Shown one piece after another: positions 1 to 64,000 of a DNA stretch of 64,000 nt. A program made the position numbers and the translations under genes. Below the pieces are notes generated by a model. The model saw only the letters and a program-made list of their open reading frames with translations, did not search any database and had not been told where the DNA came from. Each line of letters begins with the position of its first letter. Within the stretch, counting starts at the first letter, position 1. The stretch is from Argopecten irradians (lineage: Eukaryota > Mollusca > Bivalvia > Pectinida > Pectinidae): assembly GCF_041381155.1 (NCBI RefSeq), contig NC_091147.1, forward strand, positions 13,393,030-13,457,029, written 5' to 3'.

Positions 1-123
1 TCAGAGGTTCTGAGATCTATCCCTGGAGAAGGTCGTTATTAAATTTATAAGAAAAATCTGCACACTGTTTCATGATTCTGTAGACATTTTTAATCGCGAT
101 TCTATCTATATGTCATTTTTCAG

Positions 124-3100
124 CTTGCCAATCCAGATACCCCAATACATAGATGGTGCTTGCCTGGGATCCCATCCAAGTTTGAGGTTTCCATTAAGAG
201 AGATGATATGACAGGGAGCACCTTATCAGGAAACAAAGTTAGATATAATTAAAAATCAAACAAACAAGCAGTCAAAAAATTACAATAAAAGATAATAAAA
301 ACTGAAAATATATTAAAAAAAAAAGGCTTTAATATTTCAGAGTTTCAATTTGCACATACATGTGATGAAAACTTATTTGTAACATATTGAATTTGACAAT
401 GTGACTGGTGACTGTTTTATCGATAATTTTAATGATTTTTAGTTCATAAGTGAAGGACACAAAGTATACTTTAAGATGCTCCACCGCAGACATTAGTGGT
501 ATTTTTTCACTATTAAAAACAGGAGCAGACGATTTAGTATTCTTCTTCAGTTACAAAAGTTACTAACTTTACACCATTACCACCATTGAAACGTTTGAGC
601 TTCTAATTTTACTTCAAGTAAAAAATATGAAAAATAATTAATTGCATCCTGAAAAAATTCCGTGCCACTATATCCTATATGGAATGAAGTAATGATTGCC
701 CAAAGGCAAAATAAATTATTTTATATTATTTTTTGTGTTAATTAGATTATTATATACACGATTAAACACCAATTATTGTACAAATGATGAATATCATTTA
801 TGCTCTGTCGGCGGTGGAGCATCTTTAAAATTTGCATTATACCATATTTGACCCAATAAGCGCCCAGAGCGCTTTTAAAATTGAAGCAAATAAGGGGGCA
901 CTTAATAGAAACAAATTTGGACTAGTCAAATTTCCAAAAGATATCAGTAAGGAATCAACACAGTTTTGATATTTTCAGTCCACATTTACTTCGAAGTAAA
1001 TAAAGTTGAAGCCTAAAAAAAGGGGGAGGGGGGGAGAGGGGCGCTTTTAGGTAGGATACGGTAATTATATAAATGACACAATGTTTGAAAAATTATCAGG
1101 ACTCATTATGGAGCAAAAAAACTTCAATTCAAGACATTATATTTTAAGTTATCTGATATCAAATTCCATCAGCATCTACATCATATGAACATGTAATATG
1201 ATTAGCAAATGCAACCATATCGTGTACTGTATTGCAACGGTAGTTGATCATGAATGTACCATGTAATTCATGATATATAAGGTTTGCTATAGAAATGTAA
1301 CGGAGAAAAGCATTGCTTGCTTGTCTTGTTTCCAAGGTGCGGAAGCTGGAATTTTTGATGGCAGATGCCGTAGCAAGAAAATGTGGCCATGTGATTACAT
1401 GTGGAGGAGTTCAGTCCAACCACTGTAGAGCAACGGTCGTGGCCGCACGACAACTACAGCTACAACCTCACCTACTACTGCGGACAGATGTACAGGTAAT
1501 TTAAACAATGTAGAACTATACAGTCAAGATTTGATGCAATTACAGCTACCCTGCACATACTACAGATAGATGTACAGGCAATTACATCACCATAGAGCTA
1601 CTGTTAGGGGTTTAATACAATTACACAAAAGCTTCACCTCCTACAGATAGATGTACAGGTAATTAAATCATTGTAGAGCTACTGTCAGGGTTTTGATGCA
1701 ATTACAGCTAAACTACAGTTCTTGAAATATGGATATATCATTTGAGAGTGGAAAATGTGGCAGTACTCTTTATAGCTATAGCTTCCAACAACATTTTCTA
1801 CGAAGTGTGACCATCTGGTCCAAACCCCAGCCATGAGGAAGCAAGTCTAGAACCCATGATCATTGATCAACTGCTTCAAACTATCAGAAAATCTTACCCA
1901 AAAGGAAAGACTTTTTTTGGTCATTTGGTCCCAGTTATTCCAAGAAGGAAAGCTATCTGCCTTCCTCCACTGGTCTTGACCCAGGGAGAGGAAGGAGCAT
2001 CTTCCTTGTTTGACTGAACCCAGTTCACAATGGAACTATGTGTGGCCTGATCATCGAGCCATAACGCCTTAGGACTCTAGGTTCTTTCCTGAGATGTCTT
2101 CATCAACTTCTCGTCATGTCTCACATACGCTGTCCATTAGAACAATTGACTGGCAGTCTCAAGACCATGCAGCTGATTTTGCAGCTGACTTCACGTTGGT
2201 CTCTAATATGATGACGGGATTGCTCGTGCAACGCCAGCTTTACAACCAGCAGAGTCTTAACTGTCACGTCGTCTGAAGTTAGAATCACCTACTGTCTCAG
2301 TCGGATGTGACCTATACTTATGGTCAGCCTTCACCAGACAATAGGACTTGTATAAAATCGGAATGACAGTTAATGCACACATGTTACCTACTACCTGGTT
2401 TATTGGTGCAATGATTTGCGCACATACATACTTTGTCTAATTCAAAGTAATGTGAACCCATGTGAACCCACGAAAGAGGTAGACCTACACAGGTAATATT
2501 TCGTCATGTGAATTTCACGTGAAGAAAATATTCACGTAAATTTCACATGAAGAAAATCATGTGAAAAAATTCACCTGAATTTCATGTGAACATCGTTGAC
2601 GGGCAATGGGTGGCTTGTCCTTCGAAGCCTCAATCGATGTTCTCTGTCACCATGTGTATCTTGCCTGAACACCACACACCCTTCCGATACCCCTTACAAG
2701 ATGTATTGAGGCTCGGGTCAAGCTAAACCTCATTCCTATCAAACTTGCTATATGGAATGACAACGGGAAAACCTTGGCGTGATCGGTAAGGTATTCTTGT
2801 TGCATGGGTTGCCTATGGAGTCATTTGTACCCACTAACCAAACTGCCATTGCCCCTACGTCGGAGTACATTGTATCCTCACCTACTTCGGAGGACATTGT
2901 ATCCTCAATCCAAGACTCAGATAGAAAACACATGTCTTAAGCAAAAACCATCACATTTGTCTATCGTCTTACCATCAGCATAAATTGCAACAGAAAGGAA
3001 TGTGGAGGCATCGAAGGGTGAATACTTTATAATTACGGTGCAACAACCTTCAATGTACGTGAAAAACCAACTACTGCTACTAACTCATTGTGAAATATTG

Positions 3101-6100
3101 CAACTTCATGTTGATTGGACATTATGTCTTGTATGCATTTCATCGTACCAGCAGAGAGTCAGAACTCGCCTATCATGGCCACGGACCATAAGCCCATGGT
3201 GCAGAATGACAGGTCACTTATTGCTATTGACAAAGATAACTCTTCAGCCTAACAGAAAAAGCTTGCATTTTGATTCAAGGGTCATGATGCAGCCTCACAA
3301 AAACCGTCAAATGCAGAAAACCGCCTTTTAAGTGAATCGTAAGAATTTGACATGGTGGTATGGATTCTTCTCTACATCGACAGACGTGGAGGAGTCGCCG
3401 TCAGCACGTAGAAACCGCAGACGATACCCCAACCGTTGTAGCCGCAATAACTTCTTTAATTTTCTACAGTTAATGATTACCTGGGACTTGGAACTAGAAG
3501 CGACCGATATTTCTCCAGCTTATCTGTTTTCGGGAAATTAGTTTATAAACTGATCGAAGACAACTTCCATTAGCATTGCGCTTGTACCACCGCTGCAGTG
3601 CCAGCATATGTATGGCTCACGGGTCAAAGAATCGTGGTTACACATGTATTTCGCATTTGTTCCTCACAAAAGACCTATTTGCGAAATCTGTCCGGGAATC
3701 ACCCAGCCGATGGGACCAAACTGGTGTTCTAGTAAAGTTGAGATGGTACCACAGGACAGAGGGCGTTAACACAGACTGAAATGTTCATTATCTAAGGAAG
3801 TCCTTCCTCATACGAATCCAGTAGATATGCATGTAGTTGCACCACCAAATCTCTGTTGGGTTACCGCAGGGGTCTGATTCTCCGTCAAGTCAAAGGAAGA
3901 TAAACATACAATGGCCTACTCAGGAGACTCAGGCTGTGTTCTTACAAGTCCCCCTGATTTCACCCACTGCACTATCGTCAGAATCCCAACTTGTATTGCC
4001 TGATGAGACCCTACGGTTCACATACTTGTGTCGAAGTTTATTCAGTGTCTAGATTCATGAACCTACTATTGCACTCGTGATACATACATGAGGTGGCGGA
4101 ACGCCACATTTACTTCTGATTAGTGTTGTGTGGATCTTATTGCTAATTCCGTCATATCAATGCAATCAGATGTGTTGTTTAATTTGCTCCTCACTAACAC
4201 CTGTCCTTGGGGAGGAGATAACTGTCAATTAATAAGTATATATGTATAGGACAAAGAAGTAATTCCAACCGTGTGGACAAAACAAAATTGTCAAATTTTC
4301 GAGGCGATCTGCCCCTTTATCAAGACATTTAAAACGAACACGATTACATAATAGGATACGAACAGTAATGCGGGACATTTGTCTACTTTGTCCAGCATTA
4401 CTGTTCGTATCCTATTATGTATCCAACAGACTTACGTTTGATAGGATCCCGTGTCATCTGGAAAATCCTGTTGATATTACTTCTTTGACCCGAAGTATAT
4501 ATGTAGGTATATATTGCAGGTAACAGTCATGGTGTAGAAGTGTTATGCAAAAAAGCCATATAACAAATGAAGTTGATGGTGTTCATTTAATCCTAATTAC
4601 GTATATAATTATAATTTTAAGGAAGTAACTACACGACTATTCTTCTGGTTCTGGTTTTCATCTTAAATCAATATTGTTTGATACATAATATCATATTGTT
4701 TTCATTGATACATGGTATAATATTGTATTCTTTGATACATTAAAGTATAATAATGTTTTCATTGTTGTAGAATCAGTCAGAGATTGGAAGCGAGGGTAAT
4801 TTATTACTAGATCGCCTTTGTGGGGCTAATATACATATTGTACCAAAGAAATCGCGATACGAAACTGAACTAAAACCTCGCATGGAGAAGTTGGCCAAGA
4901 AACTCAAGTAAGTCATATCAATTTCAAACAATTAGGTAACATCAGTGTCATGATACTATTAGTTGGCCATTGATATTATACCGTATACACATTTGTGTTT
5001 GTCAGTGGATTGGGATCAATAAAGGTCTTTTTTTATATGGCAAACTAGATCTGTATATTTAATTTGTGTTTGTCAGTGGATTGGGATCAATAAAGGTCTT
5101 TTTTCATATGGCAAACTGGGTCTGTATATTTAATTTGTGTTTGTCAGTGGATTGATATCAATAAAGGTCTTTTTTCATATGGCAAACTGGGTCTGTATAT
5201 TTAATTTGTGTTTGTCAGTGGATTGATATCAATAAAGGTCTTTTTTTCATATGGCAAACTGGGTCTGTATATTTAATTTGTGTTTGTCAGTGGATTGGGA
5301 TCAATAAAGGTCTTTTTTCTATATGGCAAACTGGGTCTGTATATTTAAGAATGTTCTCTTCATTTGTAGTAATCAATTCCACATTTAAGACTTACGATCG
5401 ATAATTAATGTGTTTTAAACGTTTGTGGTCAAATGGCTGGCATTTGTATATTTGGGATAGTGTCCCCTATCCACACTCAATATACTTTCACACGCTTACA
5501 GTATTAATCTCACCTACAATGTATGATCAAAAACAATGTTTACGTGGATGTTTACTGATTTTGGATTTAAAGAGCAACCTAGCGACTTCCGTTTTGATAT
5601 AGAGTCTTATGCTTTCTATCACATCTTTAGATTTCTAAAATTGGGTTTGGAAGTCATAAAATCATTGCCTCATTGCGCGTCATGAGTTAAAAACCCCACA
5701 GTAGGCCAGGCAAGGTATTTCTCAGTAACCACGCAAATCCCTAAATAAGTTTTTATATGCTGTACATAATACTATTGTTTTTGTGGTATGAATATATCGT
5801 TTTTGATTTTTGGATATTAACATGTCGGATATTATGCAAATATGTGAAAGTTATTGCCATGTTATTTAATGATAATTAATGTAATGGTAATAACAAAATA
5901 TGTATAATAATATTATTATTTTGTGTTCTAAAGGGAGGAGACTGGAGAGGAGTCATATCTTGTTCCGGTTGGAGGTTCGAATTCTGTCGGCTTGTTTGGA
6001 TACATAACAGTGTTTCAAGAACTCATTTCTCAGGTAATTATCTCGATACCATATACTACCGGCAACACGCATATAAGTACATGAAGGGATTTTAAGGGAA

Positions 6101-9100
6101 GGGGTCTTATTACCGAATGTAGGTCTAAGTGTTTCCATACTCAAGAATTAGATTTTTTTGCAAACAGACTGATTGGTCAGTTGTCAGTATAATGTGACCG
6201 AGTGAAGTGTGTTGCTTAGTGTTTTCGGTGGCATGGTTCAGTGATATAGCACTATAAAAATGGCAAAAGTTCCACTATACAAGAAGACACAACACGAATA
6301 TACCGCAGTCTCCCAAAACACAACCGCACATCATACACGCAACACACCGCATACATGGGAGGCCGTCCATACATGACCCTGGCTGTTAATAGGACGTTAA
6401 TTAATCAAACATTGGTATCATAATTGATCAATAACAATATGATTTGGCCCGTATACATTCCACTTCCATATTAAACAAAAAAAAAAACAAAAATAAAAAG
6501 TAGTACTATTCTGATTAAAAGAAACTGTATCATAAATCGAAATTGTTGATATTTCAAATGTTTAGGGGTACATGTACAGAAATGTTTTGTCTTATGTATA
6601 AATACATATAACAAATAGGAATTCATAGGATGTATTTGACGCCGTAATGCATACCAAAGTTTTGTCATTTGTTAGGGCCTTTTTGAGCAGTTTGATGACA
6701 TTGTATTTGCGTGTGGATCTGGCGGTACGGCTGCCGGTCTGGCTATTAGCAACCATCTCACAGGATCTCATGTCAGGTAAAACAAATGTCAAAACATTTT
6801 TTATTCTATGTCCATTAATAACCGTGAAATAAATATGATTTACCATCGAAAATATGATGTCACGATCACCGAAATCTGGACGACGAACCGAAAGTAAATT
6901 GTACTTCACTCACGTTGTTTTGGTAACTTAAAATCGACGTACATTTTTTTGTACGTATTGTTCAGCATATGTTGGCTAAAAGTGAAAAAGAGCGCAATTA
7001 ATTAAGCGATACCTCCTTCCATATTATTAACACACTTGTTTAATTCCAAGCGCTATTACATTCTACTGTTGTCCTTAAAATATAACTTGGCTTCCCTAGT
7101 GTCTAGGTGATAAACATGATGACAGGATATACTTTTATACATAAAAGACTTGATATGAGTTGCTATGTGCAGTGTAATATGAAATTTATTTAATGCTTTG
7201 CAACAAGCCTTTAGGCGATTTATGTATCAAATTACTTAACGAGTTTAATAAATTTCATATTAAGTAGCCACGAGTGTAAGATTTTTTTATCACATAACTA
7301 GTATTTATGAAAATATAGACAAAACTTTTAATTTTGTTTCTATATAAGAGTGGAAAAATCAGGCACGTCTCCTCCACCGAGACAATCATGCGACGTCATA
7401 TTTTGACACGAGATAGTTATGTGATAATTATATATCATTATTAGTTTGTATTCTAAACTTCGAAGAATTTCTATGGTGAAATGAAATGAAATAATTTCAT
7501 ATAGGTATACAAATAACATTTAGTCTAGACTACTTTTATAGTTTTTTTGAGGTATCCTACTTTTATAGTTTTTTTGAGGTATCCTCAATGACTAAGAAGG
7601 AATTCGGCCAGGACCAGACAGTACATGTGTAGTTAACCAAATAATTCCGTGTTCATATTAACCAAGTTCCATTGAATATTTCATTATTTCACAGTATATT
7701 ATAGATAAGAATAAATTATATGGCATTTTTGTCTCTATGTCAAAAATATTGTCTGATTCAGATTTTTCTGGCCTGTATTCTGTAACTACATTGTACTCGT
7801 TAAAACAGGTGCCATGCTATTATAGTGTGTGATGACAAAGCTTACTTTACTGATCACGTCGATCAGACATTGGTCAGAGTTGGTCTGGACAATGTCCACT
7901 GTCAAGATATACTGGACATCATTGAAGGTCACAAAGGTCGTGGATATGGTCTGTCTACACAGGGGGAGCTGGGTAAGATTAGTTGTGGCAAAAAAAGGCA
8001 ACAGTAGTTTTGAATTGTTTTCTATTTACAGTTTTGGTATTATTTTTTTTCAAATTGTATAAGTTATTTGCCTCAAAGATCAACACTTTAAAGCTGTTGA
8101 CATTATAGTCTAACGGATGTCGATGTGTTTTCATTTCTTGTTCAAATATACTATATAACAGCTAATTTTTGCGGAGATATTTTCGCGATTTTGCAGAACA
8201 CTAGACGTAATTGTACATGTAGTCATGAAAATGTCTTATGCCAATTTATGAATTGTTCATAAATCATACATTCCCTAGTCATATCGCTTTACAATTGGCT
8301 CTAATTCCTATTTTCAAAAAAAAAAATATATATATATATTTGACCCAGAACAATAACCTGATATACAGTGATAAATATGATATGTACATTAACGTTGTCA
8401 GAGTTCATCACAAATGTAAGCCGATCGACAGGTATAATGTTGGACCCTGTATACTCGGGAAAGGCTGCTATGGGCCTTGTGGAGGAACTCCATAATAATC
8501 CACAGAGGTTCCAGGGAAATCGGATACTTTTCTTACATACAGGTTTGTATCCATTTACGTTTTGTGTTATACATTACGTATGTTGATGAATATTAAGTAC
8601 ATACATCACGTGTATCAGCCAGTATTGAAGAATTGACTTGTCAGGATAGATCATTAGAGGGTATCTATTAAAGTTGTATTTCTTGTAATTTTCACCATCA
8701 CAAACTCTCATAAAACATACAATGTGTGAATATGGATGCTTACATATGATAGTTCAGATCCATAAAAGCGCAAATATACTATTGACATAGCGGTAAATGT
8801 CGCATGAAATATCACACGTTTTGAAAGAACCGCCATAGTTAACGCCATGTTTCAAACTTTCGGGTAATATCTGAAAACCGAGTTGCATCACTTGACCGAC
8901 ATCGGCGATACCCGTATAGATCGGAACCTCCCGAGCCGTATCACGTGGTCAATATCGGCAATACCCGTACATATCGGAATAGATAGGAACAGTTCGGATA
9001 CTTCCGAGCTATTTTTAACGCGCACACGTTAAAAAATCAACATTTTAATTTAATTGTTTAATAACTTAGGGAATACGAACTTTGCAGAAGTCGGCAAATA

Positions 9101-9585
9101 TCGAAAGTTTAGAACTTAGAGAGGCGGAGAAAAATATGTAGAACACTCTAAATACTTTTTCTATGCCAAAACTACAACAAGTCACAGACCATACAACTTT
9201 AATATATAGAGAGGGCTTGCATAGGATTTGCTGTGGTGCCTGATTAACATTTTCGCTAACATCATTACAAAAAATTATTGTGAAATCGACATCAGTAGGC
9301 CTTTCCTGAGTTTAGACAGGTTCTTTGAATCTAGTCTAATTGCTCTATACTACCTCTTTTGTATCATACATGTAACAATGACAACCAGTAATTATGTAGT
9401 CTAGCTGACTTAATTGCTATATTTTCCCTCTTCCCTATCATATACATATATCACAGTGCTAATGAATTGTTTTCATTTCAGGTGGTATATTTGGTATGTT
9501 CGACGGTACCCTGGGTTCCATTGTAACAGCAGAGACACAGAATCTTATACATATGTGGTCAAATAAAGACGATTCTCCGGAGTAA
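124..9585 (+). CDS. D-cysteine desulfhydrase / ACC deaminase-like PLP enzyme (8 exons seen, 5' partial)
   Basis: Exons by hand splicing: 124-237, 1337-1495, 4771-4907, 5934-6033, 6676-6776, 7809-7972, 8402-8542, 9482-9585 (TAA at 9583). All junctions are GT/AG and the phases agree. The joined protein follows the tryptophan-synthase-beta (fold type II) PLP family. It has TPIHRW, then IKRDD and [14 protein letters not shown] holding the Schiff-base lysine (SGNK), [17 protein letters not shown], the phosphate-binding [18 protein letters not shown] and a C-terminal FLHTGGIFG. Family members convert D-cysteine to pyruvate, H2S and ammonia, or deaminate 1-aminocyclopropane-1-carboxylate; the sequence does not separate these. 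About 351 residues are visible, so only the N-terminus is missing. Bases 1-36 can be read as a similar upstream stretch (EVLRSIPGE), but its frame does not join exon 124-237, so it is left out. Introns carry repeats, including copies of the exon 1337-1495 donor. Confidence 0.92.
471..828. mobile_element. MITE, copy 1 (TTAA-flanked, about 355 bp)
   Basis: Both ends read AGATGCTCCACCGC in inverted orientation (left about 474-490, right about 806-825). The ends abut TTAA-like bases. A near-full second copy in the opposite orientation lies at 37879-38226. There is no coding capacity, so it is non-autonomous. A TTAA target is typical of piggyBac or Kolobok elements, but the superfamily is not proved. 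It lies in the intron between the exons ending at 237 and starting at 1337. Confidence 0.8.
1440..1735 (+). repeat. Three tandem copies (about 82 bp) of an exon 3' end plus its 5' splice site
   Basis: The real exon ends at 1495 in GATGTACAG followed by GTAATT. The same stretch recurs with GATGTACAG at 1569 and about 1650, including the preceding exon-like bases (TTACAGCTAC, CTACAGATA) and the following intron bases (TTTGATGCAATTACAG). Copy 2 carries GC instead of GT at the donor and copy 3 keeps GT. Using copy 3 would read into an in-frame stop (GTA ATT TAA after copy 1), so only the first donor looks productive. Confidence 0.85.
1740..4225. other. Large intron: no recognisable gene, possible decayed coding remnant
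   Basis: This is the intron between the exons ending at 1495 and starting at 4771. GC content looks higher than in neighbouring introns at about 1800-4080, and several 60-110 codon open frames occur there (for example 3002-3331 and 3837-4052). None translates to a family I recognise and stops break the frames, so I do not call genes. A short cluster of TTCACGTGAA-type repeats lies at about 2505-2592. The remnant could be a degraded mobile element. Confidence 0.4.
4228..4515. mobile_element. Foldback element related to 34600-34690
   Basis: The left arm contains GGACAAAGAAGTAATT and the right arm its inverse ATTACTTCTTTGACCC. An inner perfect inverted pair, GGATACGAACAGTAATGC and its complement, lies at about 4353-4374 and 4397-4418. 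The segment from 4250 to 4335 (GTGTGGACAAAA, TTGTCAAATTTTC, ATCTGCCCCTTT) recurs inverted at about 34602-34665 in MPDU1, so this is an interspersed family. Confidence 0.7.
4991..5348 (+). repeat. Tandem repeat, 5 copies of 71-72 bp
   Basis: Five near-identical units begin at 4991, 5062, 5133, 5204 and 5276, each starting ATTTGTGTTTGTCAGTGG and containing CAATAAAGGTC and GGCAAACTGGGTCTG. The array lies 84 bp after the donor of exon 4771-4907. Unlike other arrays in this window it has no clear match to that exon. Confidence 0.9.
6235..6440. repeat. Interspersed repeat, copy inverted at 16980-17150
   Basis: CAGTCTCCCAAAACACA, TGGGAGGCCGTCC and the TTAATTAATCAAAC end recur as reverse complement at 16985-17095 (GTTTGATTAATTAA, GACGGCCTCCCA, TGTTTTGGGAGACT). 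It has no coding content and lies in intron 6034-6675. Confidence 0.6.
7150..7265. repeat. Foldback / short MITE
   Basis: AATATGAAATTTATT at about 7168 pairs with AATAAATTTCATATT at about 7247, giving a hairpin with an internal loop of roughly 60 bases. It lies in intron 6777-7808. A 30-bp direct duplication (CTACTTTTATAGTTTTTTTG) follows at about 7528-7585. Confidence 0.5.
8882..9005 (+). repeat. Two-copy degenerate tandem repeat
   Basis: CACTTGACCGACATCGGC, ATACCCGTATAGATCGGAA and CCTCCCGAGC are followed by the diverged CACGTGGTCAATATCGGC, ATACCCGTACATATCGGAA and ACTTCCGAGC, with a period of about 60. It lies in the last intron of the desulfhydrase-like gene. Confidence 0.55.
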
Positions 9586-9928
9586 TAAAATGGTGATAAT
9601 CATAAATTTCGTTTATATATATAATGATAAGTATGTGTTTTTAAGTCATTCCATGCGATTATTTTATCTTAATTTGTACAAAAGCATATTCCATGTAGAG
9701 TATTCGTATGCAAAAGTATATTCACCAATTTATCATACATTATAATACATAACAAAACACATACAATGATTTGTTGAAAAATTCCGATTTTTTTAGCCCT
9801 TGTTCAATCGATTCACATATTGCATGTTTATAAATCTCTTCATTAGTAGTTGAACAAAACTAAATTAATCTTCTACCATTCTAACTATTGTCTATATCTA
9901 GTACTGCCATCATTTGTTTGATTGGATC

Positions 9929-9934
9929 AATAAA
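9929..9934 (+). terminator. Candidate polyadenylation signal, desulfhydrase-like gene
   Basis: AATAAA lies about 345 bp after the stop at 9585. Another AATAAA overlaps the stop codon region (9584-9589) and one lies near 10193. The real cleavage site cannot be chosen from sequence alone. Confidence 0.35.
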
Positions 9935-12199
9935 CATAATCCTATATATGTTATGAGGTAACCATTGTCAGTTTCTATGTTAACCAGTTGTCACTTTCTG
10001 AGCTACCAGATACATGTGCACGACGTTATGCATCTTGGTGTTTTAGTTATGATGTTATTAGAATATTCGCAATCAATCGGCTTTTTAGAATGTACCAATC
10101 TAAAGGAGATAATTATAGTTTGAAATCCGATAAAATTCTTTCTCTGATTGTTGGTGTCCGTTCATGATAATTTTTGTCATATTTTTCTCAAACAATAAAG
10201 TCACTTAGATGGTTATGTTTCGTTATATGAGAATTCTGCACGTTTATATTACGAAGGTGTCCGGATTATCGAGGGTCTGCTGTACTTGGAAATGCATGTA
10301 CATGGAAGTGTTTAGAACTTAACCTATATTTTAAGTATATAACTATTGTTTATGAATATAATCCGGCATTTAGTTGTGTTAATATTAAATGAAATAATAA
10401 TATATAATTATTACAAATAAAGATTTTAATATAATGTTTTTTTTATAGATTTCTATCTATCTTGTAAACCGATGTTAATGTATGTAAATATTGATTTCAG
10501 TGTTATTTTAAAGACCGCATTGATGAATACTGTAGCAATACACGCGGTATAAAATACTGGTGGTCATTTTCAATAAGAATAATATAATTAATTTATGATC
10601 ATAATACCTCATGCTACCTTTTGTTTATCTACTATCTACTATCGTTTATAAATATACTGTCGTTAATTTGTGATTATAAACACTATAACATTGATTTTGA
10701 TAAATGATGTGATTGTCTGCTTATATCAGTATTTATTGTTATATGTACATAATCCATCGTATATCCTCGCAAAGGCTCGCAAAATAAATTCCATAGACTG
10801 TTTCTGTGTATCGATACCACAGTTAATTTGTGATGGAATTATTGGTGCGACTTAATCTGATTTCCAATTTTATCTTGTGGTTATAAATATCAATAGAATT
10901 TGATTCAAGTTAATACTTACATAATTCATCTACATGAAATGAAGTATTCTATATTAATATGATCAGCGTTTATGATCAAATGAATATCATTTTTACAACT
11001 GATGATATTCATTTGATCATAAACGCTGATAATATAGAATACTTCATGTAGGTAGATTATGTTAGTCTTTACTTGATTATATTGTTTGGTATGGATATAC
11101 AACACAAAAACCTGAGTGTAATTCTAAATAAATTACAAATTCTGCTGGAAATACTCTAAGAAATTTGTATTATATCTCCATGACATTAACCTGCATTCAA
11201 ATTATTCCTTAAAATTCAATCTGCTATAGATGATCAGCTCAGATTAAAAACAAAATATTGATGGATTTGTTTTTATTCTGTGGAAATACCACGGCGTTTT
11301 AACATCCAATCAAGAGCGACGTTACAAACGGAGGCACCATTTGTTTCCTTCATAGGCTAACCAAGTCAATTTATACCAATTGAAGTGCTCGTTGCAAGCA
11401 AAATTGAATATAATAACTGTTTTTATTTTTCTATGATTATTATTAATACTGATGATATGAAAACACTTTTATATATGGTAATAATTTACTAATGTTAATC
11501 ATGATGACAAATTTATGCAAGAAAATACTGGTGATTATTTGTGATTATACATTGATTTCAATTTGTTATTATAACATAATGATATACAATTATACATTCC
11601 CATGTCAATATGTGATTTAAATACTGTGCTATTGATTATTTATGAATACAATTTTTGATAAGTTGCCTTTTGCTTTTATTATATGTGATACACAGAAATC
11701 CAACGTCCCACCTGAATTTTGTTTTAACAAACCCATTTACGTCAAAGCAGTATTGGTTGATGTAAAACAAATACATCCGTATATATACATGTTCACGTAA
11801 ACGTAATAAATATTTTAACACATTTCATGCCAGACAATTTTGTGTTTAAGTATGAATGTGCAATTACTACTTATATGCGCAAATTTATTATTTTGCTAAT
11901 TATTACATTTACAAAATGTCAAATAAAATAGACGTAACACTGGTCAAGAAACCAACAGCATACTAGTATACAGGTCTATATTGAATCAGTGTAAACACAT
12001 TGTATTTAGGGGGTGAACACCCAGGTATGAAATAAGTCATAAATATAACATCAAATAAATTGATTAAGGTTGGTGTTATTTAAAGCTTCGCTGTGCCAGT
12101 TCACCAAACCACAGGTCACCTGAACGTAATCCTGGTCGCAGTAATTCTTGAGCTACTCCAGGATGGAAATGGACACGTGATCAGTGTGTTTCATTATCA
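9935..12199. other. Convergent intergenic region between the + desulfhydrase-like gene and the - SLC5 gene
   Basis: AT-rich DNA holding the two 3' UTRs. The only clear structure is a hairpin at 10918-11072. TTTATT (AATAAA on the minus strand) near 11884 could serve the SLC5 transcript. No conserved open frame was seen. Confidence 0.5.
10918..11072. repeat. Long hairpin / foldback element (about 150 bp)
   Basis: GAAGTATTCTATATTA, GATCAGCGTTTATGATC and AAATGAATATCAT on the left pair with their complements on the right, ending in GAATACTTCATGTAGGTAGA. The arms are about 60 bp around a loop of roughly 15 bases. It is MITE-like and intergenic. Confidence 0.75.
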
Positions 12200-15100
12200 T
12201 CATTGATGGTTAGTTTCCACAACTGTTGTTACTGTAACATTGTTTGCTGTCTCTTTCTCTTCATTATTGGACATCAGTTCTATTGTTTCATTCTGATCCT
12301 TATCCTGTAGTTCAACGATTTTCCTTATAATCTCATCTCTCTGAAATTAAGTTATAGCTTGTACTGAACGCTGTTAATAATGAATTATTCAAATTCGAAA
12401 AATGATTAAATGATTCAAATTCGAAAAATGATTAAATGATTTGAAGGAGACCTCGGAAATATATACTTGTACTCCAAAAGGCATTAAGATCTATCAGAGT
12501 TACATCCCATCGGGATTAATTCCGTCAGACTGACGGTCAATCCTTGTGTACAGGTACAAAAGAACTACGTATAATGACACGAATGTGATAATTTTCGACG
12601 TTTCAGAAACTTGTTTGACTTATATAACGTATTCACCCTTTTTTAGTTTATCATTATAAACTAATAAACATACGTAATAAATGGTCGGATGTAATGATTA
12701 CTGACGCGCAAGAGTACTTTTGCTTTACTTTTTCAAATGGTACCCCGAAATGAAGATATTTCTTGGCTGCCTTTGGAAGGTAGGGAAATAGCTGTTCAGC
12801 GATTGGTAGCATGTATCGTAGATCTAACGACTCAGGTTTGGGTCGTTCTGGGAAGTTAAGAATATAATTATTTGAAAATTATAACAAAATACCAAAACAA
12901 TATCGTGTGAAAAAGAAGCAATTTTTTCGCAATTATATTTTTAACCTTTGATTGCAGTTTCGTCTTTAAAATATTTGTATATATAAACATTGACGATGCG
13001 CATTCATTTTGTGAAGTTTTATCCTTCGAACAGTCTGAAAATTTAGACTTTTATTTCATTGGATTTCGAAGGAAAAGTCGATTTAATCAAACTTTTATTT
13101 ATCTCGTGTTCATGCCGATTGTATTTATTTACTTGTAAAAGTTCGTTGAAAGAGATGAGCTATCGTTGCAAATGTTAAATCTGTATAAACCGTGATATTA
13201 TGTTTAACGTACCTGTGACAAGGCTGACCAGACTGCCGACGAGCATGGTGGTGAAGATTCCCATGGCTCCAATCCATTGGTAAGACACAGAGTACAGACG
13301 GTCTAGACCTTCACTGTCATGAAATAGAGAAGGCTAAATCTAACGTAAACATATTGGGTACCATTTCGATACTCCAGGGGTTCCGATCACTTACGATCTC
13401 TAAACTCATCCTCGATACTCCAGGGGTTCCCATCACTTACGATCTACACCTTTGGACTTTCCAATAGTGTATACAATAGTATATTGGAGGCAACAGAACG
13501 GGTAATTTAGTCCTTTGGTGCACACTAAAAGACACATATAATAGTACACTGTGGTTGAAGTTGAGCGTCGCTCTTTTTGTAGTCTTCAAAGGAAATTTTT
13601 GCTGGCCTGTGATTTTTTCAGAGTTTTCCCCTCTGAGCTGCCTTCAGTTATACTTTAAGTTAGTCCATGGGTGTAGGTATCGTAAGTGATCGGAATCCCT
13701 GGAGAATCGAGGATGATTAGGTACGGAGTTGTATGTATAAATCACTCTAGACCCTCGCTGATTATTAAAACTATCGTCCAATATACAGGCAGCCATGATA
13801 CCCAATAGGTGACTATCACTGTCGTTTTACATTACCCTAGAATATATTATAGCAAACTAAAGGCAGTTCAGGAGAGAAAAAAAAAGCCTGCAGATATTAC
13901 AGAGAAAGCGAGGTGTAACTTCAAAGTCGCACAGCTATCCACAGTGCACCATTATTAAATTTTTATGATGCACATTAAAGCACTAAACCATCTGTCTTAT
14001 CTGCTGTCGCATACAGAGCCTTCAGTTTTGCTATTAAATATAACAAAAGTGGATATCATGAGCGTGACAGTGACCCCTGGATTATCGAAAATGATATACT
14101 ACGTGCGGAAATGATATGCACAAATCACTGCAGAAAAATATAGGGTATAAATGTTTCTGTAACATTTATTTTTTCGTTCAAAATCGAGTTTGTGCCAAAA
14201 TAAGTACGTTTACATTATATCAGAGATTTAAATAATAATTTACATTTAAATCTCTGATTACATCTAATGCATTGATATTTTAATGTTTGAATCGGCCTCA
14301 TTCACGGACCACGTGAAACCCGATAACGTTTAAAGTACGGGAGTAGTATCTCCAGTGGTGATGGAACGTAACTATTTTTAATCTTCCCGCTGAAATGACG
14401 GTAGAGCGAAATATGATCTTTTGACGTCATTCCATCACTAATAGAAACGATAGTCCCGCACTAACTTTATCGGGTATTACGTGGTTTTCTGTATTGTATG
14501 AAACTTTCTTGTTTGTTATTTTTAAAGAGCAAAACATTCCGCTGTATTCTTGATTTCTATTGCACCAGGAACACGATCATTGACTTAAAGACTTTAACTT
14601 ACTTTTTGCGAGGCGGAGATGTGAAGGATTCGGTAACCACGGAGGTCATGGTTGAGGTATAATACTCTGTAAAATTGGTTACGCCATCACTTGTGACGTT
14701 TACGTCACTCCGGAAATGACAGTATCCTGACGTCACGGGAGGTAAGCGTGGTTCTTTTATTAATGTTGACGAAAAACTCTTGCCGAGTCCAATCCAGAAA
14801 ATAAAAGCCACTCCAAAAATACAACCGCTGATGACTCCCTTTGTCATAAAAGCAAAATAAAGATTAATATCTGTTAAAGGGACAATTCAGTTAGGCTAAT
14901 TCTGTTACATACCCACGAAGCAAAATATGGCTTAAAAGTATTGTTCTGCATTCTTTATGAAACATTAACAAAAAGTATTTACAAATTCCACGAAATTGTA
15001 AGTATTTCAATTGATACCACTGAATTCCAAATGGTAAAGCAGACGATTAAGCAGATACATTATGTACACTGTACCCGCACCTGAGCCGATATCACAAAAG

Positions 15101-18100
15101 TTAAACAAATGCAATACATAACTACCGCGGAATTAATTAAATTGTTGTTTAAACAGGAGCATATATGTGCCGTATTTTTCATACTCACGAATCAAGATGA
15201 GCTTTTAATATGTTATGCATCACCAAAAATTACCAACTTTTTGAAAATTACAGTGCTTTCAATGCATAGGTTTTAATTTTACATGTACAAATAAGAGCTG
15301 AAAATGATTTTTGGCAGTACTGCCAAAAATCAGTTATTTACATCAATAGTGAAGTGAAATGAGTTCATACGGTGAGACCATGAAGCCAAATTGTGGTCTA
15401 CAATTTCATTACATATTTTTTCAATGTTTTTTTAGTAATTATAAAGTGACTACTGCAGGTATGTTTTCATTTAAACATATTGAAGGCATAAAAACAGCAA
15501 TTTTTCAGTACAAAATTTCTGTGTTATAACTAACGTTTATAAGTCATATGAAGTCATTTGAATGGTTTTTACAGCTTTATTCATCAAACCTTATGGTTTT
15601 TAATAGATTAATGATGAAAAACTAGCATGTCAAAATTATCGCCCAGTTACGGCACATATAACTTTAACACGCTACTGTAAGAGCGATTTGAGTAGTTCTA
15701 GACAAAAGTGGCTTTACTCCACTGGCAAGTGCCAGGGTTCGGCATACAAGACGTCCGACCACAATGTGTAATAGCGGACAGCGAGGGAGTTTGAACATTT
15801 CACACACATTTCACCACGGCATGCTTTTCTTGCATACTAATCTGACTTCCACTAGAACGGTTTCCGATATATGAGCTAATTTTAACGCACTTTTAGACTG
15901 AATTGTCCCTTTGAAACGTAAGAAAAGGGTCCTGTCACCCCCAATGGTAAATCATTATGTAGCTGCAGTAAATAACTAATGATCCCAAACGCACATAAAC
16001 ATCAATTTCCATTGAAAGAAAACGATTGATACATCTCGACCCCTTTAGGGACCAATGCAGCCGTTGTAGAATTCCAGATTTCTTTATATCTTTATGGTAT
16101 TTTGGTATTTTGGTATCATGGTATTTTGAGTCGTGTCTACAAAAACCCATGTATACAATTTTCACAAAAATCGCACCATTTCAAAATTTTCCTTCTACTT
16201 CGGCCATTTTCAGACATCGTCAACCATAAGGCCTATTGTACATTTACATACTATCAGCTATAATTATGTATATTTCGAGGAAATCTCCAGAAAACAATTG
16301 TGAACGGACAGACAGGCGGATACTGCAATTACTAAAGGGCTTCCACATCCCTGATGCGGGGCCTTAATTAATAATACTAACAAATCTGTATATGATTGAA
16401 AAATATAATAATGAATTCTCTGAATTTAACAAACGCAACATAAAAGAAAAAAATGTTCCTATTGTTATACCTTTTTGTTTGCCCATGGGAAAAATATAGA
16501 GTATAAGAACATTCCTCCTGCTGCTCCTCCGAAGGCTGATAACACTTGGGCGGTAATCTACAACGCACAACAGATCTTTATGTAATAAGTGTTGTTATTT
16601 ATCTTTTTCATATGTCGTTTAACAAATTGTTCATATGTTCCAATGACACATTCTGACTGAAAAAAAAATAAAAATCTTTTTTCTCTCCATTATCATAATC
16701 TTTTTCAAACTTTTCATTTAATTTAATTTGACCTTGAACTTACTGTTGCTTTAATCTAAACTAGGGCTTTTAACATCTTTAGTCTAAAGTATAAGGGAAA
16801 ACCAACTTTCATGAGGTTTTCTTTATTTGTTTATCATATGGTGATACACAAAAAAACATATAATTGATTAGCTTTTTCAACTATTGACAATAGATGTAAT
16901 TTAAAACGTCATATAAGTATTCTTGGCGATGAGGTTTTATTGATTGTAAATCACGTCTGTTTTCGTGTGCGATTATATATTTGTTTGATTAATTAAAGTC
17001 TTTAAATGTCATTTAATTAAATGTAAGGACGGCCTCCCATGTGCGACGTGTGTTGTGCGTAAGAATTGTGGGTGTGTGTTTTGGGAGACTACGATATATT
17101 TGTATTGTAACTTCTTGCATAGTGTAACTCTTGCCCTTTTTATAGGGCTATCCGAGGAGACCTTGAAAATAAACATGTGCAATAAGATTGCAAATATCTT
17201 AATAAGCCAAAACCTCCGAAATTCGTTAAGTGCGTTGTATCACCGCAATGATAAATAGGTGTATAGAATGTTTGGGGATGTTTGTCTTGCGTTCATACCT
17301 GCTGGAGTGGAAGGCCTTCCATACTTGCGATCATGAAGGACACAGCCAACGAGAGACCTCCGTAAAATACAACTGAAAAAAAAAACATTTTCGTTTATTT
17401 AGAACATAAATGATTTTACATGAGTGTTCATTTCATGATTTTATGAAACGACTCTAAGACGGTTTTTTTGCGAGCCTTGGCAAGCAAAAATTAAACTCAG
17501 AGACGAGTTTTATAAAATCTCATGTGAAATGAACACAAATTTAAGATACTTTTTATCACATAACTCCACATACCAACATAACAAAGAATTTCACATCAAA
17601 ATGTATTCCGAAAATCCAGCAACGGCCGCCATTTTATTCCGCCGTCTTTATAAACCTGACGTCACGTAATTTTTCCTGACGTCATTTTCTTGTTTCTGTC
17701 TGACGTCACAATGAATTTCTAGTCAATGAAAATCTCTCCAGGTCATATTACACAAGTGACATATAAGAAAAATATTACACAGGCGAAATCAATGGATATC
17801 AGGCGGATTATACGATAAAATAAAATAAAAAAACGAACAAATTTTCCTTTGTCCCTCGTTGTTATAACAAAAGTGATAGTCATATGTGTTCCATTTTCGA
17901 GCGGCGTTCTGGTTTTTTTTCCTGAAAGACCTTCAGGTTTGCTATGATAGAGATGGACATACCGACAGGGATAGTAACCCCTGAAGTATTGAGGATAGCA
18001 TTGCAAAGAAACGAGGAAGACAATTATCTATATAAAAACCTAGAGACAAATTAATTGGATATGATAGTTAGACAGATAGCACATTTGCTATAAAACTTTT

Positions 18101-21100
18101 AAACGTTAAAACTCATTTAATTGAAGAAAGGCAAGTACTAGTATTGTTCTCATAAAGCTAGGTAATATGTGTGATGCCTTTATACGTACCTGATACTTTG
18201 GCGATAGTTGTTGCCTTTCTGTCGGAGATATCAGGCCAGTATGGCTTAATGGCGTCTTCAACAGTCTGGGCCGATAGACTACTAAGACCAGACGATAAGG
18301 TGCTGGAAGAAGGCACGAGGGTTTAAGCTCACGTTATGGAGACAACTCATAAATAACGTTAATCAAATCAGGAAGCTATTGTTCTGAGAAATATTGTCCA
18401 TCTGATGCTCTACGGGTAGTGCATTACAGAGGACTCAATGGATATTTAATCTTGTCTTTTTACTAACCTACTTCTTGAGCTAGGCAAACGTGTACGAAAT
18501 CTTTTGACTCTAAATCGCGAAATTTAAATAGCCGTGAAAATAGTAGGAATGAAAACACGAAAACTATTTGGTTTACGGTATCGTTTGTCTTCAAATGTAC
18601 GTTCAATATTACCGATATTGATATTACTCAAATAAGAAAATGACGTACGTACCTGAGTGATGCACAGAACAAGGAGGCCATAAATAGACCTGACATGCCA
18701 GGATTGTCTTTAAACAGCCAGATGACCATATACGGAATTATCTATAATATAATGGAATAATACATACTGAAACCATGCCAGGATTGTTTTAAACAGCCAG
18801 ATCACCATATAAGGTGTTATCTTTAATGAAACAGACTAGCACATATTCATTAATAATGTGTTTATCTATTATGGCCTGGCTGAAAGGGCACTATTGCCTC
18901 ATAGTCGAGGGATGGCATGAATTTCGGCTCCGGCACTATCCCATCACGAGACAATACTATGAGGCAATAGTGTCCTCTCAGCCAGGCCATAATGGGTTTA
19001 GTACATCACCCTGATATGAGACCGTTTTCATGTCATCGTGACAGAAGCACGTCAGGCGCCAGCTCGCAACGCTATCTTCATTTCCACACCACGTTGTTAC
19101 ATTAAAAGTACAACATATGAATTGTCGCAGAAATCTGCGATTCTATAAAATGGGATTCAGCTTCACGAAGATTTAAAAGTATATCAATACAGTGAACTGT
19201 CTTTTGTAGAAAAGTAACGTTTCCTTCCATCCCCGCACACATTATTATGACGTCATGTAATGGGGACGTCACAATACATTTACCTTCGATTTCGCGCCTA
19301 TTAAACATGTGGTGCCCGCTTGCCCGGGCACTCTTGAAAATAGTCGTCATGTATGTAACCAAATAGTCGTCATGTGTGTAACCAATCAGAATCCAGCATT
19401 CTGTCACATGATGTACTAATATTCTATTATGGCCCTTTCCAGAGGGAACTGTTCTCCTATAGTATTGTCTGGCGAGGTATAGTCCCCGAGTCGAAGACTC
19501 GGGGACTATACCTCGCCAGACAACACTAAAAGAGAACTGTTCCCGAGGAAAAGGACCATAACAGATTTAGTACGTCATATGACATTCATTATGACGTCAT
19601 ATTTTTGGTCGCGTGCTCACTCTCGGGGGGAATATACTTTGGTATAGTTCCCGTAGTCAGGTATTGTCTCCCGTAGTCAAGAAGGACAGGTAACTGTCGC
19701 CAAATCGATCATGGCTGTTATCCAATCGCGTTCCCAGTAATTTTCATGTGATGTACTAAAATTATTTATTAATAAGCATTAAACTATCTTGTTTATGGAA
19801 TAAGTATATATAATCTAAGTAGAGGCCATAGCTTTGCAGATTATCTTCATTTGTCTTGCTTTTTCACTGTACCATTCCCCGACAGTATGACAATATGATT
19901 TAGTCTTAGTGGTATATCCCTTACTCGGCCATATGCTGTATCACGTTTTGTATCGACAATCTACATTATATCAAACTTTTGACATTTAAGTTTAAATCTG
20001 ATAAGGCGTCATACATATATTGAAACATTATGTATAAAGTAATATATTATATGAAAATGTTTGATATTAACATCTAGATTCATTTATATTTGAGCAATAC
20101 AAAGAACTACCGTTTATATATAAATTTGACCTATTTCTGTATTCATAAATAGTTCATACATTCATGAACACAATTGCCATTATGTGGGACGTGAATGCAT
20201 GATAATAAAATGGAAAATTCAGAACCACGCTCAAATGCCACGTTGTCTGGCTGCGAATATAGGTTTTAGTAAATCTACAAAAAATGCTTAATATCAAAAC
20301 TACACACGTCATTCTAAGCGATGTATACATACATTTACAACTATGAAAATGTACATGGTACTTTTATTATCTTATTAACGAATTCTCTACAACGACAGAA
20401 AACTAGAGAACATAGCAACGTGAAGGCGATGAATGATTAAAGTAAGAGCATTGGCTATACATGTAGATATCAAGACAAGGCCTTACTGTAAATATAATTT
20501 TATAAACGGTAAAACATTTACAAAAATCTATAAATCACACGAAGTTATATGGGAATAGTTTTACTACTCAGTGCACACGAATGGTCAACCCATTTGTACA
20601 GATAACTAACATGTCACACGTCAATCCGTTAGCATGGTCTACTAAAATGTGTACACAAATTGTTAATCCGTGTGATCGGATTAGAAAATTTATTTTTAGA
20701 GTTATTTTCTATTAGTAAAATTTGTTTATAGATTGCAATGGAGAGCAAATAAAAATATACATTACAATCGTGATAAAGGTCTGACAAATGTACCTGATTT
20801 GGATTTTTGATTTGTCCTGATGCCAGTGGATCACACCCAATAGTGTAGAAATAGGCCACGGCTACCAGCCCCTCAAACGTAGCAATGGAGAAGGTGAGAA
20901 AGAATGCTGGACCCGAAAATAGGAAAATCCTGTGAAATAGAAAGACAATGATTAGTTTTGTAATGAGTTCATATTAATTCATGTCGTGAAGTCTGTCCTT
21001 AAGTTTTTTTTTCATTGAATGGGTCGTCATGGCATTGCTATTGATATATATATATGGTTTTCTTAGTACCCTGTTCAATGCCTACGTTGGAAAAAGATTT

Positions 21101-24100
21101 GTCACATGTACATGTATCATCTACTGATTCTATGTCGTAGTTTGGTTACTACAATTTGTAAAATAAAAACATACATAAATGTCTAGCAGGATGAAGAATG
21201 CGTTTTCTTAAAGTACGTAACCCACTAGTAAGTGTTTGTGATCAAAACATTATACTAAGATATTCTAACAAATGCTACAAATTTATTTTGGCGTTACATT
21301 CAGCGGGTACCGATGTTTTTAATTTCTAGATGATCAAAACATCATACTAAGATATTCTGACAAATACCACAAATTTATTTTGGCGTTACATTCAGCGAGT
21401 ACCGATGTTTTTAGTTTCTATATTGACTCCTTGACGACCTGTTAAATATACACGGGGTTTTTTAATACTAGATTTACCTGTTGAACTCCTATCCAGGTTG
21501 TGCTGACGTTTTAGGTGATGTACTTACTTTTAGGTGGTGTACTGACGTTTTAGGTGATGTACTGACGTTTTAGGTGATATACTGATGTTTTAGGTGATGT
21601 ACTTACTTTTAGGTGGTGTACTGACGTTTTAGGTGATGTACTGACGTTTTAGGTGATGTACTTGCTTTTAGGTGATGTACTGACGTTTTAGGTGATGTAC
21701 TTACTTTTAGGTGATGTACTTATTTTAAGATGATGTACTGACGTTTTAGGTGATGTACTGACGTTTTAGATGATGTACTTACTTTTAGGTGATGTACTGA
21801 CGTTTTAGGTGATGTACTGACGTTTTAGATGATGTACTTACTTTTAGGTGATGTACTGACGTTTTAAGTGATTACTTATTTTAGGTGATGTACTTACTTT
21901 TAGGTGTGTACTGACGTTTTAGGTGATGTACTTACTTTTAGGTGATGTACTTACTTTTAGGTGATGTACTGACGTTTTAGGTGATGTACTTACTTTTAGG
22001 TGATGTACTGACGTTTTAGGTATGTACTTACTTTTAGGTGATGTACTGACGTTTTAGGTGATGTACTGACGTTTTAGGTGATGTTACTTTTAGGTGATGT
22101 ACTTACTTTTAGGTGATGTACTGACGTTTTAGGTGATGTACTGACGTTTTAGGTGATGTACTGACGTTTTAGGTGATGTACTTACTTTTAGGTGATGTAC
22201 TGACGTTTTAGGTGATGTACTTACTTTTAGGTGATGTACTTACTTTTAGGTGATGTACTTACTTTTAGGTGATGTACTGACGTTTTAGGTGATGTACCTA
22301 CTTTTAGGTGATGTACTTACTTTTAGGTGATGTACTTACTTTTAGGTGATGTACTGACGTTTTAGGTGATGTACCTACTTTTAGGTGATGTACTTACTTT
22401 TAGGTGATGTACTGACGTTTTAGGTGATGTACTGACGTTTTAGGTGATGTACTGACGTTTTAGGTGATGTACTTACTTTTAGGTGATGTACTGACTTTTA
22501 GGTGATGTACTTACTTTTAGGTGATGTACTGACGTTTTAGGTGATGTACTACTTTTAGGTGATGTACTTACTTTTAGGTGATGTACTTACTTTTAGGTGA
22601 TGTACTACTTTTAGGTGATGTACTTACTTTAGGTGTTACTTACTTTTAGGTGATGTACTACTTTTAGGTGATGTACTGTACTTTTAGGTGATGTACTTAC
22701 TTACTTTTAGGTGATGTACTGACGTTTTAGGTGATGTACTTACTTTTAGGTGATGTGACTTACTTTTAGGTGATGTACTACTTTAGGTATGTACTGACGT
22801 TTTAGGTGATGTACTGACTTTTAGGTGATGTACTTACTTTTAGGTGATGTACTGACGTTTTAGGTGATGTACTGACGTTTTAGGTGATGTACTACTTTTA
22901 GGTGATGTACTTACTTTTAGGTGATGTATTATTACTTTAGTGATGATGTACTTATGATTAGACGTTTTAGGTGATGTACCTACTTTTAGGTGATGTACTT
23001 GCTTTTAGGCATCCTGTTCAGTTGTTACTGATGTTATAGGTTATGGGTACTTTTTTGAGACTTCTTCATGTTTATCTGATATTTAGCTTTAGACCTACTT
23101 TATGGCATACTGTTAAGGGAGAACCGAGAACAGGTTTTTTTTATAAAATTATAGGCTTACTTTGGCAACCTGTGCAGTTTTTACTGACGATTTAGTCTAT
23201 ACACTTAGTGTTTCGGCGACCTATTCAATGTGAAGCTGACATTTTAGCTTCTAGACTTACGTTTTGGCTTTCTGTTCAGTTTTTCTGATATTTTAGCTTC
23301 TAGACATATTTTTGGCGTCCTGTTCAGTGGCGCTATGGTCATTTTTTTTACTGAAATTTTAGTGTCTAGACTTAAGCTTACTTTTTGGCGTCCTGTTCTG
23401 TAGGTACTGAACATATCCTCTGAATGGTCGACTGGTTTATGGTGAGATAGATCAGACGTATCGCTGAACCGAACAAAAGGTTCCAGAAGGTGTGGCGCAC
23501 AGTCGGGTCAACATCGAAACTTAAAAATAAATTTAACGTATGTCTTAAAACACAATCGCCAAAATCCATCAACGTAATTAAAATTATCTAATCGGGAAAG
23601 AAGACCTTATTCTCAAAGCATCATCCTGTTATTGGAATAAATGTTTGACCATTCTGTGGAATTCAATGCATTGGTAGGAAAATAAATCCCAATTACTAAA
23701 TATTACGTAGCCAAACAGGGTATATATTTATTAATTTATAAAAATAAAAATAAAAAATTAAATTAAATAAATATTACGAATAAGCTATACTCACTTAAAG
23801 TAGTTTAAACGACCGACTTTACCATTAATTTCGAACACCCTATCGAAACCACCGGCCACCATGCACCCCTAAAAAAGACGTGGCACAGACAATAGCTTTA
23901 GATGATCAAAGAGGACAATTATCAATCCCTATATAATATTGTGTTTATAGATGTAACACACGTATTACTTTCAAGGATGCCCGTTAGTTTCTCTTTATTA
24001 ATAGAATGGAAAGTTGTATTATCAACAATTACATATTGCCTGTGTGACGTTGAAAACGTATCTCCGTTGAAAATTGACCTCGGGTCAGTTTTCAACGTTG

Positions 24101-27100
24101 AAAACAGACCCCGAACGCCATTGAAAATTGAACATGTCGTTGAAAATTGACAGTGGCTAGGGTCAATTCTCAACGGCAGGTCTGTTGAAAAATGACCGTT
24201 GAAAAATGACCTTGGCAAACTATCAACGGATGGTCTTTTGAAGAGTTTGTACTAATGATTTTTTTATGATTATATTTTCGACGATTTTACGTTTGTCAGG
24301 TATTCACTAATTGTTAATATATATTTATTCCCTGCAATACAAGAATACGTGTATTATATATTTGCGTATGGATCAGTTATGTTGTGTTCTGCGTATGGTT
24401 GTGTTGTGTTGTGTTGTGGTTGTGTGTTGTTGTTGTGTTGTTATGTTGTGTTGTTGTGTTGTTGAGTGTTGTGTTATTATGTGTGGTTGTGTAATGTTAT
24501 TGTGTTGTGTGTTATTGGTGTGTTGTTGTGTTGTGTGTAGTTGTATGCTGTGTGGCTGTATGTTGTGTTGTGTTGTTGTCTGTCATGTTGTTGTTCTATG
24601 CTTGTGTAATGTGTTGTTGTGTGATGTTTTAGTGATATGTTGTTGCGTTATGTTGTGTGATGTTGTGTTATTGTGTATTGTTGTGTTGTTGTTGTTAGGT
24701 GGTGTTGTATTGTTGTTGTGTTGTGTGTAGTGTTGTTGTGTGATGTTTTGGTGTGTAATTTTGTGTTGTGTTATGTTGTGTTGTGCGATGTTGTCGTATG
24801 TTGTGTTGTTGTGTGTTATTGTGTTGTTATTGGGTGTTGTTGTATTGTTGTTGCGTGTTTGTGTGTTGTGGTTGTGTTGTGTTATGTGTTGTTGTGTGAT
24901 GTTTTGTTGTTATGTTGTGCGGTGTTGTGAGGCGTGTTATGTTGTTGTGGTGTTGTTTGTTGTTGTTAGGTGGTGTTGTGTTGTTTTGCGTGTTTGTGTG
25001 ATGTGTTCTTGTGTTAGTTGTATGATGTGCTGTTGTGTGATGTTGTGTTGTGTGATGTTTTGTTGTGTAGTGTTGTTGTGTGTTATTGTGTTGTTATTGG
25101 GTGTTGTTGTATTGTTGTTGCGTGTTTGTGTGTTGTGGTTGTGTTGTGTTATGTGTTGTTGTGTGATGTTTTGTTGTTATGTTGTGCTGTGTTGTGAGGC
25201 GTGTTATGTTGTTGTGGTGTTGTGTTGTTGTTGTTGTTAGGTGGTGTTGTGTTGTTTTGCGTGTTTGTGTGATGTGTTCTTGTGTTAGTTGTATGATGTG
25301 CTGTTGTGTGATGTTGTGTTGTGTGATGTTTTGTTGTGAAGTGTTGTTGTGTTGTTGTTGGATGTTGTTGTTGCGTGGTTGTGTGTTGTGGTGTGGTTGT
25401 GTTGTGTGTTGTTGTGTTGTGTGATGTTGTGTCGTGTTGTTGTGTAATGTTGTCTTGTGTTGTGTGTTGTGTTATGTTGTGTTTAGTGTGATGCGTTGTG
25501 TGTTGTGTGTGTTATGTTGTGTGATGTTGTGTAATGTGATGTTGTGTTATTTTGTGTTTTGTTGAGTTGTGTGATGTGTTGTTGTGTGGTGTTGTGTAGT
25601 GTTGTTGTGTTGTTGATATGCTGTGTGATACTGTGTGGTTTCGTGGTGGTGTTGTGTCGTGTTGTGTTGTTGTGTAAAAATGAGTTCTTATAGGGTCAAT
25701 TTTCAACGGTTCGTGTAAAAAGTGCGCTGAAAGTTCAGTTTTCAACGGTTTTCGGGGTCGTTGAAAAATGACTCGAGGTCAGTTTTCAACGGGGGTCCAT
25801 TTTCAACGTTACACCGGAAACAAATGGGTTTCCTCCGTCGACATGTGTGTTCTTTGGGCTTTTAAAGCATTTAAATTAAACTCTAAAAATAAAAAAAAAA
25901 TGATACGTGCATAACGTGGAAATTCGCGGAGAAATTAATTCGTGGTTTTGATATTTTAATCATCAGTGGGTAGAAATAGCCTCCAATCGAATTTAGGTCA
26001 ATGATTAGTGTAATGCATTAACTGCAAATCAACTTTTGTTCGCGGCTACTTAATTTCGCGATTTCCAAAATCACAAATTTCAAAAATTGAATGGAAATTA
26101 CTATCAGTATCAATGATAAAGATGTTAGTTCGTGGAAATAAATTTTCGCGCATTTATTTGGATCGCAAAATTCGCGCGAAAGAAAGTTGGTTTACAGTAA
26201 TTATTTCGTTTGTTTCATATTCGTGATTATAAGGGACTCAACTTTGTACAAAACGAAACTTGTTTTACAGTCCTCGTTTGGTGTTTGGCTACATAGACTA
26301 AATTGACTATGTACTTGTGTTTTGTTTTAAACTTATATCATATCACTTAGTTCTTTCCAGTATGGTCGTTCAAATCACCACAGTAAGAAATAAAGAAATA
26401 CAGTCCATGATCACCTTTCTAATGTCAATGCAAATTACCTTTTATTCAAATTTCTTCTATGAAGTCTTCAAATGTTCCCCTGGTGTATGCTCACATTACT
26501 TTAAGAAAACTGTGACAGCATTCCCCGAAACAGGTCATGGGAGAACTTTTCGAATAATTGTCAATTTCAAATATTATAAACTATGTCATTAATGCCATTT
26601 TATTTACGAAAAGTTTGCGGAAATTTACCTGACCACGAATATAGCGAATTTTTAATCTCCCTCTAATAAAAACACATTTAAACGTAAGACATTATTCTCC
26701 AACGTTATTTTCTTACGAAAAGTTGTAATAGTGTTCGATTTCAATGTATCCTAATAGTTTACCTTAACGATAATACCAGCTATTCCACAGAACATGACAG
26801 CACACTGGAATACATCTGTCCATATAACGGCCTTGATGCCTCCCTGGAGTTATAAAATAAACATAGATATATATCCAGTATCGCCGGTTATTTTCGCGGT
26901 GATTATTTCGCGATATACCGCGACATTGCTAAAATCGCGAAAATTTGATTCGCGAAGTTTTGCGAAATGATTCATTCATATATAACTTAACCGCAAGACC
27001 GCTAAAAAATTAAAATAGCTAAAACGGGATTTTTCTCGTTTTTAATCAAAATCGCGAAACATTTTTGGCCCGCTTAAATGACTGGTTATGCGGTATACAT

Positions 27101-29642
27101 ACATGTATGCACAATCGAAACGCAGACATGATTGAAGAACTATTTTATATCCAAATGATGAACCGTCAAATTAAAAAAAAAAAGCCTAAATTCATTTTTA
27201 TAAACATTTAATGACAACAATCAAGTCAACAAAATGGCGAAGCTCCTCATCCATCACTCAGATTCATAATTGCAGTAAAATTCGCATGTCTTCTCTCTGA
27301 CCGCCTATTAAAATAGAAATAAATCTTGTAGCACTTACAATGGCTGTGTATATTACGGCTGCCCCAGCTATCACTACCATAGACATCCACAAAGGGAAAT
27401 TAGCGACTGAAAATACAATAATATGTCATTTAAAATGAATTTACGAAAGTCTTCGAAGCTTTTCCCTACGACGCCTCATGTATAAAAACAACACTGGTCA
27501 TTTATTCTTATGAATGATAAGTAGTAACCATTTCATCATATATGGAAAATGTTGATTTTCTTTTCTTTAATGACCAATAATGAGATTGCAAATATTTTTC
27601 TCCTGCATTTTTAATTTTTAAATGACATGATTTAACAGGATTGTATACGTAACCAATATATATTAATTTAAATTAGCCAGCCAAACAGGAAGTGATATAC
27701 AGACCTGCTTCCAATGCTGTTCCTGGGCCATATAATACAACTCCCATGTAAAATATCTAAACAAATACAAAACATACGTTTGTAATAATGATAGTAATGA
27801 CGTATATTTCGCTAAATTTAAATTCTTATTATTAATATACCAAGACATGTATTTAGAAATATCGGAATTGAAAAATGTCCGTAATATAGCGAGATGATCT
27901 TGGTTGTTAGATGAACTCGCTATAATTTTTTTTTGTTATGTACAACAGCTTCTTAAATTAAATTATTTCAACGTAAAGTTTACCGCGATTAACCGGATTT
28001 TCTGAGTAACCGGTTAGCGTATTCCGACCGGTTTGAACAACCCTACTTGTTAAACCGTACATGCGGGAGAGGGAAACTCACGTAATAAAGCATGCCCATG
28101 GCGGTTCCTAACTGGCGAGGTATACGGCTGTTATATCGTAATTGTAGATACTGAAAAATGAGCAGAATGGTAGAGTTAAAATAAAGAATGCATTTTATGA
28201 CAAAACTTCACCACAAGGTACATTAGCAACTGTTTTTCGCAGTTGTCGGTACTGATAGTGAGCAGAATACCAGTCTGGATAAAGTATAATTTTTTGCAAA
28301 AATTTTCCCGCAATGTAGGGCTGTTATATTAGCAACACAGTACGTTGGACAACCTACGTTAAAAGTCTTTATGATTTCAAGCAATTCATTTCATCCATAG
28401 CCCCGACGAAATTTGTCTACAAATGTAAGTGGAATGATTGAACGGGTCGTTACGAGTATGGACGAGGACTGCAAAAAATGTCATTACTTGGCCAATACAA
28501 GCGTTGACGGTATTGACCTATATTCTATTAATGCTGGAGTCCAGGTCCAATATGCCTTGGCTACTTCATAAAGAGTTTCAAAAAGAAATTGTTAGAACAT
28601 TTTGACGTAGTAACGGATATGTCTTCTTGCCGGGAAATGTTAATATGCCATGATTTCTAGACGGAAACTGCCAGAATGAATTGACTTTGTGACTTCTTCA
28701 TGGAAATTGCAAAAAATTTCATGATTTTTGGCGGGAATTTTAACAATTTCAGAATTTTTTTACGGAAACTGCCAAAATGTCATGACGAAAACAGTATGAA
28801 TTTCTCGTCTTCGTGATGGATATTGCCAAAATATCATGACCTCTAGACGCATATTGTCAAAATGTCACGACTTCTTGTTGAAATCGCCAAAATACCATTA
28901 TTTAAGTATAGAAATAGCCAAAATATATCTTGTTTTTCGGCGGGAATTGTTGGAACTGTCATAATTTATTGAGGGAAACTGTCACACTTCCATGACTTCA
29001 TGGCGAAAAATCAGTCTGAATGTCATGCGGAAATCGTCAAAACATCATGATTTCTTGATAAAATGCACTATGAGAATTACCAAATGTCATTATTTCTTCA
29101 CGGAAGCTACCAAAAAGTCATGATTTCTAGATTTCTAAAAACTTGTGAGAATGTCATGACTTTTGAAAGAGAATTGTCAATATAGCATGACTTATTGATG
29201 GAAATTGTCAAACTACCATGCTTTTTGACGGAAATAACCACAAAAACATGATTATTTGCGTAATTTACCGAATGGTTACGACAATCAACTAATCTTACCT
29301 CATATACACTGGTGACGCGGAGAGGGTGGATCAGAGGTACGATGATCCTGATGGCGACGAGTTGTGACAACATAAACCCCACAGTAAACCACCAATACTG
29401 GATACCATAGGTGTAGACTTCCGCCGGAAATCCCAGCATCATGATCGAGGATTCGAACGACACCATGAGCGAAAGTCCGACCGGGATGATGCTCATCTTT
29501 CTGTTGCCAAGGAGATACTCTTTGGTCGTCTTCTGGCGTCCACCAGAAAGAGCATAGTACACACCGATGGCGAGGGAGACGAGCAAGGCTGCGGCAAACA
29601 CTAAATAGTCCGCCAGTACTAGTGACGGTACTTCGCTACCCC
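12200..29642 (-). CDS. SLC5A8/12-like: Sodium-coupled monocarboxylate transporter-like SLC5 protein (16 exons seen, start exon not found)
   Basis: Exons in transcript order: 29642-29299, 28150-28082, 27756-27705, 27406-27339, 26843-26763, 23868-23795, 23519-23382, 20929-20794, 18741-18653, 18302-18190, 17372-17299, 16557-16471, 14838-14603, 13313-13213, 12847-12729, 12340-12200 (TGA at 12202-12200). Phases agree throughout, giving about 640 residues. SLC5 landmarks are KEYLLGNRKMS, LMVSFESSIMMLG, PLRVTSVYEYLQLRY, GGIKAVIWTDVFQ, FDVDPTVRHTFW, NQSTIQR, GCDPLASG, SSLSAQTVED, and an FFPWANKKG segment before the long extracellular loop, which contains NVTS and NFTE sequons. Hydrophobic segments alternate as expected for a 13-helix Na+ symporter. 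The best recalled match is SLC5A8/SLC5A12 (lactate, butyrate, ketone bodies); SLC5A6-like substrates cannot be excluded. The first exon shown opens at an acceptor (CTCCAG) with no upstream in-frame ATG, so a short start exon must lie above 29642. Confidence 0.92.
12391..12443. repeat. 26-bp direct tandem duplication
   Basis: ATTCAAATTCGAAAAATGAT is repeated immediately, just upstream of the last SLC5 exon. Confidence 0.7.
13362..13715. repeat. Foldback copy of a dispersed repeat family (member 1)
   Basis: Left CGATACTCCAGGGGTTCC and GATCACTTACGATC pair with right GATCGGAATCCCTGGAG and ATCGAGGATGA. An inner CTGAGCTGCCTTCAG matches the core shared with 13790-14095, 30690-30925 and 52985-53285. 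It is non-coding. Confidence 0.6.
13790..14095. repeat. Dispersed repeat family (member 2)
   Basis: Shares AAAGGCAGTTCAGGAG, TGTCGCATACAGAGCCTT and GTTTTGCTAT with 52985-53285 (GCACACAGAGCCTTAAG) and, inverted, with 30690-30925 and 13560-13680. It ends near ATTATCGAAAATGAT. It lies in the SLC5 intron between exons 14838-14603 and 13313-13213. Confidence 0.6.
14308..14485. repeat. Foldback element (about 180 bp)
   Basis: ACCACGTGAAACCCGATAA with GTACGGGA on the left pairs with TCCCGCACTAA and TTATCGGGTATTACGTGGT on the right. It lies in the same SLC5 intron. Confidence 0.65.
15305..15332. repeat. Perfect 28-bp palindrome
   Basis: The sequence centred on GGCAGTACTGCC reads the same on both strands for 28 bases with no loop. 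It is intronic and its role is unknown. Confidence 0.85.
16980..17150. repeat. Interspersed repeat, inverted copy of 6235-6440
   Basis: See 6235-6440. Shared blocks include GACGGCCTCCCATG and TTTTGGGAGACT. It lies between SLC5 exons 17372-17299 and 16557-16471. Confidence 0.6.
17411..17535. repeat. Foldback element (about 125 bp)
   Basis: GTTCATTTCATGATTTTATG with AACGACTCT on the left pairs imperfectly with AGAGACGAGTTTTATAAAAT and CATGTGAAATGAACA on the right. It is intronic. Confidence 0.65.
17925..18003. repeat. Fragment of the dispersed repeat family (member 3)
   Basis: GACCTTCAGGTTTGCTATGA, GATAGTAACCCCTGAAGTAT and TGAGGATAG align with the end of member 53220-53285 (TAATAACCCCTATAATAT). 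Intron 18189-17373 has no other strong structure. Confidence 0.5.
18694..18830 (-). pseudogene. 80-bp tandem duplication of the 5' part of SLC5 exon 18741-18653 (decayed pseudo-exon)
   Basis: CATGCCAGGATTGT begins at 18694 within the exon and again at 18774. On the minus strand the copy reads ITPYMVIWLFK after an AG, against IIPYMVIWLFKD in the real exon, then drifts out of frame (TILAW). The duplicated segment includes the 3' splice site region. The copy lies upstream in transcript order, so it is a possible but probably unused alternative exon. Confidence 0.85.
18868..18993. repeat. Foldback element (about 126 bp)
   Basis: ATTATGGCCTGGCTGA, GGGCACTATTGCCTCATAGT and their complements form arms of about 40-50 bp. 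It lies in the SLC5 intron upstream of exon 18741. Confidence 0.8.
19427..19562. repeat. Foldback element with near-perfect arms (about 136 bp)
   Basis: TTATGGCCCTTTCC, GAACTGTTCTC and GTCTGGCGAGGTATAGTCC pair with the right arm. The centre CCGAGTCGAAGACTCGG leaves almost no loop. It is a MITE-like hairpin in the large intron 20793-18742. Confidence 0.8.
21230..21430. repeat. Two-copy tandem duplication (about 95 bp)
   Basis: GATCAAAACATTATACTAAG through GTACCGATGTTTTTAATTTC is followed by a close second copy. Its ATTTTGGCGTTACATTCAGC core resembles the decayed exon-junction copies at 23040-23400. Confidence 0.8.
21478..23040 (-). repeat. Minisatellite (units of about 19-20 bp) in SLC5 intron, donor-like on the transcript strand
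   Basis: Two unit types alternate on the plus strand: AGGTGATGTACTTACTTTT (19) and AGGTGATGTACTGACGTTTT (20), about 75-80 copies in all. On the transcript (minus) strand the first type reads AAAAGTAAGTACATCACCT, a good match to the 5' splice-site consensus. The right edge (ACTTGCTTTTAGGCATCCTG, GTTCAGTTGTTACTGATG) grades into the copies at 23040-23400, which resemble the end of exon 23519-23382. Confidence 0.93.
23040..23400 (-). repeat. Decayed tandem copies of the SLC5 exon 23519-23382 donor junction
   Basis: The real junction on the plus strand reads CTTACTTTTTGGCGTCCTG then TTCTGTAGGTACTGA. Diverged copies occur near 23310 (TTTTTGGCGTCCTGTTCAGT), 23262 (CTTACGTTTTGGCTTTCTG), 23208 (GTTTCGGCGACCTATTCA), 23156 (CTTACTTTGGCAACCTGTG) and 23095. 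Each is followed by a TACTGA...TTTTAG tract, with a period of roughly 50-65 bp. Confidence 0.7.
24042..25814. mobile_element. Foldback element with GTTGAAAA-rich termini and a G/T-only core
   Basis: The left end GTGTGACGTTGAAAA, then CCGTTGAAAATTGACCTCG and GTCAGTTTTCAACG, matches the inverse of the right end (GTGTAACGTTGAAAA, CCGTTGAAAACTGACCTCG, GTCATTTTTCAACG). A weaker match continues inward for about 40 bp (ACCCCGAA, TTGAAAA). The termini are full of GTTGAAAA-type motifs in both orientations. The roughly 1.3-kb core (24380-25675) is almost free of A and C on the plus strand. No transposase and no clear target-site duplication were found. It sits in SLC5 intron 26762-23869. Confidence 0.75.
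24380..25675. repeat. Low-complexity (TGTTG/TGTGT)n tract
   Basis: Roughly 1.3 kb built from TGTTG, TGTGA and TGTGT. An internal higher-order duplication is visible: about 24815-25010 recurs at about 25080-25275. Open frames here (runs of C, V, L) are by-products of the repeat and are not genes. Confidence 0.9.
25815..26762. other. SLC5 intron, no gene seen
   Basis: AT-rich, with scattered TTCGCG / CGCGAA motifs at 25920-26190 and again at 26890-27065. These resemble a diffuse bivalve repeat. No exon was recognised. Confidence 0.4.
28390..29265. repeat. Degenerate tandem repeat (about 40-60 bp units)
   Basis: Recurring GGAAATTGCCAAAATGTCATGA-like phrases (TGTCATGACTTC, ACGGAAACTGCC, CATGATTTCT) fill the intron just after exon 29642-29299. 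The units are strongly diverged, so the array is old. No similarity to the adjacent exon end was seen. Confidence 0.75.
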
Positions 29643-30689
29643 CTGGAGAGTTATCATTAACAATGGAAGTTGAATATACTTACGGTAAAAAAGCAACTCT
29701 TGTCCAAATGAAACTCATTTTCAATTTGGTATCTAGACATGTAAAAGACGTTGGCGGGCTAAAACATCAGCAAGAATTGCAAAGACAGCAACTCATAAAA
29801 GAGTTCAGCAGCAGGGAACGACATAAACAAAATCAAAAGAGAAATCAAAAAGGCATAGAATATACTGTATATCACAAAAATAAAAGGGCATGGGATTGAT
29901 AGGAGTAAAATAGATACATGGACACAGTGTCATTTACGAACGAAATATTCATCTGAACATTAAACGAACGCCTCTTAAATGGAATCGTACTATGTTGCAC
30001 TTGGAAATTAATAATTAAAATAAACATTTGAACTGGGAAAAACAAATAGTAAAAATGTAAGAAAATTCGGCGTTATGAATGTCACCATATGGGGAAAATT
30101 ACAGAATGTATGTTAAATAATTAAATCTTAATTTCGTAAATTAATTATTACGTAAACATCCCTAAATACAGAATGTATACGCTTTCTCTAAACGTTCTCA
30201 CGGGAGGAGGTCTATTTTACCCGGTAATACCAAAACCAAAGAGTTATTACAAAATGACTTACCATCCATTTTACTTGATATTGCAGCCTTCCAGTTACAG
30301 GTTCAATGTTACCATACACGGACGACTTAATGACAAGGGTGTAGATACATGTCAGCGCATTCGTGAGCGGACAAACATGTTTATATATAAATACCAGAAA
30401 CGACACAGATATGCTTTAGAAAGTTTATATATGCACTTACACGGGTACAATGTACGTTATATCGGTATGGGGATAAACCAAGCTGTTTTGGATATTATAT
30501 ATGCAAGAAAGACATACATTATTAACATAAAGAAACGATAAATTTCGGTATACCGTTTAGTCGCATATTTTCTCGGATTGATATTTCCAACATTTCTATA
30601 GTCAAAAGTTGATCCGTGAAACATTGAAAAATGAAAAACAAAAAAATATATAATATACCATCATAGCCAAACCGCGAAATTTTAAACCG

Positions 30690-30925
30690 ACTTTGCGGTA
30701 TTCACCCTGGAAATCCAAGAGGATATTATCACTGTGGTCATCTATCCCTGTGTGATATTATAGCAAATCTGAAGGTTCTGGTGTGCAACAAGAGATGTGA
30801 GGGTTTGAATGTTTGTCGTAGCTCTATGTAAATCTTCAAAGGAAGTCATTGTAGTTCTGTGATTGAGTAGTTTATTTCTCCTGAACTGCCTTAAGTTTTA
30901 CTATCGGCATAGCCCATAGGTGGAT
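30690..30925. repeat. Dispersed repeat family (member 4, inverted)
   Basis: TTTCTCCTGAACTGCCTTAA and GTTTTACTAT are the reverse complement of the ATAGCAAACTAAAGGCAGTT core in 13790-14095. AGTCTTCAAAGGAA-like and TATTATCACTGTGGTCAT blocks are shared with members 13362-13715 and 52985-53285. Confidence 0.6.
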
Positions 30926-30932
30926 ACAACGA

Positions 30933-31446
30933 CGGTGTCTTTATGACCTACATTTGTGTGGCGTGTATCGGTATGACCTAGATTTGTGAGGCGGTGTCGC
31001 TATGACCTAGATCTGTGTGGCGGGTGTCGCTATGACCTAGATTTGTGTGGAGGGTGTCGGTATGACCTAGAATTAAGTGGTGGGTGTCGGTATGACCTAA
31101 ATTAGAGTTGCGGGTGTCGGTATGACCTAGATCTGTATGGAGGGTGTCGGTGTGACCTAAATTTGTGTGGCGGATGTCAATTTGACCTAGATCTCTGTGG
31201 AGGGTGTCGGTATGACAAAGATTAGAGTGGCGGGTGTCGGTATGTTATGACCTAGATTTGTGTGGCGGGTGTCGGCATGACCTAGATTTGTGCGGCGGGT
31301 GTCGTTATGACCTACATTTGTGTGGCGGGTGTCGGTATGACCTAGATTTGTGAGGCGGTGTCGTTATGACCTAGATTTGTGTGGCAGATGTCGCTATCTC
31401 CTAGATTTGGGAGGCAGGTATTGATATGGCCTATATTTTTGAAGCG
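30933..31446. repeat. 30-bp minisatellite, about 16 copies
   Basis: The unit is approximately GGTATGACCTAGATTTGTG then TGGCGGGTGTC, with moderate divergence. Confidence 0.9.
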
Positions 31447-31939
31447 TGCATCTTAGCAAACCACCGAAGACATTCGGATTATATTAAGTTTTTCTGTGTC
31501 CATTAATTTTGTTTTTATTAAAATGCTATTTTTTCGTTTTTTACTTGATGTGTTGATTGCATTGTTTGTTGTTTTAATAAACTTTCTCTGTTGTGGCATC
31601 CTGCGAGATTTGAAGGCGCAACTGATGGAGGGCCAGTGGTAAAATATCCTCACACATTAGCCACTTTGCCTCCAATCTGATTAAAACCAGATCTTCTATA
31701 TGCTTTAAAAATTTGGTTCTAATCAGATTGACTTGGCCCCCTGTTAGAAAGCCAATCCTAGCAGCTTAGATACATCAAAATGGTCTGTTCAAGCATATAT
31801 CCTAGTTTCGATTTATTTCTGCTCCCATGAAGAAATATTTGAGATGCAGCACAGGAAATTTAATCCGTTTTCGTTGAATTTTCTTGTTCATTATAAAGGG
31901 ATGTCATTATTTAGACTAGTGGGTGACGGAAATAAGGAC

Positions 31940-31996
31940 AGACAGCAGACATCACACCATGTGATAAGCTCACCTGTCATTTGGTCCAGGTGAGCT
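31940..31996. mobile_element. Helitron-like non-autonomous 3' terminus
   Basis: GGACAGACAGCAGAC is followed by a hairpin (GCTCACCTG ... CAGGTGAGC) and CTAAC. This resembles the hairpin-CTAA ends of bivalve non-autonomous Helitrons. The 5' limit was not found. Compare the Pearl-like end at 46126-46167. Confidence 0.5.
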
Positions 31997-32706
31997 AACA
32001 TTAAACAACGAAAATGTATTGTAATCACAGAATTTTAATTATGTTGGTCAGCTATTTACAACAGCATCTCTTAGATGACACATATGTATTGTACAATTTC
32101 AATACCAGAACTAAAATATTTCGTTATCTCAAATTCTCAGAAAATCCTGAATATTTATCATGGCCCCTTTTACTTTGCGAAAACAATCACGATATAGAGT
32201 AAGTATTAGAGAGAAGCATTCATCACAGTTTTCTCCTTCGATCAATATTTCCTCCTCCCTAAAAACTCATAATGAACTGGTCAAACTTTTGTATTGGAAG
32301 AGTTCTAATAGGTTTTCTAGGGTGAATAAGTTAAATTGAAGTTAAAGTTATAGTTCAAATTATCAGAGTATTAGAGATACTTAGAAATAAACAGGGTCCT
32401 CAAGATGTATAAGTTTGACGTAAAGCTGGAAATGCAAGTTAAAAACATTCCTTTTTAGATAGTTTCAGATTACCCATGTTTATTGACCATAAGGAAGCTG
32501 ATGCTTTTATACCCACCTATTTCAAAAGAAAAATGACTGCCAACTTCTTTAGCAACTATGGCCGACATACAGGGGTTATCTGCAAACCATTTGAAAGATT
32601 TTGTTTTTGATCTCAACATAAATGATTTTAACATGCATTGTCAGCTTGAACAAAATCTTACTTTATATTTACAGATGGCACTCTTCACACAATTCACCAA
32701 AAAAGT

Positions 32707-32712
32707 TTTATT
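32707..32712 (-). terminator. Polyadenylation signal of MPDU1
   Basis: TTTATT on the plus strand is AATAAA on the minus strand, about 60 bases after the MPDU1 stop (32773). Confidence 0.55.
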
Positions 32713-32772
32713 AAACAAAAATAATATGCTTTGACCATTTAAGAAATAACGTGTCCCATTATGACCCCTTTT

Positions 32773-35700
32773 TTAGTCTTCCTTGGGCTTTTTGTTCCAG
32801 TAATATAAAACCTGGGCTAGGATAATGCCATTACATAAGGAAGCGACTATATAGCTGAGAATGATTAAATTGTCTCCTGTTTCCTGTTGTGATGTAAAAA
32901 TCCGCGCCAATGACCCAGAAAACAGTAGGGACACCGTGATGACCGATATCTGACCGGTGCTACCATTTCTAAAGTTAGCCACTGCTTGGATCATCTAGAA
33001 CAGAAAAAAATTTAAATTATGACATTGTTAATCCTGTCACCATTAATGTATACCTAACTTAATTCTGACAATGCACGGCGATAAATATTGGAAATAAAAT
33101 AAAACAAATATCGGGTATTACTCACAGGGATCTAAGAACTAGTTGATATATAATCATCACAAAAACCGTTACCTAAGTTGGAAAATTTGATCATTTTCCT
33201 TACAAAATAAACCTACACAACTATACAAAGTGCCATCACTAAAACGGTAGCACACTCGTTAATATAGTTACTTACTTTACTAAGAATGACGACAAGGATG
33301 TTGACGCTTTGAAAAAGTGCTAACATCTTAATAGAGATTAGAGGTGACATTAGATAGGCCATAGAGAGTGTGTAGATGAGAAGGAATAGTACGGCCCCGC
33401 CCTTCTGGTTAGAGTAGTACAAGACTAGGTACACGATCACTGTGGTCTGTAGTACCAGGAATATTCCTTCTCCGTACGAACTGTAAAATAAATCACAATA
33501 TATCAGGTATTACTACACAGTTATCTGCCCTTGCTGGTAGGTATTGACTGTGACATCAAGTGTCTGCAAGCATAAAATCATGTCAATGATTTCTAAGCTT
33601 AATTCTTATACTACAAAGTAGGTTATCTCCCCCTAGTTTGAAACTGAGCAAAGTTATGAAGCAATTTCTTTTATATTTCATTGTGAGACTAGATAATAAC
33701 CAGTCAAGGACAACATATTCTGTATTTGTATATTACAGAGTCATATGGCTTTGTGTGCAGGTATTAATTGAGATATAATACTAATTTGCATGCTAGCATA
33801 ATGTCATAGGTACTTTACCCAGACCAGAATTCCATGGAAGTGGATGTGTCGCCTGCACAGCATCACAAAAAATAGTTATTTACAGTTGGAAATATTGTTA
33901 ATAATTAGGTGAAGTTATCAAATCCTGTAACTTTTGTAAATATTGATGGATTTTGACCAGTACCGAACCCATCTAAGATCTCATTGATATAAAGCAATAT
34001 ACCATATTTGGTTGAAATCGGACAATATATACTAAAATTTCCAAGCGGAAACCATATTTTGACGATTTTAAAGTCCTGTAACTCTTGAAAATATTGACAG
34101 ATTTTGACCAGTAATGAACCCATATAAGATCTCATTGATATAAAGCAATATACCATATTTGGTTGAAATATGACCATAAATACTAACGTTATCGAGTGGA
34201 AACCATGGATTTACCCTTTGTCAAGACACAAGAAGAACAAATAAAATTATATGTTAAGGACGGTCACGGACGTACACAAAAAGGTGTGTAGTCAAAATTA
34301 GTTTCAAATTAGAAATTATTTACATTTGTACATACGTAGACATTTTTTCTAATTTGAAACTAATTTTGACTACACACCATTTTGATATGCCCTTCTACAG
34401 GTGAGCTAAATTAGCCTTTCGCGATCGCAACTACATTTAATTATAGCGACTGACCGAAGGGATCATTCAGACAATACACATAGATATTGTCCCTTTAGTT
34501 TATCTGTATATTCTATATGACATTGTGTTTATTGTTTATGTTTTTGTGTACGTCCGTGACCATCCTTAACATGTAATATTATTTGTTATTCTTGTGTCTT
34601 GACAAAGGGGCAGATAGTCTTGAAAATTTGACAATCTTTTGTCCACACTGTTAGAATTACTTCTTTGCCCAATATATATACATGTATATATACGCACCTA
34701 AATGGAAATGCCATGGCGAATCCATATGCAGTTGTAGCTGATACAGCTATCAGCTCCAACAAAACACTAATGAAGCTGATGCCTTTGGCACTCTTGGCCT
34801 GGAAGATCTTGATTATCTGTGGCAGTTTCACTGAAAGAAGATTTAGCAGTATAATAAGAGAACTGAATTTTCTAAAAGCAGATCTGCCAGATCTAGAATT
34901 GTCTGCTCTTGATTTATGTAGATCAAATAAAGTTAGATGAAAATCTTATCCTATTTTCTGATAATTTAAAGTTACATTTCATCACTATGTATGTTTTATA
35001 CAGACAAATCAAGGAGAGCCTTTATGTGTTATTCAACACTAAAGGTTACCCACATTTTTGAGAATATTTACACAAGTAATACATAGACATTGATTTTACA
35101 AAGACAAGAAGCTTATATTTCATCAAAACAAGGGATTTTCAACAGATTTTTGAAGAAATTACATTACATGTACTCATAGGTCTACTTTTTCAACCAGTTA
35201 TCTCATATATAAAAAGATTTATTATATTTGTTTCAGCCAAATTTGCAATATTCATAAATCAAATGCATACTGATAAAGTGAAAATCATTCTGGTTTCTTT
35301 ACCATATTTCTTTTGCAAATTGATTATGGAGTATGTTGAGCACTGTTTTTTGTGACAAAATACATGTAGTCCACTTTTGGGTCTATTAAATGACTCTCAT
35401 TTTTTTCAATTACTGATATCTGCATTATAAGTGCCCTGGGTGTGCTTCTTGGGTTGAATACGGTTATCAAAATTACGACATTTATTTGATCATTAATTCA
35501 GTAAATTGTTAAATTTATGATACATAAAATTTTCTGCTTTAGGTACGACATCTTTTAAACTAGTAAATGCTTTTATGGACAAGTGTGCTTGATAATTAAA
35601 TTTGAGGTGAAAGAGTCTTACCTAATACTGCACCAAGAATTATACCATAGCCAAGACATTTGCTAAGGACCACTTTCATACAGTTAACTGAAACAGACAA

Positions 35701-37408
35701 AAGATAAAAATAAATTGCAGGTACTCTGTTGCTGTATTCCTAATCAATTGTATGTCACTACATGTTTTCAGGTTTTGGTGGTGGTTTATGCATTGTAACA
35801 TATTGGACAGACTTAAACATTCTGATGAGGAATATACCTATGTGATAGTAGTCGAATACAGGGATTTCAAGGTCCCAAAACGACATGAGTAAAGTACAAA
35901 TTTATTATCATTAATCCCACCATGTAGTGATTATTAAGTGATCACTTGAGGTGAGTCATAATCACCGAATGGTGGGATTAATCAACAGTAAATTGTTCTT
36001 TACCCTTGACTTCCTGTATTGGACCAGCTCAATCATCAGAAGAACTGTTTAGAGGTTCCAGGTTCATGTCCTCTTTGACTGCTAGTCCAGATACATTTCT
36101 CCTCTACTGATTTAACCAATTGGCAGTCAACAGATATAGTATAAGGTTTGTGTCTTCTAAGGTGAAGTTTGAGAAAGGAGGGAAGAGTACTAAGTGTAAC
36201 ATATATATATTATATATATAATACTGGGGGTTATGACACCGGTGACTACAGCAGGTACGTAGACATGTATCTCAATCCAGCTAGTGTTCGTAGGTCCCAG
36301 GCCGGTTACACTAGATCTACTCTCCTGTTATTGCAGGTTCTCCAATAAAGCATATGGGCAGATGTGTATGCATTTAACAATCTAGCCCGAGATACTCTGG
36401 CCCTGACACCAGACTTAGACATTATGACAGATAGATGTTTGGTGTAGGGACAGAGCGCAGTGCTATATCAAAAGTTGGAACTCGCCGACACTGTTTGGTA
36501 TCTGGCCAGGTCATCTCAGACTGAGACTGCTAACAACACATTATAATCACTGAGGAGCATCACTTAACTTTGCCTTTCAACAAATGAACAATTTATCTAC
36601 CCATAGCAATCCATTTTATCATGCCTGCACGTTATATTATGTCCATAAAGTAGCTTCCTTCATGCAACTTTAAATCTTCCTCCTTGTCGGCGCCATTTTC
36701 TCATAGTATGAAAATCGCCTTTAATCTATACGGATTGCTATATTTGAGTAGATAAATTATTCATTTGTTGAAAAGACCAAGGTAAGTGAGGTTTCTCAGA
36801 GGTCAGTGTGATTTTAGAGATGACCTGACCCGATACCAAACGGTGTTGGCGAATTCCAGCTTTTGATATAGCAATAGCACTGCGCTCTGGCCCTACACCA
36901 GACATCTATCTGTAATAATGTCTAACCTGGTGTCAGGGCTAGAGTATCTCGGGCTATTAACAATCAAAATGTAAGTAAAAACGTTATCAATAAGCATCAT
37001 TTAGATCTAGTGCATTTTTTTAATAATTTAATTTTTGCTTCTATTAAATTTTCGATCGTGTATTCAAAATAAAACATAATTCGTGTCAACAAGCCAATAT
37101 CGATATATATCCTATAGTCTACTTCCTACACGTCATGAACTTTGAACAGAGATCAAGACGTTTCGTCCCCAAATCATATATAAAAAGAACGATAACAAAA
37201 ACATTGTGGACGAAACGTCTTTCTATAATGTCAGAATAAAAGCTGCAAAATATATCTTATCTTACACAGAACTAGATTCCAAACAATCGAAAAATGTACC
37301 TTCGAAGAAGTTGAATTTGACAAAGAATTCATCGTAGCATGGTTGAGGTACAAAAACCTTCACGGTTCTCTCCAGAAGAGATGCATCCGTTGTTGCCGGT
37401 TTCGCCAT
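32773..37408 (-). CDS. MPDU1: Mannose-P-dolichol utilization defect 1 protein (complete, 5 exons)
   Basis: Exons in transcript order: 37408-37300 (ATG at 37408), 35687-35622, 34830-34698, 33480-33276, 32994-32773 (TAA). The CDS is 735 bases, 244 residues, close to the human protein (247). MPDU1 is an ER membrane PQ-loop protein needed for use of dolichol-phosphate mannose and glucose in N-glycan, O-mannose and GPI-anchor assembly. Diagnostic stretches: [33 protein letters not shown] (PQ motif), [74 protein letters not shown] and a lysine-rich tail (NKKPKED). All junctions are GT/AG and phase-consistent. It lies head-to-tail upstream of the SLC5 gene. Introns carry a tandem duplication, two foldback elements and a MITE with clear target-site duplication. 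Confidence 0.97.
33905..34206. repeat. Two-copy tandem duplication (about 150-158 bp)
   Basis: GGATTTTGACCAGTA, AAGATCTCATTGATATAAAG and CAATATACCATATTTGGTTG occur twice in order. It lies in MPDU1 intron 34697-33481. Confidence 0.85.
34214..34610. mobile_element. Foldback element with about 68-bp arms
   Basis: Left CCCTTTGTCAAGACACAAG with GGTCACGGACGTACACAAAAA pairs with right TTTTTGTGTACGTCCGTGACC and CTTGTGTCTTGACAAAGGG. A second nested inverted pair lies inside (GTGTAGTCAAAATTAGTTTC). The right flank to about 34690 is shared, inverted, with 4238-4340. Confidence 0.85.
35912..35980. repeat. Hairpin (TAATCCCACCAT arms)
   Basis: TAATCCCACCAT and ATGGTGGGATTA flank an inner GTGATTATTAAGTGATCAC region. 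It is a short foldback in MPDU1 intron 1. Confidence 0.7.
36383..36956. mobile_element. Non-autonomous DNA transposon with 9-bp target-site duplication
   Basis: TAGCCCGAGATACTCTGGCC at the left end is the inverse of GGCTAGAGTATCTCGGGCTA at the right, allowing a mismatch. Inverted arms extend about 200 bp (GCGCAGTGCTATATCAAAA, ATGACCTGGCC). The element is flanked by perfect TTAACAATC copies at 36374-36382 and 36957-36965. Long arms and a 9-bp duplication fit a Mutator-like MITE. No transposase is present. Confidence 0.88.
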
Positions 37409-37878
37409 GGTTTTGTTGGGTCCTTGAAATGTTTGAGATGTAGGGGGAACCGGATAAAGCGCTTAATTGATCCTGAAAGGGCGTGTACAACAGTCTAACC
37501 CGGATTTCGACCCGATCAAAGGTAGGATGTAAATCTCATCTGCTTCATCAAAGATCCACATAAATAATATATTGTTTCTCATGTTGTAACATTTTGTTTT
37601 ATGATATTGAAATATTATTCTATGCTATAAATATTTGAATGACAATCAAGGATCCACATGGATAATGAATAAGGAACTAACACAGTCTCGCTTGGCTGAG
37701 CATTGACCAGTCGCTGAGCAGTGTAGCCTGCTATATGGTAGGTGTCCGGCGATCCTAGGTTTACCGAAAAAAACCTAATAAAGATCATATGTAAATTGTG
37801 TGTGTGATTTTGTCATTAATGCTGCACAATGCACGAGACCCAAAATGAGTTACAGATCAAATGAAAAATTAATTACTG

Positions 37879-38226
37879 TTAAAGATGCTCCACCGCCGAC
37901 AGAGCATAAATGATATTCATCATTTGTACAATAATTGGTGTTTAATCGTGTATATAATAATCTAATTAACACAAAAATAATATAAAATAATTTATTTTGC
38001 CTTTGGTGCATGCGCAATCATTACATCATTCCATATAGGATATAGTGGCAAGGAATTTTTTCGGATGCAATTAATTATTTTTCATATTTTTACTTGAAGT
38101 AAAATTAGAAGCTCAAACGTTTCAATGGTGGTAATGATGTAAAGTTAGTAACTTTTGTAACTGAAGAAAAATACTAAATTGTCTGCTCCTGTTTTTAATA
38201 GTGAAAAAATACCACTTGTCTGCGTT
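37879..38226. mobile_element. MITE, copy 2 (inverse of 471-828)
   Basis: It begins TTAAAGATGCTCCACCGCCG and follows the reverse complement of copy 1 almost base for base to about 38226. The far terminus (TTGTCTGCGTTGTC in place of TGTCTGCGGTGGAGC) is lost. The two copies are about 37 kb apart. Confidence 0.8.
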
Positions 38227-38646
38227 GTCATAGTTGTGTATAAACTTGGGTAACATATTGAAGTTTATACGCATATTCCTGAATATGCTTGTGCCTGAAA
38301 AGTCTTTATTTATACAATTTACAAAGGTGAACAAATATAGACCTAATGTAAAACAGACATTTATTAATGTACAGCTCTAGCTAACTCGGATGTACAGGTA
38401 CGTGCATGATTTGTTTGTTTATTTATTTATTTAATTATTTATTCAAATCATTGGATTATTCAAGTTATTGTTTTAGCAAATCTAATGAATGACCTTTTGA
38501 AAGGTTCACTGCCTTTGCGAAACAAAATTAATATTTTTTAAACCAATAATGATACAAAAAAAAATGTATATTAATGATGATATAACACCGACCAAATGCA
38601 GGATTCCCCGCGTAAACTATGTAACCGTGAATATTAATGTCGCTCT

Positions 38647-38885
38647 GCTTCAACCGACGTGCGGTAATTAGGACGACGGCGGAAAACATAAAACGACCCG
38701 CGTTATGAAAATTAGCATAAAATTTATATAAATTAAATTGTAAAAAGGTGAGGGTAAGCGTAGTATCTACAGTCAGTTTAATAACTTTTGCGACTCTATG
38801 GATTTATCAATTTCGTTTTACATTCCCGTTTTAAAGATTAAAAGCCGTTTCGGAAAGGTAGTGGCCCTTTAATGGTTCAACTGTC
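38647..38885 (+). repeat. Dispersed direct repeat, partner at 40497-40725
   Basis: GGACGACGGCGGAAAACATA, CGACCCGCGTTA, AACTTTTGCGACTCTA, TCGTTTTACATTCCC and AAAAGCCGTTTC recur in the same order and orientation at 40497-40725. The two copies flank the first coding exon of the dehydrogenase. Confidence 0.8.
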
Positions 38886-39329
38886 AATTTGTTAGTGACA
38901 ACCCCGACTTGAATTCGATAAGCTAAAGTTGGGGCAGCTCTTTTTGGAATGACCGACATATTCTTAAGATGGAACATTGATTTTGAAGCTCTCAAGACTG
39001 AAAGCCTGATCGAAACTATTAACCCATTTTTCCGTCTATTTTATTTTTGAGGATCTTTAGTTTGTCCGCCACGTTTTTTCAAATACGCTGAGAGAAATTC
39101 TCAAAAGATGTAAAGATGGACTCGTACGTTGAGCTTGTACTGTTTCGTATAATTACGTATTCATATAATTCCGTGTGATCGCCACGCTGACCGTATGAGT
39201 AGGCGTGTTGATTGATTTAATATTAACGGTCTAGACGACAATATAAAAATTTCTGGTGACTAATTTCATGGAGTCATCATCCTGTTCTCATGGCAATGCA
39301 TGCTTGAGGTTTTCCCCCACTTTACCTGC

Positions 39330-39449
39330 GTACACGTCCGTTGAACGTTTCCCTCCATCATATATCATGAGATACTAATAGAATATTTCGTACACGTCCG
39401 TTGAACGTTTCCCTCCATCATATATCATGAGATACTAATAGAATATTTC
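39330..39449. repeat. Perfect 60-bp tandem duplication
   Basis: GTACACGTCCGTTGAACG through AGAATATTTC is repeated without visible difference, about 630 bp upstream of the dehydrogenase start codon. It is either very recent or an assembly artefact. Confidence 0.9.
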
Positions 39450-40080
39450 AATTCCTTTGTGGTGAGACAGGAGAATCTCAACACAAGGGGTAAGATTCTT
39501 AATAATCTTATCCCGATGGTTGAGATCTGCCGTATATATACTATCACCCTAAAGTGAGTGAATGGTTCTTTTTCTCCAGTATACTCTATGTGAGCATGTG
39601 CAAAGATCTCGTGTTGCTTGTCCTTACTCTAGCATGAGATAGAAAAAGTTCACACTCGGTAAAATTGCGGATATCCCAGAACCCTGTCCGGGGTAAGAGA
39701 ATAAAAAAAAAACCCACTTCAACCCTGCGCCATTCTAAAAAAGTTTGCAAAATCACGAGATCGATCAGCCTTCACTTGTTGCGTCTAATAAACAAAGCGT
39801 GTGGCATTTTGAGACTGTGGTTTCCGAGGCGGAACCTAACAATGCAGAGACTAGGCGTATCTGATGCTGCAAGGATATCTTCAAATGGATCATTTACAAT
39901 TGCATTGACTAGTGTTGGGTCATTCTTACTCCTTTGTACTTTTGCTGTTCATATAATGTACACGGATTGGCGTCAGTACAATCACTCAATATCCGGTCAC
40001 AGCTGATTTGATGTTTTTTAGGTTGGTCAAACTCTCTTTTATCCTTATTGCGTACTGGTCAGGTTTTCTTTTCAGGAATC

Positions 40081-43000
40081 ATGAGTTTGAACGGACAGGT
40101 TGCCGTGGTAACAGGTTCGACCAGCGGAATCGGTAACGGGATAGCTTCGGCTTTGGCGTCACGTGGATGCTCTCTTATCATAACAGGACTCGCTGACCAA
40201 GAGACAATAAACCGGGTCGTCACGACCATCAAAAGGTACGTAATACTACGTATGTATTAGTTTACCTATCAAAACAGTTATAATGTTCATCATTGCGTCA
40301 TCACTGTATGGTTACAAGCCCACTACTTTTCCGGAGGAAGCCATAAAGGTTTCTTTAACCATTAATAACAACAGAAAATATACACCGAAGGCCTAAGATG
40401 AGGTTAAAACACCAAATATATGCGGGATTTCTTGCGTAATGTATATATGATAACAATGGAGAGTCATTTCGCTGTTTTGCCGACTGGCGCAGTGATAGTC
40501 AACTACCGCGCGGTATTTAGGACGACGGCGGAAACATAAGACGACCCGCGTTACAAAAAATAACAGTTCATTTATTTTAATTTAATTTTTCAGAAGGTGA
40601 TGATACTTGTAGTATTAACGTTAACTTAACTTTTGCGACTCTACAAAATTATCGATCTCGTTTTACATTCCCATTCTAAAAATTAAAAGCCGTTTCAGAA
40701 AGGTTGTGGGCCTTTTAGAAAATGTACGTCGAATTATCCTGTCCATCCACTGGTACATACCTCACCAATACACATGTACTGTAAGATGTTTAGCTTCCAC
40801 TGTTTTTCTTCTCTTTGTTTGGTTTTGATCTAAAGTATAGCATCAGCGTATCGAAGATATAACATCAGTATAAGGGTTTTGGGAAAGGTGCGTCATTATG
40901 AGTATGGCCTCAAAAAAGGTGCGTCATTAAGAGTATGGCCTCCAAAAAGGTGCGTCATAATGAGTATGGCCGCCAAAAAGGTGCGTCATTATGAGTATGG
41001 CCGCCAAAAAGGTGCGTCATTATGAGTATGACCTCCAAAAAGGTGCGTCATTAAGAGTATGGCCTCCAAAAAGGTGCATCAATATGAGTATGGCCTCCAA
41101 AAAGGTGCGTCATTAAGAGTATGGCCTCCAAAAAGGTGCGTCATAATGGAGTATGGCCTCCAAAAAGGTGTGTCATAATGAGTATGGCCGCCAAAAAGGT
41201 GCGTCATTATGAGTATGGCCTCCAAAAAGGTGCATCAATATGAGTATGGCCTCCAAAAAGGTGCGTCATTAAGAGTATGGCCTCCAAAAAGGTGCGTCAT
41301 AATGAGTATGGCCGCCAAAAAGGTGCGTCGATATGAGTATGGCCTCCAAAAAGGTGCGTCATAATGAGTATGGCCGCCAAAAAGGTGCGTCATTAAGAGT
41401 ATGGCCTCCAAAAAGGTGCGTCATAATGAGTATGGCCGCCAAAAAGGTGCGTCATTACGAGTATGGCCTCCAAAAAAGGTGCGTCATAATGAGTATGGCC
41501 TCCAAAAAGGTGCGTCATTAAGAGTATGGCCTCCAAAAAGGTGCGTCATTATGAGTATGACCTCCAAAAAGGTGCGTCATTAAGAGTATGGCCTCCAAAA
41601 AGGTGCGTCATTATGAGTATGGCCGCCAAAAAGGTGCGTCATTATGAGTATGGCCTCCAAAAAGGTGCGTCATTATGAGTATGGCCGCCAAAAAGGTGCG
41701 TCATTATGAGTATGACCTCCAAAAAGGTGCATCATTATGATTATGACCACAAAAAGATATGTCGTTATGTGTATGGCCACAAAAAAATACATCATTATGA
41801 GTATTGCAACAAAAAGATACGTCATTATGAGGATGGCCACCAAAAAGATACGCCATTTTTAGAATGACCACAAAAAGTTTGTGATACACCTGTATTGCCA
41901 TCAAAACGGTAAAAAGCCATTTCATGAAAATATTTGCAAAAATTAATTTCTCCTCTCATGAATACGTCACAAATCACATGAGATCAACAAATGTCTTATT
42001 TGCCATAAATACCAAACCAGAAAGTGATTACGAAGTACCTCAAAAACCGACTCCTCGTTCTCACCCTCCTGTGGGGCGTGACGGTGGTTATTTACAGTAT
42101 TTTTTTTATTTACAGTGAGTACAAGGTTGAAGCTACGTTCGTGCCAGGAGATCTCTGTTCTGTTGAGGCGATAGAGGAATTCTGTAAACAAGTGTTGCAG
42201 TTATATCCCGCAGGAATTGATATTCTAGTCAATAATGCTGGTACGTAGAGACTGCTTTTATGAGTTATCTCCCTTACTTAAATGAATGCACATGTCAACA
42301 ATGCGGATTCAACTAATTGTTAATAGTCGAGTTATCGCCCCTGCCTGGATAGTCTCCCCTCACTGAGTTGAGGTACAGACGTTTTTCGCCAGTGCATTTG
42401 TAAGATAAATCGGTTAAACAGTCATAAGTTGATGTAGGCGTTATATTATAACTAAGAAGAAATTATCAGATGGTCTATTACTAATTATAAAATCTAATTT
42501 ACAAGTGTTTCTATCACTCTTATATGCAGTGTATATGATAATATGTTACATGTACCTTATGGGGTATACCGACTCTGTCTTTTTAAGATAACGGTACAAT
42601 AATGACCTGGGTCTTTAAATGTTATACTGTAACCAAGTATGTTTTTTTCACGTATATTTCCTACCCATCAGGTGTCCAGCACCTTGACTTAGTAGAAGAC
42701 TACCCTACAGAGAAATGGGATACGATGGTGGCGGTGTCGCTTTCTGCACCCTTCCATCTGATGAAGGCGTTCGTCCCGGGCATGAAGGCCAAAGGTAGGG
42801 TATATTGTGTGTCCTGAAGCTTTTGTGTGTCTATGTTCTGAATTATTTAATTATCAAAGTAACAACGAGAATTGAAAACCATTGGTGTTAGGTTGAATTT
42901 CGGAAATAAGTTTTAGAATAGAAATAAAAATCGCTGTAGATGGGGCTTCATGGTATGGACCCAGCCTGACGAATTTTCTAAAATAGAATTTGATTTTCAA

Positions 43001-46000
43001 GGTATTCAATTTACTCGTCACTAATGATATTGGTATTCTGGAGAATAGGTTTGGCAGAAGATTTTGCAGTTGTTCAATTCTGAATGGTCATTCTTTTTGT
43101 ATTCCAGGTTGGGGGAGAATTGTCAACATTTCGTCCCAAATGGGGATCATCAGTGGACCAGGCAAGGCCCCGTACAGTGCCGTAAAGGCCGGCCTCATAG
43201 GACTAGCTAAGGTATTGCCCGGCCCCATAGGACTAGCTAAGGTATAGACCGGCCTCGTAGGACTAGCTAAAGTATAGACCGGCCTCATAGGACTAGCTAA
43301 GGTATAGACCGGCCTCATAGGACTAGCTAAGGTATAGACCGGCCTCGTAGGACTAGCTAAGGTATAGACCGGCCTCATAGGACTAGCTAAGGTATAGACC
43401 GGCCTCGTAGGACTAGCTAAGGTATAGACCGGCCTCATAGGACTAGCTAAGGTATAGACCGGCCTCATAGGACTAGCTAAGGTATAGACCGGCCTCGTAG
43501 GACTAGCTAAGGTATAGACCGGCCTCGTAGTAGGACTAGCTAAGGTATAGACCGGCCTCGTAGGACTAGCTAAGGTATAGACCGGCCTCGTAGGACTAGC
43601 TAAGGTATAGACCGGCCTCGTAGGACTAGCTAAGGTATAGACCGGCCTCGTAGGACTAGCTAAGGTATAGACCGGCCTCGTAGGACTAGCTAAGGTATAG
43701 ACCGGCCTCGTAGGACTAGCTAAGGTATGGGAAGAGGTACCGGCCTGATAAGAATAGCTAAGGCATAGACCGGCCTCGTAGGACTAGCTAAGGTATAGTC
43801 CGGCCTCGTAGGACTAGCTAAGGTATGGAGGAACCGCCTGAGGTACCGGCCTGATAGGACTACATTGTAGCTAAGGTATAGACCGGCCTCGTAGGACTAG
43901 CTAAGGTATAGACCGGCCTCGTAGGACTAGCTAAGGTATGGGAAGAGACCGGCCTCGTAGGACTAGCTAAGGTATAGACCGGCCTCGTAGGACTAGCTAA
44001 GGTATAGACCGGCCTCGTAGGACTAGCTAAGGTATGGGAGGAATATCAGTAACTTTCTCCTATCAAGAACGTATAGGAGGATTTTGTTGTTATAAACACT
44101 ATTTACATGATTTTAACAACAATTATTTCCCCTGTAATAACTTAAGATGTAACAGTGGTATTCAGATATGTGACATACATACCAGCTTGTATTTTTCAAA
44201 ACCCAATAAAAATTGCACTGATGCATAATTTACATACACAAAACGTTTTAGCATGACAATTTATGTCGCATCCTGACTATAGTGTTTGTTCTATTACATA
44301 TTTATTACACAAATAATAGAATCCTGGCTACCCTAGTAATCTGAAACTTTGCCGACATGTCAGAGATTGCATATTGAGTGTCCCCTGCAATATGATGATA
44401 ATTTTAAAGCCGCCACCACATTCAACATGCCGCTTTGCGGTCTGTGAAATGTTCCTCTAATGGTAAACAGTTTTTCGTTCCGTCCTCATAAATAAACAAG
44501 AGATCCCAGAGGGATCTTGGCGCCCACCAAAAATGATCTATGTCTGACAATGGAAAGAGGGATCTTTTCCCTGCTTTTCAAACTTTTTCAAACACACTAC
44601 ATATAAAATTTGAGACAGATCGCTATAGTACTTTCTAAGAAATAGTGGTAACAAACTTCAACAATGAAATCTAAGATGGCGGCCGGTTGGCTATCTTGTT
44701 TACCGATCAGTCCCGAAAGGCATTATGTATCAGTCCTAAAAGGTACTATGCACAACTATGGTACAAGGGGAACCTACACATTTGAGAGAGATCCCTTCAG
44801 TACTTTCTGAGAAATAGCGGTAACAAACTGTAACAATCAAAATCCAAAATGGCCGTCGGTCGGCCATCTTGTTTACCGATCGGTCACAAATAACAATATG
44901 CACAACTAGGGTCCTTGGGGAACCTTCATATGAAATTTGTGAACGATACCTTTAGTACTTTTTGAGAAATAGCGGTAACAATCTTTAACTATCAAAATCC
45001 AAGATGGCCGCCTGTTGGCCATCTTGTTAAACGATCGGTCCCAAAATGCAATATGCACAACTAGGGCCCTAGAAGAACCTATATATGAAGTTTGAGAAAG
45101 ATCCTTTCAGTACTTTTTGAGTAATAGCGGTAACAAACTTTAACTATCAAAATCAAAGATGGCTGCCTGTCGGCCATCTTGTTGACCGATCGGTCCTAAA
45201 ATGCAATATGCACAACTAGGGTCCTAGGGGAACCTGTATATGAAATTTGAGAAAGATCCCTTCAGCACTTTTTGAGAAATTGCGGTAACAAACTTTAACT
45301 ATCAAAATCCAAGATGGCCGCCTGTCGGCCATCTTGTTGCCCGATCGGTCCCAAAATGCAATATGCACAACTAGGGCCCTAGAAGAACCTATATATGAAG
45401 TTTGAGAAAGATCCTTTCAGTACTTTTTGAGTAATAGCGGTAACAAACTTTAACTATCAAAATCAAAGATGGCTGCCTGTCGGCCATCTTGTTGACCGAT
45501 CGGTTTTTAAATGCAATATGCACAACTAGGGTCCTAGGGGAACCTGTATATGAAATTTGAGAAAGACCCCTTCAGTACTTTTTGAGTAATAGCTGTAACA
45601 AACTTTAACTATCAAAATCCAAGATGGCCACCTGTCAGCCATCTTGTTCACCGATCGGTCCTAAAATGCAATATGCACAACTAGGGTCCTAGGGGAACCT
45701 GTATATGAAAATTGAGAAAGATCCCTTCAGCACTTTTTGAGAAATTGCGGTAACAAACTTTAACTATCAAAATCCAAGATGGCCGCCTGTCGGCCATCTT
45801 GTTGACTGATCGGAGCCAAAATGCAATATGCACAACTAGGGTCCTAGGGGAACCTGTATATGAAATTTGAGAAACATCCTTTCAGCACTTTTTGAGAAAT
45901 TGCGGTAACAAACTTTAACTATCAAAATCCAAGATGGCCGCCTGTCGGCCATCTTGTTGAACGATCGGTCCCAAAATGCAATATGCACAACTAGGACCCT

Positions 46001-49000
46001 AGGGGAACCTACATATGAAATTTGAGAAAGATCCCTTCAGTACTTTCTGAGAAATAGTGGTAACAAGTATTGTTAACGGACGGACGGACGGACGGAAGGA
46101 CGGACGGACGACGGACCACGGACGAAAGGCGATTTGAATAGCCCACCATCTAATGATGGTGGGCTAAAAACCGGCTTCATTCGAAGATTCCATCATATAT
46201 AAAAACATAGAACCATCTACCATCCCTTCCACATGCCTTGGAATCGTCCAGATGTTTACACAATGTCTGGATGAAGTTGTATACCAGTTCTCAATTTCAT
46301 CAACATAAACTTTAGGAACCAATTTCTTTAATTTAGGGACAACCTTCATAGGAAAGCATTACAACAAACTTAAGATTTGACCTTAACCTGAATTTGTTAT
46401 GAAAACGTCAAAGCAGAATTCAACAAAAATCAATCACAATTTTACCTGGATTCATCCCTTTTTGTTCCTTTCAATTGTTTTGATATGCTGCTTCAAATGG
46501 AATAAGCATGAATCGTTAAAAATGTACTAGTTTACATATATGTAGGTCTATACCTGTAGGTCGGTACCTCTGACTCGTAGTGTTATCGACTGGAAATAAA
46601 TATCATTATACCTGTACTACAGTTTACTACAGTTAGATCTAGAGCACCTGTTACGCGTCCATCCGTGTATATCACACGTTCATTTCATCTATTAGGCTGA
46701 TAACATACAAAAAATAATATTTGTTCCCAATCTGCCTTCCTCTCCAGGTTCCGTACAGTACAAGTCTATTTACATGTTACTTATCTTGACAAGCGAGAAT
46801 GGCTGTCGTATAATATTTCACTTTCATGGAACGAACAAAAATATTGGTCTGCATACCAGACCTAATTATGATTACACTAAAGATGCTACAGTAAATGTTG
46901 GAGCTCCGTCTTTCTCCCTATAGTGTCCGATGTTCATGAGCTATACATGAAGTAATTTTCGCGTGGAAATCGCTGTGGTCGTGAAAATTTATCCCGCAAA
47001 ATTAAAGTCATAATCGCGATATTTTTGATACGCAAAAATAGCCGTATTAGTGTATGTATAGGTCGTTTTTTATCGGTCCTGCATCGTTGGAGAATAATGG
47101 TTGATTGCACTACGCTACACTTAACTTATTAATGTCGGCCTCTTCGTACATAGTTTTATTTTGTTTATTTCCATTGCAACTTTCATCCTTCGTTTTTGTT
47201 TGATATCCATTTTATGATGACGGGATCTTTAAGTTGTTCTGCGTCGATGCAACATACATGGTCCGTCGTCCCGCGCCCACTACCGTTCCACGTTACGGAA
47301 AGCGGTTTTTAGAATAGCTTAAACTATTGTATGTATTATCAAGTATACACAGTCAATTGTGTAAATTATAATAGCTTATTAACTCATTCTCCATATATAT
47401 GATTGATTATGCAATATGCACATGTCAGCCTATATAGTAACAAAATTTGAAGAAAAAATATCATTTACTAGATTTAATGAAACTTTGTACATACATGTAT
47501 TTAGAAATATTATATATGCTCTAATTAGTGTTCAATAGCATATCGAGTCAATGTTTCCATTTTTGGAAACACCAGTCATTATTCCTTTTTTGACGTCACA
47601 ACCTTGTTGATGTTGCGCTTGTGAACTACATATTTCAAACGTTGAGTTCTTCAGGGTGGCATTCTATGGCCATCTTTCTTCTTGTAATCAATTACATTTG
47701 TCAACGAAACTACATCTGTCTAATTAGTCCGCTAAACCTGCCTATATTATTAGGCTTTTCAAAAAATGTTAATTAAAAAAAAGCATAATAATATAGGCAG
47801 GTTTAGCGGACTACTATCTAATATCAAATTAAAGATATTTGATATTGGGTTATATCGCCCTGGTAGAACAAGGATTTATAAGAAATCCTTGGGTAGAATG
47901 AAAAATAACTACCTCTGGCTATGAAATATTCCTTTGTGCATTGTTATTTGTTTACAGGGCGTGGCATTGGAAGGGGCACCCCATGGAATTACCTGTAATT
48001 GTATATGCCCGGGCTTTGCAGATGCACCAAGTAAGGAAACTCTTTGATAAAATACTTACTGTACATTCTAATCTATCAGAGTTACTTCCCTTCGTTCTGC
48101 TCCGTTAGAGTACTGACGCAGTACTGAATACTCTTGACTAGCGAATTGAAGTTGCTTATTTTCTAATTGATTGAAAACTGGGAAAATATCTAACTTTAAA
48201 CTGTACGTTGATGTAGATTCACTCTACCTGGTAGTTATTGTTTAGTTTCAATTTGCATATACACTTACAACTGTAAAACACTTTTGGCGACATTATCCCT
48301 GTGTATGTATATTATAAATCACTTTTGTCACAAAGAATACTTTGTTGTAGTATTCAGGGCGACTGCTGAGAAGATAGCCAAAGAACAGAACATATCAACA
48401 GAGGAAGCCTTGGTAATGTTACGAAAACGAAACTCATAGTCAATTCTACATGTTTTATTCATCAAGTAGACACTTCCACATACACTAGGGTGGATATTAG
48501 TATATAAAGGTGTCTTAAATACAAATAAGAAAAAAACTTCAAAATCAATTAATGTTCTTCTTGTGATTACAAAAGCTTCTGGTCCCGATGTTATGAAAGT
48601 CAAAACGGGCCCGAGCATGGAAAAATACATAATGCAGTACATGTACCAGAAACATATATTTATATATGGAAATATGTAACTTAGTTTTGACTTACATTTT
48701 GTAAATCGATGTTTTTTGTTTCCAGAAATCTAGGGCCAGGTCTAATTATAGTTACCAAAAGTATATCAATATTGCTGTTCAGGTTCCATGGTTGTATGAC
48801 CAAGTTGACTTGGATCGTACCAATACGTCTCAATTGTCATGGTTACCGTGTCATGTAGTTGTCTACAATTTTGTCATTTTAACTGCATGTTTTTTTTTGT
48901 TTACTCCAATATTTTAAAATCGAGCGACCAAGGACGTCCTTAGAGCAACATAAGTTACATTCGCAAAAATACATCGATATTTGTTTATCAGTTGTTTATT

Positions 49001-50974
49001 TTATTAATTCATTCACATTGCATGCGGTATCGGTAATGCAATTTTTATATTTGACCAGATATTTAGATTTTATTCAAATCTCTATATTTGGCTAAATCTA
49101 TTTCGAAATAAGATTAAACGTAAAACTAGATGGTGAACTAAAGATAAGCTGCGTTCATATATTAATCATCATCTTACTGGTTTGATATCAATTAAGATTC
49201 TAGGAATATACGCTAACACAATCATCGAGATGTGTTTTACGTGTATAGATATAATGGCAACTTTTGTATCAAAATCACCATTCTGATATAATTCGATCTG
49301 AGATCGAATATTCAAATACAAAAGCATAAAGAGATTCATTTGGAATCATGCCATTAAGATTATTTGAAATTATTGAGATATGTTGTAATCTATGACACCT
49401 GACCTTCCTCCCACTCCCAACATCCCTACCCCGGTGTCTTCTCACTTAGCCAACATTCTGAATTCTACCCCGTATAGACACCCCGCTGTGGTTTGTGAAG
49501 CACAGGTAAATAACACGTCGCTGGGGGGTAATTAGAACATACCTGTAATTAACACACCCCGTGGTGATCCATGTGATCGGTGTGTACGAGTCGGTGTTGT
49601 ACAGGTAAATAACAAACCAACACACAATGTCTTTGTAGAATCTCAAAATTGTCAATAACAAACAACAATGTAATAAATCTGGACAATACAAAGTCTCATG
49701 GAGAACTGATGAAGATAGTTTTGACGAATAAAATCTAAAGTAAGACAAAAACATATCTTTTGTACCACTCGTATGCAAATACATGTAACTGTGGGTACGA
49801 GTGTAGAAAGTGTCTTCAAATGATTTTACAATCTGATTTGATTATATAACATATATAGGGCAGACAGCGGAGTGTGAATTAAGAATGCAATAAATTGAAA
49901 TAATTTGAGATTCACGTGGACACGCACAGTGGTAACTTTTAACGTACACATACATGTAAATTACACATTACCTTTAAAAGCATACAGCGACATCACTTGC
50001 GTATCCCAACAAGTTAATAAGATTATCATATCTGTAATCAATAATTCATAGTGCTCGAAATGCAGAATACAGAAAAACATGAATTCATATCATAAAAAAA
50101 ATTGAACTCATATCATAAAAAAATCATTTTTGAGATGTATATGCTTTGATCTGCGTGTACATTAAAAGATAATGCTACTATTCTGATCACCAAAACCTAA
50201 ATGCTAATATATCAACAATATAATTACAGATATTACTTTAGTTTGATTATGATTCTCACTCACTGTTGTAGAACCATCATTTTATCCTCTATAGATCTTT
50301 GGACGAAGTAATGATAATCCTTGTATCATTTGAGTATATGTAACGGAAAAATGTCCGGAAAACCGTTTCAATGACTACATTCTAAAAGATAGAAGATAGA
50401 AAAAAAAATCTGCTCCAGTTAAACGAGCTCAATATTTTCAATATAGCTATACTATCAGGTCACTGTAGAGTGCATATGGTACATTTTGTATTTCTTACAT
50501 CCTCTTGGTCTTAGAAACGGATTTCTTGGACTAAAAAGGTAAATATGTATTTTAATTTCCATTTCAGAGGAGAGGATTTTCTAAAAACCCAACAGGAAAA
50601 CCAGTGACGATCTCAGAGGTAAAAAAAAACTAAATATTTATGAGAATGTCAATTGAAAAACTGTTTACATAATGAATTTTTGCAGATGATCGGTCGCCCA
50701 TTTTCAGACTTCCATTGTTCTCTCCATTCTCTACTGATCTATTATTTACAAACATTTTGAAAGGTCGTTTCGCATTCTTTATTCTGAACTGCCTGTTTCC
50801 TTGATCTTTGGCACATCAATCCTGCGTTTAAACCACTGAAAGAGGTATGAATATATAATCAAATTCCATATTTCTCTCCAGATTGCAGAATTGGCCATGT
50901 TCATGTGCTCAGATGCTGGAGCTAGTATGAATGGATCTGCCGTTGTCATGGACGCTGGATTTACGTCACAATGA
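40081..50974 (+). CDS. Short-chain dehydrogenase, D-3-hydroxybutyrate dehydrogenase-like (complete, 8 coding exons)
   Basis: Exons: 40081-40235, 42116-42240, 42672-42794, 43108-43211, 47958-48030, 48351-48412, 50568-50618, 50882-50974. The CDS is 786 bases, 261 residues, matching the 260-residue cytosolic (bacterial-type) enzyme that interconverts 3-hydroxybutyrate and acetoacetate with NAD+. Visible: TGSTSGIG cofactor loop (about residues 11-18), NNAG (91-94), NISSQMG with the catalytic serine (about 144), YSAVK (Y157, K161), CPGF and a C-terminal VMDAGFTSQ. The Asn of the SDR catalytic tetrad (usual NLS motif) is Ser here (VAVSLSAPF, about residue 116). ATG 40081 is chosen because an acceptor (TTTTCTTTTCAG) ends at 40075, so a 5' UTR exon lies upstream. 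Introns 1 and 4 each begin with arrays that resemble the preceding exon's donor. Other SDR substrates remain possible. Confidence 0.93.
40497..40725 (+). repeat. Dispersed direct repeat, partner at 38647-38885
   Basis: See 38647-38885. It begins near ACCGCGCGGTATTTAGGACG, in dehydrogenase intron 1. Confidence 0.8.
40885..41872 (+). repeat. 31-bp minisatellite, about 30 copies, resembling exon 1's 5' splice-site region
   Basis: The unit is AAAAAGGTGCGTCATTATGA followed by GTATGGCCTCC; units near the right end drift to AAAAAGATACGTCATTATGA. The real exon 1 junction (40224-40255) reads GACCATCAAAAG then GTACGTAATACTACG and TATG. It aligns along the whole unit with roughly 70% identity by hand count, with AAAAGGT.CGT in common. 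Open frames inside (MSMASKKVRH-type) come from the repeat. Confidence 0.9.
43178..44036 (+). repeat. 30-bp minisatellite, about 28 copies, each holding the end of exon 43108-43211 and its donor
   Basis: The coding end GGCCTCATAGGACTAGCTAA plus G (43191-43211) is copied unchanged or nearly so in every unit, followed by GTATAGACC. Each unit thus presents CTAAG then GTATAG. Some units near 43725-44030 carry GTATGGGAAGAG or GTATGGAGGA. The first downstream unit reads GTATTGCCC and lacks the in-frame TAG present in later units. The minus-strand frame of 10-residue repeats (RPVYTLASPM) is a by-product. Confidence 0.95.
44501..46167 (+). mobile_element. Pearl-like non-autonomous Helitron with nine 155-bp core repeats
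   Basis: It begins AGATCCCAGAGGGATCTTGG. GCACAAC marks successive cores near 44746, 44900, 45055, 45210, 45365, 45520, 45675, 45830 and 45985, so the period is 155. Most cores contain an inverted pair CAAGATGGCCGCC / GGCCATCTTG. After the last core come a (GGAC)n microsatellite (46075-46115) and a hairpin AGCCCACCATC / GATGGTGGGCTAA at 46139-46167. This layout matches the Pearl elements described from bivalves. There is no coding capacity. It lies in intron 43212-47957 of the dehydrogenase-like gene. Confidence 0.85.
46168..47957. other. Rest of dehydrogenase intron 4
   Basis: AT-rich, no gene recognised. TTTCGCG / CGCGAAA motifs occur near 46955-47035, and a small foldback lies at 47725-47813. 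Confidence 0.4.
47725..47813. repeat. Small MITE-like hairpin (28-bp arms)
   Basis: TAGTCCGCTAAACCTGCC and TATATTATTA on the left are exactly complementary to the right arm. TCTAAT occurs close to both flanks but not directly abutting, so no target-site duplication is claimed. A second small hairpin (AATATCAAAT / ATTTGATATT) follows at about 47819-47847. Confidence 0.8.
48413..50567. other. Dehydrogenase intron 6, no gene seen
   Basis: AT-rich. Repeated ACAGGTAAATAACA phrases occur around 49503-49612, with no clear array and no recognised exon. Confidence 0.4.
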
Positions 50975-51570
50975 TGGACCTAGCAACGTTACATAGAAAT
51001 ACTTGATTTGTTACCTTTGTCTTGACAACGGTTAGCAATCCGCTAATTGGGTGCTTTAAAATTGAATACGTCTACTTTAAAAATGTATATACATGTACAT
51101 GTAACGTGTAAAATGACTTTGAATATATACTTGCTAGTAGTGCTATAAGGATAGAGTTGATATTTATGTAATACCGCCTTGGAATGTGTTACTCTCATTT
51201 ATATATCTACATGAATTTATTCAGGGACATACACGTATGCATTTTGATGCAAATGTATTGTTAAATCCTAGTTCTGTTGTAGTTATTAACGATTCGTGTG
51301 AAATAATACCGTGTATATATTATACAATTTAAATCAACGGTTTTACTTTAGATATTATTGGTCAACGTCCATGTTCCTGTTTTACATTATTAAAAATTAA
51401 TAGTAAATTTGTATGTTATAAAAAATCGGTAAAACATTACGGGTCTTTTATCCTATATATTTATTTAACCACAAGGATAGAATATATAATTAGCTTACGT
51501 TTTCATCATTTTCATTTGCATTCATGCAGTGGAAGATAGATGAGGCTGTGATCCGATTTTATTGTATTGA

Positions 51571-51576
51571 AATAAA
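51571..51576 (+). terminator. Candidate polyadenylation signal, dehydrogenase gene
   Basis: AATAAA about 600 bases after the stop codon at 50974, with no competing exon between. Confidence 0.45.
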
Positions 51577-51750
51577 AATAATGCAATGAAAAACACAAAT
51601 AAATATGTTTTGTATTATGAATTATAATGGAGTTCGTCTTTGTATATTAGAGAGTTATATGGCAAGCCAACATGACATTTATTCAAAGAGCAATGTCGAT
51701 CCTTAATTTCAATGCATATATATAAGGTATCTTGATTGCGATATAAGTAT

Positions 51751-51859
51751 GAAGGATAGGGCTATTCTACCCGAGGTTCACACAATGTTGTAAAACCCGA
51801 GGCTTGCCGAGGGTTTTGCAACATTTTGTGATCCCGAGGGTAGAACATCCCTATCCTTC
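51751..51859. repeat. Foldback element with about 50-bp arms
   Basis: GAAGGATAGGGCTATTCTAC, CCGAGG and ATGTTGTAAAACCC pair with GGGTTTTGCAACAT and GTAGAACATCCCTATCCTTC around a short CGAGGCTTGCC loop. Confidence 0.8.
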
Positions 51860-52984
51860 AGATCCACTTATGACAGAGTATTTTTCTTTCATACCTCGAC
51901 GTTTTATTGCGATTTTACAGCTATGATATCCCGCCATTTTAAAATCAAATCGAAGAAAACCTCGCCTGCAAGTCAATTTTCCATACATGAAGAATAACGT
52001 GATATTTTCAATACAAATTCCGTTGTTTGCATCTTCTTTAACACAACCAGGCAGGCATCAGCATCAGGCGACATGATGTATTGCCCTAGACCAGCCAGTA
52101 TTACACCTGTAGGTATGAGATTAAATCTGATATTATAATATATTATATAAGATATCTTACATAATTATATCAAATATCTTATATAATTCGATTAAATACG
52201 ATGATAGATCTTGCTCCTTCAATAAATGTTAAATTGGCTTGCCATAGAGTTACCTCGGCGCAAGTAATTATCGATTGTGACGTGTATTACTGACGTCATG
52301 ATTTTGTGAGCGAAACCCATGTCGTTTTCTTTGAAAAGTATGACGTTATTGTATACAACCCGTAAGGCAGATAACTCTGTACTTGTTATTGCAATTCCTG
52401 AATAGGTCTCCTGTACTTAGAAAATTAACAGAAATTTAATGAAACTCATATTTCTTTAATTTAAAAAATCACTATCCTACGTGAATTGCCTTCGACATCA
52501 TCTCGACAAGCGCATATCACATATGACAATAATATTATATAAATAAAATATTTTATATATGGATATTGAATTCCTGAAAAAATTAACAAACGGAAACTCC
52601 CTCACGTTTTGTGAGGAAGTAAAGATGACGTAAGAAAATGTTGAAGTTGAACTGTTGAACTATGGAATTTAAGGTTGATAACTTTGACTTGACGGAGGGC
52701 TATTCTGGAGTGTCCAGAATAAAGCCGTTGTGTTCCGTACAAAGTCGGAGACCTAACTGATTTACAAATAAAATATATCACGCTTAAATATTGAACAGAC
52801 AACAAAATTACAGAATTATGATTGACAGATAAAGCTCATTGGCAGATTAATCAGCTGTGGTCAGTGTCCTTTATATACATCTGGTTAGTCCAAATCAATA
52901 TCAGAGAAATCAACAACAAACAACACTTTATATGCATAACAAGTTGGCTCGCATTCTCGATATACCAGTGATTATTATCGCTGC

Positions 52985-53285
52985 CGTATTATCCACACCT
53001 GTCATAGCCAAATTGTAAAGGCAGTTCAGGAGGAGGAAAAAACTGACCAAATAAACGAATGTAGGGACTTTCTTTGGAGACTACAGAGACAGTGATGCCT
53101 TACTTCAAACCGACACAGTCAACCATAATGTATAGTTGTTCAATTCTGTTAATGTATACATCCAAGGAACAAACTACAGGTCTGCCTCATCTGTGGTCGC
53201 ACACAGAGCCTTAAGTTTTGCTATGACATTCCAGGGGTAGATATAACGACAGTGATAATAACCCCTATAATATCGAAGATGGTGC
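52985..53285. repeat. Dispersed repeat family (member 5)
   Basis: GGCAGTTCAGGAG, GTGGTCGCACACAGAGCCTT, AAGTTTTGCTATGACATTCC and GACAGTGATAATAACCCC match members at 13790-14095, 17925-18003 and 30690-30925. Confidence 0.65.
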
Positions 53286-55167
53286 GCTAGTAACCACAAA
53301 ATCTTCATACAAACTTAAGGTCAATAAATGTGTAGTTTAATCGTATTTTGTTGTTGAAATATAACAACCAGGTTTAGACACACCACTTCTTGGATTTGCT
53401 TTTTTCACATAAATTTCAACTGATACATTTTGATGATGGATTCAAATTCCCAAATATTGACTCTTGGAGGAACTATTATAAGGCACAATTAACAGATTGT
53501 ATTTATATAGATAGATTCTACTGTTCCCTCAATTACCAACACATTGAAGACAGTTCAGATTCTAAGGGAAGCAACTCTTGCAATCTACCTGCTGTTCATA
53601 CCGGCAGGATAGAGCTAGAGGTATGGCACATACCGGCCCGTTCCGACCTAAAATAAATTTCAAAATATGAAGTTACTGATATATATAAATGATCTTAAAA
53701 TCCACTTTTAACATAGAGCACATCAGAGGACCAACTTTTACTATGGCTCATTTTATTTATTGTAGTAAAATACAGTTTAAATCCTATTCCCAAAAAGTTG
53801 TTCTCCGATGCGATCGTGTCGAAAAATAAGAAATACGTACAGTTTTTGTATGATATCAAACGTCGTTGTCTCTAAATTAATTGTGTATTAATATAAAAAT
53901 GCATGTACAAAAATGTTCGATTATTTGATTGCTACTATTGTTATTTATCTAGCCACCGTGTGACGAACCCTTTTTATCATGACCTCCAATTCATGTCCGG
54001 GATTAATCGAATGATTACTCGGTTAATTGTGTTATAATGATAGGAGACGACTGCTTAAGTTGGGATAACTTGTGCCTGATAAAATATGTTTAAAGTCAAG
54101 AATGAGCAATTCGAAAAGTATTCATAGTACATATAGATATATTAGGCTATATAATTTCTATAAGCATAAGGTGATATTTTATTCCGTTTAGTAAATAAAC
54201 CAAAACAACATATCATATCAAAGAAATGGAATCCATAAATATTATTTAGATAATTACATTTGCCAATTCCATCAGGTGTTTCTATAACTGGGATGGCACG
54301 CTGACAGAACTCTGGAGATAAAACCTAGCAAAATACAGATCCAGAGCCATGTAGGCGGGGCAATGTAATTAAATATACAAACATTAATTTAGATCTAGAG
54401 AATTTATAATGTTACTTAAAATGAGATAGACATTGTCTGTGCCAATACTGTAGCATGAATTTAAAAAAGCTAATAAATAGATAAATAAAAATGAAAAAGA
54501 AAATACACACCATTTAGCTCAATTTAGTGCAGACTAAATGCACATGGAAATCGTCAACAGTGATTTTTTTTCTCACTTTTTTAAAAACAAGGATTCATAA
54601 GTGATCTATGTCCTTGCACATATCGAATCGATAACATATATGAACTTTCAACTTGAGTCACGAAGTCAAATATTTGTAGTGTTGTTGCAATATCATAAAA
54701 AATCTTAAATCAATAATTTTAAAATTGTTTGCATATATCATAATTAACAATTTATGTATTCCAAGTGATTAACTTCAAATCGGCCAGAAAAATATAAGTT
54801 TTAGTGTCACATTTTTACTATAAATAACAAATTGCTTACGCCTCTAGATTAATTAGACTTGATTACGCGGACAGCAAGAGTACTAGGTAACCATACATGT
54901 ACTTATAATTAGTGGTTCTTAATAAATGTGAAATAAATTGAAATGGATTAGTAAGCATCGATTGTAAAGTTAAATCCGGTAGATAAAGTTTCAGTAGACA
55001 TTACTCATCGTCATAGAACCTGTGCCGATTAATTTCTTATCCTCATAGATCTTAGTAAAAATACCAAAACACGCTTATCTGAGGAAATCAGCAGCCGCAA
55101 CTTCACCGGAAGTTACTTCGGGATCCGCAGAAGCCGACAGAGCAAATAGATCGATTTGATTGGTCGG

Positions 55168-55175
55168 TATAAATA
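55168..55175 (+). promoter_or_regulatory. Candidate TATA box
   Basis: TATAAATA is followed within about 140 bases by an ATG and a strong donor (55315). It is the only well-formed TATA-to-donor arrangement noticed in the right part of the window. Two short upstream ATGs (55188, about 55239) precede the proposed start. Confidence 0.35.
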
Positions 55176-55275
55176 GCCAGCATTGATGAAATAAAATGGC
55201 AGCTGGAAGGTTTGGCTACTGATACAGTGGATTCCGTATGAAAATCTACCATGTGTTATACTGTGATGCTTTAAT

Positions 55276-55314
55276 ATGAATCTGAAAGTGTTCATCGGTT
55301 ATTGTTTTTATCAG
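55276..55314 (+). CDS. Possible first coding exon of a gene continuing right (speculative)
   Basis: ATG 55276 opens 13 codons (MNLKVFIGYCFYQ) ending in CAG before GTAAGTGAA, an excellent 5' splice site, downstream of a TATA box. The peptide could be the start of a signal peptide. No following exon was recognised before 64000, so the gene identity is unknown and the exon could equally be untranslated. Confidence 0.3.
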
Positions 55315-57680
55315 GTAAGTGAATTGTTTGTGTCTGTGAATACGTAAAAAGTAAAACCATCCCTTCGTCCTAACGGCGAGGCGAGGTTGGAGAGAGACTC
55401 GAATGAGCTGGCGAATGAAGTGCGAGTCATCCTTTCGGAATGGTGATAATAAGTTAAATTTTTGACATCAGATTCTTGCTAAATAACGTGTTTGACCTTG
55501 ATTAAACATAGAAAACATCCCTCTGTAAATATACAACGTAAAGCTTACCCGATTTTGCCCCCGACCCCCTTGTTCAATGTGCTCCCAAACACAAAGAAAC
55601 GTTTGTCTTCGCGATCAACACCGGTGTCACATATCACGATTAGCTTAAGATGGGATTTTATGGCAAAGTATGCTCGTGTTTACATCATTTCGCGTATTTC
55701 TATCGTTTTCCAGCGTTGGGCCTAATATCCCATCAAACATCACATCGGAGACAATAATGCGTGTGTGACACATGTGTATCATTCATGAAGTGTGTTGTGT
55801 ACGAGGTAGCACCTAGTGCGTGACTCATGTGTTATCACCTTGACCATGGTCTCCCCAACGTTGATTAATGAACGTGTAATTCGACTCCAAACGGTCCCTA
55901 GTGCTGATTGCGTGTACTGTATCAGTATTATGGCTGTCCAAGTGATGCAGTATGATTTACTGTCTATCTGCAGCAGTAAATAATCCCTGGTGCCCTGAAT
56001 CCTCTGATGAAGACCTATACAAAACCTCTCAGATGACAATAAACATATTGAGCATATCTTTACTATCACATCCATTTGTATAAATAACAAGCAGCTACAA
56101 CTAACAAGTAAAACTATAGCTCCTCACACATTCAAATCTATTGAATGATCGCCTAGAATTTATTTAAAATTACTCAGAACAATTCAACAACAAATTTATT
56201 AAATTAGGAATCTCTTATTTGATTTTAAATATATTTATTTGTGGAATTATTTATAATCCTCCATTTAATTGTTATATGAATTGACATCTCATTCTGGGTG
56301 TTCCATAAATGGGGTCCTTTATAGATAGGATGGGATCTTTCTTGTACAATTGGAATGGACTTTTAAGAAAAAAAGTGAGGTTCTTTTCAATGGTTATATA
56401 ATTAAATCTCCTATATAACAATTGATGTGGTGATAGGCATCAATGCAAACTCTGTCAGACCCTGTCAAATTTAAATTGCATGTCATTTACGGTACACACA
56501 CTGTAAAACCTGTCATAACTATAAAGACAACCAAACTAAGGAACCAAAAATATCTAGATATAATGTACCATTCCGGATTGCCAGTGACCATATAACTTAA
56601 TCAATTGATATATATAAAGCATATGCATCCAGCTTCATTGTGTTTGGAGGTCTCGGGTTCGAACCCTGGTTTTGGCTGTGCATTTTTCCGATTCTCTTAT
56701 ATAAAGCAAAGTGGTCTTCATACACTGGTCAAATTGTACAATTTGTGCTAACATTGGCCATTTTTGAATCAGGACTAAACAAAATTGTCTTCTGGAGCAG
56801 GTGGTCTTTTTTCATATGTAGTCTCTAAGTCAGATGATCTTTCGTGAATTAGGTATCAAAGATTTGTTCAGAAACTGAACAAAAGCAATGTCATCAATTC
56901 ATTTTGATATTAATGTCCCTGCTATAAAAATTAAGATAAAATAAGTGAGGAGCAATAATGTGTTGTGTACACAGTGTATTCAATCGTGTCTAAAGTTGTC
57001 CCATTCTAATTTAGTGTCTTTTATCTAATTGTTGATCTTATACATATGTATACTATTAAATAGGTCACAATATGTCTTCATGGTGATCATTACCTTGTAT
57101 ATTATTAATTAATTTCTGAAATTGTATTATCCCATGACTTCTTGTATGAGACATTAATAGGGTATATATACATCTGTAAACTTAAAAGTCTACATACTGC
57201 ATGAATACTGTTGAGATAATGAATGCAGATTTGCCTGTGGTTTGTCCTCCCTGGGGCATACGTTGACATTAGTAGTGTATTGTATTTTCTGTACGTATGG
57301 TGGGATTTACTCGCACTTTCCAGCATTGGAATAAGTACTGCATACATTTAAAAATATACCACGTTTGCCTGTGAGCAGATAAAGCCTGATTAACTTATTC
57401 ATGATCACACATGTGCAGATCAAGTTAGCGGGGTTAGAGTTACAGATATGCCGGAGTTACTTCCCTTGCTATACTTTTGTGATTCTGTGTTATACAATAT
57501 CCACATGAGATATTATGCCTATTTGTTACTTGGTATGTGGCCTGCAGCCAACAAATTTAGTCTCAAACTGAAGGAAATTTGTCCTTCCTACAGAGAGTCA
57601 CAATATACCTGAAGGTTTATAAAATATGTGTACAGTAACAGTGTTTATTACCACATTGTTTAGTTTTTGCCTGTAAATTG
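55315..57680. other. Non-coding stretch with a SINE fragment
   Basis: AT-rich. Apart from the tRNA-derived fragment at 56638-56800 nothing was recognised. Open frames of 60-100 codons here lack any recognisable homology. Confidence 0.4.
56638..56800 (+). mobile_element. tRNA-derived SINE fragment
   Basis: GGTCTCGGGTTCGAACCCTG is a polymerase III B box / T-arm. The following TGTGCATTTTTCC and TCTCTTATATAA correspond to the tail of the SINE at 62100-62225 (CTACATTTTCTCC, CTCCTGTTACATA). The A box end appears lost. Confidence 0.65.
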
Positions 57681-57682
57681 TT

Positions 57683-58935
57683 CCATATAGCTGAACCCTT
57701 GGTCACCATAGCTCCAGCTAGTGAATGAATGTTAGAACGTCTATAGCTGGACCCTTGGTCATCACAGTTCCAGCTAGTGGGGGAATGTTAGAACACCTAT
57801 AGCTGAACCCTTGGTCACCATAGCTCGGGCTAGTGGGGGCTGTTAGAACACCTATAGCTGAACCCTTGGTCACCACAGCTCGGGCTAGTGGGGGAATGTT
57901 AGAACACCTATAGCTGAACCCTTGGTCACCATAGCTCAAGCTAGTCAGGGAATGTTAGAACACCTATAGTTGGACCCTTGGTCACCACAGCTCGGGCTAG
58001 TTGGGGAATGTTAGAACACCTATAGCTGAACCCTTGGTCAACATAGCTCGGGCTAGTGGGGGAATGTTAGAACACCTATAGCTGAACCCTTGGTCACCAG
58101 AGCTCCAGCTAGTGAGGAATGTTAGAACACATAGCTGAACCCTTGGTCACCACAGCTCAAGCTAGTCAGGGAATGTTAGAACACCTATAGCTGAACCCTT
58201 GGTCACCACAGCTCGGGCTAGTGGGGGAATGTTAGAACACCTATAGCTGAACCCTTGGTCATCACAGCTCGGGCTAGTGGGGGAATGTTAGAACACCTAT
58301 ATCTGAACCCTTGGTCACCTCAGCTCCAGCTAGTGGGGAATGTTAGAACACCTATAGCTGAACCCTTGGTCACCACAGCTCCAGCTAGTGGGGGAATGTT
58401 AGAACACCTATAGCTGAACCCTTGGTCACCACAGCTCCAGCTAGTGGGGGAATGTTAGAACACCTATAGCTGAACCCTTGGTCACCAGAGCTCCAGCTAG
58501 TTGGGGAATGTTAGAACACCTATAGCTGAACCCTTGGTCACCACAGCTCCAGCTAGTGGGGGAATGTTAGAACACCTATAGCTGAACCCTTGGTCACCAG
58601 AGCTCCAGCTAGTGGGGGAATGTTAGAACACCTATAGCTGGACCCTTGGTCACCAGAGCTCCAGCTAGTTGGGGAATGTTAGAACACCTATAGCTGAACC
58701 CTTGGTCACAGCTCGGGCTAGTGGGGGAATGTTAGAACACCTATAGCTGAACCCTTGGTCACCAGAGCTCCAGCTAGTGGGGGAATGTTAGAACACCTAT
58801 AGCTGAACCCTTGGTCACCACAGCTCTGGCTAGTGGGGGAATGTTAGAACACCTATAGCTGAACCCACGGTCATGACTACAGCTTGTGCGATTCAGCTAG
58901 TTGAAAAATGTTGAGACACCTGTATAGCTGTAATA
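57683..58935 (+). repeat. 56-bp minisatellite, about 22 copies
   Basis: The unit is TATAGCTGAACCCTTGGTCA, CCACAGCTCCAGC, TAGTGGGGGAATG and TTAGAACACC, with variants CTCGGGC / CTCCAGC. The last copies decay after 58860. Confidence 0.95.
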
Positions 58936-59589
58936 CTTGAGCCATTTATGTTTACACACTGCATATAGTGAATGTATAGAATGAGAAGATCACAGTTAAT
59001 CCATATATACCTGGGGTGGATTATATGCTTGTCTTGGTGTTCAGTATAAAAGAATACTGGACTCATCAATATTTTCTAGGGTATAACAATACATCAGACT
59101 ATCAATATATTGTGGTTGTATGCTTTTCAACTGGATCTGTCTGTAGCAAATGCAACAAGTATATGACAATCATCAAAAGTGCAACAAGCTATGTCAATAG
59201 TAAAAATTGTCACATATTTTTCTTTAATTTGGACTGAGTTGCTACTGATACATTGACCTCGGATGTGACACAAGAGAATCAATTTTGAGACTAAGGGCCT
59301 TTTTTCATAACAACTGGTTGCCACCAAGAACGCAACCCCTCAAAAAATGTTAGTTCATTGATGCTGTATATGTTGTCCATCTCGAAAGATAAATGGTTAC
59401 ATTAAATTTCAATTTCTTAAAATACCACTATAGAAATTCAACATTCCAATACTATTCATTATGTGCAGGTAGGGTGTACGTGTAATTAGGTTTTCCAGGG
59501 AAGAAAATGTTCTTACATATTGTTTTACATCCGATGAGTTCTGATTGGATGCTAGCAGGTAAAGTGAAGTAACTCTCAACCAACACTGC

Positions 59590-61935
59590 AATAGATGTAA
59601 CATGGTGGCCAATTCATCACTAAATGTACTACATGGTGGCCAATTCATTACTAGATTTATGATATGGCGACCAATTCATCACTAGATGTACAACATGAAG
59701 GCATATTTATCAATAGATATATGACATGGCGGCCAATTCATCACTAAATGTACAACATGGCGGCTGATTCATCACTAAATGTACGACATGACGGCCAATT
59801 CATCACTAGATGTACAACATGGCAGCCAATTTATCACTAGATGTACGACATGGTGGCCAATTCATCACTAAATGTACGACATGACGGCCAATTCATCACT
59901 AGATGTACAACATGGCAGTCAATTTATCACTAGATGTACGACATGGTGGCCAATTCATCACTAAATGTACAACATGGCGGCTGATTCATCACTAAATGTA
60001 TGACATGGTGGCCAATTCATCACTAGATGTACAACATGGCAGCCAATTTATCACTAGATGTACGACATGGTGGCCAATTCATCACTAAATGTACAACATG
60101 GCGGCTGATTCATCACTAAATGTATGAAATGGTGGCCAATTCATCACTAGATGTACAACATGGCAGCCAATTTATCACTAGATGTACGACATGGTGGCCA
60201 ATTCATCACTAGATGTACGACATGGTGGCCAATTCATCACTAGATGTACAACATGGCGGCTGATTCATCACTAAATGTACGACATGGTGGCCAATTCATC
60301 ACTAGATGTACGACATGGTGGCCAATTCATCACTAGATGTACAACATGGCGGCTGATTCATCACTAAATGTATGACATGGTGGCCAATTCATCACTAGAT
60401 GTACAACATGGCAGCCAATTTATCACTAGATGTACGACATGGTGGCCAATTCATCACTAAATGTACGACATGACGGCCAATTTATCACTAGATGTACAAC
60501 ATGGCAGCCAATTTATCACTAGATGTACGACATGGTGGCCAATTCATCACTAAATGTACGACATGACGGCCAATTTATCACTAGATGTACAACATGGCAG
60601 CCAATTTATCACTAGATGTACGACATGGTGGCCAATTCATCACTAAATGTATGACATGACGGCCAATTTATCACTAGATGTACAACATGGCAGCCAATTT
60701 ATCACTAGATGTACGACATGGTGGCCAATTCATCACTAGATGTACGACATGACGGCCAATTCATCACTAGATGTACAACATGGCAGCCAATTTATCACTA
60801 GATGTACGACATGGTGGCCAATTCATCACTAAATGTACGACATGACGGCCAATTCATCACTAGATGTACAACATGGCGGCCAATTCATCACTAGATGTAC
60901 GACATGGTGGCCAATTCATCACTAAATGTACAACATGGCTGCTGATTCATCACTAAATGTACGACATGGTGGCCAATTCATCACTAGATGTACGACATGG
61001 TGGCCAATTCATCACTAGATGTACGACATGGTGGCCAATTCATCACTAGATGTACGACATGGTGGCCAATTCATCACTAAATGTACGACATGACGGCCAA
61101 TTTATCACTAGATGTACAACATGGCAGCCAATTTATCACTAGATGTACGACATGGTGGCCAATTCATCACTAAATGTACAACATGGCTGCTGATTCATCA
61201 CTAAATGTACGACATGGTGGCCAATTCATCACTAGATGTACGACATGGTGGCCAATTCATCACTAGATGTACGACATGGTGGCCAATTCATCACTAGATG
61301 TACGACATGGTGGCCAATTCATCACTAAATGTACGACATGACGGCCAATTTATCACTAGATGTACAACATGGCAGCCAATTTATCACTAGATGTACGACA
61401 TGGTGGCCAATTCATCACTAAATGTACAACATGGCTGCTGATTCATCACTAAATGTACGACATGGTGGCCAATTCATCACTAGATGTACGACATGGTGGC
61501 CAATTTATCACTAGATGTACAACATGGCAGCCAATTCATCACTAAATGTACGACATGGTGGCCAATTCATCACTAGATGTACGACATGGTGGCCAATTTA
61601 TCACTAGATGTACAACATGGCAGCCAATTCATCACTAAATGTACGACATGGCAGCCAATTCATCACTAAATGTACGACATGGTGGCCAATTCATCACTAA
61701 ATGTACAACATGGCAGCTGATTCATCACTAAATGTACAACATGATGGCCAATTCCATCACTAGATGTACAACATGATGGCCAATTCCATCACTAGATGTA
61801 CGACATGGCGGCCAATTCATCACTAAATGTACGACATGATGGCCAATTCCATCACTAGATGTACGACATGGCGGCCAATTCATCACTAAATGTACGACAT
61901 GGCCGCCGATTTATCACTTGATGTGCGGCATGGTG
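59590..61935 (+). repeat. 31-bp minisatellite, about 75 copies
   Basis: The unit is CACTAGATGTACGACATGG followed by TGGCCAATTCAT, with variants CTAAATG, ACAACATGGC and GGCTGATTCAT. Variants alternate in higher-order blocks: about 61020-61200 recurs near 61260-61440 (roughly 240 bp). Confidence 0.96.
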
Positions 61936-62099
61936 GCGACACTTTCTATGATATTTACTACAACATTGAATATTGGTCAATTTCCATGGCATTGTGAAGA
62001 GTATTTATAATTAGTTTGCAATAGTTCTGCATTATCACCCAATTCAGTAACATATACATACATATAAATCGCAATAACAGCAAGGCTTGGTCAATCATC

Positions 62100-62290
62100 A
62101 ATGAACTGCAGGTAGCTATCTTAATCAGTAGAGCATCTGGCTAGTGTTTGGATGTCCTGGGTTTGAACCCCACTCTTGCCTCTACATTTTCTCCACTCCT
62201 GTTACATAGGTTATCAAGAAACACTAGTCTACATTCTATTATAATTGGAATACAAGAAATTGATATGCCTGTATGGAAATTCAGATGTTA
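62100..62290 (+). mobile_element. tRNA-derived SINE
   Basis: A-box-like TAGCTATCTTAATCAGTAGAGC-type segment (about 62112-62133) and B box GGGTTTGAACCCC (about 62159-62171) spaced as in a tRNA, followed by a CTCTACATTTTCTCC tail shared with 56638-56800. Confidence 0.7.
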
Positions 62291-64000
62291 AGTGATGGTT
62301 GATATGTGATGTGTATCCTCCCTTGTTTTATTACCAATTGTCTAGATAAGTTGAACAATCTGTAAAGGTCAAATATCCCAAATGAGAACAAATATTGTGA
62401 TTTGTAGCCATTGTATATTGTATTGGCCTTGTATCAGGTTTCACACATTGGGGGCCTGATGGCTTGTGTTGATATGTGAAAGGTTGGCTATCTAACATCA
62501 GGAAGCTGCCAGCCACCATGTTTTACAATAAAACATCAACTCTCAGGGCGCTCTGCCAGCTGGTTGTGTAAAGGAAATACGATACAGGGGACAGATACAT
62601 TGATGGGACATATGAAACAATGGAATAGTCCATTGTATTGTACGAGATTGATCAAATATTGGAATGATTCATTATAAGGATAATTACGTTTTATAGTTGA
62701 CTTGTAGTTGAAATAACAATGACATGGCACATTACCGGGTATTCAATGAGGCGCAGCATATTTCTTTCTCAAACATATGATAAAGTGTGGTCAAAATGGA
62801 GAAAATTATGATGAAAAATTTGGAATTTCATTTATAAAGTGATCTCAGTTAGTGGGCTTTGGATTTATTTTGTCTAATTCCCTATTAACAGCCAGGGTCA
62901 TTTATGGACATGCAGCTGTTTAAGAATGTTGAGAAATGTTGGAGTACCCAGAGTAAAAAGACACTGACTTAGTCAGTACCTGCTAACTGTATGTCCACAC
63001 ACAGTACAGCAGGTTCACAACTTTGATGTGAAACCCAGATGCTTGGGAGATGGTTATATATTGAAACACACTAGCCACTAAGCCACCAGATTTTCAGTCT
63101 ATATTGCAGGTAAATGAAATTGAGACTTTAAAAAGTGTTAGGTGTGCTTTCTGACGAATGAGGGTGCTTATTTGGTCGAGTATGGTATATAAAGTTAATC
63201 AGGATTGCATCAGTTTATAAGTAGGAAATGTCCAAATTAAATTTTACACAAGGTAATCAGGTTTGAAATCCAGGTGTCAATCATAAATAAGCATTTCCTT
63301 TGGTCTCTGTCAACCGTTACTCATTACACATAGATACATGGTTTTAACATGTGATCACTGATTTATAAAAGGTCAAGGTAAACTGCACGAAAGGTGTAAG
63401 GTAACACTTGATTCTAAAGCTTTTAGTGGTTATTAGATCTGATTTGAATTCTGCAGTTTAGTGGGGATTGTTTGTATGAATTAGGTACGTTTGTATTTCA
63501 CCTTGATTAATGTATTTTCACCATGCTATATTTGGGGCCTCCTGGAAAAGCTGAGACCAATCTTTAAGGTTAAATGGCATCACTTTTAGTTTCCTTATTT
63601 AGATGAAGGTTATATTAGTTTATGTTGTTCAAAGTTCTGGTGAAATAAGGAAAATATCCTACAATATTATAAAAGGATTTTTTGATAAATTAGGGAAATG
63701 CAGGGAGAGTCTATAGAGCATACACATGTATCAGTGTATGTATTGGAGTCAAATTACAAAATTTATTTAAGAATGAGACTCTAAAGAATGATGATTACGT
63801 AATGATGATGCTATCTCATCTTAATTACCGAGAGTGAGACTTAAAATTTTACTGGTAAGTAGTTAATTAAAACAATAAATTACATGAATTATAATATACT
63901 GTAAATTACATGAATTATAATATACTGTACATTACATGAATTATAATATACGGTACATAAGATATTATCAGTGAAATATTAGTTTATTTTGTAGTCATAT
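62291..64000. other. Non-coding right edge
   Basis: No exon recognised. ATTACATGAATTATAATATACTG is repeated three times with a period of about 29 at 63875-63955. It may be an intron of the gene proposed at 55276. Confidence 0.4.
63015..63100 (-). mobile_element. tRNA-derived SINE head, minus strand
   Basis: On the minus strand GGTGGCTTAGTGGCTAG (A box) and CATCTGGGTTTCACATC (degraded B box) are spaced as in a tRNA. It does not fold into a sound tRNA, so a SINE is preferred over a functional gene. Confidence 0.5.

Follow-up and report, generated by a model that had tools for sequence, protein, structure and literature searches.

The mirages of amphioxus are tandem repeats whose units span exon-intron boundaries; they affect 5' as well as 3' boundaries and apparently leave regular splicing undisturbed, at least as presented in the sections of the source on which we draw (PMC3087553). 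Human genes in segmental duplications also carry minisatellites, with units of 30 bp on average, some of them located at exon-intron boundaries according to the portions of the study used here (PMC2812944). The window considered here, i.e. the whole analysed stretch of 64,000 nucleotides from the bay scallop Argopecten irradians, contains arrays of this kind in three genes, the units of which were copied from the end of an exon together with its donor.

Exon-edge arrays in the window

Exon positions were obtained by spliced mapping of A. irradians proteins or, for the first gene, of a near-identical protein, which yielded 29 introns in the genes of the window (Table 1). All mapped junctions of P0121 (near-identical to the product of the first gene), P0241 and P0001 were joined, no exon pair showing more than 1 mismatch. 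P0121 (364 aa) comes from a 1,524-base contig whereas the D-cysteine desulfhydrase-like gene spans more than 9 kb, and it was therefore taken to represent spliced RNA; P0241 and P0001 are annotation records only.

Table 1. Positions of exons, arrays and related features in the window
Feature	Position	Strand	Basis or remark
Exon, D-cysteine desulfhydrase-like gene	1337..1495	+	P0121 spliced mapping; donor CAG/GTAATT at 1496
Array 1, three further diverged copies of exon end	1496..1735 (end about)	+	alignment and shuffles
79-bp duplication, two copies, across acceptor	18694..18845	-	TRF; alignment and shuffles
Array 2 second tier, 19-bp sub-unit, about 78 copies	21499..23009	-	TRF; donor scan
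Array 2 first tier, about six decayed copies, roughly 50 nt	23010..23381	-	alignment
Exon, sodium-dependent multivitamin transporter-like gene	23382..23519	-	P0241 spliced mapping
Gap, donor of intron 1 to array 3	40236..40883	+	about 650 nt
Array 3, 31-bp unit, about 31 copies	40884..41872	+	TRF; donor scan
Exon, D-beta-hydroxybutyrate dehydrogenase-like gene (SDR)	43108..43211	+	P0001 mapping; donor AAG/GTATTG at 43212
Array 4, about 27 further units, mostly 30 bp, GTATAGACCGGCCTCGTAGGACTAGCTAAG	43212..44035	+	TRF; unit list

A preliminary description placed the starts of four arrays at or near the 3' ends of exons. This stands for arrays 1, 2 and 4, which are genuine exon-edge arrays, and is unconfirmed for array 3, in which the exon end was sought and not found (z = -1.0). 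In array 1, hosted by the D-cysteine desulfhydrase-like gene, copy 1 is the final 80 nt of the exon (about 1416-1495), the period is roughly 83 nt and the final copy is partial; the best copy has a score of 47, whereas 100 shuffles reach no more than 30. Copies 2 and 3 read CAG/GCAATT and CAG/GTAATT at the donor position, and the partial copy 4 has no donor. Array 4, in the hydroxybutyrate dehydrogenase-like gene, is more regular, the final 30 nt of the exon (43182-43211) being unit 1 of about 28. Directly past the array stands AAG/GTATGGGAGGAATATCAG, which is likely to be the original start of the intron.

Array 2 lies in the multivitamin transporter-like gene on the minus strand, where the exon ends at 23382 with GCCAAAAA/GTAAGC (donor at 23381), and opens with about 20 final nt of the mapped exon and the donor. 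The copies of its first tier carry versions of ACAGGACGCCAAAA, with GT at the donor position in 2/5 aligned copies and absent from 3/5, and the sub-unit of its second tier reads GTAAGTACATCACCTAAAA on the sense strand, where AAAGTAAGT occurs 29 times in the array. The final 25 nt of the exon score 36 against the decayed part (maximum of 29 in 1000 shuffles), and the final 40 nt score 36, compared with 22 or less in 19 other introns. Array 2 falls below z = 3.5 in the comparison of exon edges with intronic 90-mers presented below because the intron shuffles retain its repeat composition; its acceptance as an exon-edge array follows from the alignment of its copies and the scores just given. The range given for this array in the preliminary description takes in the exon end.

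Most units of array 3 contain the donor-like AAG/GTGCGT (24 sites). Between this array and the donor of intron 1 lies a 404-bp dispersed element (40312-40715), which has 40 other places in the genome among the matches listed. Of the 29 donors, the one to which the unit is closest is its own (for a random GT site outside arrays, P = 0.0026); when the whole array is compared, another donor ties with it (28 and 28), and 60-mers taken from other parts of the gene reach 23 vs 24. The likeness of array 3 to its own donor is not distinctive, and its origin at this junction is unproven. It is not a dispersed satellite, as unit matches are confined to the array itself: with up to 2 mismatches, a 28-base stretch of the unit finds 26 matches in 846 Mb, all within array 3.

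The window holds an additional junction duplication that had been overlooked, this one across an acceptor of the transporter-like gene (exon start at 18741). It scores 77 against a shuffle maximum of 33 (z = 19), and its upstream copy has a frame-shifting gap.

Recurrence in the genome and duplication at exon edges

A systematic sample of 22 stretches of ten kb (220 kb) contains two further high-copy exon-edge arrays, both at donors, in AHR-like (55 bp by 14) and M13-peptidase-like exons; the latter counts 31 strong donors on the sense strand, among them the real one, and is in frame through its first two repeats. A two-copy case, found in a paralogous transporter gene, involves 66 exonic nt, and the copy is 100% identical. 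Copies of an exon edge at a donor were encountered in seven genes altogether, namely those of arrays 1, 2 and 4, that of P0246, and the M13-like, AHR-like and permease-like genes. The proposal that exon ends are amplified along with their donors is borne out, with recurrence in unlinked genes of the systematic sample. Tandem repeats make up about 17% of the sampled A. irradians DNA, and in 16 random stretches the units of 2/19 long arrays are at least as donor-like as the median (reversed control, 4; shuffles, 0.8), an uninformative outcome.

The preliminary description suggested a process acting at exon-intron junctions. In one form of it, transcription or splicing (through R-loops, U1-bound nascent RNA or pausing) would render exon 3' ends prone to tandem duplication. 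Some observations fit such a process. A seed-placement model predicts 0.45 to 0.56 donor-spanning arrays in the 29 introns, where three are present (P = 0.007 to 0.015); for the four edges counted without regard to kind, P = 0.006 to 0.019. These values apply to a window that was selected for the pattern. Where an exon end is recognised in a high-copy array (arrays 2 and 4, and the AHR-like and M13-like arrays), it is always at a donor (4/4) and never at an acceptor (0/4), a result with a chance of 1 in 16 under a symmetric process, which was spotted post hoc.

Exon edges are nevertheless not enriched in duplications over random intronic sequence. The outcome of a small-scale version of the refuting test set in the preliminary description is unfavourable to the proposal: in 62 introns from six genes (cut-off z = 3.5), tandem copies were detected at 35/300 and 37/300 random intronic 90-mers, or 18/264 and 19/264 without the six array-bearing introns, and at 3/62 donors (4 with array 2 added) and 3/62 acceptors. 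Even a generous count of 7/124 exon edges does not exceed the 72/600 intronic 90-mers taken together, and two of the passing acceptors (paralog intron 3 and P0287 intron 9) do not surpass every one of 100 shuffles in separate tests. Three of the paralog introns rest on junction matches of 11/19, 10/17 and 19/26, and a poor P0246 junction (7/33), included among the 14 introns of that protein in the paralog comparison, was excluded from the 62. TRF loci also do not coincide with splice edges above chance in these introns (4 observed vs 6.1 expected), in a count where array 4 is the sole confirmed array, array 1 is uncalled, the rows for array 2 stop short of the donor and the acceptor duplication at 18694-18845 is unlisted; adding the missing window cases brings it near the 6.1 expected. 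Finally, acceptors are duplicated as well, for which reason donor specificity was rejected. Amplification directed at junctions therefore seems improbable, and these data suggest that arrays derived from junctions need no process specific to them.

Donor content and splicing products

The protein records of the three window genes fit use of the first donor, with no repeat-derived residues at the junctions. Translation continued past donor 1 would end at a stop after 2 residues in array 1, 1 in array 2 and 8 in array 3, and in array 4 one 10-residue repeat is open before a stop; of the unit lengths (30, 31, 19 and about 83), not all are divisible by three.

Donor-like sites (scoring at least the lower quartile of real donors) number 2 (real donor included), 41, 25 and 24 on the sense strand of arrays 1 to 4, against 2, 0 and 0 on the antisense strand of arrays 2 to 4 and a single site on both strands of six control arrays, counts that are partly circular, arrays 1, 2 and 4 containing copied donors. 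Such a strand bias, and the near absence of sites from the controls, would fit a selected function, either as U1-site arrays in sense orientation that block premature polyadenylation or as donor decoys that regulate splicing. Sense-only donors are, however, also expected from donor copying, the GT is missing from 3/5 aligned first-tier copies of array 2, and on the sense strand of arrays 2 to 4 none of the donor-like sites attains a U1 duplex energy of -8. For telescripting, which the preliminary description had raised, an excess of cryptic poly(A) signals was adopted as the mark of such an element; AATAAA occurs 0, 2, 0 and 3 times in the introns of arrays 1 to 4, below the intron average of 1.23 per kb, and no poly(A)-signal enrichment was found in these four introns. 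Telescripting is not supported, and a selected function of either kind is very unlikely.

Introns have reportedly been gained by tandem duplication, in work of Zhuo in 2007, of Gao and Lynch in 2009 and of Hellsten in 2011. The idea, also advanced for this window, that duplication of AGGT-containing exon segments (the Rogers model) created the introns is in keeping with the AG/GT present in the units and, as far as the amphioxus account drawn on here goes, with the proposal of mirages as a source of new introns (PMC3087553). Nonetheless, three transporter paralogs have introns at the positions of those that hold array 2 and the acceptor duplication, and no copies were found at these matching introns. 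Because these paralogs share the introns without the copies, neither duplication created its intron; gain was rejected for these two introns and is hardly credible for the array-bearing introns in general. Misassembly or miscounting is scarcely plausible either, since, difficult as long near-identical arrays are to assemble, arrays 1 and 2 are diverged with an ordered decay unlike collapse or false expansion, and equal anatomy is seen on contigs C1 and C14.

Origin of the arrays and comparison with known systems

The arrays are very probably mirages, that is, minisatellites seeded by ordinary local tandem duplication that chanced on an exon-intron edge. Given the proportion of tandem repeat in the sampled DNA, duplications would arise throughout A. 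irradians genes. One falling over the 3' end of an exon would leave copy 1 as the intact exon with its donor, later copies being intronic, and would be nearly neutral if the spliceosome still used the first donor. Slippage or unequal exchange could subsequently enlarge the array, which could also become partly homogenised. In this scheme the slippage, the neutrality and the choice of the first donor in living cells are what we infer.

A bolder reading, which we regard as possible yet doubtful, is that donor-edge mirages are widespread in scallop genomes, and that high-copy growth is possible at donors only, because splicing commits to the exon-proximal donor despite some 20 to 30 comparable copies, whereas extra acceptors would be used. 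If this were true, the arrays would keep splice sites in permanent reserve and would constitute a natural experiment on how such sites are chosen. Should they be as common as the small sample suggests, many scallop exons would precede long rows of near-identical donors, and the use of these donors in RNA would test how the spliceosome chooses between equal 5' splice sites.

Comparison with the described systems is limited to the parts of their sources cited here. The scallop arrays share with the Rogers model the tandem duplication of segments bearing splice sites (PMC4974935, PMC2395259), and differ from it in that the transporter introns are older than the arrays, with no new intron apparent. 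The repeats of human segmental duplications can give rise to alternative splicing and novel introns, while the scallop protein records are unchanged (PMC2812944). The likeness to amphioxus mirages is closer. Tandem units span the exon-intron boundary (arrays 1, 2 and 4 and the acceptor duplication), 5' and 3' boundaries are both affected, AG/GT signals occur in many but not all units, and the regular mRNA is kept, judging in the scallop from protein records. Unit sizes of 30 bp, about 50 with 19 bp, and about 83 bp are to be compared with 10 to 160 bp in amphioxus. Unlike the mirages of amphioxus as these sections describe them, near-identical donors number in the dozens in some scallop arrays, a second tier is nested in array 2, and the host is a bivalve mollusc, which would extend mirages from amphioxus to the molluscs.

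Copies of exon ends in the introns of three genes

Two Argopecten irradians proteins, P0001 (D-beta-hydroxybutyrate dehydrogenase-like) and P0241 (sodium-dependent multivitamin transporter-like), match the window exon by exon, and translation across joined exon pairs gives 0 mismatches against P0001 and 0 or 1 against P0241. Exons of the D-cysteine desulfhydrase-like gene were placed with an unnamed protein, P0121, which comes from a contig of 1,524 bases (exon identity 97 to 100%, last exon 90%). A total of 29 introns were placed in the desulfhydrase (7), transporter (15) and dehydrogenase (7) genes. We take the minus-strand open frames at 32776-34945 to resemble MPDU1. A part of the window without a mapped gene holds long minisatellites at 57686-58873 (56 bp) and 59592-61937 (31 bp), which served as controls.

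Each of the 58 exon edges in the three genes was compared with its adjoining intron using 100 first-order shuffles. Three donors and one acceptor (4/58) beat all 100 shuffles (see table), the remaining 54 giving z <= 2.7. The exon-edge origin proposed for four arrays in the preliminary description thus stands for arrays 1, 2 and 4 and is not shown for array 3 (40885-41872), where exon end against intron gives z = -1.0 with 100 shuffles.

Repeats and duplications in the window and in stretches sampled elsewhere (L024, L015)
Feature	Position	Setting	Details
Array 1	1440-1735	donor of desulfhydrase gene intron 2	z 10.0
Array 2	21478-23400	donor of transporter gene intron 7	z 3.9
Array 4	43178-44036	donor of dehydrogenase gene intron 4	z 9.6
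Acceptor duplication	18694-18845	acceptor of transporter gene intron 8	z 19.0; two-copy, 79 bp, across the acceptor; upstream copy with frame-shifting gap
Dispersed element	40312-40715	array 3 intron, between donor and array	404 bp; at least 40 other genome places, 86 to 89% identity
L024 array	L024:193-959	aryl hydrocarbon receptor-like exon	about 14 units of 55 bp; begins with the exon end
L015 array	L015:2635-4180	Peptidase_M13-like exon	roughly 45-bp units; starts with the exon end

Array 1 consists of four copies of about 83 nt, the exon itself being one and the last being partial. Array 4 is mostly made of 30-bp units, the first of which is the exon's last 30 nt, and the sequence beyond its far end, AAG/GTATGGGAGGAATATCAG, would be the original intron start. 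At 44780-46124 the same intron carries a 155-bp array and then ACGG repeats, and similar 155-bp arrays occur in L033, a stretch sampled elsewhere in the genome. Array 2 lies in a gene on the minus strand; on its sense strand, the exon end ACAGAACAGGACGCCAAAAA/GTAAGC is followed by about six decayed copies of about 50 nt and then by the 19-bp sub-unit GTAAGTACATCACCTAAAA. Against the decayed part, this exon end scores 36, above all 1000 shuffles for 25- and 40-nt queries and above 999/1000 for 60- and 90-nt queries; in 19 other introns the 40-nt query does not exceed 22.

All 26 matches (at most 2 mismatches) of a 28-base stretch of the array 3 unit in the 845,758,899 bases of genome searched fall within array 3, which argues that it was born at its locus. 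Compared with the 29 donors, the unit matches its own best (24; next 20), the chance for a random GT site being P = 0.0026 with arrays excluded and 0.017 with arrays kept. With the whole array as target, its own donor ties with another at 28, and 60-mers elsewhere in 39000-46500 reach 23. No exon sequence lies inside array 3, and no further unit copy was found in the gap between it and the donor.

Donor-like sites and reading frame

The sense strands of arrays 1 to 4 carry 2 (real donor included), 41, 25 and 24 donor-like sites, versus one in total on both strands of six control arrays; those of arrays 1, 2 and 4 are there because a donor was copied. Translation continued past the real exon's own donor runs for 2 (array 1), 1 (array 2) and 8 (array 3) residues before a stop, whereas array 4 stays open for 10 residues over its next unit and hits TAG in the one following. 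Protein records of the window genes hold no repeat-derived residues, and orthologs read GLAKGVALE (Ylistrum) and GLSKGVALE (Mizuhopecten) at the array 4 junction. Judging from these stops, records and junctions, the first donor appears to be in use, and the array copies are nearly all coding-dead. Poly(A) signals are not enriched in the array introns.

Recurrence and enrichment at exon edges

For the three genes, a model of random unit-sized seeds predicts 0.45 to 0.56 arrays that span a donor, versus 3 seen (P = 0.007 to 0.015), and gives P = 0.006 to 0.019 for four edges of either kind, both for a window preselected for the pattern. Because of this preselection, the search was extended outside the window, and there the pattern does recur. 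In three transporter paralogs, one of them covered in part, with 14 (including a poorly defined one), 10 and 10 introns, 1/68 edges has a copy above all 100 shuffles. At this donor, in the gene of paralog P0246, the last 66 exonic nt are repeated 392 nt downstream with 100% identity, within a longer duplication of about 320 to 350 nt.

A systematic sample of 22 ten-kb stretches (one per 4 Mb, contigs C1 and C2) contains 65 tandem arrays covering 37,262/220,000 bases, 10,000 of them in L014 alone. L014:1-10000 is a 157-bp satellite throughout, a reverse-complement relative of which seems, by eye, to lie at L015:6320-6749. Seven candidates have a donor behind an open exon within the array's first units, three with a supported exon: L024 (45 aa match to aryl hydrocarbon receptor, E = 1.5e-7; PAS match at E = 0.01, below the Pfam cut-off), L015 (Peptidase_M13, narrowly short of that cut-off at E = 1.1e-4) and L027 (Xan_ur_permease, E = 1.4e-9). 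The other four have no family match (L014 scanned as its acceptor-side peptide version). The L024 array carries 8 CAGGTAAGT sites and the L015 array 31 [AG]GGTAAGT sites on the sense strand, real donors included, and none on the other; in the M13-like gene, unlike the window arrays, the first two repeats are in frame. The L027 donor case is a two-copy 17-bp duplication beginning at the donor, without exon sequence.

The mirrored acceptor search also gave seven candidates, six of which (all except L033 2705-3344) were scanned against Pfam. The exon is supported in one of them, L027 5091-5124 (Xan_ur_permease, E = 2.3e-6). L027 2649-2728, without a Pfam match, is read as belonging to the same permease gene; four further candidates have no Pfam match. 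Five tandem repeats are listed for L027, and three of them (1567-1600, 2649-2728, 5091-5124) are at apparent splice edges, a donor and two acceptors, seemingly of a single permease gene. A remaining oddity is that all four high-copy arrays in which an exon end is recognisable lie at donors.

The further suggestion of a process acting specifically at exon-intron junctions is not supported when compared with the intronic background. Six genes with 62 introns yield z >= 3.5 at three donors and three acceptors, or four donors counting array 2, which this run missed and which was added from its separate 1000-shuffle test. Random intronic 90-mers pass the threshold in 35/300 (copy downstream) and 37/300 (copy upstream) cases, so exon edges are not enriched; leaving out six array-bearing introns, the figures are 18/264 and 19/264. 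Fisher tests give p = 0.04 for edges versus intronic 90-mers (7/124 versus 72/600), in the direction of depletion at edges, and p = 0.27 for donors alone (4/62 versus 35/300). TRF loci at splice edges number 4 versus 6.1 expected (P = 0.89), arrays 1 and 2 and the acceptor duplication not being among the 4. Ordinary minisatellite birth at sites where splicing tolerates repeats is the simplest explanation.

Mirages in a scallop

These arrays are mirages, the tandem repeats spanning exon-intron boundaries described in amphioxus, in a scallop. No report of mirages outside amphioxus was noticed in the literature covered, a mollusc-directed search included, although this open-access-biased coverage, mostly of titles, says little about true absence. 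In humans, tandem repeats that lie at exon-intron boundaries and do alter splicing have been described (PMC2812944). Amphioxus mirages can involve 5' as well as 3' boundaries, AG/GT signals occur in many units though not in every one, and regular splicing is seemingly undisturbed (PMC3087553, PMC3902484).
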